Assembly: GCA_017303655.1 (NCBI GenBank)
Contig: JAFLCE010000044.1
Span: forward strand, 1-34,925
Length of the DNA: 34,925 bases
DNA from: Anaerolineae bacterium
GTDB taxonomy: Bacteria > Chloroflexota > Anaerolineae > Anaerolineales > Villigracilaceae
Reading direction: 5' to 3'
Of this stretch, positions 1 through 34,925 are shown one piece after another. Position numbers and translations under genes: made by a program. The notes beneath the pieces were generated by a model. That model worked only from the letters and a program-made list of their open reading frames with translations. It was not told where the DNA came from and made no database searches. Position 1 is the stretch's first letter, and each line of letters begins with the position of its first letter.

Positions 1-387
1 TCCGTGTTGGGCGGGCGTGGCGGTGATTTTAATTTTGGTATTCCCAGATTCCAAGATAGTGCTTTGCCAATCTGCCATCCCTTCGGCGTTGCCGCGCAAA
101 CGTTTTTCGCCAGAGGTTGTGGTAAGCACACGTTTGGCTTTGGGTAAAAAGGCACGACCAGCTTTATCGAGATTATCTTCGTGATGATCGTGGCTCAATA
201 GCACGGCATCAATCTTGCCTAATGTATCAACCGAAACAGAAGGCGCGGTCAGTTTGGTTGAACCCGTGCCCCAGCCAAAATAATACTTCCCGCCAGCAGG
301 GTCAAAGACCGGGTCAGTTAAGAGACGCAGGTTTCCAATTTCCAAAAGCATCGTTGCCGTACTAATGTGAGTGATCTGAAATTTCAT
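1..387 (-). CDS. MBL-fold metal-dependent hydrolase, partial (C-terminus off the left edge)
   Basis: Reading leftward from the ATG at 387 the frame stays open for 129 codons to the window edge, so only the N-terminal part is present. The N-terminus has the short beta strands of a metallo-beta-lactamase fold (LLEIGN, then LLTDPVFDP at about 23-30). The metal-binding loop SHDHHEDNLD lies at residues 65-74 and is followed by GRAFLP, as in the UPF0173/YycJ-like hydrolases that act on phosphodiesters or lactones. A purine-rich Shine-Dalgarno sequence (GGAAGGAC) lies just upstream of the ATG. The gene is divergent from the large secreted-protein gene at 591. The substrate cannot be told from the fragment; the superfamily call is firm. 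Confidence 0.85.
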   Translation of the reverse strand, partial: MKFQITHISTATMLLEIGNLRLLTDPVFDPAGGKYYFGWGTGSTKLTAPSVSVDTLGKIDAVLLSHDHHEDNLDKAGRAFLPKAKRVLTTTSGEKRLRGNAEGMADWQSTILESGNTKIKITATPAQHG

Positions 388-505
388 TTTGTCCTTCCTA
401 CTGAAGCGAGTCTAGGTATTTTATCTCGTAATCTAAAATATAACTTTCGACGCCCTTTATTAAGTACCAAAATCAAGGAAGTTTTAGGGAAAATTTAGCA
501 CGCTA

Positions 506-533
506 TTGCAATCATCATGCATCCTTTTATAGT
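506..533 (+). promoter_or_regulatory. Candidate sigma70-type promoter for the secreted propeller protein
   Basis: TTGCAA at 506-511 and TATAGT at 528-533 are separated by 16 bp and sit about 57 bp upstream of the ATG at 591, leaving room for the strong AAAGGAG ribosome site at 578-584. This rests on consensus matching by eye only. Confidence 0.45.
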
Positions 534-590
534 TATATGATGAAAGTGTAAAACGAGCGGGGAAGGTTTTGTGCAAGAAAGGAGTGTGTT

Positions 591-3500
591 ATGAATCCCA
601 GGTTTTCTAAATCTATTTGGCAGATGGTGATTGGATTCGTCCTTATGCTTTCACTCACATCAACAGGCAGTGCGGTTCAGATTCGCGCGGCGGGGGTGGT
701 TACTCGCGTTTCGGTGGATTCGAATGAGATGCAGGCGAACGCCATATCGTACATTGGCGATATTTCCGCTGACGGGCGTTTTGTGGCGTTTGACTCGGAA
801 GCGACCAACCTCGTGCTGGACGATACGAACGGGGTTGGCGATGTCTTTCTGCGTGATCTGCAATTGGGCACCACCGTCCGCGTTTCGGTGACGGCGACTG
901 GTGAACAGGCGAACAGCGGGGGAGGCGGACCATCCGTTTCGGCAGATGGGCGTTTCGTGGCGTTTGAATCTGGCTCGACTAACTTTGTCGAAGGCGATAC
1001 GAACGGTTATGGCGATATTTATGTCAAAGACATGGTCACTGGAACCGTAGCGCGTGCTTCCTTGAGTTTGACAGGCGGCGAGCCGAACAACGAATCGATG
1101 ACTGCATCTATTTCAGGGGATGGACGTTTTGTGGTTTTTGACTCGGATGCGGATAATCTCGTTCCGAACGATACGAATGGTGTGGGGGATCTCTTTGTAC
1201 GTGACATGCAATTGGGGACGACCGCCGGCGTCACTGTCTCTGGCAACGCTGGCGGCTTAGATGGCAGTATTTCTCTGGATGGGCGGTTTATTGTTTTCAA
1301 TTCGCGTTCCACGAACTTTGTCCCTGATGATACGAACGAGGTCATGGATGTTTTTGTTTACTCGATACAGACCGGGCAGATCGTGCGCGCTTCAGTCAAT
1401 TCGAGCGGAGTGCAAGGCGACCATTCTTCGATTGAACCTTCCATCTCGGGTGACGGGCGGTATGTGACGTTTTCCACCTCTTCGAATGATTTCACCACCA
1501 TAGAGACCTATGGATATTCACATCTCTACGTGCGCGATATGCAAATTGGCAGCACTACATTGGCGTCGTATCAAAATGGTTTCGCAATGATAGGTGAATC
1601 CGATTCCTCGGAAATCTCTGCCAACGGACGGTACATCATCTTCAGCTTTGATGATAAGGGCGATGGAATGCCGGATCGCTGGTTATATGTCCACGATATT
1701 GTGGCGAATACCACCGCAGTGGTGGTGAACCGCACCAGCGATTATTCTGGCAACGCGGCATTACCCACGATCTCAGCCGATGGTAGTTTATTCACTTTTA
1801 TTTCCAGTGCTGGCTCATTCGTGGCAGATGATACCAATGGCGTGCGCGATATCTTTGTCAAGCAAATGACATATGCGCCAGATCTCAACCCGTCGGTAAC
1901 TTCCGTTCAACATGGCTGTCCGAATGGATGCAGCACAGCTGCCGATCAGTTTGTGGATTTTCTTGTCAAATTCTCAGAACCGGTCACTGGTGTGGATGTG
2001 GCTGATTTTGCTCTCACTAGCGGTGGCGGAATTTCTGGGGCGGTCATCTCAACTGTCAGCGGAGAAGGAAGCGATTACATCATCCGCGTGGATACGGGGA
2101 CTGGCGATGGTACGCTCCGTTTGGATGTGGTTGATGATGACAGTATCAAAGACGTTCCACAAAATCCGCTTGGCGGTGCGGGCGTAGGGAACGGAAGTTT
2201 TTCATCTGGTGAAGTTTACACGGTGGATAAAAGTATGGTTGCTGTGACGAGTATCGTGCGGCTTGACCTATCTCCGACAAATAGCGGCAGCGTTCGCTTT
2301 GTTGTGAATTTTTCAGAGCCGGTCACGGGTGTGGATGTCAGCGATTTCTTGTTGGTTCCCACAGGTGGGGTCAGTGGCGCATTCGTATCGGAGGTGCTCG
2401 GCGAAGGAACTTCATATACGGTGACGGCGAGTGCGGGCACTGGGGATGGCACCTTGCGGCTTGATTTGATGGATGATGATAGCATTCGCGATGCACTATT
2501 GGTTCCACTGGGCGGGCTTGGTATGAGCACAGGGAACTTCACCAGCGGAGAAGTGTATGCCTTTGATCGGACTGCGCCGACGGTGATTTCCATCTCGCGC
2601 ATTGACCCGGATCCCACTGCGGCGGAAACTGTTCATTTCAGTGTGGTTTATTCTGAACCTGTGCATTGGGTCGATGTCAGTCAGTTTGCATTGACTGCCA
2701 ATGGACCGACAGGTGTGATGATCCCTGAGTTATCCATTGATGCTAGTACGGCAATCGTTACTGTCGCCACAGGGACAGGCAATGGAACTATTCAACTCAG
2801 CGTTGTGGATGACGATAGCCTTGTAGACGCGGTTGGCAATCCGCTCGGTGGGATAGGTGCAGGAAATGGAAATTTCGCTGGACCGTTCTACTCGATCAGT
2901 AAAAAGGTTAACGAGGTAAAGACAGAGAAATTGCGCTCGAATGGCAGGAATGACGGTTGGATCCTCGAAACGAATGAGAACAGCAATACGGGTGGTACAA
3001 AGAATTCGGTAGATGGCACCTTCCAGGTTGGGGATGATGCACAGGATCGTCAATACCGTTCGATCTTGCATTTCCCCACGCATTATCTGCCTGATAACGC
3101 GATTATTACGCAGGCGATCTTGATGATAAAGATACAAGGTGTCGCGGGAACCGATCCGTTCTTTACGCATGGAAATATGCTTGTGGATATTTGTTACGGA
3201 CCCTATGGCAACTTTGGTCCCTTCAAGATCAACGCTTTGCAGCCGATGGATTTTCAATCTCCAGCTAGTTTGAGCGCAGCCGCACTCATTCAAAATAATG
3301 CGGTGGGTGGGTGGTATTGGGCAATCTTGACCCCGAATGCGATTGCTTACATCAACAAGACTGGGAACACACAGCTTCGCCTAGGGTTCCAATTTGATGA
3401 TAACGATGACCTCGCTGCAGATTTCCTGACGTTCTACAGTGGCGATGCCATTGAACAAACGGACCGTCCGCATCTTTACATTGATTACTATGTACCATGA
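591..3500 (+). CDS. Large secreted protein: TolB/WD40-like beta-propeller, three Ig-like repeats, DNRLRE-like C-terminal domain
   Basis: The 969-residue protein starts at the ATG that follows AAAGGAG (578-584). Residues 1-34 form a Sec signal peptide (basic start, hydrophobic core VIGFVLMLSL, small residues before the mature chain). Residues about 45-430 contain roughly seven repeats of about 55 aa with the pattern S.DGRFV.F.S followed by a DDTNGVGDVFVRD-like acidic loop, typical of PD40/TolB-like propeller blades. The acidic loops could bind calcium. Three Ig-like repeats of about 110 aa follow (about 430-775), each with FSEPVTGVDV, a GTGDGTLRL strand and DDDSI..D. The last 190 residues resemble DNRLRE/carbohydrate-associated beta-sandwich modules seen on surface proteins. 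There is no LPXTG or transmembrane tail. A role in extracellular binding or adhesion is inferred; no enzyme motif is visible. Confidence 0.85.
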   Translation: MNPRFSKSIWQMVIGFVLMLSLTSTGSAVQIRAAGVVTRVSVDSNEMQANAISYIGDISADGRFVAFDSEATNLVLDDTNGVGDVFLRDLQLGTTVRVSVTATGEQANSGGGGPSVSADGRFVAFESGSTNFVEGDTNGYGDIYVKDMVTGTVARASLSLTGGEPNNESMTASISGDGRFVVFDSDADNLVPNDTNGVGDLFVRDMQLGTTAGVTVSGNAGGLDGSISLDGRFIVFNSRSTNFVPDDTNEVMDVFVYSIQTGQIVRASVNSSGVQGDHSSIEPSISGDGRYVTFSTSSNDFTTIETYGYSHLYVRDMQIGSTTLASYQNGFAMIGESDSSEISANGRYIIFSFDDKGDGMPDRWLYVHDIVANTTAVVVNRTSDYSGNAALPTISADGSLFTFISSAGSFVADDTNGVRDIFVKQMTYAPDLNPSVTSVQHGCPNGCSTAADQFVDFLVKFSEPVTGVDVADFALTSGGGISGAVISTVSGEGSDYIIRVDTGTGDGTLRLDVVDDDSIKDVPQNPLGGAGVGNGSFSSGEVYTVDKSMVAVTSIVRLDLSPTNSGSVRFVVNFSEPVTGVDVSDFLLVPTGGVSGAFVSEVLGEGTSYTVTASAGTGDGTLRLDLMDDDSIRDALLVPLGGLGMSTGNFTSGEVYAFDRTAPTVISISRIDPDPTAAETVHFSVVYSEPVHWVDVSQFALTANGPTGVMIPELSIDASTAIVTVATGTGNGTIQLSVVDDDSLVDAVGNPLGGIGAGNGNFAGPFYSISKKVNEVKTEKLRSNGRNDGWILETNENSNTGGTKNSVDGTFQVGDDAQDRQYRSILHFPTHYLPDNAIITQAILMIKIQGVAGTDPFFTHGNMLVDICYGPYGNFGPFKINALQPMDFQSPASLSAAALIQNNAVGGWYWAILTPNAIAYINKTGNTQLRLGFQFDDNDDLAADFLTFYSGDAIEQTDRPHLYIDYYVP

Positions 3501-3506
3501 ATAAAT

Positions 3507-3545
3507 AAAAGCGCCTCCAGTTCATGAGCTAGAGGCGCTTTTGAT
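3507..3545. terminator. Bidirectional Rho-independent terminator between convergent genes
   Basis: AAAAGCGCCTC at 3507-3517 pairs perfectly with GAGGCGCTTTT at 3532-3542. The intervening bases contain a further palindrome around TTCATGA. T-rich flanks on both strands suit the convergent genes ending at 3500 and 3605. Confidence 0.85.
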
Positions 3546-3604
3546 TCCGAATGTTTAGGAAGTTATTTTAATACGTTCGCACCACTCTTCCAATGTTACT
3601 TTGG

Positions 3605-4258
3605 TTAAGCGGGTGCCTCAGCCAAACTAAATTTCTGGATCACCCATGTACCCACCAAGCCATGCAACAGCGGCTGGAAATAGATTGATTTTGCGCCAAG
3701 GGTTTCGTACATGGAGGGGTCAACGATGTTTCCCTGCCTGGCGTTTGCCCACATTCGTAGACCTGCGATGCGTTTTTTGGGAAGTCCGTTTTGGATGGCG
3801 CGGCGGGCGTTTGCGCTGGTCATTTGATGAGTCGGCTCAACGATGAGCAGAGTCCCGCCTGGGCGTAGCAAACGCCAAAGTGAACGCAGACCCGCTTCAC
3901 GGTCGGGGAGGACCGCGAGCAGGGAGGCGGCAGAGACCACCTGTGCAGATTCCGCTGGCAGGCGGGTAAAGTCGCCCGTTTGAAAATCCGCAGGCGAGTG
4001 GCTGTGGCGGGCAATCCATTGGGCGGCGGTGACCATCTGCGGGTCGGTGTCGATGCCGAGGGCGCGGTAGCCCCGCTCTGCGGCAAGGCGGGCGACCAGC
4101 CCAGGTCCGCTGCCAATATCCAACCATTGTTTGCCATTGCCAGCAGGCAAGGATTCAACCGCTTCCTTGTGAAGGTCGAAGTAAAAATCCGCGCCTTGTA
4201 GCCATGTGAAGAGTAGGGGCGCGATCACGATTGCGCCGTTTTCGGACGCCACAACCAT
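3605..4258 (-). CDS. Class I SAM-dependent methyltransferase
   Basis: The 217-residue protein has motif I, WLDIGSGPGLVARLA, at residues about 45-59, followed by the acidic strand end GIDTD (ribose-binding Asp) and later LRPGGTLLIVEP (motif post-III), so it is a Rossmann methyltransferase of the Methyltransf_11/25 type. I chose the ATG at 4258. The open frame extends further upstream, but that part has no homologous look and would lie wholly inside the upstream membrane-protein gene. Even so, this start overlaps the upstream gene by 34 bp, which suggests translational coupling. The acceptor is unknown. Its position downstream of an Rrf2/NmrA cluster hints at quinone or small-molecule modification, but that is only context. 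Confidence 0.85.
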   Translation of the reverse strand: MVVASENGAIVIAPLLFTWLQGADFYFDLHKEAVESLPAGNGKQWLDIGSGPGLVARLAAERGYRALGIDTDPQMVTAAQWIARHSHSPADFQTGDFTRLPAESAQVVSAASLLAVLPDREAGLRSLWRLLRPGGTLLIVEPTHQMTSANARRAIQNGLPKKRIAGLRMWANARQGNIVDPSMYETLGAKSIYFQPLLHGLVGTWVIQKFSLAEAPA

Positions 4259-4602
4259 AACAGAATGATGAACAGTGTTGCGTTGAACATGGGAAAGCCC
4301 GAGTGGGCGAGTGCGACAACGCCTGTTGCGGTATAGAAAATTCCCACAGCCAAATCTACGGCTTGAATCAGAATCATGTTGTTGATCCAAAATACGTGTT
4401 TCTCAGGTTGGTTGGCAATCACCAACATGCCGATGCCATACGCCAAAAAGCGGGCGGCGAGCATTCCGAGTGGATAGGCGTTATCGGCTCCGGGGGTCGA
4501 GAGCCCTTGCATGGACAAAAACTGCAGAGGCAGGAACAGATAGAAGGCTCCGAGGATTAATTGCACAACTCCGATGAGGCGCAGCAAAACTTTCAATTTC
4601 AT
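4225..4602 (-). CDS. Small four-helix membrane protein, DoxX/DUF4345-like
   Basis: The 125-aa product is almost entirely hydrophobic, with four predicted membrane helices (about 5-30, 43-63, 71-94 and 98-118). The N-terminal helix contains LIGVVQLILGAFYLFLP, reminiscent of DoxX/DUF4345 proteins. AAGGAGA (4609-4615) lies 6 bp upstream of the ATG. It overlaps the following methyltransferase gene by 34 bp. Upstream it is separated from the next membrane-protein gene by the fossil end of an Rrf2 gene and by a 15-bp palindrome. DoxX-like proteins often accompany redox regulators, so a membrane redox or detoxification role is possible but unproven. Confidence 0.75.
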   Translation of the reverse strand: MKLKVLLRLIGVVQLILGAFYLFLPLQFLSMQGLSTPGADNAYPLGMLAARFLAYGIGMLVIANQPEKHVFWINNMILIQAVDLAVGIFYTATGVVALAHSGFPMFNATLFIILLWLWRPKTAQS

Positions 4603-4636
4603 AATTTATCTCCTTATTTTGATTTTCTAAAACCAG

Positions 4637-4651
4637 ACATGGAATCCATGT
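4637..4651. promoter_or_regulatory. 15-bp palindrome, possible operator of the DoxX-like gene
   Basis: ACATGG and CCATGT flank a 3-bp spacer (AAT), centred about 42 bp upstream of the ATG at 4602. The sequence differs from the two Rrf2-type sites nearby but has the same 3-bp spacer geometry. It may be an operator or a leader hairpin. Confidence 0.35.
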
Positions 4652-4669
4652 GGTTGTATGCAAAAAGTA

Positions 4670-4723
4670 TTACTTCTTATGGCGGTTCGTCATCAAATCA
4701 ACTGCCAGGTTGAGACAATTTTA
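4670..4723 (-). pseudogene. Fossil 3' end of a second Rrf2-family gene
   Basis: Read on the minus strand, this segment encodes LAVDLMTNRHKK and a stop. It aligns with the end of the intact Rrf2 protein, TIADLMATFYKK and stop. DNA similarity is visible from GATTTGATG through the AAGAAGTAATA stop region and continues into the T-rich sequence after the stop (4660-4669 against 5104-5116). It begins directly after the stop codon of the 4724 gene and in the same frame, with no start of its own. I read it as the remnant of a duplicated Rrf2 gene that once preceded the DoxX-like gene. Confidence 0.6.
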
Positions 4724-5044
4724 TTAACGTGAAAACGCAATACTTAATATCACCCCCTGGCAAACAATGCCAGCGAAGAAAATGATTAATGAAACGATTC
4801 TTTTTTCTGAAACCTTGCTGAACCTGAAGAGCAAATATCCGATGACCATATTAAGCGCCCCCCACAGCACGTTACTTAATGGCGATGAATTACCCAAACC
4901 CGGTGGATTGCCAAAAGGGGATGGGAATGGGTTGCCGGAAATGCCATTGACATAATGTGGGACAACATTTGCAAGAATCATCCCGGCAAAAAAATTTGCT
5001 ACATAGTGATACCATTTTATATTTGATAGTTCTTGTACTTTCAT
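4724..5044 (-). CDS. Small membrane protein of unknown function, three predicted helices
   Basis: The 106-aa protein begins at an ATG preceded by AAGGAGAT (about 5051-5058). Hydrophobic segments lie at about 12-30, 58-74 and 84-103. Between the first two is a Gly/Pro/Asn-rich loop (about 34-57: ISGNPFPSPFG, PPGLGNSSP). I do not recognise a family. The 5' region carries an inverted repeat (5079-5101) nearly identical to the one over the Rrf2 promoter, so it is a likely member of that regulator's regulon. It lies directly upstream of the Rrf2 fossil and the DoxX-like gene. Confidence 0.7.
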   Translation of the reverse strand: MKVQELSNIKWYHYVANFFAGMILANVVPHYVNGISGNPFPSPFGNPPGLGNSSPLSNVLWGALNMVIGYLLFRFSKVSEKRIVSLIIFFAGIVCQGVILSIAFSR

Positions 5045-5078
5045 TTTTCAATCTCCTTATTTTGTTGGTTATCTATAT

Positions 5079-5101
5079 ACTACATATAAATTATATATAG
5101 T
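5079..5101. promoter_or_regulatory. Putative Rrf2 operator overlapping the promoter of the 4724 gene
   Basis: Left arm ACTACATATA (5079-5088), 3-bp spacer, right arm TATATATAGT (5092-5101). Nine of ten bases in each arm match the site at 5551-5573, and the spacer is the same length. On the minus strand a perfect TATAAT (5095-5090) lies inside the palindrome, so a bound dimer would block the promoter. Confidence 0.55.
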
Positions 5102-5117
5102 AATAAGCAAAAAAATA

Positions 5118-5549
5118 TTACTTCTTGTAAAAGGTCGCCATCAAATCAGCAATTGTTGTTTGCGCCAATCTGGTTTTCATGGCGGTTTCCGCATCTGTGA
5201 GAATTGCATATACAGATTGTTGGGCACGGGTGGGCTTTTCTCCAGTTACCCGTAGTTGATGATCCTGCCGAAACATGGGCTTGCCTGTCTCAATGGCGGT
5301 GAACACTTCCAGCAGGGTGATTTGCTGGGCGGGTTTTGCCAAACGTACTCCACCGCGTGAGCCTTCGCGGGTTTCGATGATGCCTGCGCTGGCAAGACTG
5401 CCGAGAATCTTGACTGCCGACGGGTTGGGAATGTTCAACGCGGTGGACAATTCCTTCGTCGGGACAAAGTCAAAATAATCCTGCGCGACTTTATCCCCGA
5501 CAAAGAGGACGACGAATATGGCTTGGGAGAACGAGAGTGAATAACTCAT
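5118..5549 (-). CDS. Rrf2-family winged-helix transcriptional regulator
   Basis: The 143-aa protein shows the Rrf2 pattern: a recognition helix region ELSTALNIPNPSAVKILGSLASAGII at about 33-58, then the wing EGSRGGVRLAKP at 62-73 and LLEVFTAIETGKP, and a long C-terminal helix. It has no cysteine at all, so it cannot hold the three-Cys Fe-S cluster of IscR or NsrR. It resembles cluster-free members such as YwnA or CymR that sense metabolites or act through partners. The ATG at 5549 has no clear ribosome site. A palindrome ends 1 bp before it and covers the promoter, which points to autoregulation and a very short leader. The NmrA-like gene ends just upstream. Confidence 0.9.
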   Translation of the reverse strand: MSYSLSFSQAIFVVLFVGDKVAQDYFDFVPTKELSTALNIPNPSAVKILGSLASAGIIETREGSRGGVRLAKPAQQITLLEVFTAIETGKPMFRQDHQLRVTGEKPTRAQQSVYAILTDAETAMKTRLAQTTIADLMATFYKK

Positions 5550-5550
5550 A

Positions 5551-5573
5551 ACTAAATATAGTTTATATTTAGT
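5551..5573. promoter_or_regulatory. Perfect 10-3-10 inverted repeat, probable Rrf2 operator (autoregulation)
   Basis: Left arm ACTAAATATA (5551-5560), spacer GTT, right arm TATATTTAGT (5564-5573), a perfect palindrome. It lies between the NmrA-like stop codon and the Rrf2 start codon and covers the putative -10 region. The arms match the 5079-5101 site at 18 of 20 positions. Confidence 0.65.
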
Positions 5574-5588
5574 TTATTGATTTGTCAA
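5562..5588 (-). promoter_or_regulatory. Candidate promoter of the Rrf2 gene
   Basis: On the minus strand a consensus TTGACA (5588-5583) lies inside the 3' end of the NmrA-like gene. TATAAA (5567-5562) follows after 15 bp, with TAAACT at 17 bp as an alternative -10. The -10 falls inside the operator palindrome, and a transcript would start within about 10 bp of the ATG. Confidence 0.45.
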
Positions 5589-6446
5589 GGATTTATTTAA
5601 CCATTCCTGCAACGTCACTTGTGGTGCTCCGAGCAACCGATTGGCTTCTTCAGGCGAACCGTCTTCGCCCCAATTTTCATAATGCTTCATCAGCACCGCC
5701 ATGCCTTTCCATTCCGCGTTGAAGGTTAGAGCGCCTAACACTGCAAGCATTTGAGTGGACATTGGTGAAACTTTCACGCCTGCATGGGCAGCGTATATTT
5801 TCATCGCTTCGCCCATTGTGTAGGCTTCGGGTCCAAAAATATAAAGTTCCTTGTTCAGGGTCTCATCTGTTTGATAACTCTTCGAGACCATGCGCGCATA
5901 ATCTTCGACGGCGATCCAATGAAGTGGATGAGTTTGATTCCCGATCAATGAAATGCTTTTGCCTTGAATGAACAAGGGCAAAGTTTCCATAAACCATGAA
6001 GCACGGAAAATGGTGTATGGCACACCGCTGGATTTTAGTGCCGCTTCGCCCTTGACCTTTGACCTGCTCTCTGGCGTATCTGCCTTTTCCTCGCTGACGG
6101 CATACGCCGAGAGAATCGTCACGCGCCCGACGCCCAGTTCTTTCGCAGCATTGGCAATATCGCGCGTGGCGAGATGATCCATGCGATCGAAGTCTGCTTC
6201 GGTGGGACCGCCTTTCAGGCTGATGTGGACTCCATCCACACCGTTCATTGCTTCTCTTAGAGCAGCGGGGCTATCCACATCGCCTTTGACGATTTCATAG
6301 CCAGAGCCTAATAGGTTATGCGCCTTTTCAGGATTGCGCGCCAGCAAGCGGACACTGAATCCGTCTGCTTTGAGTTGTTGGGCAACAGGTTTACCAAGCA
6401 TGCCTGTTCCGCCAATCACAAGAATGGTTTTATTGATATTTTCCAT
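5574..6446 (-). CDS. NmrA-like NAD(P)-binding reductase (atypical SDR)
   Basis: About 290 residues. The N-terminal dinucleotide motif IGGTGMLG lies at about 11-18, followed by RLLARNPEKA, the NADPH-type second strand end. VKGDVDSPAALREAMNGVDGV and the C-terminal region with HWIAVEDYARM and FGPEAYTMGEAM fit the NmrA/HSCARG and quinone-oxidoreductase-2-like group. I prefer the ATG at 6446 because TAGGA lies at good spacing before it; an ATG two codons upstream (6452) is the alternative. The stop codon of the preceding gene (TAG) is part of that ribosome site, so the two are coupled. Placement before an Rrf2 regulator suggests electrophile or quinone stress, by inference. Confidence 0.85.
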   Translation of the reverse strand: MENINKTILVIGGTGMLGKPVAQQLKADGFSVRLLARNPEKAHNLLGSGYEIVKGDVDSPAALREAMNGVDGVHISLKGGPTEADFDRMDHLATRDIANAAKELGVGRVTILSAYAVSEEKADTPESRSKVKGEAALKSSGVPYTIFRASWFMETLPLFIQGKSISLIGNQTHPLHWIAVEDYARMVSKSYQTDETLNKELYIFGPEAYTMGEAMKIYAAHAGVKVSPMSTQMLAVLGALTFNAEWKGMAVLMKHYENWGEDGSPEEANRLLGAPQVTLQEWLNKSLTNQ

Positions 6447-6453
6447 ATTCATC

Positions 6454-6930
6454 CTATAAGTATTTCAATACTTCTTCTGCTTCTTTTCGGGATGCAAAAT
6501 CTCCGCATAGTATCTTATGCCCATCTTTGAAATAGATTTCGAGGCTGTAGGTGTTGGGTCCGTTATCCCAGTTATGTTCACGGACTGCGGATTTGGTCAA
6601 GTCGTTGAATGAATAACGTTTTGTCCGCAAGGCATTGACGGCGGTTTCGTAGCGGTGGGTGATGGTGCGGGCGGTGAGATCAAAGATGGCGGTTTGATTC
6701 ATACCAAAAACCGCTGCGCCGATGAAACCAAGGCTGATTGCGATGGCGCTAAGGGAGATTGCAGCGAAGAACAACGTCATAACGTTGAAGCCTGACCAGC
6801 CGGGTTTGATGAGCAGTTCGTAGGGAGCAAGCCATGGGAGTAAGCCTAGGAGGAAAAGAAACACACGAATTCTAGTAGACATGGTTTCAGTGATTTCGAT
6901 CTTACCATTGCTTTGGATGATCTTGGACAT
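6454..6930 (-). CDS. Membrane protein of unknown function with two helices and a PH-like C-terminal domain
   Basis: The 158-aa protein has hydrophobic segments at about 20-42 and 48-72. A soluble beta-rich part follows (MNQTAIFDLTARTITHRYE, YSFNDLTKSAV, YSLEIYFKDGHKI) resembling the bacterial PH/YcxB-like domains of small membrane proteins. I do not recognise a named family. The start at 6930 faces glpD divergently across a 180-bp spacer. The stop overlaps the ribosome site of the NmrA-like gene. Confidence 0.65.
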   Translation of the reverse strand: MSKIIQSNGKIEITETMSTRIRVFLFLLGLLPWLAPYELLIKPGWSGFNVMTLFFAAISLSAIAISLGFIGAAVFGMNQTAIFDLTARTITHRYETAVNALRTKRYSFNDLTKSAVREHNWDNGPNTYSLEIYFKDGHKILCGDFASRKEAEEVLKYL

Positions 6931-7110
6931 GACGTCTCATTTTTCTTGAGATTTTATCGGCTCTTGAGAATCCTTTGGTTAACAAATGAGTAAGTAGATG
7001 CTTTTGGTGTGTTTTGCATCTTGCCGGAGGCTAGTCGTATGTCCATCCGAGCAGCCCACAAAAGTAAAAATCATCGTACAATCTATATATCATTGTAAAG
7101 GGATAACGTT

Positions 7111-8802
7111 ATGAACCGTTCTGAAATTCTCTCCTCACTAAAAACAAACCCGCAAGTGTCTGTGCTGATCGTGGGCGCGGGCATCAATGGAATTGGCACC
7201 TTCCGTGATCTGGCTTTGAATGGCGTTGACGTGTTGCTCGTTGATAGGGGAGATTTCTGCTCGGGGGCGAGCGCAGCATCTTCGCACATGGCACACGGCG
7301 GCATTCGTTATCTTGAGAACGGTGAATTCCGTTTAGTGCGCGAGGCGGTTAAAGAACGTAACCGCATGATCCAGAATGCGCCGCACATCGTCAAGCCGTT
7401 GCCGACGACGATCCCCATGTTCAAGTATCTTTCTGGCATTTTAAATGCGCCGTTGAAATTCCTAGGTTGGCTCGATAAACCTTCCGAGCGTGGTTCGGTC
7501 ATCATCAAATTAGGGTTGATGATGTATGACGCCTACACCGGTAGTCAGCGCACGGTGCCGCGCCACAAGTTCTATTCCCGTACTGAATCGCTTTCAAAAT
7601 GGAATAAGTTAAATCCTGAGATCGTCAACACGGCGGTCTATTATGATGGGCTGATCTCCAACCCCGAGCGCCTCGCACTTGAGATCATGTTGGATGCCGA
7701 AGCGGAAAATGAAAATGCCCGCGCGTTGAATTATGTCAGCTTGGTGGGTGGCTCTGGTAAAAATGTTATCCTGCGTGATGAGTTGACCGATGAAACGGTT
7801 GAGCTTGAACCTAAGTTGGTCATCAATGCCGCCGGTCCGTGGATCGATTTTGCCAATCACAGCCTGGGCGTGACGACCAAGTTCATTGGTGGCACTAAGG
7901 GATCACACCTTATTCTGGATCACCCCGAATTGCGTGCTGCCATTGGCAACAATGAATTCTTCTTTGAAAATAAAGATGGGCGCATTGTGCTCATCTTCCC
8001 GATGCAAGACCGCGTGCTGATCGGCACCTCTGATATCAAGATCGATCACCCTGATGAAGCCAATTGCACGGATGAAGAAGTGGATTACTTCCTGGAACTC
8101 ACTGCACGTGTTTTCCCGACTATCAAAGTGACTCGCGAACACGTTGTCTTTGCGTTTTCAGGTGTGCGTCCGCTGGCGAACAGCGTGGCAAAATCCACCG
8201 GACAATACAGCCGCGACCATCACATCGAAGTGTTGAGCGGTGACTGGACGAATCTGCTTTTCCCAGTCTACTCTTTGGTTGGCGGCAAGTGGACATCCTT
8301 CCGTGCTTTCTCGGAAGAAGTGGCAGACAAGGCGTTGCAATTCCTCGGCATCACTCGCAGCAAGACTACAAGCGACCTGCCTGTCGGTGGTGGGCGTAAT
8401 TATCCGCGCACGAGCGAAGACCGTGCGAAATACATCAATGGTCTCGCCGCGTGGACGGGACTTTCGCGCGAACGTCTTGAAACCCTGTTTGAGCGTTATG
8501 GCACGCTCGTTGAAACTATCGCAGATTTTATGAAGCTCGAAACGGATGCGCCGCTGAGCTCCCTGCCGAATTACTCCAAACGCGAGATCCTTTTCCTTGC
8601 GCAGCATGAGCGCGTTGAACATCTCGACGACCTGCTCCTGCGTCGCACCATGCTTGCCATGCTCGGCAAACTTTCACGCGAGTCCGTGCTCGAATGTGCT
8701 GGTTTGTTGGCAGATGCCTTCGGCTGGAGCATAGAGCGGAAAAATGCCGAGGCGGAGAGAACGCTCCGTTTGCTGGCAGACAGGCACCGGGTCCGGTGGT
8801 GA
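7111..8802 (+). CDS. glpD: FAD-dependent glycerol-3-phosphate dehydrogenase
   Basis: The 563-aa protein oxidises sn-glycerol 3-phosphate to dihydroxyacetone phosphate at the membrane, passing electrons to quinone. The N-terminal FAD motif VGAGINGIG lies at about 21-29, followed by a GlpD-type region with SSHMAHGGIRYLENGEF at about 57-73. Later segments include NAAGPWID, GTKGSHL and GTSDIKIDHPDE, and a GlpD C-terminal cap domain (YINGLAAWTGLSRERLETLFERYG). The length is typical of the family. AAAGGGA lies 8 bp upstream of the ATG. It begins a plus-strand run with GT2, histidine phosphatase, PanE-like and kinase genes; the next gene starts 22 bp after its stop. No glpK or glpF is adjacent. Confidence 0.93.
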   Translation: MNRSEILSSLKTNPQVSVLIVGAGINGIGTFRDLALNGVDVLLVDRGDFCSGASAASSHMAHGGIRYLENGEFRLVREAVKERNRMIQNAPHIVKPLPTTIPMFKYLSGILNAPLKFLGWLDKPSERGSVIIKLGLMMYDAYTGSQRTVPRHKFYSRTESLSKWNKLNPEIVNTAVYYDGLISNPERLALEIMLDAEAENENARALNYVSLVGGSGKNVILRDELTDETVELEPKLVINAAGPWIDFANHSLGVTTKFIGGTKGSHLILDHPELRAAIGNNEFFFENKDGRIVLIFPMQDRVLIGTSDIKIDHPDEANCTDEEVDYFLELTARVFPTIKVTREHVVFAFSGVRPLANSVAKSTGQYSRDHHIEVLSGDWTNLLFPVYSLVGGKWTSFRAFSEEVADKALQFLGITRSKTTSDLPVGGGRNYPRTSEDRAKYINGLAAWTGLSRERLETLFERYGTLVETIADFMKLETDAPLSSLPNYSKREILFLAQHERVEHLDDLLLRRTMLAMLGKLSRESVLECAGLLADAFGWSIERKNAEAERTLRLLADRHRVRW

Positions 8803-8824
8803 GCCGCGTGGTAGAATCTTCCCG

Positions 8825-9787
8825 ATGTCTCCACGGCGAAAATCCAAACTCCAAATAGACCTCGTCATTCCCGTTTATAACGAAGCAGAAGCGATTGAGA
8901 AAACGTATGCGGACGTCCGCCAGGTGGTGGATGCACTGTCATATGATTTTCGATTCATCTATGTGGATGACGGCTCAAGCGACGGGACAGCGGATACGCT
9001 TCGAGGGATCTCTGCCAACGACCCAAGAGTGACCCTGCTCCAGCTCAGCCGCAACTTTGGTCACCAAGCCGCACTGACGGCAGGCATGGACGCGTCACAG
9101 GGCGACGTGATGATCTCAATGGATGGTGATGGGCAGCACCCTGCGGCGTTGATTCCCAAAATGATCGATCTCATTGACCAAGGTTACGACATCGTGCAGG
9201 GGCAGCGTATCGAAGAAGATCGCGCGGCATCGTTCAAGAAGGTTACTTCCAACTTTTTCTATTGGCTTATTAATCGCATTAGCGGCACACAGGTTTTGCA
9301 GGGCGCCGCGGACTTTCGCGCGCTTTCACGTAATGCCTTGAATGGAGTGCGTTCGATGCACGAGTATCACCGCTTTCTGCGCGGCATGATCTCATGGATG
9401 GGCTACAACAGCGTCATTTTGCCGTATCACGAACCGGAGCGTATTGCAGGCAAGTCGAAGTATTCACTTGGAAAAATGGTGCGGCTGGCTTCAGATGCGA
9501 TCTTCTCTTTCTCGCTTGCGCCATTGTACATCGGTTTGAGTGCAGGGTTTGTTTTCTTTGTCTTGGCTGGTGTGCAGTTATTCTATGTCTTATCTTTATG
9601 GCTGACGGGCAACACTCAACAGGTGGAACGCGGTTGGAGTTCGTTGATGGGGGTGATGTTGATCGCGAGCGGTATCATCATGATCTTGCTTGGGTTTATC
9701 GGTGTGTACGTTGGCTATATTTTTCAGGAAGTCAAACGCCGACCCATTTATCTTGTAAAGGGGCAGATATCCAATGACGGAAAATAA
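8825..9787 (+). CDS. GT2 glycosyltransferase, GtrB/DPM1-like, with two C-terminal membrane helices
   Basis: The 320-aa protein has the GT-A catalytic domain at residues about 9-210: IDLVIPVYNE, VDDGSSDGT (48-55), RNFGHQAALTAGMD and the metal-binding SMDGDGQHP (98-106). It ends with two membrane helices (about 225-250 and 262-290) and a short basic tail. This is the layout of polyprenyl-phosphate glycosyltransferases (GtrB, ArnC, YkcC) that load a sugar on undecaprenyl phosphate. I chose the ATG at 8825, which follows the glpD stop by 22 bp; the frame is open upstream but overlaps glpD without family similarity. It overlaps the next gene by 14 bp. Confidence 0.88.
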   Translation: MSPRRKSKLQIDLVIPVYNEAEAIEKTYADVRQVVDALSYDFRFIYVDDGSSDGTADTLRGISANDPRVTLLQLSRNFGHQAALTAGMDASQGDVMISMDGDGQHPAALIPKMIDLIDQGYDIVQGQRIEEDRAASFKKVTSNFFYWLINRISGTQVLQGAADFRALSRNALNGVRSMHEYHRFLRGMISWMGYNSVILPYHEPERIAGKSKYSLGKMVRLASDAIFSFSLAPLYIGLSAGFVFFVLAGVQLFYVLSLWLTGNTQQVERGWSSLMGVMLIASGIIMILLGFIGVYVGYIFQEVKRRPIYLVKGQISNDGK

Positions 9788-10418
9788 GAACAAAATTTTT
9801 CAGGTTACCTTGCTGCGGCATGGTGAGTCGGTGGGGAATGCCGAGTCACGTTGGCAGGGACAGTCAGATTATCCGCTGACCGACCGTGGACGTTCTCAAG
9901 CAAAAGCCCTGGCAGAGCGTTGGAAGCGCGAGAAAATGAAGTTCGACTACGTCATCTCCAGTCCGCTTTCGCGGGCGCGTGAGACGGCGGAAATTATTGC
10001 TTCAAAACTTGAGCTTTCGTTGGAGTTTGAACCGCTCTGGCTGGAGCGTGACAATGGTGAATTTTCTGGTCTCACAGCGCACGAAGTCCGACATAATTTT
10101 CAACATCCCGATTTCACTACGCCCTATGACCCGGTCGGTAATGACGGCGAAGGGGATTGGGAGTTATTTTTGCGTGCTGGGCAAGCACTGCATGATTTGC
10201 TTAAACGCGACCCTGCGCGATATTTGATCGTCTCGCATGGCGGTTTGTTGAATCAGGTCATGCACGCGATTGTCGGCATTGTGCCGCAAGCCAACAACGC
10301 CGGGACGCGCTTTCGCTTTGGCAATACGGCTTTTGCCCAGCTTCTCTACTTCCCCAACCAGCATCGCTGGGCAATTGATAAAGTTAATGACCATGCCCAT
10401 TGGGCGGATGCTGAATAA
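9774..10418 (+). CDS. Histidine phosphatase superfamily protein (phosphoglycerate mutase-like)
   Basis: The 214-aa protein contains the phosphohistidine motif LLRHGESVGN (13-22; nucleophile His16), then WQGQSDYPLTDRGRSQA, SSPLSRARETA (second Arg) and VSHGG (153-157; second active-site His). The order is that of broad-specificity phosphatases (PhoE/CobC/GpmB type). It lacks the extended insertions of true cofactor-dependent mutases, so a phosphatase is more likely than a glycolytic mutase. It overlaps the GT2 gene by 14 bp, which implies coupled translation. The substrate is unknown; a phosphosugar from the adjoining glycosyltransferase step is a guess. Confidence 0.88.
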   Translation: MTENKNKIFQVTLLRHGESVGNAESRWQGQSDYPLTDRGRSQAKALAERWKREKMKFDYVISSPLSRARETAEIIASKLELSLEFEPLWLERDNGEFSGLTAHEVRHNFQHPDFTTPYDPVGNDGEGDWELFLRAGQALHDLLKRDPARYLIVSHGGLLNQVMHAIVGIVPQANNAGTRFRFGNTAFAQLLYFPNQHRWAIDKVNDHAHWADAE

Positions 10419-10428
10419 TACTTAAGTC

Positions 10429-10470
10429 GTGAAGAGTGAAATGTGATATTCAAATTCACGATTCACTCTT
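10429..10470. repeat. Heptad-periodic inverted repeat (GTG...CAC type), six heptads
   Basis: Exactly 42 bp divides into six heptads. Three begin GTG (10429, 10436, 10443), one is the turn (TCAAATT), and two begin CAC (10457, 10464). The arms AAGAGTGAAATGTGA and TCACGATTCACTCTT are complementary except for two positions. It lies between the histidine phosphatase and PanE-like genes. The 13-mer GTGAAGAGTGAAA recurs at 27016. Confidence 0.6.
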
Positions 10471-10507
10471 TATTAATCCCTCTTAAAATTTGGAAACGAA
10501 ACCAACC

Positions 10508-11590
10508 ATGTCCCTTCCTTCTTCTCAATCGTCCGATCTCAAATTCCTCATCTTTGGTGCAGGTGCGATCGGTACCTATATTGGCGGTTCGCTGGCGCTG
10601 GCGGGCTATCAGGTTGTCTTTGTAGAACAGCCGAAGATGGTGGAGGAATTAAGAACAAAGGGATTAAGACTCGACCTGACAGTGGATGAAAGGCGAAACA
10701 CGAAAGATGCAAGTATCGTCGAGCCGCGCTCTTTTGTGATCGAGCCTTCGTTGGAAAATGCCTTGAAATTCGGTCCCTTCGATGCGGGTATCTTTGCGTT
10801 GAAATCCTTTGATACGGTCTCTGCCATGGAGGGACTCAAACCTTTTGCAGAGAAACTTCCACCACTGCTTTGCCTCTCCAACGGCGTGGACAATGAACCG
10901 ACCATCGCGAATGCCCTCGGTGCGGATAAGGTCATCTACGGCACCGTCACCACCGCCATCGGTAGGCGCGGACCCGGCGACATCGTCCTCGAAAAGCTGC
11001 GTGGTGTGGGTGTGGCGGCAGGGCATCCGCTTTCGGAGAAACTGGTCGCCGCGTTAGATAAAGCCTATCTCAAATGCCACTTGTATCCCGATGCCTTGAG
11101 CATGAAGTGGTCGAAGATGCTCACCAATTTGGTATCCAATCCCACCTCTGCCATTCTCAATATGACCGCTGCGCAGGTCTTCGCGGATAAGCGTTTATAC
11201 AAACTTGAAATAGACATGCTCAAAGAGTGCCTAGCTGTGATGAAGTCCATGAACCTCGATGTAACCGACCTGCCCGGTACGCCGGTTAAATTACTGGCGC
11301 TTGCCACCAAGCTCCCGCTTTGGCTTTCCAAGCCCTTCCTCTCCAAAGCCGCAGGCAGCGGACGCGGTGCCAAGATGCCATCTTTCCACATTGACCTGTA
11401 CTCCGGTCGCCCACAAAGCGAAGTGGAATTCCTTCACGGGGCAGTAGTCCGCGAAGGAAAGGCATGCGGCATTCCGACACCGGTGAACAAAGTTCTAACC
11501 GAAACCTTACTGGCACTAACAAAGAAAGAAATCCCGCTCGAAGAGTTCGCGGGTAAACCGGAGAAATTGTTGTCGAAAATAAAAAGTTGA
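10508..11590 (+). CDS. 2-dehydropantoate 2-reductase family protein (PanE/ApbA)
   Basis: The 360-aa product has an N-terminal Rossmann motif FGAGAIGTYIGG (16-27). It also carries the ketopantoate reductase features ALKSFDT, CLSNGVDNE and GTVTTAIGRRGPGDI, and the C-terminal catalytic region KWSKMLTNLVSNPTSAI (Lys and Asn positions) plus SGRPQSEVEFLHG. PanE reduces ketopantoate with NADPH in CoA biosynthesis, but many genomes carry several paralogues, so the exact substrate is open; the protein is longer than E. coli PanE (303 aa). I chose the ATG at 10508. A TTG six codons upstream is possible but less likely. The stop codon TGA sits inside the first heptad of the following repeat. Confidence 0.85.
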   Translation: MSLPSSQSSDLKFLIFGAGAIGTYIGGSLALAGYQVVFVEQPKMVEELRTKGLRLDLTVDERRNTKDASIVEPRSFVIEPSLENALKFGPFDAGIFALKSFDTVSAMEGLKPFAEKLPPLLCLSNGVDNEPTIANALGADKVIYGTVTTAIGRRGPGDIVLEKLRGVGVAAGHPLSEKLVAALDKAYLKCHLYPDALSMKWSKMLTNLVSNPTSAILNMTAAQVFADKRLYKLEIDMLKECLAVMKSMNLDVTDLPGTPVKLLALATKLPLWLSKPFLSKAAGSGRGAKMPSFHIDLYSGRPQSEVEFLHGAVVREGKACGIPTPVNKVLTETLLALTKKEIPLEEFAGKPEKLLSKIKS

Positions 11591-11648
11591 AAGTTTCAAG
11601 TTGAAGGTTCCCAACCTGAAACCTGCAACCTATAACCTGTAACTCATG
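11586..11648. repeat. Heptad-periodic element joining a stop codon to the next start codon, nine heptads
   Basis: Nine consecutive heptads in one phase. Four begin GTT (11586, 11593, 11600, 11607), four begin ACC (11614, 11621, 11628, 11635), and the last is ACTCATG. The TGA stop of the PanE-like gene is in the first heptad and the ATG of the kinase fusion gene is in the last. GTTGAAA/GTTGAAG words recur at 16308-16370 and 30011-30080. Confidence 0.65.
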
Positions 11649-13337
11649 ATCCACATCACCCAATCCAACCCGAACGTCGAAGTACATCTGCCGAATGGCA
11701 AAACGTTAACCGGTCCGCGCGGCACGCAGGTGGGGGAGTTCCTTGCGCAGATCAAAGATACTTTCACCGCGCCGATTGTTGCAGCGATCATCAATAACGA
11801 GATCCACGAACTGACCTATCCCATCAAGTCTGAATCCACCTGCACGCCTATCACCATGGACAGTGCCGATGGTGCCCGCATTTATCGCCGCTCGGTCATC
11901 TTCCTGTTGGAGATCGCCTTCTCGCAGATTTTTCCTGATGGTTATTTGAACATTGACCATTCCGTTTCGTCAGGCGGATTTTATTGCGAGGTCAAAGGTC
12001 GCGCCGCTCTTTCGCAAGCCGAGCTGGATACACTCGAAAAGCAAATGCGCAAGCTGGTTTCCGAAGATCACGCCTTCGAACGCCGCGAAGTTCCCATTCA
12101 AGAAGCTGTCGATTACTTCACCCAACGCGGGCAAGAAGATAAATTACGTCTGCTCAAGTATCGTCGCAAGGAATACCTGACCCTTTACGCTTTCAACGGT
12201 CTCATGGATTACATGCACGGCTACATGACGCCTTCCACGGGCTATCTCAAATGGTTTGCGTTGAAGAAGGTCAATGGCGGTTTCATCCTTCAATATCCGC
12301 GCCGGAATGCGCCGACCACACTTGAGCCGCTGGGCAATTATCCAAAATTGATCCGAACTTTTCGCCAGTATGGCAACTGGCTCGAAACATTGCACATCGA
12401 TAGCGTCGGTGCATTGAACGATGCCATCGAATCGGGTCGCGCCGATGAGATCGTGCTCGTCTCTGAAGCCTTGCACGAGCAGGGCATTGCCGATACCGCT
12501 CAACATATCGCGGAAAAAAATTCGCGCATCATTCTCATTGCCGGTCCGTCATCGTCTGGCAAAACCACATCGTCGCGCCGCCTCGCTGTGCAATTGCTGG
12601 CGCGCGGCATCTCGCCGTATCCGCTTGAGTTGGATCATTATTTTATTGACCGCGAAAAATCTCCGCGTGACGAAAATGGTGAACATGATTTCGAAGCCAT
12701 CGAAGCGCTCGATCTCAAGCGTCTCGCACGCGATATCGAAAAGCTTATCAGTAGCGAAGAAGTTCAACTTCCGCGATTCAACTTCAAGACCGGGCGAAGC
12801 GAAGATGGGGATGTGGTCAAATTGCGCGACGGACAACCACTCATCCTCGAAGGCATTCATGGATTAAATCCCCGCCTCATCCCCGACCATTGGGCTGGTT
12901 CAGCGTTTCGGATTTATGTCTCCGCCCTGACCCAGCTCAACCTAGACCGCCACAACCGCGTCTCAACGACGGACACGCGTCTCATCCGCCGCATCGTGCG
13001 CGACGCGCGTGAACGCGGATATTCGGCACACGCCACCATTTCACGCTGGGAGTCGGTGCGGCGTGGCGAGAAGCGGCATATCTTCCCGTATCAAGAAAAT
13101 GCGGATGTGATGTTCAACTCAGCGTTGGTCTATGAACTCTCGGTATTGAAACCGTTGGCAGAACCTTTGTTGCGACAGGTTCCACACAACGCCATCGAAT
13201 ACATCGAAGCCCGCCGCCTGCTGGCTTTCCTCGACTGGTTCCTGCCGTTGGATGTGAGTCTGGTTCCGTCAAATTCCATCGTGCGCGAATTTTTAGGTGG
13301 TTCGAGTTTGAAAGATTTCAAGATTTGGCGAGGATGA
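11646..13337 (+). CDS. TGS domain / ThrRS N2-like domain / uridine kinase fusion (nucleoside kinase family)
   Basis: The 563-aa protein has three parts. Residues about 9-80 form a TGS domain (VEVHLPNGKTL, GTQVGEFL). Residues about 82-200 resemble the threonyl-tRNA synthetase N2 domain (FSQIFPDGYLNIDHSVSSGG, LEKQMRKLVSED, FERREVP), but the zinc-binding HxxxH of an active editing site is replaced by RRSVIFLLE. Residues about 290-480 are a uridine kinase/PRK-type P-loop kinase: GPSSSGKTT at 300-308, LDHYFIDRE, LPRFNFKTG, ILEGIHGLNP. This architecture is known from Thermotoga and Clostridia as a nucleoside kinase. No Shine-Dalgarno precedes the ATG; instead the heptad repeat runs into it. Confidence 0.87.
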   Translation: MIHITQSNPNVEVHLPNGKTLTGPRGTQVGEFLAQIKDTFTAPIVAAIINNEIHELTYPIKSESTCTPITMDSADGARIYRRSVIFLLEIAFSQIFPDGYLNIDHSVSSGGFYCEVKGRAALSQAELDTLEKQMRKLVSEDHAFERREVPIQEAVDYFTQRGQEDKLRLLKYRRKEYLTLYAFNGLMDYMHGYMTPSTGYLKWFALKKVNGGFILQYPRRNAPTTLEPLGNYPKLIRTFRQYGNWLETLHIDSVGALNDAIESGRADEIVLVSEALHEQGIADTAQHIAEKNSRIILIAGPSSSGKTTSSRRLAVQLLARGISPYPLELDHYFIDREKSPRDENGEHDFEAIEALDLKRLARDIEKLISSEEVQLPRFNFKTGRSEDGDVVKLRDGQPLILEGIHGLNPRLIPDHWAGSAFRIYVSALTQLNLDRHNRVSTTDTRLIRRIVRDARERGYSAHATISRWESVRRGEKRHIFPYQENADVMFNSALVYELSVLKPLAEPLLRQVPHNAIEYIEARRLLAFLDWFLPLDVSLVPSNSIVREFLGGSSLKDFKIWRG

Positions 13338-13349
13338 TTCTTAAATGCA

Positions 13350-13385
13350 GACCTCCGAGGTTTTCAAAACCTCGGAGGTCTTTTT
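13350..13385 (+). terminator. Strong Rho-independent terminator
   Basis: A perfect 15-bp stem is formed by GACCTCCGAGGTTTT (13350-13364) and AAAACCTCGGAGGTC (13366-13380), followed by TTTTT (13381-13385). It closes the glpD-to-kinase run and lies between convergent genes. Confidence 0.9.
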
Positions 13386-13395
13386 GTTTACTTCT

Positions 13396-14385
13396 TTACT
13401 TTAAGATATTTTCGATTTCTTGCAACTCTTCCCCTGAAAATTCCACCTTATTCAACATCCCAACCGCATCTTCAATTTGACTGATCTTGCTCGCCCCGAT
13501 CAACACGGAGGTCATCGTTTCGTGGCGTAGAACCCATGCCAATGCCATTTGTGCGAGGGTTTGCCCGCGTTGCTGGGCGATGGCGTTGAGCTTTTGCACC
13601 TTGGCGATCTTGTCATCGGTAATGTGAGCAGGCTTGAGGAAGCCATGCGCTTTGGATGCACGCGAACCTTCGGGAATGCCGCCGAGATATCTATCAGTTA
13701 ACAAGCCTTGCGCGAGCGGGGAGAAGGAAATGCAGCCAATGCCTTCTTCTTTCAATGTCTGTAACAGACCATCTTCCACCCAACGGTTGAACATGTTGTA
13801 AACGGGCTGGTGGATGAGGCAAGGTGTACCAAGGGATTTCAATATTTGCGAGGCTTCGCGCGCCTTGTCGGCGGGATAGTTCGAAATGGCGGCGTAGAGC
13901 GCCCGCCCGCTGCGGACGGCGTAATCGAGTGCCTGCATGGTCTCTTCGAGCGGAGTATCCGGGTCGGGGCGGTGATGATAGAAGATGTCTACATAGTCCA
14001 AGCCCATGCGCTTGAGGCTTTGGTCGAGGCTGGAGATAAGATATTTGCGCGAGCCCCATTCGCCGTAGGGACCTTCCCACATGTAATAGCCCGCTTTGGA
14101 CGAGATCACGAGTTCGTCACGATAGGGGCGTAAATCTTTTGCGAGGATTTGCCCGAAGGTCTCTTCAGCCGAGCCGGGAGGCGGACCATAATTATTGGCG
14201 AGGTCGAAGTGTGTGATGCCGAGGTCAAAGGCGCGTAGCACCATGGCGCGGCTGTTTTCGTACACGTCTACGCCGCCGAAGTTATGCCATAGCCCAAGTG
14301 AAACGGCAGGGAGTTTTAGTCCGCTGCGCCCCGAGCGGCGGTATTGCATGGATTGATAACGTGAGGTGGAAGGTTGATAGGTCAT
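13396..14385 (-). CDS. Aldo/keto reductase, YghZ/GprA-like (L-glyceraldehyde 3-phosphate reductase)
   Basis: The 329-aa (beta/alpha)8 NADPH-dependent reductase matches E. coli YghZ over its whole length: SGLKLPAVSLGLWHNFG (21-37), GITHFDLANNYGPPPGSAEE (56-75), RDELVISSKAGY and DYVDIFYHHRPD. The catalytic tetrad is Asp61, Tyr66, Lys97 and His137. The cofactor region near the C-terminus includes SVLIGASK. The YghZ group detoxifies methylglyoxal and reduces L-glyceraldehyde 3-phosphate. AAGGA lies 8 bp before the ATG at 14385. It is monocistronic-looking, with a GTAGGGG palindrome upstream. Confidence 0.9.
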   Translation of the reverse strand: MTYQPSTSRYQSMQYRRSGRSGLKLPAVSLGLWHNFGGVDVYENSRAMVLRAFDLGITHFDLANNYGPPPGSAEETFGQILAKDLRPYRDELVISSKAGYYMWEGPYGEWGSRKYLISSLDQSLKRMGLDYVDIFYHHRPDPDTPLEETMQALDYAVRSGRALYAAISNYPADKAREASQILKSLGTPCLIHQPVYNMFNRWVEDGLLQTLKEEGIGCISFSPLAQGLLTDRYLGGIPEGSRASKAHGFLKPAHITDDKIAKVQKLNAIAQQRGQTLAQMALAWVLRHETMTSVLIGASKISQIEDAVGMLNKVEFSGEELQEIENILK

Positions 14386-14410
14386 GATATTTTCCTTTTT
14401 TTATCGCATA

Positions 14411-14473
14411 TGTAGGGGTGACCCGTCAGGTTGAGCTAGGTAACTTGCTCTCGCTGGGAGGGTCGCCCCTACA
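14411..14473. repeat. GTAGGGG-type long inverted repeat
   Basis: TGTAGGGGTGACCC (14411-14424) pairs with GGGTCGCCCCTACA (14460-14473) with one wobble position. It fills the spacer between two minus-strand genes. A shorter relative forms the fabI terminator at 20060-20088. Similar GTAGGGGC palindromes are common dispersed elements in Chloroflexota and cyanobacteria (from memory). Confidence 0.65.
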
Positions 14474-14476
14474 GTT

Positions 14477-15508
14477 TTATACAAACCCGTGTTCGATCAA
14501 ACTATTTGCCATCGAAATGATAGCTTCCTTTACGGGACGCGGATTCCATTTGAGAACGCGCTTTGCCTTTTCATTGGATTGTTCAAAGTCATGGTCGAGG
14601 CTTTCGGTAACACGTGCTATCTTTTTATCAAAAAAGCCTAAAAGACGTATTACCCAACTTGGAAATTCAAAGGTGGGAATTTTATATCCGCGTTCTGAAA
14701 ATTCGGTATGTAAAATGCCAGCGATCTCTTTCAGCCACAACGTCCCGCCAGAGCAGAGGAAGCGTTGACCCGCTGCTTCGGGAGTGGTCATGCCGAGAAT
14801 AATGGCAGACGCCACATCACGCACATCCACCAGTCCCATTTTGATGCGCCCCACACCTGGCACCTGCCCAAGCATGTACGTGCGGATCAATTCCACGGAG
14901 GTGCGGAAGTTCTTGTTCGGCACTGGTCCCAAGATCAGCGGCGGGTTGATGGCGACTAGTTCCATGTCATTGGTGTTCTCAGCGCCGTTGATGAAGTCCC
15001 ATGCGGCGCGTTCAGCGAGGGTTTTACTTTTGGCATATGCCCCGATCTCATTTTCGATGATCGACCAATCTTCTTCGGTGAAGGTTCTAAATTTATCTTT
15101 GTATCCCGATGAAATTGCAGCAACGGATGAGACCTGTACCACACGCTTCACGCCCGCTTTGTGCGCGGCACGCAAAACGCGCAGCGTCCCTTGCACGGCC
15201 GGGATGATGAGTTCATCTTCATGCTTGGGTTCATACAATGGAAAAGGCGATGCGACATGCAGAACGGATTCGACGCCTTGCATCGCCTCATTCCACCCTG
15301 TGTCCTGCTCCAAGTCTGCGGCTTTGAACTCCAGCCGGTCATTCGCTTGCACGAATTTCGCAACCGCCTCGCGGACTTCCGCCTCTTTCGAAAGCGAACG
15401 GATCGTTCCGCGCACAGAGTAGCCTTGTTCGAGTAATTGAATAATGGTGTGAATGGCAACGAAACTACTCGCGCCGGTGACGAGAATGGGCTTGGATGAG
15501 ATTGTCAT
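14477..15508 (-). CDS. NAD(P)-dependent epimerase/dehydratase, dihydroflavonol-4-reductase-like
   Basis: This 343-aa extended SDR has an N-terminal motif TGASSFVA at 11-18; family members usually have GASGF, so the second glycine is Ser here. RGTIRS is the NADPH-type second strand, followed by HVASPFP, VSSVAA and the catalytic Tyr158-x3-Lys162 (YAKSK). NPPLILGP and VDVRDVASA fit the DFR/cinnamoyl-CoA reductase-like bacterial group, including the yeast methylglyoxal reductase Gre2 relatives. The start at 15508 is 1 bp after the stop of the DUF92 gene, so the two are co-transcribed. The substrate is unknown. Proximity to the YghZ-like reductase suggests carbonyl reduction. Confidence 0.87.
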   Translation of the reverse strand: MTISSKPILVTGASSFVAIHTIIQLLEQGYSVRGTIRSLSKEAEVREAVAKFVQANDRLEFKAADLEQDTGWNEAMQGVESVLHVASPFPLYEPKHEDELIIPAVQGTLRVLRAAHKAGVKRVVQVSSVAAISSGYKDKFRTFTEEDWSIIENEIGAYAKSKTLAERAAWDFINGAENTNDMELVAINPPLILGPVPNKNFRTSVELIRTYMLGQVPGVGRIKMGLVDVRDVASAIILGMTTPEAAGQRFLCSGGTLWLKEIAGILHTEFSERGYKIPTFEFPSWVIRLLGFFDKKIARVTESLDHDFEQSNEKAKRVLKWNPRPVKEAIISMANSLIEHGFV

Positions 15509-15509
15509 G

Positions 15510-16301
15510 TTAGAAGATTCCTAAGAGAAGTAATGAGACGAGCATTCCAAACGCACCGCAGGAAAAATTGACCAAGTCATTGTCCAGCCACGTCCAGCCG
15601 CGGATGTGAACCGTCTGTGTGCCGCAGGTGTGTAGGGGATGTTTCTCGGTCTCTTTTTTATCGGTGGGGCAGTAGTACATGGCTTGGACGGTGCCGCCGA
15701 GTAACGAGTCGAAGAGCGAACCAGCCAACCCGGCGAGAGTGATCAGTGGGAATATTGACCAGTTCCCGGTTAAGAGAGAAGCGAGGAAGGCGATTAACGC
15801 TGATCCTGTTAGAGAGGCGAGTGTGCCGACCAACGAGATTCCGCCCGAGGTGCCTTTTTCCACGACTTTGGTTAAGTTGGTGATCATGCGTGGAGGATTG
15901 GGATTCAGCACGCCGAGTTCGGTTGCCCAGGTGTCGGCGTTGACGGCGGCGAGGGAAGCGGCGAAGCCAACCCACACCCAGGGTTCGTTGGGATAAAGAT
16001 AATGCAGGGCGGCAAAGAAGGTAGCGATGCCGCCGTTGCCGAAGACCTGACCTGCGTCGCGTTCATGCCCCTTGGAGAATTTTTCTTCAAGGTTGGCTTT
16101 ACGTTTTTTGAAGGCGCGGCTTAATCCGGAAGATGTGATAAAGAAAGTGAGTAATAGAATTGCCCACGATAAACCGCCAACTCCGAAGATGATGGTGCCG
16201 GTGAAGGCGGCGGCGACGGCTCCGCTTTTGTTGAGGCTGCGGGCTTTGTAAGCGAGGAAGGCGATCAGAATGGCGAGGAGAAAACCGAGGAGGAGTTGCA
16301 T
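15510..16301 (-). CDS. DUF92 family integral membrane protein (VTE6-like)
   Basis: The 263-aa protein has about six to seven hydrophobic segments. It carries the DUF92 signatures KSGAVAAAFTGTIIFG (25-40), RDAGQVFGNGG (81-91), AVNADTWATELG (119-130) and LAGSLFDSLLGGTVQA. In plants the DUF92 protein VTE6 acts as a phytyl-phosphate kinase; in bacteria the substrate is generally unassigned, possibly a prenyl phosphate. The ATG at 16301 lies next to a heptad-periodic repeat instead of an obvious ribosome site. Its stop is 1 bp before the next gene. Confidence 0.88.
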   Translation of the reverse strand: MQLLLGFLLAILIAFLAYKARSLNKSGAVAAAFTGTIIFGVGGLSWAILLLTFFITSSGLSRAFKKRKANLEEKFSKGHERDAGQVFGNGGIATFFAALHYLYPNEPWVWVGFAASLAAVNADTWATELGVLNPNPPRMITNLTKVVEKGTSGGISLVGTLASLTGSALIAFLASLLTGNWSIFPLITLAGLAGSLFDSLLGGTVQAMYYCPTDKKETEKHPLHTCGTQTVHIRGWTWLDNDLVNFSCGAFGMLVSLLLLGIF

Positions 16302-16307
16302 GGAATG

Positions 16308-16370
16308 GGTTGAAGATTGCAGGGTGAATGTTGAAAGGTTTTAAACTTGTGACCTTCAACTTTTAAACAG
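16308..16370. repeat. Heptad-periodic inverted element between two membrane-protein genes
   Basis: Nine heptads in one phase: GGTTGAA (16308), GATTGCA, GGGTGAA, TGTTGAA and AGGTTTT are followed by AAACTTG, TGACCTT, CAACTTT and TAAACAG. The first part is GTTGAA-rich and the second carries AAC/ACC, so the halves are roughly complementary. One end overlaps the stop codon of the 16363 gene and the other lies 7 bp from the ATG at 16301. Confidence 0.6.
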
Positions 16371-17271
16371 GCGTGGTGATGATGAATAGAACTGCTAAAA
16401 GGAACAGCAGGCTGGTGAATGTGCTCGAGCCCCAGACGATCAAAGCAAGCGTGCGTTCTCGGTCCCAGCGATAGAAGTAGAGACCAGCGATCCAACCGGC
16501 AACAGCGAGTAGAAGACTCGCAACCGGGAAGATGATGAGTTGAGAAGATGGGACTGTTTCTAACGCGCCGCCAGATGCTTGGACACCCAATGCGACCAGT
16601 GGTGTGGTGGGGATGATCAGGCTTGCCCAAATGAACAAGCCGATATTCAGGAAGAGAGCCGAGAGCCACAGGTAACGTGCTATACCGCTTTCCCATGCTT
16701 GTGAGACGATAAACGATGGATAGACCGATTTCGCTTCTGCGGGAGCAAGGCTGCCAAGCTCTGTGGCGCGTGCGAAGGTTTGGGTAAGCCCGGCGGGGTT
16801 CTCTGGTGAAATGACAAATACGCGTTTGGCGGTTGCAACGATCAAAAGTTTTTTTGCGTCTGACGCGATAAATTCCACACTGCCAAGGTCTGGGTGACGG
16901 CGGATGCCAAGCAACGCGCCAGGCATGGGCAAGGCAGGCAGGCGGAGCGGGTTGGTGAGGTCTTCAGCCGGGCGCATCCATTCAATGTCCGAGAGGGGGA
17001 TGTCTTCCACACGCAACCCCCAGCGGATGGCAAGACTGTCACGGTCGATCTCATAACTTCCGCGATACAGGGCAAAGATGCGATATGCAAAAAAAGGAAT
17101 CGGGACAAACGCCGCCAGCGCGACCAAGAGCCAGATGAGGAAGGCAGGTCCCACGTCAGCAGAGGTGAGTTGGATGAATCCCACCACGACCACCACGGTT
17201 AATACGAGGAGAATGATGCCGTGGATGAGCAGTCCACGTTGCTTGGGTGGTGGAAATTGTCCGGTGTTCAT
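16363..17271 (-). CDS. Membrane protein with a PH-like domain between transmembrane pairs
   Basis: The 302-aa protein has two N-terminal helices (about 14-37 and 42-66). A soluble domain follows at about 68-165 (SYEIDRDSLAIRWGLRVEDIPLSDIEWMRP, GSVEFIASDAKKLLIVATAKRVFVISPENP) with the strand pattern of bacterial PH domains. Three C-terminal helices lie at about 198-218, 243-268 and 278-300. This matches DUF-type bPH membrane proteins; the function is unknown. The start is 8 bp from the stop of the preceding small membrane protein, so they share an operon. The stop codon overlaps a heptad repeat. Confidence 0.72.
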   Translation of the reverse strand: MNTGQFPPPKQRGLLIHGIILLVLTVVVVVGFIQLTSADVGPAFLIWLLVALAAFVPIPFFAYRIFALYRGSYEIDRDSLAIRWGLRVEDIPLSDIEWMRPAEDLTNPLRLPALPMPGALLGIRRHPDLGSVEFIASDAKKLLIVATAKRVFVISPENPAGLTQTFARATELGSLAPAEAKSVYPSFIVSQAWESGIARYLWLSALFLNIGLFIWASLIIPTTPLVALGVQASGGALETVPSSQLIIFPVASLLLAVAGWIAGLYFYRWDRERTLALIVWGSSTFTSLLFLLAVLFIITTPV

Positions 17272-17279
17272 GGATTCAA

Positions 17280-17747
17280 TTATTTAAGGTAGACGCTTTT
17301 GATGAAGAAGTTTTTTGGTTTTTCTTCTTGCAAGACGAGGTCTACACTTCCATTTTCTTCGATGCCGTAAAGGATCGGGTCACCAGGCAGGCGCAGGCGG
17401 GTTTCAAAAGATTCATTGCTCACGTTATAAGCAATCTTGGCATAGTACGAACGTCGGCGGCTGCCATTTTCATTGCGGGAGACCATGGTTTCGGTATCAA
17501 GCACACGTCCATGCACGGTGGTGCCTTCGCGGAAGATGGTCATGATGAAGTTGTAGCGATAGATCAGCCAGACAATGCCAATCACTGTCAGTGCCAGCAG
17601 GATCATCACAATGGGCGGGTAGAACATTTCAAAACCTAGATACGTCACAAATTGAAACAGAATGGAACCTACGATCATGGAAGAGGCGCTCTTGATGTTG
17701 AAGTCACGATAGTATAGGGTGCTGAATTTTGGAGTTGGGTTATTCAT
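17280..17747 (-). CDS. Small membrane protein, DUF3592-like
   Basis: The 155-aa protein has two helices (about 22-40 and 45-65). A soluble beta domain follows, beginning REGTTVHGRVLDTETMVSRNENGSRRRSYYAKIAYNVSN, then ETRLRLPGDP and GSVDLVLQEE. The pattern of a membrane anchor, GRV..., and a short strand block ending in a statement such as G..V.V.Y is that of DUF3592 proteins. The ATG at 17747 overlaps the end of the ProRS-like gene by 8 bp, a sign of translational coupling. The partial gene at the right end of the window (34387) has a similar layout. Confidence 0.65.
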   Translation of the reverse strand: MNNPTPKFSTLYYRDFNIKSASSMIVGSILFQFVTYLGFEMFYPPIVMILLALTVIGIVWLIYRYNFIMTIFREGTTVHGRVLDTETMVSRNENGSRRRSYYAKIAYNVSNESFETRLRLPGDPILYGIEENGSVDLVLQEEKPKNFFIKSVYLK

Positions 17748-18948
17748 ACAAAGATTCCTCTAAAAGTTCTGAAATATTTTTTACAGTACTGATTTGTTCT
17801 AAAGAGATTTTGCCCGCACCAGACGAACGCTGCTTCAATTCTACCATTCCGTTTTGCAGTCCCTTTTCGCCGACAGTCACGCGCACGGGACAGCCGATCA
17901 AGTCTGCATCGTTGAATTTGACTCCAGCGCGTTCGTCGCGGTCGTCAAATAAAACAGAGATACCTGCATTTTGCAAGGCGTTATAAATTTCTTCAGCTTT
18001 GGCTTTCGTGTCCATCGTCTTGCCAGGGACGTGCATCAGGTACACATCGAAAGGCGCGGCAGAGAGAGGCAGTTTCAAGCCTTTGTCATCGTGATGAGTT
18101 TCGGCGAGGGCAAGCATCAGGTTTTCAAAATCAACTTCAGTGCCCGATGCAATTTGTATAGCAGACGAAACTTCCAATGGATTTCCACACTTCGGGCAGC
18201 CATCGCCAGCCTTGGCTTGCACCAGATCGGCAACCATCTCTGCCACATAATCACGCGGATAATTGGTGTTCAACAAGTGATAACCTGTCTCATTCGCACC
18301 CGCCACCAGATTTTGCGATTGGGGAATCAAATCATCGACGAGGATAAGCGCATCCTTCAAATCAATGGGCGACGCATACCCCGCCTCCGCCCCAGACTTT
18401 GAAATGGATTCTGCATCTGCTAGCCCTACCTCGCCGACGAGTTTTCTCAACTTCGCTTCGCTCAGTTGCATATCTCCGCGCACGGCGACGAAAATGAATT
18501 TATTATCTGCCTTACGGACGAACATCAAAGCTTTAGCAGTCTTCTCCTTAGAAATGTTTAGTAGTTTTGCCAGCGCCTCAATGGTGTTGCAATCCGGCGT
18601 GGACACTTTCTCCAGCGGACGTTCCTCTTCTCGCGGCAGGGCGGTCTTTTTGAACTGCGCCAGTTCAAGCCGTTCGGTGTAATGACAAGATGGACAGTGG
18701 GAAATTTCAATATCGCCGGTGGAAATTGGGAAGAAGGTGGCTTGTTCGCTTTTGTGGAGAGGCAAAGAAAGATGAGAGAAGAAAGAAGAATCACTCGTTC
18801 GTAAACGTGCCAACATGCCTTCGCCTAGTGGCAGGAGTTGATTGTCACGGTTAATGTATCCGGCGCGGACGAGCCAGCCGAAGCCTTGAGTCCGGGCGTT
18901 GTTGGGGAATTCACGTTGAGTTTGAATGGAGAGGGAGGTGTATTTCAT
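17740..18948 (-). CDS. ProRS-derived protein: editing (YbaK/INS) domain plus anticodon-binding domain, aminoacylation core absent
   Basis: At 402 aa this is shorter than bacterial ProRS (about 570). Residues 1-50 match the ProRS N-terminus (REFPNNARTQ, LVRAGYI, LLPLGEGMLARLR). The catalytic core with motifs 1 and 2 should follow, but instead about 25 low-complexity residues lead straight to the Zn-like HCPSCHYTERLELAQ (84-98). Residues about 115-245 are the INS editing domain, apparently intact: KTAKALMF, RGDMQLSEAKLRKL, GANETGYH. The motif 3 segment is also missing (GTEVDFENLMLALAETHHDD replaces it). Residues about 297-402 are a good anticodon-binding domain (APFDVYLMHVPG, DDRDERAGVKFNDADLIGCP). 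Aminoacylation is therefore not expected; a tRNA(Pro) trans-editing or regulatory role is inferred. The ATG at 18948 follows a GAGAGGGG sequence. A further CPKC pair is at 251-254. Confidence 0.85.
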   Translation of the reverse strand: MKYTSLSIQTQREFPNNARTQGFGWLVRAGYINRDNQLLPLGEGMLARLRTSDSSFFSHLSLPLHKSEQATFFPISTGDIEISHCPSCHYTERLELAQFKKTALPREEERPLEKVSTPDCNTIEALAKLLNISKEKTAKALMFVRKADNKFIFVAVRGDMQLSEAKLRKLVGEVGLADAESISKSGAEAGYASPIDLKDALILVDDLIPQSQNLVAGANETGYHLLNTNYPRDYVAEMVADLVQAKAGDGCPKCGNPLEVSSAIQIASGTEVDFENLMLALAETHHDDKGLKLPLSAAPFDVYLMHVPGKTMDTKAKAEEIYNALQNAGISVLFDDRDERAGVKFNDADLIGCPVRVTVGEKGLQNGMVELKQRSSGAGKISLEQISTVKNISELLEESLYE

Positions 18949-18956
18949 ATACAAAT

Positions 18957-18991
18957 TCCCCTCTCTTTTTAGGAGAGGGGCGGGGGTGAGG
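18957..18991. repeat. C-rich hairpin element upstream of the ProRS-like gene
   Basis: CCCCTCTC (18958-18965) and GAGAGGGG (18973-18980) flank a 7-base loop, with a G-rich tail running into the bactofilin stop codon at 18992. On the minus strand it reads as a C-rich tract, the hairpin, then a purine arm usable as a ribosome site before the ATG at 18948. The same design occurs at 32638-32677 before lysS. Confidence 0.55.
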
Positions 18992-19528
18992 TTATTCTTC
19001 TGTTTTCTTTTTGCGCGGCAAGCGTTGTGTGTTGACAGGAGTAGATGCTGGGACGGGTGCAGGTTCAGGCATCTGGATAGGAGTCTGTGCAATGACTTCG
19101 GCTTGGGCGGCTTCCGAAGGCGTCGCTTCAGGAGCAGGCTCGAGATTAAGGTCGACCGATTCTTCCATCCGAATTTGACCGCGTAGGAATGCGCCTTCTT
19201 CCGTCACAAAGGCAGTGGTGACCACGTCACCCCATACACGCCCGGTAGCGCGGATTTCAAGTTTTTGGGTGGTGATATTCCCGCGCACCGCGCCTGCGAC
19301 AATGACGGTGTTGGCGCGCACGTTTTGGCAGGTGACGCGCCCCGTCTCGCCGACCACGAGCATGCCGCGCAGGGCGATCTCGCCTTCGAACGCGCCTTCA
19401 ATACGCACGCCCCCGGAGCCGTTGATAGACCCATGCCAGATCACACCAGAGCCCAGTACCGAGGTGATGCGTTCGACGGCTTGCACAGGTTGTGCGGTTT
19501 CAGCGGGAGTTGGATTGCGTTTGAACAT
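18992..19528 (-). CDS. Bactofilin (polymer-forming cytoskeletal protein)
   Basis: The 178-aa protein has a central beta-helix domain at about 23-130 with the bactofilin signature SVLGSGVIWHGSINGSGGVRIEG, then GEIALRG, LVVGETGRVTCQNVRANTVIVAGAVRGNITTQKLEI and GRVWGDV, repeating roughly every 18 residues. The N-terminal tail is short, with no membrane helix. The C-terminal 45 residues are Pro/Ala-rich and end in a basic RKKKTEE. Bactofilins form membrane-associated filaments for cell shape or localisation. Its ATG overlaps the stop of the DUF2283 gene by one base (TAATG). The ProRS-like gene follows after 43 bp. Confidence 0.92.
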   Translation of the reverse strand: MFKRNPTPAETAQPVQAVERITSVLGSGVIWHGSINGSGGVRIEGAFEGEIALRGMLVVGETGRVTCQNVRANTVIVAGAVRGNITTQKLEIRATGRVWGDVVTTAFVTEEGAFLRGQIRMEESVDLNLEPAPEATPSEAAQAEVIAQTPIQMPEPAPVPASTPVNTQRLPRKKKTEE

Positions 19529-19746
19529 TATACGTTTGCCCCCATGGCGACTTGAAATTCCACAGGGAAGATATTCTTTAAATCAAGACGATGCGAAGCA
19601 TCCATGATCTCAATACCGATGATGCGTTCTTCGCTCCCCATATCTAGTACTACATCTTCGGATACGCGTTGATTGATAACGTCTTGGTTTTTCTCATCAA
19701 GACGGATATATAAAACATCAGATTTTGGGTTGTAAATTATCTGCAT
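19528..19746 (-). CDS. DUF2283 family small protein, possible antitoxin-like partner
   Basis: The 72-aa protein begins with the DUF2283 signature YNPKSDVLYIRLDE (5-18) and continues SEDVVLDMGSEERIIGIEIMDASH, the full length of the family. DUF2283 genes frequently follow a DUF4258 gene, as here, and the pair is often suspected of being a toxin-antitoxin-like unit. That is family knowledge, not proof. Its start lies 1 bp after the DUF4258 stop, and its stop overlaps the bactofilin start by one base. All three are therefore tightly coupled. Confidence 0.88.
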   Translation of the reverse strand: MQIIYNPKSDVLYIRLDEKNQDVINQRVSEDVVLDMGSEERIIGIEIMDASHRLDLKNIFPVEFQVAMGANV

Positions 19747-19747
19747 T

Positions 19748-20011
19748 TCAGTCTTTCCATTCTCCGTAAAAAACGTACACAGTTACGGTGATAATCGTAT
19801 CATTTTCTTCCACGTAGATTACTTCGACGCGTTTCTCTTCGTAGTACTTACCGAGTCGTTCCTGTTTGAAAGTAAATACTTTTGCTTTCGCTTTCCGGTT
19901 TCCTCGGGCGGGAATTTCCTTGCCTTGTTCCAGAACGATTTGTATTTCCGTGATGTTTGTGCCGCGTTCTTCAGCCCGTTGTAATGTATGCGGTTCGATC
20001 TGAATTTTCAT
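19748..20011 (-). CDS. DUF4258 family small protein, possible RelE/BrnT-like toxin
   Basis: The 87-aa basic protein carries the DUF4258 pattern: HTLQRAEERGTNITEIQIVLEQG (8-30), then KVFTF and RVEVIYVEENDTIITVTVYVFYG near the end. The alpha-beta layout and length resemble RelE/BrnT-superfamily nucleases, but no catalytic residue can be assigned by eye. I chose the ATG at 20011; an in-frame TTG lies five codons upstream. It is the first gene of the run DUF4258, DUF2283, bactofilin, ProRS-like, DUF3592-like, PH-like. The fabI terminator lies just upstream. Confidence 0.82.
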   Translation of the reverse strand: MKIQIEPHTLQRAEERGTNITEIQIVLEQGKEIPARGNRKAKAKVFTFKQERLGKYYEEKRVEVIYVEENDTIITVTVYVFYGEWKD

Positions 20012-20059
20012 TTGTCCAACGCCCAAGATAGGATAAGTACCTAATTTTACCGTTAAAAC

Positions 20060-20088
20060 AAAAAGGGGCGGACAAGAAGCCCGCCCCT
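20060..20088 (-). terminator. Rho-independent terminator after fabI (GTAGGGGCGG-type)
   Basis: On the minus strand AGGGGCGG and CCGCCCCT (20081-20088 and 20064-20071) form an 8-bp GC-rich stem with a 9-base loop, followed by a TTTTTGTTTT tract. It begins 5 bp after the fabI stop codon. Confidence 0.85.
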
Positions 20089-20093
20089 ACGAA

Positions 20094-20888
20094 TTACTCG
20101 CCTTCTTTTTCCACCATCTGCACGCCCATAATGTTGAAGCCCGAGTCCACATACAGGATCTCGCCCGTGATGCGCTTCGACAGGTCAGACGCGAGGAAGA
20201 CCGCTGCATCGCCAACATCGTCAATGGTCACGTTCTCGCGCATGGGAGATTTATCCGCAAAGTGTTTGTACATATCACGGAAGCCGCCCACGCCTGCCGC
20301 CGCAAGGGTGCGGATCGCGCCTGCTGAAATGGCATTAACACGAATCTTTCGCGGACCGAGGTCATACGCTAAATAGCGTGTGGATGATTCCAATGCAGCT
20401 TTGGCGACACCCATCACATTGTAGTGGGGGGCAACTTTCACAGCACCCGACCCATAGGTGAGGCATAGGATCGAGCCGCCATCATTCATGATGGGCAGGA
20501 AGGCATTCGTCAACGCCACGAAGGAGAAGACCGAGATATCCATCGCCACGCGAAAGCCTTCGCGGCTGGTCTGGCTATAGGGTTTGCTCAACTCATCACG
20601 CCCGGCATAAGCAATTGAATGGACCAGAATATCGATCTTGCCAAAATGCTTTTCGGCTTTCTTAACCACTGCCTCGATCTGGTCATCTTTAGTTACATCA
20701 CATTCTTCGACCCATTGGCAGTTGATTTTTTCAGCCAGCGGCTTCACACGTTTTTCCATGATCTCACCGGCATAACTGATACCGATGTTCGCGCCCTCGC
20801 GCAGAAACGCCTGAATGATGCCCCATGCGATCGACTTGTCATTTGCCAGCCCGAAGACCAGCGCGTTTTTTCCTTCAAGTAATCCCAT
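20094..20888 (-). CDS. fabI: Enoyl-[acyl-carrier-protein] reductase (NADH), FabI
   Basis: The 264-aa SDR performs the last reduction of each fatty acid elongation cycle. It has the FabI-specific cofactor loop GLANDKSIAWGI (13-24), SYAG, VHSIAYA (89-95), the first Tyr of the FabI active site at about 145 and the catalytic Tyr156-x6-Lys163 (YNVMGVAK). The substrate loop is SAGAIRTLAAAGVGGF, and it ends in ITGEILYVDSGFNIMG. The length matches E. coli FabI (262 aa). A GAGGAGA ribosome site precedes the ATG at 20888. The mpg gene ends 34 bp upstream and may be co-transcribed. Triclosan-type inhibitor sensitivity cannot be read from the sequence. Confidence 0.95.
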   Translation of the reverse strand: MGLLEGKNALVFGLANDKSIAWGIIQAFLREGANIGISYAGEIMEKRVKPLAEKINCQWVEECDVTKDDQIEAVVKKAEKHFGKIDILVHSIAYAGRDELSKPYSQTSREGFRVAMDISVFSFVALTNAFLPIMNDGGSILCLTYGSGAVKVAPHYNVMGVAKAALESSTRYLAYDLGPRKIRVNAISAGAIRTLAAAGVGGFRDMYKHFADKSPMRENVTIDDVGDAAVFLASDLSKRITGEILYVDSGFNIMGVQMVEKEGE

Positions 20889-20922
20889 AATTCTCTCCTC
20901 GATAATTCGGTTTTGGATACCC

Positions 20923-21495
20923 TTATTTGAGTATCGGCTCTTTGACTAAGAATCTCCATGGACGACTCAGCCATGGTTCTGGTGTTTTGTTTAAACCCAC
21001 CCGTGCGCCAATCGTCACGCTCTTTTCGGGGACTTTAACCCCCGCCTCGATCCATAAGCCTGAGCTTGATTCCGTTAAATCGGCATAGTTCTGGCTTTTG
21101 GTGATTCCCAGCGCCTGAGTCAGTTTCCCCGGACCCAGCGTATCCCGTCCCTGACGGCGTTCCATCATCACATCCACGCTCTCAAGCGGCTGGATCGCGC
21201 GGATGAGTACCGCCGCCGGAAAACCTTCTTTCTCCGTAACCGCATTTAACATCCAATGGTTGCCGTAGGTGAAGTAGACATACGCATGCCCCGGCTCACC
21301 AAACATCGGGTCTGTGCGGATCGTCCGCCCGGCTTTGGCGTGGCTGGCAAGGTCATCGAACCCGAAATACGCTTCGGTCTCAGAGATCAAGCCGACTAGT
21401 TTTATGCCGTTTGAAATATGAACCAAGCGCGCGCCAAGCAATTCGCGTGCGACGGTTAGTGTGGGGCGATTGTAGAATTTGCGGGGGAGAATCAT
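20923..21495 (-). CDS. mpg: DNA-3-methyladenine glycosylase, AAG/MPG family
   Basis: The 190-aa protein excises alkylated purines such as 3-methyladenine. It carries the family motifs FYNRPTLTVARELLGARLV (7-25), ISETEAYFGFDDLASHA (37-53, including the catalytic Glu in ETEAY), RTIRTDPMFGEPGHAYVYFTYG (57-78) and AVLIRAIQPLE. GPGKLTQALGI follows at about 121-131 and RVGLNKTPEPWLSRPWRF near the end. The length is typical of bacterial AAG. No clear ribosome site precedes the ATG at 21495; a 40-bp near-perfect palindrome sits 11 bp upstream. fabI follows. Confidence 0.95.
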   Translation of the reverse strand: MILPRKFYNRPTLTVARELLGARLVHISNGIKLVGLISETEAYFGFDDLASHAKAGRTIRTDPMFGEPGHAYVYFTYGNHWMLNAVTEKEGFPAAVLIRAIQPLESVDVMMERRQGRDTLGPGKLTQALGITKSQNYADLTESSSGLWIEAGVKVPEKSVTIGARVGLNKTPEPWLSRPWRFLVKEPILK

Positions 21496-21506
21496 TTTGT
21501 GGAAAG

Positions 21507-21546
21507 GTTAGCAGGTTTAAACGTTCGAACGTTCAAACCTGCTAAC
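21507..21546. repeat. 40-bp near-perfect palindrome with octad periodicity
   Basis: Left half GTTAGCAGGTTTAAACGTTC (21507-21526) and right half GAACGTTCAAACCTGCTAAC (21527-21546) are reverse complements but for one base, with no spacer. It divides into 8-base units starting GTT and ending AC or AG, continuing to 21554 (TTGTAAAC). It lies between the epimerase stop and the mpg start. Confidence 0.7.
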
Positions 21547-21557
21547 TTGTAAACGGA

Positions 21558-22481
21558 TTATTTAAACCTAGTATCTCGTTGAAGTGTCAGTCTCAACCCT
21601 TCAGCAAGTCCAATGGATGGGACGAAACGTAATTTTTCTTTTGCTACGGTCAGATCCGCTTTCATGCGCGAGACGCCGCCGGAGGTTTGGTTGTTGTAGA
21701 CCACATTGGCTTTGCTGTCCGTCACGGTCAGCACGGTGTTGATCAAATCCTTGATGGACGTTTCCACCCCCGAACCGACGTTGATGACCTGTCCATTTAC
21801 GTTCGGGGCAGTCGAAGCAGCTACCATGGCGCTGACAACATCATCTACGTAGATGTAATCGCGGGTTTGGCTTCCGTCGCCATGAGCGACTAGCGTCCCG
21901 CCGCGAAGCGCTTGCCGCAAATAGTGGGGAACCACAGGCGGGTGAGAAGGTGGCAGGTGTTGACCAGGTCCGTACGCGTTGAAGATACGTAAACTGACCG
22001 TTTCGATGTTCCACAAATTTCCAATCGTGCGGACGTAATATTCAGCGGATAGTTTTGAGACGGCATAGGGTGAGCGCGGGTTGGGAATGTCCGATTCTTT
22101 CAGGCTGCCATCCGTCATGTCACCATAAACAGCACCGGATGAGGCAAGCACAACGCGCTTCACGCCGACATCTCGCATGGCTTCCATCAGTGCGACAGCT
22201 CCACCCACATTGACAGCGTTATAGTCGCGCGGGTACAGGATCGACTCTTGTACCGAGACCCGAGCCGCCACATGGTAGACCACATCTACATCTTGCAGCA
22301 GAGTCCACAGCTTGGGGCGGTCGCTCACATCCCCGCGTGTAAAGTGGACATCCGGCGCGAGCACTTTCGGGTCGCCGGTGGAAAGATCGTCCAAGCCGCG
22401 TACTTGATGTCCCTCGCGGGCGAGTTGGTTGGCAAGCGAAGAGCCGAGGAATCCCGCGGCTCCAGTGATTAGAAAATTCAT
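21558..22481 (-). CDS. NAD-dependent nucleotide-sugar epimerase/dehydratase (GalE-like)
   Basis: The 307-aa extended SDR has the Rossmann motif ITGAAGFLGSSLA (5-17), then GLDDLSTG, HVAARVSVQES, SSGAVYGD (114-121) and the catalytic Tyr139-x3-Lys143 (YAVSK). RIFNAYGPGQH, DYIYVDDVVSAMV and INVGSG are typical of UDP-glucose/UDP-GlcNAc 4-epimerases and related sugar dehydratases. The exact sugar is not determinable. The ATG at 22481 lies only 6 bp after a TATAAT box, so the mRNA is probably leaderless. Downstream genes mpg and fabI may be read through. A palindrome follows its stop. Confidence 0.9.
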   Translation of the reverse strand: MNFLITGAAGFLGSSLANQLAREGHQVRGLDDLSTGDPKVLAPDVHFTRGDVSDRPKLWTLLQDVDVVYHVAARVSVQESILYPRDYNAVNVGGAVALMEAMRDVGVKRVVLASSGAVYGDMTDGSLKESDIPNPRSPYAVSKLSAEYYVRTIGNLWNIETVSLRIFNAYGPGQHLPPSHPPVVPHYLRQALRGGTLVAHGDGSQTRDYIYVDDVVSAMVAASTAPNVNGQVINVGSGVETSIKDLINTVLTVTDSKANVVYNNQTSGGVSRMKADLTVAKEKLRFVPSIGLAEGLRLTLQRDTRFK

Positions 22482-22487
22482 AATGAG

Positions 22488-22516
22488 ATTATAGCATTGG
22501 AATTTATGGCTGATAA
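22488..22516 (-). promoter_or_regulatory. Extended -10 promoter giving a leaderless epimerase mRNA
   Basis: On the minus strand TGCTATAAT (extended -10; TATAAT at 22493-22488) lies 6 bp from the ATG at 22481. TTATCA (22516-22511) is a fair -35 at 17 bp. Initiation 6-7 bp after the -10 would fall on the ATG itself. No Shine-Dalgarno fits. Confidence 0.65.
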
Positions 22517-22574
22517 CTGGTGGGTATGTTGTTGGGAATCTGCGACGCTTATTGAAATTCCTCTTGATTTTTGA

Positions 22575-22603
22575 TTGACTCTTCCTTACGGGTGTGTTAT
22601 CGT
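22575..22603 (+). promoter_or_regulatory. Promoter of the cold-shock gene
   Basis: TTGACT (22575-22580), a 17-bp spacer, then TATCGT (22598-22603) preceded by TG at the extended -10 position. Initiation near 22610 would leave a leader of about 135 nt before the ATG at 22746, typical of cold-shock mRNAs. Confidence 0.55.
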
Positions 22604-22650
22604 TGGAGTTAGATAGGAAAACGGTAGTTACGTTGGTTTGAAGAACATCA

Positions 22651-22677
22651 ACAGTTTACAGTTTGACTGTAAGCTGT
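22651..22677 (+). promoter_or_regulatory. Stem-loop in the cold-shock leader, terminator-like
   Basis: ACAGTTTACAG (22651-22661) pairs with CTGTAAGCTGT (22667-22677) with one G-U pair and a 5-base loop. TTTTGTTTTG follows at once. It could act as an attenuator or as a thermosensitive element in the leader. Confidence 0.5.
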
Positions 22678-22745
22678 TTTGTTTTGACCTCCGATGGAAC
22701 AAACAGATTTACCTACAAAACTTCAATTGCCATAGGAGGCAAAAC

Positions 22746-22958
22746 ATGTCTGAAAGAATTATCGGAACAGTGAAATGGTTCAACGGCGACAAGGGCTTCG
22801 GCTTCATTGCTCGCGAAGGTGGAGCGGACGTTTTCGTTCACTTCTCCGCCATCCAGGGTGACGGCTACCGTAACCTGCAGGAAGGCCAGAAGGTCGAATT
22901 CACTGTCGAAAAGGGACCTAAGGGTCCTCAAGCCAGCAACGTTACCGTTCTGAGCTAA
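22746..22958 (+). CDS. Cold shock protein, CspA family
   Basis: The 70-aa single-domain OB-fold protein binds single-stranded RNA and DNA and melts mRNA structure. It has [15 protein letters not shown] (7-21) with RNP1 (KGFGFI) and VFVHFSAI (RNP2), then [15 protein letters not shown] and a C-terminal [16 protein letters not shown] at 22734-22739 fixes the ATG at 22746; the upstream open frame is leader sequence. The leader is long and has a stem-loop followed by T's. A GAAA-capped terminator follows the stop. A DEAD-box RNA helicase gene lies about 900 bp away on the other strand, a common functional partner in cold adaptation. Confidence 0.96.
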
Positions 22959-22964
22959 GACAAT

Positions 22965-22999
22965 AAAAGAGCCGGATGCGAAAGCATCCGGCTCTTTTT
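22965..22999. terminator. Bidirectional Rho-independent terminator with GNRA tetraloop
   Basis: AAAAGAGCCGGATGC (22965-22979) and GCATCCGGCTCTTTT (22984-22998) form a perfect 15-bp stem capped by GAAA. T-runs lie on both strands. It serves the cold-shock gene and the convergent metallophosphoesterase. Confidence 0.92.
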
Positions 23000-23014
23000 G
23001 ATTTAAAGCTTCTT

Positions 23015-23752
23015 TCAATCTTGATATTGTGCAATCATATCTTCAGCAAATGGACGTTCACTATTTCGATAGATGGTGATGATTTCCTGAACATCATATG
23101 GCAAGCGGCGGAATTGCACATCAAATATGCCTTGTTGTACAGTAAGGATGGCATATTCTGCCCAAGAGTCAACATGGGTTTTACTCTGATAACGATTGTA
23201 GGGAATGCCAACGCTACCGGGATTGAAAAAGAAGTTTTTTCCACAGCGGCGGATTTGTTGGGTATGAGTATGCCCGCCGGTCAGGATATTATTTTCATAC
23301 CCACCAAGGAATTTCTGAAAATCTTCTTCGGATATTGTCGGTGGAATCACATCTTCATAATTGACTGGTGACCCGTGAAAGCATAAAAGGTTCAGCTTGT
23401 TTTCAAGTGGAAGAGTGATCGTGGGTTGGAAACCAGCGATGAATTTCTTATCATCATCGCTAAGTTTTGAAAGAGTCCAATCGCGGATCGCTTCCATTTT
23501 CTTAATGCGCTCAGGCGGGATGTTTTCCTGTTCAATCCCATTTTTTGTCAGCAACCAATCATCTGCATTCCCCATCGCTACTGGACAATTCAATTGACGT
23601 AGACGTCGAACCACTTCGGCAGGTTGCGCGCCGCCCTGTATCGCATCGCCGAGGCAAACGATCTTGTCAACAGATTGTTTTTGAATATCTGCCTCTACCA
23701 GATCAAAAGCAAAATCATTCCCGTGGATGTCTGAGATCACTGCGATACGCAT
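23015..23752 (-). CDS. Metallophosphoesterase (calcineurin-like; YfcE/MJ0936-type)
   Basis: The 245-aa protein has the full metal-ligand set: ISDIHGN (6-12; Asp8, His10), LGDAIQGG (34-41; Asp36), MGNADDW (60-66; Asn62), CFHGSP (125-130; His127) and GGHTHTQ (160-166; His162, His164), and ends the core with NPGSVGIPYN. This is the small phosphodiesterase group that hydrolyses phosphodiesters or nucleotides with Mn or Ni. The exact substrate is unknown. AGGAG at 23764-23760 supports the ATG at 23752. It lies between the helicase terminator and the bidirectional terminator shared with the cold-shock gene, so it is probably monocistronic. Confidence 0.92.
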   Translation of the reverse strand: MRIAVISDIHGNDFAFDLVEADIQKQSVDKIVCLGDAIQGGAQPAEVVRRLRQLNCPVAMGNADDWLLTKNGIEQENIPPERIKKMEAIRDWTLSKLSDDDKKFIAGFQPTITLPLENKLNLLCFHGSPVNYEDVIPPTISEEDFQKFLGGYENNILTGGHTHTQQIRRCGKNFFFNPGSVGIPYNRYQSKTHVDSWAEYAILTVQQGIFDVQFRRLPYDVQEIITIYRNSERPFAEDMIAQYQD

Positions 23753-23793
23753 GCTTAAGCTCCTGTCGTAAAAATATAAAATCCATTCTTGCA

Positions 23794-23823
23794 AAGAACC
23801 CGCCTTACAAAAGACGGGTTCTT
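23794..23823 (-). terminator. Probable terminator after the DEAD-box helicase gene
   Basis: On the minus strand AAGAACCCGTCTT and AAGGCGGGTTCTT form a 13-bp stem with one wobble pair and a TTGT tetraloop, starting 7 bp after the helicase stop. The T-tract is short and overlaps the stem end (TTCTTT). Confidence 0.65.
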
Positions 23824-23830
23824 ATACTGT

Positions 23831-25084
23831 TTACTTCTTCCTCGGTGCCAAGCGATTCCTGCCATAGCTCTTTGGCGTAGGCGCGGGCTTGGGTGGGCGT
23901 CCGCCATCTCGCGGGGCGCCTCTGCCTCTTCCGCCAGATTCAGAGCGCGGTGGAGCAGGAGCCTTATAGTCAAACTCTTCGAGCGTTTCGCGTTTCAGTT
24001 CGGCTCCCATAATTCGCTCAAGGATGCGGATCATGTCCTTGTCTTCATCGGTTACCAGGGTGAAGGCATCGCCAGTACGTTGCGCACGGCCCGTGCGACC
24101 AATGCGGTGGATGTACGCATCAGCGGTATCGGGCATGTCGTAGTTGATCACATGCGAAACAGTTTCGATGTCGAGTCCACGTGCGGCGATGTCTGTTGCG
24201 ACCATGATGTCGTGATGACCGCTTTTGAAACCTTTGAGCGCAGATTGCCGCTGTCCTTGCGATCTATCACCATGCAGGCTGGTCACTTTGAAACCAGCGC
24301 GTTCGATCTGCTGGGCAACCCGTGAAGCGCGGTGTTTGGTGCGGGTGAAGACCAGCACAGAATTCGTATCGGTGCGTTTGAGCAGTTCAAGCAACAAAGC
24401 AGACTTCAAATGCTGGGGGACAGGATACAACGCATGCGCCACAGTGTGCGCAGGTTTGCTGATTCCCATTGCGATCTTTTGCGGTTCTTTCAAAGCCTGC
24501 TTGGCAAGTAATTCCACATCGGCGGGGAAGGTGGCAGAGAACATCATCGTCTGGCGTTTTTCAGGCACGGCTTTTACAATGCGGCGCACATCCGGCAGAA
24601 AGCCCATGTCGAACATTCTGTCGGCTTCATCGAGCACGAGCAGTTCGATGTTCGCCATTTTGGCATGACCCTGGGCGATGAGGTCGAGCAGACGTCCTGG
24701 GCAGGCGACGATGATTTCCGCACCATTGCGCAATGCCTGCACCTGCGGGTTCGCTCCGACTCCGCCGTAAATGGTTACACTCTTTAGCTTTGTCCCCGCT
24801 GACAACACTTTGATCACATCGTGGATCTGTTCGGCAAGTTCGCGCGTCGGTGTGACGATGAGCGCACGCGGCACATTGCGTTGTCCACCGCTGATGAGTT
24901 TGTTCAAAATGGGCAGGACAAAAGCGGCTGTCTTGCCGGTACCGGTTTGTGCCGTGCCGATGATGTCGCGTCCGCGCAGGGCGGCGGGGATGGCGGCTTC
25001 TTGAATAGGCGTGGCTTTTTCGTAGCCTGCTTTTTGAACCCCCTGCATCAGACGTGGGTCGAGTTGAAATTGTTTGAAATCCAT
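23831..25084 (-). CDS. DEAD-box ATP-dependent RNA helicase, RhlE/CsdA-like
   Basis: The 417-aa protein contains the helicase motifs in order: Q motif (ATPIQEAAIPAAL, 24-36), motif I AQTGTGKT (45-52), Ia PTRELAEQ, GGVGANPQ, CPGRLLDL, DEAD (152-155), SAT (183-185), then domain 2 with VLVFTRTKHRA, TSLHGDRSQGQR, VATDIAARGLDIE and YIHRIGRTGR. The basic, Gly/Arg/Pro-rich tail (about 375-417) is RNA-binding and typical of RhlE. It unwinds short RNA duplexes for ribosome assembly or mRNA decay, particularly in the cold. AAGGAC precedes the ATG at 25084. The EamA gene lies 34 bp upstream on the same strand. Confidence 0.95.
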   Translation of the reverse strand: MDFKQFQLDPRLMQGVQKAGYEKATPIQEAAIPAALRGRDIIGTAQTGTGKTAAFVLPILNKLISGGQRNVPRALIVTPTRELAEQIHDVIKVLSAGTKLKSVTIYGGVGANPQVQALRNGAEIIVACPGRLLDLIAQGHAKMANIELLVLDEADRMFDMGFLPDVRRIVKAVPEKRQTMMFSATFPADVELLAKQALKEPQKIAMGISKPAHTVAHALYPVPQHLKSALLLELLKRTDTNSVLVFTRTKHRASRVAQQIERAGFKVTSLHGDRSQGQRQSALKGFKSGHHDIMVATDIAARGLDIETVSHVINYDMPDTADAYIHRIGRTGRAQRTGDAFTLVTDEDKDMIRILERIMGAELKRETLEEFDYKAPAPPRSESGGRGRGAPRDGGRPPKPAPTPKSYGRNRLAPRKK

Positions 25085-25118
25085 AAAGTCCTTTATAAGT
25101 TGAAGATCACTAAATTCA

Positions 25119-25985
25119 TTATATCTCTTTTGTTCTCAATTCTGAGCGCGTCAAAAGCACCACTGCCGTCAGGATCAGTCCGCCGCCAACGAGGACAATC
25201 GGTAGGAGTTGGTCGCCAAATAGCCAGGTTGCCAGAAAAACGGTCACAATCGGTTCGATGGTGGAGAGCATCGCCGCGTTGGTAGGACCGACCCGCTCCA
25301 GCCCAATCAGAAATGTGGTCACCGGGATGATGGTAGAGATGAAAATAATGCCCAGAACTGCAAGCCAACCTGAATTCCCGGTAGGGAAGTGGGCTCCATT
25401 GACGAAGGTCAATATGCCATACACGGCTCCTGCCGAAGCAAAGATGACCGCAGTTGATTGCACCGCTGAAACATGTTTCATCACATTCGTACCAATGATG
25501 ATGTAAATAGAATAGATTAACGCTGCCACAATTGCCATCGCCGCGCCAATGAACTGTCCGCTGACGGGTCCCACGGTGAGAGCGGCTCCCACCAGTGCTA
25601 ACACAAGGGCGATGATTTTTGTCCGTGTGAGTTTTTCATGCAGGAAGATCACAGAAAGCACAGCGACAAAGAATGGGTAGAGATATAGTAGCAATGCCAC
25701 CAAGCCTGCGGATGCATATTTGATAGCGGTCATATATAGAAAGGATTGCCCCACATAACCAACAGCGCCCATGCCAACGAGTTGTGCGAGAATCCGTCCG
25801 CGTGGATAAGGCTCCTTGCGCAGGATCAGCAGTATGGTCATGAATGCGGCGGAGAGTCCAAATCGCAGGAAGAGGACGGTAAAGGTATCCATCCCGTCGG
25901 CGTAGGCAAAACGCCCGAAGATGGCAAGTGTCCCAAATGAAGCAGCAGAAATGCCGATGAGCAAAATTCCGGTGAAGCGTTTCAT
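25119..25985 (-). CDS. EamA/DMT-superfamily transporter
   Basis: The 288-aa protein has ten hydrophobic segments arranged as two EamA repeats (about 5-135 and 145-280). Typical pieces are LIGISAASFGTLAIFGRFA, LRFGLSAAFM, YLYPFFVAVLSVIFLHEKLT (first repeat end) and LSTIEPIVTVFLATWLFGDQL (second repeat end). The family exports metabolites such as amino acids or nucleobases; the substrate is unknown. I use the ATG at 25985; a TTG three codons upstream is weaker. TATAGT on the minus strand (25999-25994) sits 8 bp before the ATG, so the leader may be very short. No strong -35 is visible. Confidence 0.92.
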   Translation of the reverse strand: MKRFTGILLIGISAASFGTLAIFGRFAYADGMDTFTVLFLRFGLSAAFMTILLILRKEPYPRGRILAQLVGMGAVGYVGQSFLYMTAIKYASAGLVALLLYLYPFFVAVLSVIFLHEKLTRTKIIALVLALVGAALTVGPVSGQFIGAAMAIVAALIYSIYIIIGTNVMKHVSAVQSTAVIFASAGAVYGILTFVNGAHFPTGNSGWLAVLGIIFISTIIPVTTFLIGLERVGPTNAAMLSTIEPIVTVFLATWLFGDQLLPIVLVGGGLILTAVVLLTRSELRTKEI

Positions 25986-26003
25986 AGCGGGCAACTATAC
26001 TCG

Positions 26004-26037
26004 AAAAAAATCTCCCCGTTGATGGGGAGATTTTTTT
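26004..26037. terminator. Bidirectional Rho-independent terminator closing the seven-gene operon
   Basis: AAAAAAATCTCCCC (26004-26017) pairs perfectly with GGGGAGATTTTTTT (26024-26037) around a 6-base loop. The minus-strand T-run ends the operon that starts at 30637; the stop codon of the last gene overlaps the stem. Confidence 0.93.
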
Positions 26038-26668
26038 ATGCAAGCGCTGCGTTTGGGTTCAGGTTGAGTTTGCGATGGGAGAAGCCCTCCCAAATTTCTT
26101 GCGGGTAAATGATCTGATTCGTGCCGGGCAGTTGTTCCATGGCAAGCCCGGTGTTCATGTCAATGCCGATGCTTTGATAGGCTTTATAGATCAACTGACT
26201 GCAATAGAACGCCTCTTCGGTTTCAGGGTTGAAAAAATTGAGGTTGTACGGTTTGCCCACTTGCGCGCGTACATACTGGGCAATCGCGGTACGCATGTTG
26301 ACCTCATCTTCATCGGAATAGCCGAGCACATCCAATGGCGAAACGATTCCGTAAAACGTATCGAACAAAAGCCCGCGTTGGCGCGCCATGCGTTCGGTAT
26401 CCCAAACGCCGTTCAGAACATCAAAGGTGATCACGCCACGCGCACCGGCTTCGGCGCAGCGTCCGTCTGGTCCGAGATAGATGGCGACATGGTCCACGTC
26501 ACCGGGCACGAGGCGACCGACCATGCGCCAGAACTCGCCCGGCAAAATATTGGGCTTGCCGTTCATGGTGCAGATAATATCGCCTGTTTGCACAGGCATG
26601 CCGTTGATCTGATAGGTGTAAATCATCGTATTCATTATACGGAGTTCCGCCCCTGAAGTTTCAGCCAT
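26036..26668 (-). CDS. Permuted NlpC/P60 (YiiX/YebB-like) cysteine hydrolase
   Basis: The 210-aa protein has the circularly permuted papain-like arrangement: the catalytic His comes first (VDHVAIYLG, His60), followed by an acidic/polar residue region (CAEAGARGVITFDVL), and the nucleophile Cys comes late (FYCSQLIYKAYQ, Cys156). YiiX/YebB-like members act on amide or ester bonds in lipids or peptidoglycan-like substrates; no signal peptide is seen, so it is probably cytoplasmic. The ATG at 26668 directly follows the stop of the GT4 gene. ATGs at codons 12 and 15 are alternatives. It is the last gene of the operon and might trim or load the product made upstream, by inference. Confidence 0.85.
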   Translation of the reverse strand: MAETSGAELRIMNTMIYTYQINGMPVQTGDIICTMNGKPNILPGEFWRMVGRLVPGDVDHVAIYLGPDGRCAEAGARGVITFDVLNGVWDTERMARQRGLLFDTFYGIVSPLDVLGYSDEDEVNMRTAIAQYVRAQVGKPYNLNFFNPETEEAFYCSQLIYKAYQSIGIDMNTGLAMEQLPGTNQIIYPQEIWEGFSHRKLNLNPNAALA

Positions 26669-27718
26669 TCATCTTAAAAACGAAAGCAGGAAATCACGGA
26701 TCTGACTCGCCGTCTGATTCCACTTAGGCTGACGCTGGTAGCGACTCCGCGCTGCGAGGCTCATCTCCAGAAGCAGATCACGCCTCTCGCTCAAGAGTTG
26801 CAGTTTTTCTGCCAAACTTTGAGCGTCTCGTGGCTGGATGAGAAACCCGGTTTTGCCATCTTCGATGACTTCGCTGGCCGCGCCAAGGGTGGTGCCAATG
26901 GCGGGTAGCCCGAATCCCATCCCTTCGAGGTAGACGATGCCGAAGCCCTCGTAACTCGATGGCACGACGAGGATGTGAGCGGATCTTAGTTTTTCGACGA
27001 GAGGTTGGTTGTTGAGTGAAGAGTGAAACGTGACAATGGACGATAGACCGTTGACTTTGACGAAATCTTGCATTTGTTTGGCATATGCAGGGTCAGTTAT
27101 CAATGAACCAACAACATCTACCTGAACATCTGACCGCTGACCGCTGACTGCTTCTAAAAGAGTATGCAATCCCTTCCGCTCGATAACATTGCCAAGGAAT
27201 AGAATATTTAATTCTTTCTTCTTTCCTCTTTCTTCTATCTCTTCTTCCGAGATCGCTTCTCCAAACCGATCCGTCGGCGGGAAGGCAACTACATCTGGCA
27301 GGCTATTCTCTACTACGCCATGCACCACTTTCTTCGTCGTCTCGGAATTGAAGATGAATCCATCTACACGTTGTAAATATTTCTTCTCCACCAAGCGATA
27401 AAAGTCATTTTGCCATTTCGGGCGCAGTTCAGAGCAGCGTAAGTGATGGACAAGGCTAATGATGGGGTAGGGACGCGGCTTTCGATTCGCACGAATTAAT
27501 GATGGATGATTCAGTTCATCCTGAATGAGAATATCCAAACCTGACGGCAGTTTGAAGGTGAAGTTATCCGTTAGGTGCGCGGCGTAATTGCGCCATGGCA
27601 ACGAGATGATCTCCACCGTATCACCTTGCGCGCGCAGATAGTCCACCAGCATGCGGTCGTACATATACCCGCCGCTGAGCGTGTCGAGCGAACCGTAAAT
27701 AACGAGTCCGATTTTCAT
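26669..27718 (-). CDS. GT4 glycosyltransferase
   Basis: The 349-aa GT-B enzyme has an N-terminal acceptor domain (GLVIYGSLDTLSGGYMYDRML, 3-23). The donor domain contains LFLGNVIERKGLHTLLEAV (about 174-192) and the nucleotide-sugar motif PSSYEGFGIVYLEGMGFGLPAIGTT (about 258-282; E-x7-E). It lacks a membrane helix. The ATG at 27718 comes directly after the stop of the PTPS-like gene, so the two proteins are probably made together. From memory, a close GT4 subfamily in Actinobacteria and Chloroflexota is found beside the same PTPS-like family and an MDR dehydrogenase. Three heptad-periodic tracts (27016, 27132, 27212) lie in variable loops of the gene. Confidence 0.9.
   Translation of the reverse strand: MKIGLVIYGSLDTLSGGYMYDRMLVDYLRAQGDTVEIISLPWRNYAAHLTDNFTFKLPSGLDILIQDELNHPSLIRANRKPRPYPIISLVHHLRCSELRPKWQNDFYRLVEKKYLQRVDGFIFNSETTKKVVHGVVENSLPDVVAFPPTDRFGEAISEEEIEERGKKKELNILFLGNVIERKGLHTLLEAVSGQRSDVQVDVVGSLITDPAYAKQMQDFVKVNGLSSIVTFHSSLNNQPLVEKLRSAHILVVPSSYEGFGIVYLEGMGFGLPAIGTTLGAASEVIEDGKTGFLIQPRDAQSLAEKLQLLSERRDLLLEMSLAARSRYQRQPKWNQTASQIRDFLLSFLR
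27016..27036. repeat. Half heptad element (GTGAAGA type) inside the GT4 gene
   Basis: Three heptads starting GTG at 27016, 27023 and 27030. The first 13 bases equal those of the intergenic element at 10429. It encodes a variable loop (about FHSSLNNQP) of normal length. Confidence 0.4.
27132..27152. repeat. Half heptad element (GACCGCT x3) inside the GT4 gene
   Basis: GACCGCT at 27132 and 27139, then GACTGCT at 27146. GACCGCT is also a unit of the heptad terminator at 34211-34253. It encodes the loop SGQRSDV. Confidence 0.45.
27212..27246. repeat. Heptad pyrimidine tract (TTCTTTC type) inside the GT4 gene
   Basis: TTCTTTC occurs at 27212 and 27219, followed by CTCTTTC (27226), TTCTATC (27233) and TCTTCTT. 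On the coding strand it gives the charged linker EEEIEERGKKKE. A similar purine heptad tract is at 18764-18790. Confidence 0.4.
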
Positions 27719-28096
27719 TTATCGTATTATTTGAAAAGCCGCCCATGCATTCGCGTGTTCCCATAGCACTACTTTCACACCTGTGATGTTCTTTGCTTTA
27801 ATACGTTTATTCAAAGTCGTAGCGAGAATCCGGGCAAAATGTTCAATGGATGGGTTTAGCCCGGCGAATTCCGGCTTGTCATTTAACATTTGTTCCTTGT
27901 AATAATTAACCACATCATCGAGATGTTTCTCCACATCCACGATGTCTACGAGGTAACCGTGCTGGTCTAATTCACTGCCTTCGAGAATCAACACAAGAAT
28001 ATAGTGATGCGAGTTGGGATCATTTTCAGGTCCCCAATCTCCACCGATCAAAAAGTGACGAGCAATGAATTCCCGTCGTACGCCAAGTGAATACAT
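27719..28096 (-). CDS. PTPS/QueD-fold protein with a degenerate active site
   Basis: The 125-aa protein has the T-fold layout of 6-pyruvoyltetrahydropterin/6-carboxytetrahydropterin synthase: FIARHFL (His14), SHHYILVLILEG (His30, His31), VDIVDVEKHLDDVV, NPSIEHFARIL (cf. PTAENLA) and VVLWEHANAWA (Glu113). The CxxxHGH segment is replaced by PENDPNSHH, so the catalytic Cys and one canonical zinc His are gone. The DH of the catalytic triad is EQ (68-69). It is therefore unlikely to be a normal QueD. I chose the ATG at 28096 because GGAG lies at ideal distance; a TTG four codons upstream is possible. The stop abuts the GT4 start. Pterin or purine-like substrate binding may persist. Confidence 0.8.
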   Translation of the reverse strand: MYSLGVRREFIARHFLIGGDWGPENDPNSHHYILVLILEGSELDQHGYLVDIVDVEKHLDDVVNYYKEQMLNDKPEFAGLNPSIEHFARILATTLNKRIKAKNITGVKVVLWEHANAWAAFQIIR

Positions 28097-28115
28097 AATT
28101 TTCTCCAAAATTGAA

Positions 28116-28625
28116 TTATTTTTTTATAACATATGTTCCGCAAACAAGGTCATAAAGAGTTTGCCGTGTTTTTGTGAGCAAGAGACTGGCTATATTTGCA
28201 CCTAATAATCCATACACTGAGACCAACATACTGTTTAAGATGATCGGATTGAGTTCTGGGTTGAAGGTCACTTCCCAAATTAGAGTGTGTGAGATTTCCC
28301 AAGGTATAAATTTTAAAGTTGATCTAATCAGCGATTTTCCAAAACCGACTCGGTTCCCGTCCGTATCTGTTACTTTTAGGGACAGGCGATTTTTTCCCCA
28401 AGTTCCCTGCTTTTTTGAGGATTCGCTTATAGCAAAATATAGAGTTATGGGAAATGTAACCAATAAAAATCCAAGTATTTGTGCCTTAATACGACTGTCA
28501 AAGAGAGAACCTGCATTTGGGAGTATAAAAAATAGTGCAGACAATACAGCCAAATATACTGCCAGAATTAAGTAATCCAATAAAAATGCAGATATTCTTT
28601 GCCAAAGATTTGCGAATGAGTTCAT
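28116..28625 (-). CDS. RDD family membrane protein
   Basis: The 169-aa protein fits the RDD pattern: a first helix starting RISAFLLDYLILAVYLAVLSALFF (10-33), a second at about 47-66, the conserved KKQGTWGKNRLSLKVTDTDG loop (71-90) and a final hydrophobic stretch (about 131-150) with RQTLYDLVCGTYV. RDD proteins are poorly defined; some act as ion exchangers or membrane anchors. The gene is clearly more AT-rich than its neighbours, which suggests later acquisition. It starts 26 bp after ComB and ends 7 bp before the upstream edge of the PTPS-like gene region. Confidence 0.85.
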   Translation of the reverse strand: MNSFANLWQRISAFLLDYLILAVYLAVLSALFFILPNAGSLFDSRIKAQILGFLLVTFPITLYFAISESSKKQGTWGKNRLSLKVTDTDGNRVGFGKSLIRSTLKFIPWEISHTLIWEVTFNPELNPIILNSMLVSVYGLLGANIASLLLTKTRQTLYDLVCGTYVIKK

Positions 28626-28651
28626 TTGAAGCTCTTTTCTAAAGTGGGGCT

Positions 28652-29326
28652 TTAAGGTCTGACTGCCTGCATAATTAAAAAACTGTCTTTTCGTTCAATG
28701 GGCATGGCGAAATCAAAGTTGTCGATGTGTGAGCAGTAATCCAGGTCGGCATATGGGAATTGCGGATGTTCTTCCATATGTTGAAGCGCATCTCTCGAGG
28801 CATGCACTCGTTTGACGAAATCCTGCGCCTCTACTGCCTGACCCGTGAACTGTTTCTCCAAATAATCAGCACAAGCTACATCTTCATCATTGCTCAACCC
28901 GCCGGTGATGACAAATGATATCTCTGTCGGCTTCAATTTTAAGACATATTCAATCGTCGCTCCTGCCACAACAAAGCTCGTCGCCAGCATCACACCTGCA
29001 TTCACGGCGCGGACAGCGCCCTGTGTCCCTGCGCCGGTGCGTTGAATGATTGTGATACCCGTCAGGTCCTGTTCAAGGATGCGGGTGGGAGAGTTGCCAA
29101 AGTCGAAGCCTTCCGGTGGAAGTCCACCCACTTCGCCCATCGCCTTTGCGTTGACAAGTTGAGATTTTAATTTCAAGGCTTCATCCACACTCCTCACCAG
29201 CCGAATCTCTTTCGCGCCGCGCGAGAAGGCATACGCGGCAGTGGAGAAGGCACGTAACACGTCAATGATGAGGACAATGCCCGTGGCTTGATGGCAGTCT
29301 TCGAGGGTATACCTGTTGAACTTCAT
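28652..29326 (-). CDS. 2-phosphosulfolactate phosphatase family protein (ComB-like)
   Basis: The 224-aa protein carries ComB signatures: VLIIDVLRAFSTAAYAFSRGA (18-38), MGEVGGLPPEGFDFGNSP (63-80), TIIQRTGAGTQGAVRA (92-107), ATSFVVAGATIEYV and SFVITGG, with EDVACADYLE. In methanogens ComB removes phosphate from 2-phosphosulfolactate during coenzyme M synthesis. Bacterial homologues without that pathway have unknown substrates, and no comA or comC is visible here. I use the ATG at 29326, which overlaps the previous stop (TAATG); an earlier in-frame start would read through the whole upstream gene. An Mg-dependent phosphatase step in the operon pathway is inferred. Confidence 0.9.
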   Translation of the reverse strand: MKFNRYTLEDCHQATGIVLIIDVLRAFSTAAYAFSRGAKEIRLVRSVDEALKLKSQLVNAKAMGEVGGLPPEGFDFGNSPTRILEQDLTGITIIQRTGAGTQGAVRAVNAGVMLATSFVVAGATIEYVLKLKPTEISFVITGGLSNDEDVACADYLEKQFTGQAVEAQDFVKRVHASRDALQHMEEHPQFPYADLDYCSHIDNFDFAMPIERKDSFLIMQAVRP

Positions 29327-29655
29327 TAGTTTATCTTTTTCAGGATGAAACCGATCACAACAGCTGAAAATGAAGCCAACAATAAAATCGTATTGAGTCT
29401 TCCCAGCCATTTCATGTGTGGCGGCAGAATATTGGCGATTCCAAAACATAGCATGGTCATTCCTACTGAAAAAACCTCCCACGTGTGCGGGTCGTTGAAG
29501 ACCGCAATTCGGCTTGGGCGCAGGTCCACATAGGGGATGATGTTTAATGAAAGCAAGATCGTTAAGATACCTGCCAAGATTGGCAAGCCACCCAGAAAAA
29601 ACATTCCCAGCGGGCTTTTTGCAAAATCTGCTCCTGAGATTTGTTTATTTTCCAT
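29326..29655 (-). CDS. Small membrane protein of unknown function, three helices
   Basis: The 109-aa protein has hydrophobic segments at about 17-38, 62-80 and 85-105 with short loops (PYVDLRPSRIAVFNDPHTWEV between the first two). I do not recognise a family. The ATG at 29655 overlaps the end of the MDR dehydrogenase gene by 11 bp, and the stop overlaps the ComB start by one base. This indicates strict co-translation within the operon. Confidence 0.72.
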   Translation of the reverse strand: MENKQISGADFAKSPLGMFFLGGLPILAGILTILLSLNIIPYVDLRPSRIAVFNDPHTWEVFSVGMTMLCFGIANILPPHMKWLGRLNTILLLASFSAVVIGFILKKIN

Positions 29656-30637
29656 AGTCAAAAACTACCTGTATCGTCTCTTGCGGATTTTCATCCAGCA
29701 GTTGATAGGCTTTATCTGCTTCCTCCAATGAAAAACGATGCGTAATCCATTTCGCAGGTTGGATGCGCTCCAATGCCTGCCACGTCACCTCGAAGCGACG
29801 GGACTTATCCCAACGTCCGCTCAATTCGGGTGAAATGGAACTGACCTGCGAAGAGATGAGTTTGATGCGTGAACGATGGAAGGAACCGCCGAGGTCGATC
29901 TCTGCGCGCTTTTGCCCATACCACGAGCCGATCACGATGCGTCCGCTGAAGGTGGTGTGGTCAATTGCAGTGTTTAGGGCGGAGGGGGAGCCGGTGAGTT
30001 CGAAAACAAGGTCAAAGGTTGAAGGTTGAAGGTTGGAAGGTGAAAAACTTTCAACCTTCAACCTTTCACTTTCAACATTCATTGCGTTTCTTCTCAACTC
30101 GATCCCATCTACAACTGTCAAATTTTCAAGCGGAAATTCACTCAATAGCGAAGCTGTCAAAACCCCCACTACACCTTGCCCTAATACCAGAACGCGTTCG
30201 CCAAGGATCGGCGCACCATCTTGAACTAAATTCACAGCCGTTTCCATGTTTGGCAGGAAGCAGGCGTTTTCAGGTGCTACTGGAGTGGGAAGAGGGATTA
30301 AGTTTTCAGGTTTAGAAACAAAGTGAGTGGTATGCGGCTGAAACGAAAAGACGATTCGATCTTGCCATTCTCCATTAACCATTTTCCCGATCTCTCGCAC
30401 TTTTCCCACACAGGCATACCCATACGCTAGCGGATATTTCAACTCGCTGCTCACGCTATCGTGTACATCTTTTAGCTTTGGAAACTCTCCACGATAGACC
30501 AGCATCTCCGTCCCGGCGCTGATGGCGGAGAAAATTGTTTCCACAAGCACTTCATCGTCTTGCAAGGGGGGCAGGGGCGTTTCGCGGAGCTCCACCTTGC
30601 GGGGGGCGGTAAAAAATAGAGTACTGGCGTTTGGCAT
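29645..30637 (-). CDS. MDR-superfamily (zinc-binding alcohol dehydrogenase-like) oxidoreductase
   Basis: The 330-aa protein has a GroES-like N-terminal domain (LRETPLPPLQDDEVLVETIFSAISAGTEMLVYRGEFP, 17-53) in which the usual catalytic-zinc Cys is Ser (AISAGTE), as in the BchC-like subgroup. GYACVGKV lies at about 73-80 and the NAD(P) motif VLGQGVVGVL at 151-160. The Rossmann part then has LTVVDGIELRR, an odd low-complexity stretch (186-208) encoded by a heptad repeat, and DLVFELTGSPSALN. A ligand-poor zinc site suggests reductase or dehydrogenase activity without catalytic zinc. It is the first gene of the operon ending at the 26004 terminator. The substrate is unknown. Confidence 0.87.
   Translation of the reverse strand: MPNASTLFFTAPRKVELRETPLPPLQDDEVLVETIFSAISAGTEMLVYRGEFPKLKDVHDSVSSELKYPLAYGYACVGKVREIGKMVNGEWQDRIVFSFQPHTTHFVSKPENLIPLPTPVAPENACFLPNMETAVNLVQDGAPILGERVLVLGQGVVGVLTASLLSEFPLENLTVVDGIELRRNAMNVESERLKVESFSPSNLQPSTFDLVFELTGSPSALNTAIDHTTFSGRIVIGSWYGQKRAEIDLGGSFHRSRIKLISSQVSSISPELSGRWDKSRRFEVTWQALERIQPAKWITHRFSLEEADKAYQLLDENPQETIQVVFDYGK
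30011..30080. repeat. Heptad-periodic inverted repeat inside the MDR gene, ten heptads
   Basis: Ten heptads in phase: GTCAAAG (30011), GTTGAAG (30018), GTTGAAG (30025), GTTGGAA, GGTGAAA, then AACTTTC, AACCTTC (30053), AACCTTT (30060), CACTTTC and AACATTC (30074). The GTTGAAG arm is complementary to the AACCTTC arm. It is read in frame as residues about 187-209, between Rossmann strands. Confidence 0.7.
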
Positions 30638-30731
30638 GCAGAGAGTTTATCGCTTGTCCTGTAATTAAGTAAGGTCTTTGTTGAAACATGTGGGCAAAAT
30701 TCTATTCTCAAAACCTGATACTTCGTAATAT

Positions 30732-30766
30732 AAAAGAAGACAGCCATTTTCAGGCTGTCCTCTTTT
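30732..30766. terminator. Terminator downstream of the PilZ gene
   Basis: AAAAGAAGACAGCC (30732-30745) and GGCTGTCCTCTTTT (30753-30766) pair with one mismatch around a 7-base loop. The minus-strand T's follow (TTCTTTTATATT). It separates the PilZ gene from the operon starting at 30637. Confidence 0.8.
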
Positions 30767-30771
30767 ATGTA

Positions 30772-31158
30772 TTATCTTTTTTGGTCGGGTCTTGGAGGGT
30801 AATCGGGCATGTCGCGCCGGAATTCATAGTTCGCAATAATCGCTTCGATCAGTTTTCTCTGGTCTGGTTCCACACCTTTGAACTCAAAGCCCACGTTGAA
30901 AAACTCCGGGCTGATATCTCTTTCACACCATGCCACTCGTGCCAGTAGATTCATTCGGACGGTTTTAATATCAGGCAACTCAGGTAAGGCAATTGAAATG
31001 GTCGTCTCGGTGTCAGGTTGCATGGGGCGTTCGCTGATGATCATCGCGCCCGACATTGTCAGGTCACCAAGGTATCCCAACAGAATTCCGCCATACAGGT
31101 CAAAGACCTGCGTATATGCCACCAATGTTTTACGTTCCTGTTTCCGTCGTTCTCGCAT
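30772..31158 (-). CDS. PilZ domain protein, probable c-di-GMP receptor
   Basis: The 128-aa single-domain protein contains the c-di-GMP-binding motifs RxxxR (R5-KQE-R9) and DxSxxG-like DLTMSG (32-37), with Thr at the Ser position, on the beginning of a PilZ beta-barrel. The second half has NLLARVAWCERD and FFNVGFEFKGV, the usual PilZ ending. The C-terminal 20 residues are Pro/Arg-rich. Both ligand motifs are intact, so binding is likely. The effector target is unknown. AGAGGA precedes the ATG at 31158. It is divergent from the PIG-L gene and monocistronic, with a terminator at 30732. Confidence 0.88.
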   Translation of the reverse strand: MRERRKQERKTLVAYTQVFDLYGGILLGYLGDLTMSGAMIISERPMQPDTETTISIALPELPDIKTVRMNLLARVAWCERDISPEFFNVGFEFKGVEPDQRKLIEAIIANYEFRRDMPDYPPRPDQKR

Positions 31159-31235
31159 GCATCCTCTCGATTTCTGGCTGGAGTGTAAGAGAAAACTCGA
31201 AAAAGTAGCATTGCCGTTCTATGGTAAAAATAGGA

Positions 31236-31961
31236 ATGCGCTGGATTTACATCTCCCCTCATTTAGATGACGCCGCACTTTCCGCTGGCGGCTGGATCTA
31301 CGACCAGACACAGTCTGGCAACCCCGTCGAAATTTGGACGTTCATGTGCGGTTTCCCCAAAGCCAGCCAGCTTTCGCCCTTTGCTCAGGCTTTGCACAAA
31401 TCCTGGGGCATGACCTCTGCCAGAGAAGTAGTGGGTGGGCGGCGCAAAGAAGATAAGAACGCGGCTGCCATCCTCGGCGCAAAAGCAGTTCATTTCGATT
31501 TTCTCGATTGCATCTACCGGCAGGATAAAAAAGGGAACTGGCTTTACTCGACGATCTTTATTGACCCCTTGCCCGGCGAAGCCGACTTGCCCAAACAGAT
31601 CGCGGCGGCGATCTCCGCCCGCCTCAAACCGACCGATGAACTGGTCTGTCAACTTAGCGTTGGCAAACACGTAGACCACGTCACCGTGCGCCGTGCAGTG
31701 GAATTGTTAAACCGTCCACTTCATTATGTGGCAGACATTCCCTATCTATTCAACACCCCGGAACACCTCAAACCGAAAGCGGCTGGGATGAAGAAAAAGG
31801 TCGAACGGGTGAGCCGGGCAGGCTTGAGCGCATGGAAAGAGGCGATTCTGGCGTATGAGTCCCAGATCTCGATGCTGTTCAAAAGTCCACGGGTAATGCG
31901 GGGTCAGATCAACGATTTTGTCTCAAACTATGGTGGGATGCCATTTTGGACAAAAAGGTAG
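31236..31961 (+). CDS. PIG-L/LmbE family deacetylase
   Basis: The about 241-aa protein starts with the family's metal motif ISPHLDDAALSAGG (6-19; His9, Asp11 and Asp12 region). It then has VEIWTFMCGFP, RRKEDKNAAAILGA, HFDFLDCIYR and the second metal/active-site region SVGKHVDHVTVRRAVE. PIG-L enzymes are Zn-dependent N-acetylglucosamine (or related amide) deacetylases, such as MshB and the GlcNAc-PI de-N-acetylase; the substrate here is unknown. An ATG at 31221 is also in frame, and neither start has a clear ribosome site. I prefer 31236, where family similarity begins. Confidence 0.88.
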   Translation: MRWIYISPHLDDAALSAGGWIYDQTQSGNPVEIWTFMCGFPKASQLSPFAQALHKSWGMTSAREVVGGRRKEDKNAAAILGAKAVHFDFLDCIYRQDKKGNWLYSTIFIDPLPGEADLPKQIAAAISARLKPTDELVCQLSVGKHVDHVTVRRAVELLNRPLHYVADIPYLFNTPEHLKPKAAGMKKKVERVSRAGLSAWKEAILAYESQISMLFKSPRVMRGQINDFVSNYGGMPFWTKR

Positions 31962-31986
31962 GAATTCCCAATCCCCCATTTGGGGC

Positions 31987-32015
31987 TTGAAACCGCTCAC
32001 AAATCATGATATATT
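31987..32015 (+). promoter_or_regulatory. Strong sigma70-type promoter of greA
   Basis: TTGAAA (31987-31992), a 17-bp spacer and TATATT (32010-32015), with TG at the extended -10 position (32007-32008). Initiation near 32022 gives an 84-nt leader to the ATG at 32106. Confidence 0.75.
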
Positions 32016-32026
32016 ATTCGCGATTT

Positions 32027-32080
32027 TCCGGACGACACCACCGGATTTTTTTCGTCATTGCATCTCGGTAAGGGATGCAA
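32027..32080 (+). promoter_or_regulatory. greA leader with two stem-loops, first one terminator-like
   Basis: TCCGG (32027-32031) and CCGGA (32041-32045) are followed by seven T's (32046-32052), a short terminator-like hairpin just after the predicted transcription start. A second stem, TTGCATC (32058-32064) with GATGCAA (32074-32080), lies before the AGGA ribosome site. The first stem is only 5 bp, so its strength is uncertain. Confidence 0.45.
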
Positions 32081-32105
32081 AATTCATTTAGCAGGACAAA
32101 ACATA

Positions 32106-32576
32106 ATGCCAAACAGTTTCCTTACCAAAGAGGGTTACGAGAAACTTCAAGAAGAGCTTAAGCACCTGCAGACTGTTAAGCGCCAGGAAGTTGCTGAGCG
32201 CCTGCATGAAGCCATGGAAGGCGGAGAGCTCATCGAGAACGCCGAATACGAAGCTGCCAAGAACGAGCAGGCATTTGTAGAAGGGCGCATTCAAGAGCTT
32301 GACCTTTTGCTTGCCACCGCGCAGATCATCGAAGAAAATGGCAAGGGTAAAAAGAACGATGCCATTCAGGTCGGTGCCAAGGTGACCATTAAAGAAGGTA
32401 ATTACGAGGCTGAGACGTTTACGATCGTTGGCGCAGCTGAAGCCAATCCGCGTGACGGCAAGATCTCGAATGAATCTCCAATTGGTAAAGCTATTCTTGG
32501 TCACAAAGTGGGCGACTCTGTAAAAGTGGAAACCCCCGGCGGTACCTACAACGTGAAGATACTCAAGGTCGCCTAA
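32106..32576 (+). CDS. greA: Transcription elongation factor GreA
   Basis: The 156-aa protein inserts into the RNA polymerase secondary channel and stimulates cleavage of backtracked RNA. The N-terminal coiled coil (about 6-77) contains LTKEGYEKLQEELKHLQ and the acidic tip GGELIENAEYEAAKNEQ. The C-terminal FKBP-like domain has VGAKVTIKEG, TFTIVGAAEANPRDGKIS, ESPIGKAILGHKVGD and VETPGGTYNVKILKV. The length matches E. coli GreA (158 aa). AGGA lies 9 bp before the ATG at 32106. It has its own strong promoter and a strong terminator, so it is a single-gene unit before lysS. Confidence 0.97.
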   Translation: MPNSFLTKEGYEKLQEELKHLQTVKRQEVAERLHEAMEGGELIENAEYEAAKNEQAFVEGRIQELDLLLATAQIIEENGKGKKNDAIQVGAKVTIKEGNYEAETFTIVGAAEANPRDGKISNESPIGKAILGHKVGDSVKVETPGGTYNVKILKVA

Positions 32577-32595
32577 TCTCAGGACGCGCCTCGTT

Positions 32596-32632
32596 GCCCC
32601 GCGTCCACGTTTTTGGATGCGGGGCTTTTTTT
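32596..32632 (+). terminator. Rho-independent terminator after greA
   Basis: GCCCCGCGTCCA (32596-32607) pairs with TGGATGCGGGGC (32614-32625) with one wobble pair. Seven T's follow (32626-32632). Confidence 0.92.
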
Positions 32633-32637
32633 ATTTT

Positions 32638-32677
32638 TACCCCCATCCCCAACCCTTCCCCCTAAAATGGGGAAGGG
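32638..32677. repeat. C-rich hairpin element upstream of lysS
   Basis: A C-rich tract (CCCCCATCCCC) precedes CCCTTCCCC (32653-32661), which pairs perfectly with GGGGAAGGG (32669-32677) around a 7-base loop (CTAAAAT). Same design and same loop length as the element at 18957-18991. The lysS ribosome site follows within 6-13 bp. Confidence 0.55.
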
Positions 32678-32694
32678 AGTACAGAGGAAGAATC

Positions 32695-34206
32695 ATGGCA
32701 GAATACAACTCACTCGAAAAGATCCGTTTGCAGAAAGTGGAAGAACTCCGTGCTGAAGGTGTGGAGCCGTATCCCATACGCGCCAAGCGGACACATACCA
32801 GCGCCCAGGCGGTTGCCGAATTCGAAAAGGATGAGACGGTTGAAGTGAAAGTCACCCTCGCCGGACGCATCCGCTCGATGCGCCCCAAGGGAAAGTTGTG
32901 TTTTGCACATATCGAAGATGGTGATGGCAAGATTCAACTCTTCTTGCGTGTGAACGAAGTGGGGGAGGATCGCCTCTCCTTCTTCAACAAGATGTTCGAC
33001 CTCGGCGATTTCGTCGAAGCGACTGGTGTGATGATGCGTACCAAAGCGGGCGAAGTCTCATTACATGTGCATGACTTCACTTTGCTCGCCAAATCCATTT
33101 CGCCGCTCCCTGCTGATAAAGATGTGACCCAGGAAGATGGCACCGTCGTTCGCTATGCTTCGTTGGATGATCCCGAACTGCGAGCACGTCAGCGCTATGC
33201 AGACTTGGCAGTGAATTCTGAAGTCCGCGAGACCTTTCGCAAACGTGCAACCCTCGTAAAGTCATTGCGCACCTTCCTGGACGACCACGACTTCCTCGAA
33301 GTGGAAACGCCGATCCTCCAGCCCTTATATGGCGGCGCGGCGGCACGTCCGTTTACAACGCATCACAACGAACTCGATCAGGATATGTACCTGCGCATTT
33401 CGTTCGAGTTGTATCTCAAACGTTTGCTCGTCGGTAATTTGGAACGTGTCTATGAAATCGGACGTGACTTCCGTAACGAAGGCGTGTCCTTCAAGCACAA
33501 TCCTGAGTTCACCCAACTCGAATTCTATTGGGCATACGCGGATTATTTGCAGGTGATGGAATTGACCGAGCAGATGATCGCGTATACTGCGGAAAAAGTG
33601 ACCGGCTCGACCAAAGTCAAATTTGGTGACTACGAATTGGAATTTAAGCCACCCTGGAAGCGTGTCGAAATGCGTGACGGTATCCTTGAAACCAGCGGCA
33701 TTGACATCGCCGAGCACAAAACGGCTGAGGCGTTGTTCAAGGCGATTAAAGAGAAACTGCCCAAGGCGATGCCTGATCCGAAGTCCACTCGCGGTAAGCT
33801 GATCGACTTCCTCGTCAGCGAATATTTGGAGCCGACACTCATCCAGCCGACTTTTCTGTATAACTACCCGCGCGATATTTCGCCGTTGGCAAAGTCCATG
33901 CCCGGTGACCCGCTCACGGTGGAACGTTTCGAAGGCTATGTAGCAGGTTTTGAGTTGTGCAATGCCTTCACCGAGTTGAACGACCCGCTCGATCAGGAAC
34001 AACGCTTCCTCGAAATGGGACGCGACTATGCCGATGGTGACGAAGAGAAGCAGCCGCTCGATGAAGATTATCTGCGCGCCATGCGTTATGGCATGCCGCC
34101 TAATGGCGGCTTCGGCATGGGTGTGGATCGTCTGACGATGTTGCTGACGAATAAGCACTCTATTCGTGAAGTACTCTTGTTCCCGGCGTTGAGAAAAGAA
34201 GAATAG
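32695..34206 (+). CDS. lysS: Lysine--tRNA ligase, class II (LysRS)
   Basis: The 503-aa enzyme charges tRNA(Lys). The N-terminal OB-fold anticodon domain (about 60-150) contains VTLAGRIRSMRPKGKLCFAHIEDGDGKIQLF. The catalytic core has motif 1 (VETPILQPLYGGAAARPF), THHNELDQDMYLRIS, motif 2 (RDFRNEGVSFKHNPEFTQLE; Phe259 region) and motif 3 (GGFGMGVDRLTMLL, near 474). The lysine-specific NAFTELNDPLDQ is present, so it is not AspRS or AsnRS. AGAGGAAG precedes the ATG at 32695; codons upstream belong to the C-rich repeat. A terminator built of heptads follows the stop. Confidence 0.97.
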   Translation: MAEYNSLEKIRLQKVEELRAEGVEPYPIRAKRTHTSAQAVAEFEKDETVEVKVTLAGRIRSMRPKGKLCFAHIEDGDGKIQLFLRVNEVGEDRLSFFNKMFDLGDFVEATGVMMRTKAGEVSLHVHDFTLLAKSISPLPADKDVTQEDGTVVRYASLDDPELRARQRYADLAVNSEVRETFRKRATLVKSLRTFLDDHDFLEVETPILQPLYGGAAARPFTTHHNELDQDMYLRISFELYLKRLLVGNLERVYEIGRDFRNEGVSFKHNPEFTQLEFYWAYADYLQVMELTEQMIAYTAEKVTGSTKVKFGDYELEFKPPWKRVEMRDGILETSGIDIAEHKTAEALFKAIKEKLPKAMPDPKSTRGKLIDFLVSEYLEPTLIQPTFLYNYPRDISPLAKSMPGDPLTVERFEGYVAGFELCNAFTELNDPLDQEQRFLEMGRDYADGDEEKQPLDEDYLRAMRYGMPPNGGFGMGVDRLTMLLTNKHSIREVLLFPALRKEE

Positions 34207-34210
34207 TTAC

Positions 34211-34253
34211 GACCGCCGACCAAAGACCGCTGTCTTTCGTCGGCGGTCTTTTT
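34211..34253 (+). terminator. lysS terminator composed of six heptads
   Basis: GACCGCCGAC (34211-34220) pairs with GTCGGCGGTC (34239-34248), followed by a T-run. The whole hairpin divides into six heptads: three start GAC (34211, 34218, 34225) and three start GTC (34232, 34239, 34246). Confidence 0.9.
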
Positions 34254-34339
34254 AACTCACCCAAACGTGGGACTTGGCTTTTATGACCTTAGAGGGAGAT
34301 GCAAATAAGGCTTTCTTGCATAAAATGGTTTTACTAAAA

Positions 34340-34376
34340 CAGATGACACCGCCGGGCATTGGTCATCTGTTTTTTT
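34340..34376 (+). terminator. Terminator-like hairpin in the leader of the last gene
   Basis: CAGATGAC (34340-34347) pairs with GTCATCTG (34362-34369), followed by seven T's (34370-34376). It ends 2 bp before the GAGGA ribosome site of the gene at 34387, so it may attenuate that gene or end a small RNA of unknown start. Confidence 0.6.
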
Positions 34377-34386
34377 ATGAGGAATA

Positions 34387-34925
34387 ATGGTGACTATGGA
34401 AAAAGTAATGGAAGTTTTAGGTTTTGATGATGCTGATCTTGGCTCCAACCGTTTGGGACAACTGACCCAGAAACAAAAGGTTCTACTAACAGAAAAGGCG
34501 AAAAGCCATAAGAGCTCCAATACGATCATCGGCGTGATCATTGCGGTTGTTTTTGGTGGGGCATTGTTAACTGGTTTGGGTGCGCCCATTCTTGCCACTG
34601 TAGGCGGAAGTTTGCTGGAAAGCGGTGAAGTCACCCCAGAAGCGCTGATCGCCTTAATTCCCATTATCTGTATGGTGTTATTTTTCCTGGTGATATTTGG
34701 CGGCGTTCTTCTTGTAGTTCTAAAAGTTGTTTTTGATCGAGCCAACAAAAAAGTAGATACAACCGTCCGCCGTGTGGAAGGGATAGTCAACTTTATATGG
34801 GTCGAGAAGCGAAAACGCAATCCGAGTAAGACAGGTCCCACATATAAAACCGTCCGCGTGCTGGAAATGCGTATCGGCGGCGAGACCTTCAATGTCAATA
34901 ATGAATTACCTAATGTGATCAATCA
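34387..34925 (+). CDS. Membrane protein, partial (C-terminus off the right edge)
   Basis: The frame runs open from 34387 to the window end, about 179 codons. After a polar N-terminus (MEKVMEVLGFDDADLGSNRLGQLTQKQK from the ATG at 34396), two long hydrophobic segments follow (IIGVIIAVVFGGALL and LIPIICMVLFFLVIFGGVLLVVLKVV). The soluble part then reads RRVEGIVNFIWVEKRKRNPSK, YKTVRVLEMRIGGETF. A membrane pair followed by a small beta domain is like the DUF3592-like gene at 17280. GAGGA (34379-34383) fits the GTG at 34390 best by spacing; ATGs at 34387 and 34396 are alternatives. The function is unknown. Confidence 0.7.
   Translation, partial: MVTMEKVMEVLGFDDADLGSNRLGQLTQKQKVLLTEKAKSHKSSNTIIGVIIAVVFGGALLTGLGAPILATVGGSLLESGEVTPEALIALIPIICMVLFFLVIFGGVLLVVLKVVFDRANKKVDTTVRRVEGIVNFIWVEKRKRNPSKTGPTYKTVRVLEMRIGGETFNVNNELPNVIN

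Follow-up and report, generated by a model that had tools for sequence, protein, structure and literature searches.

Dispersed heptanucleotide arrays, some of them paired head to head, in an Anaerolineales genome and its relatives

Units of 7 nt are in excess among the long simple sequence repeats (SSRs) of prokaryotes, and the explanation proposed was a 7-nt contact with the DNA polymerase (Mrazek 2007, as cited in PMC4679880 and PMC4692102). The dominance of this unit length in bacterial satellites was noted in 2007, with its cause merely suggested (as related in PMC4679880). The arrays described here share the excess of 7-nt units. Prokaryotic long SSRs are described as direct repeats, and the portions of these sources consulted contain no mention of inward pairing or strict order.

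The closest known systems are heptanucleotide satellites and the P6b stem of Nostoc trnL. Arrays of TAACTGA are found in Beggiatoaceae, Cyanobacteria and Bacteroidetes, and two strains differ by indels in 7-nt steps (PMC4679880, in part). According to the same portions of that paper, they resemble the present arrays in being short and mostly intergenic, with some in ORFs and mixed words in some genomes, but they differ in that the sets are direct apart from one reported as indirect (169 against 1 in one genome) and in that the paper is about a single word. Chloroflexus aurantiacus, from the same phylum, has heptamer satellites, (GATAGRA)n, but all 22 derive from one word, and no inverted pairs were found described in the parts of PMC6749651 consulted. 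P6b is a stem of 7-nt repeats with degenerate positions within the unit and two interchangeable repeat classes (TDNGATT and NNTGAGT), one of which has repeatedly replaced the other at one locus, akin to the change of words described below. However, P6b is one functional RNA locus, whereas the present arrays occur at many places and in many words, including in coding sequence, and their arms are not mirrors.

Two other systems share some of these properties. The parS heptads (WATCACW) of plasmid pSM19035 are 7-bp units with degenerate ends that are bound well in direct and inward arrangement, but they use one word, lie at plasmid promoters and have a known ribbon-helix-helix (RHH) protein (PMC9499535, in the parts consulted). 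DRT10 is a case of bacterial synthesis of short DNA repeats in one strand sense, but the repeats are of 9 nt in its main example and a reverse transcriptase is needed (PMC12632851, a preprint, in part), while RVT_1 is without a match in this MAG. For an inward heptad order, titles and the beginnings of abstracts yielded no description within the limits of the search, which is not proof of absence.

Heptad elements in the window

The window, i.e., the whole stretch of 34,925 nt analysed here, belongs to an uncultured Anaerolineales MAG (G000, 93.6% complete), of which 1.09 Mb were sampled. At lag 7 (21-base windows, 15 matches), 6 are counted in the window and 0–1 in 20 shuffled windows. Individual sites were compared with their own dinucleotide shuffles, 3000 for lag-7 identity and 1500 for hairpin score. 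The earlier note had grouped five sites as one family; four of these stand, each with a lag-7 identity unmatched in 3000 shuffles, and the fifth is a terminator.

The inverted element at 10429–10470, which lies between a His-phosphatase gene and the ketopantoate reductase gene (the gpm-kpr spacer), reads GTGAAGA GTGAAAT GTGATAT / TCAAATT CACGATT CACTCTT, with 21/35 identities at lag 7 and a hairpin p of 0.009. That at 11586–11648 (GTTGAAR / AACCTGN; 33/56, hairpin p 0.005) fills the spacer between the ketopantoate reductase and uridine-kinase-family genes (kpr-udk). The heptad element at 16308–16370 (28/56) lies between the bPH_5 and DUF92 genes, both on the minus strand; its hairpin score is not significant (p 0.27), though MFE folding draws a stem. 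The inverted element at 30011–30080 (GTCAAAG/GTTGAAG; CTTTCAAC) is in frame inside a dehydrogenase-like gene (29645–30637, minus strand). It has 43/63 identities at lag 7, a hairpin score unmatched in 1500 shuffles and the top lag-7 z (7.9) among the 208 hairpins in the sample, and the segment is common to many relatives. As originally proposed, a first block beginning GT- or GA- is followed by a second that carries its complement.

The fifth site, 34211–34252 on the plus strand, follows the stop codon of lysS and has a GC-rich stem of 17 positions with one mismatch, followed by TTTT. Its lag-7 identity is 16/35 (p 0.005), and its strongest lag is 14. Since sisters carry unrelated sequence downstream of lysS, several with an ordinary terminator-like stem, and since the site has its own stem and T run, it was dropped from the class as an intrinsic terminator, the only site in the set with those features.

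The window has three more period-7 tracts, absent from the earlier note; they are direct and have no hairpin. Two are found in a glycosyltransferase gene (26669–27718): CTGACCG at 27124–27154 (17/24, 0/3000 shuffles), the counterpart of which in sister genome G010 is GCTGATCGCTGAAAGCTGACAGC, and TTCTTTC at 27203–27246 (26/37, p 0.0007), where G010 shares the word. The third, AAGAAAG at 18765–18790, was detected by TRF and has 15/19 identities at lag 7 (p 0.014); the orthologous place in G022 holds a GAAAGAN array. A search of the window against Rfam gave a single match, the cspA thermoregulator, unrelated to the heptads.

Period, context and vocabulary

Across the 1.09 Mb sample, there are 65 arrays at lag 7, while the lags between 4 and 31 other than multiples of 7 give 0–15, so that the period-7 excess anticipated from the window is genome-wide. 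At thirty loci in relatives, lag 7 gives 68 arrays against 0–10 at other lags (4–23). The excess is less clean in G182, where lags 6, 7 and 21 are equal at one threshold. Tandem 7-nt units thus exceed other periods, as in heptanucleotide satellites and long SSRs. Such satellites have near-identical units; here the units of an array differ, for several words at fixed positions, and the detection thresholds in themselves select for similarity. Spacers between co-directional genes hold 22 of the 65 arrays, compared to 7.3% of random 40-mers, and arrays also lie within coding sequence.

An inverted partner is found near 25 of 76 arrays, but near only 20 of 228 with swapped flanks and 3 of 150 random cases. 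Both arms are built of complementary 7-nt units, as in P6b, in these 25 of 76, which is not a majority. In 19 sister stretches, heptad hairpins number 4 of 76, equal to lag 8 and without excess. The arrays are, as first described, a dispersed class with period 7, words that differ by site and opposed second blocks, and a sequence alignment would indeed miss it. Two thirds of the arrays are without a strong inverted partner.

The vocabulary is restricted, with 30 words for 74 arrays, compared to 65–74 for random heptamers and 50–58 for letter-shuffled words. In independent arrays, the same unit positions vary, mainly 4 and 7 in GTTGAAG, GTCAAAG, GTCGAAG and GACGATG, and one position in NGAAAGA; no such dependence on position reached significance in GTGAATA, GGATGAA, GACGAAT and GACCGCT.

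Orientation, phase and fold

Several rows in the lists of hairpins, phases, pairs, neighbouring arrays and unit variation are orthologous copies of a single locus rather than independent cases. For the GTTGAA and GAC words, orientation is what is conserved. GTTGAA...TTCAAC pairs are present in 23 of 150 family genomes and GAC...GTC pairs in 53 of 150 (overlapping matches, 215 on one strand and 320 on the other, from fewer distinct sites), and the reverse order was found in none of the 150 for either word. Two other words lack such strictness in the list of hairpins, GTAATNC (5 vs. 3) and GAAAGAN (2 vs. 3). Neighbouring arrays of different words (n = 20, rows partly orthologous) run from purine to pyrimidine in 11 cases, in reverse in 1 and are other or tied in 8. 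Purine-first order exceeds its opposite by 309 to 147 (32 ties) in all hairpins and by 38 to 5 (4 ties) in heptad hairpins; a general purine-first bias of hairpins therefore exists but is weaker than that of the heptads and was rejected as its explanation. Among lone arrays, pyrimidine sense is the commoner both in coding sequence (73 to 41) and in tandem spacers (24 to 13), but stop codons in the purine strand of several words bias the coding calls, so that no conclusion on the sense strand follows.

The direct or inward, but not outward, arrangement typical of parS-like RHH operators holds for the two strict words and is mixed for GTAATNC and GAAAGAN. It could be, although we consider it unlikely, that the arrays bind protein in the manner of the RHH ParB (omega) of pSM19035 on WATCACW, with one dimer per 7 bp that binds best to direct or inward heptads and selection that keeps the core and the inward order. 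The conserved core, the fixed degenerate positions and the two words with only inward order agree with this, as does the high-affinity binding of two omega dimers to two direct or inward heptads (PMC9499535, in part). However, the many words per genome would require many proteins, arrays are found inside genes, the kpr-udk word changes though the spacer is fixed, and inward spacing is not fixed modulo 7.

The units had been thought to lie in one phase, which does not hold as a rule. The commonest G-to-C offset modulo 7 accounts for 13 of 36 rows, several of which represent one orthologous locus, and no phase could be read from another 11 rows. For 33 elements of the GTTGAA word, lengths modulo 7 are spread over the residues as 7, 7, 5, 5, 3, 3, 3, so a phase lock was rejected.

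Period and fold had both been put forward as conserved; the period is confirmed as a genome-wide excess, but conservation of the fold finds no support. In 53 GAC elements, pairing between arms of the same element scores 11.7 and between arms of different elements 12.1 (p 0.94), and when unit order was permuted in 64 pairs, 36 were better than permuted and 23 below, no clear excess. A conserved fold as the selected property is thereby rejected as a general rule, and because matched changes in both arms, as in P6b, were not found in these sets, the class is not filed as structural RNA stems. These results also bear on the idea that the arrays form hairpins in the RNA between genes of an operon and are under selection for mRNA stability, attenuation or translational coupling. 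The concentration in co-directional spacers suits it, as does the kpr-udk spacer of two sisters, which carries another hairpin, not made of heptads. Nevertheless, we find it improbable: arms pair no better within elements than across them, most arrays lack a strong partner, coding sequence also hosts arrays, and outward pairs would fold equally well, yet there are none for the two words tested.

Alternatively, a nascent array might fold back and template its own inverted partner (snap-back or quasi-palindrome copying). Perfect mirrors do exist (e.g., L068:380-423 and L030:13549-13596), and the outer seventh base of GTTGAA elements agrees in 22 of 33 against 16.6 expected (p 0.013), a comparison confounded by genome-wide word use. 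The mirrored arms that such copying should leave are unsupported by the 53 GAC elements, which have no mirror order, and the 64 pairs, although later turnover could have erased it in both. Snap-back copying, which moreover requires that just one strand sense folds back, is thus a doubtful explanation.

Turnover and possible origin

A shared site often holds different words in sister species. Orthologous spacers were compared in sisters, as had been suggested, and copies are present or absent at gpm-kpr while words differ at kpr-udk. By eye, the gpm-kpr spacer of G005 holds a long array built of other words and those of G003 and G006 hold shorter arrays of GTAATT type, and no array was seen in the remaining sister rows shown. 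The kpr-udk spacer has heptads of differing words in 16 of 21 rows by eye, some of them weak or one-armed. On the tree, these amount to 9 changes among 5 states (shuffled mean 10.2), and word C requires at least 4 changes by supported branches. Of 13 same-genus bPH_5-DUF92 spacers, 8 have heptads as judged by eye, with a period nearer 8 in one of these. In one loop of the DUF92 gene, 4 of 12 rows contain heptad tracts, with four different words among them (best 21-base lag-7 count 15–18), and the count in the other 8 is 9–14.

Presence and absence at gpm-kpr and in the DUF92 loop might also reflect small mobile repeats, dispersed by insertion of whole copies from a donor. This is very improbable, however, as no shared sequence, end or length was recognised and words change from one site to another and, at a given site, between species.

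The strict order and the recurrence of the same variable unit positions are not explained by plain slippage and look like sequence recognition or templating, and the polarity favours a directional synthesis step. Our tentative reading, to which we give somewhat less than an even chance as a whole, is that the arrays are heptanucleotide satellites made by strand-sensed synthesis in 7-nt steps. Such a process would lay down and remodel short arrays from a small set of words, and these would land where tolerated, in short spacers between co-directional genes and variable protein loops. The G-first strand of the GTT, GTC and GAC words would grow 5′ to 3′, and extension of one point on both sides, at a gap or break or through snap-back followed by turnover, would place arrays head to head. 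Pairing of the arms would be a by-product, not a selected property.

In a more specific version, which we regard as quite unlikely, the inward pairs are scars: a putative non-RVT_1 activity would add 7-nt words of one sense to the 3′ ends on both sides of a break or gap, which would then be joined without Ku. Telomerase-like or DRT products presuppose a reverse transcriptase, but RVT_1 (PF00078) has 0 matches in G000, a 93.6% complete MAG (3 of 14 control genomes are positive), and RT-templated synthesis was set aside. Ku (PF02735) was found in none of 19 genus genomes, in 1 of 31 overall and in 1 of 14 controls; since it is absent from the genus genomes searched, classical end joining is not available, and Ku joining was likewise rejected. 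If true, the scars would be bacterial counterparts of head-to-head telomere fusions, and the word sets would mirror the template or preference of the activity, changing between species.

The inward order, the non-copy arms, the fixed degenerate positions and the word differences between sisters constrain any mechanism, and they make the question testable by comparison of close strains and by pull-down. Single words are patchy, since direct triplets of GTAATNC are present in 8 of 301 genomes of the phylum.

Period 7 across the genome

The earlier note had proposed a dispersed family of repeats built of 7-base units, and an excess of period 7 was borne out in a sample of the genome. Arrays were counted as 21-base windows in which 16 or more positions matched at the lag tested. 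In the genome sample (the window and 60 other stretches, 1,089,438 bases in total), 65 arrays were found at lag 7, versus 0–15 at each of the other lags from 4 to 31, multiples of 7 excluded. The highest of these non-harmonic lags were multiples of 3 (15 arrays at lag 6, 14 at lag 18 and 12 each at lags 12 and 15), and the harmonic lags 14, 21 and 28 gave 27, 20 and 5. Thirty loci from relatives yielded 68 arrays at lag 7 versus 0–10 at other non-harmonic lags (lags 4–23), and 19 sister-genome stretches 28 versus 0–6 (lags 4–23). The excess is not clean at this threshold in G182, a genome of the same class, where 17 arrays were counted at lag 7 and equally 17 at lags 6 and 21. This distant class member has 76 matches to a GTAATNC triplet, and the words AATGACG and AATTACG predominate in the part of it that was sampled.

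On a crude ORF map, built greedily from ORFs of at least 100 aa and overstating coding, 36 of the 65 arrays overlap ORFs (86% for random places) and 22 lie between co-directional genes (7.3% for random places); three are divergent, two convergent and two at edges. The vocabulary is small: 74 sample arrays share 30 words, with 65–74 expected for random heptamers and 50–58 for letter-shuffled words. Variation within arrays is also restricted, falling mainly at positions 4 and 7, and also 3 and 5, of GTTGAAG (p 4e-9), at positions 4 and 7 of GTCAAAG, GTCGAAG and GACGATG (p about 2–3e-6) and at one position of AAGAAAG (p 9e-22), some of the arrays tested being orthologs. Four word classes had no significant positional preference. 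If arrays arose by slippage alone and then mutated at random, independent arrays would not be expected to share their variable positions.

Inverted arms and their order

Some arrays belong to elements made of two inverted arrays, or arms. The sample holds 291 hairpins classed as strong. At z > 3.5, lag-7 periodicity marks the arms of 28 of them, versus 11 for the harmonic lag 14 and 0–7 for the other lags from 2 to 13; the relatives' loci gave 13 of 121, versus 0–4. No lag-7 hairpin excess was seen in the 19 sister stretches (4 of 76, equal to lag 8). An inverted partner scoring at least 10 accompanies 25 of 76 arrays, compared with 20 of 228 after the flanks were swapped and 3 of 150 places picked at random, so two thirds of the arrays have no strong partner.

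Conservation of the fold itself, as the earlier note had proposed, was not supported. Among the matches listed, 53 GAC elements had an arm match of 11.7 within elements versus 12.1 between them (p 0.94); the arms are not copies of each other. Of 64 inverted pairs lying close together, some of them not independent, 36 paired better than permuted unit order and 23 worse. Either selection for a tight stem or simple snap-back copying would predict the opposite of unmatched GAC arms, although a mirror could have been lost to later turnover. Of 33 GTTGAA elements, 22 agree at the outer seventh base (16.6 expected, p 0.013), which may reflect a genome-wide word preference.

What the elements do share is an order. 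By reading, every GTT, GTC or GAC word pair among 47 listed heptad hairpins is G-first, with the G-starting block preceding its complement, and the order was therefore searched for directly in 150 family genomes. The pattern GTTGAANGTTGAA, 3–33 bases, TTCAACNTTCAAC is present in 23 of them, with 38 matches per strand (33 sites, counted by hand from the match list), and the same blocks reversed in 0 of 150. Likewise, 53 genomes contain GACCATNGACNAT...ATNGTCNATNGTC, whose matches (215 on the forward strand, 320 on the reverse) overlap and represent fewer distinct sites, and its reversal occurs, with an equal number of fixed bases, in 0 of 150. Composition cannot explain this, since each pattern pair shares its base content. 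The rule is not universal, because by reading of the listed hairpins GTAATNC pairs split 5 to 3 between the two orders and GAAAGAN pairs 2 to 3. Of 20 rows with adjacent arrays of unrelated words, some of them orthologous, 11 have the purine array before the pyrimidine one, 1 has the opposite order and 8 are otherwise or tied; by G/C skew the same rows split 8 versus 2, with 10 others. In the relative G005, two spacers (L103, L143) have grown to hold about 360 bases of heptads, with a different word in each half and the order preserved.

The five sites in sister species

Of the five sites originally grouped together, 30011–30080 is the best family member, and periodicity is significant at 10429–10470, 11586–11648 and 16308–16370, although the hairpin at 16308 is not. 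The site at 34211–34252 was dropped, as it is the lysS terminator; sisters have different sequence there, several with an ordinary terminator-like stem. Gene labels (gpm; kpr, ketopantoate reductase; udk, phosphoribulokinase/uridine-kinase family; lysS; "dehydrogenase-like") were assigned in this analysis. Pfam names for the neighboring genes are histidine phosphatase, ketopantoate reductase, phosphoribulokinase/uridine-kinase family, DUF92, bPH_5, glycosyltransferase and class II (D, K, N) tRNA synthetase; for the dehydrogenase-like gene, the only Pfam match falls below the curated cut-off. An Rfam cspA thermoregulator match (22620–22998, 104 bits) overlaps a small cold-shock-like ORF.

Orthologous spacers gave a mixed picture of presence and absence, with differing words. 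Heptads were seen by eye in 16 of 21 rows of the kpr–udk spacer (site 11586; GTT type in 10, GTC in 5, GAC in 1), two of them mainly one-armed, one with period 8 and some short or decayed; two further rows have another hairpin and three have none. On the kpr tree the five spacer states require 9 changes, against a mean of 10.2 after shuffling (35 of 200 shuffles were as low), and so inheritance along the tree does not clearly account for the word. Heptads of several words were seen by eye in 8 of 13 same-genus spacers at 16308. In the gpm–kpr spacer (site 10429), G005 carries a long array built from other words, and G003 and G006 carry shorter GTAATT-type arrays, with no heptads seen by eye in the remaining rows beyond the window's own. 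In two sister genomes (L113, L116) this spacer is filled by a long imperfect palindrome of another kind, ATGTCG..TGCGAGG...CGCAGCGACAT. Arrays at L118 and L142 are nearer period 8 (GGTTTGAA-like), and other species have period 7 at those spacers.

Arrays are also found inside genes. Inverted arrays were detected in the dehydrogenase-like gene in 8 of 25 relatives, and about 17 by eye; the element is clearly missing in L087, L088, L089 and L092. It is an old, inherited copy, because many relatives carry it. Next to the heptads in this gene's hypervariable loop, several relatives (L073, L077, L079, L081, L083, L085, L091, L093) have a further repeat of CCCTTCGATAAAACTCAGGGCAAGCC type, whose state varies. 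Heptad tracts occupy one loop of the DUF92 gene in 4 of 12 rows (G001, G002, G006, G009), and no two of these rows share a word: GTTACRA/GAATTAC, CCCAATC/CCAATTA, CCACTCC and, weakest, GTCACTG. The best 21-base lag-7 counts are 15–18 in these rows and 9–14 in the other eight. The tracts (L136, L137, L138, L139; four sister species) stay in frame.

Proposed synthesis in seven-base steps

The period, the small vocabulary, the turnover of words and the tolerance in loops fit satellites made by synthesis in 7-nt steps. The strict order would imply that, for some words, only the G-first strand ever grows. If both 3' ends at a break were extended, precisely such head-to-head arms would result, whether their words were alike or not. 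The case against a dedicated machine is that Ku was found in none of the 19 genus genomes searched and in 1 of 31 overall, and that RVT_1 had no match in the MAG holding the window. Cyanobacterial repeats are reportedly the subject of work by Costa (2002), Mazel (1990) and Elhai (2008). The inward order itself is observed, and might alternatively be an arrangement suited to a ribbon-helix-helix (RHH) heptad-binding protein; such a protein binds two arrangements well, of which the inward order is one, according to PMC9499535. Comparison with prior work drew on this article and on PMC4679880, PMC4692102, PMC4476775, PMC6749651 and PMC12632851, with Mrazek 2007 cited through PMC4679880 and PMC4692102.

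The MAG, of which the window is contig C112, comprises 4.6 Mb in 172 contigs (completeness 93.6%, contamination 5.8%). The C-terminal half of lysS is also found on a second contig (G000:C21:1-798) at 100% protein identity, which suggests assembly duplication or strain mixture. Relatives of one window protein, at 68–78% identity, are labelled mostly Anaerolineales or Chloroflexi.
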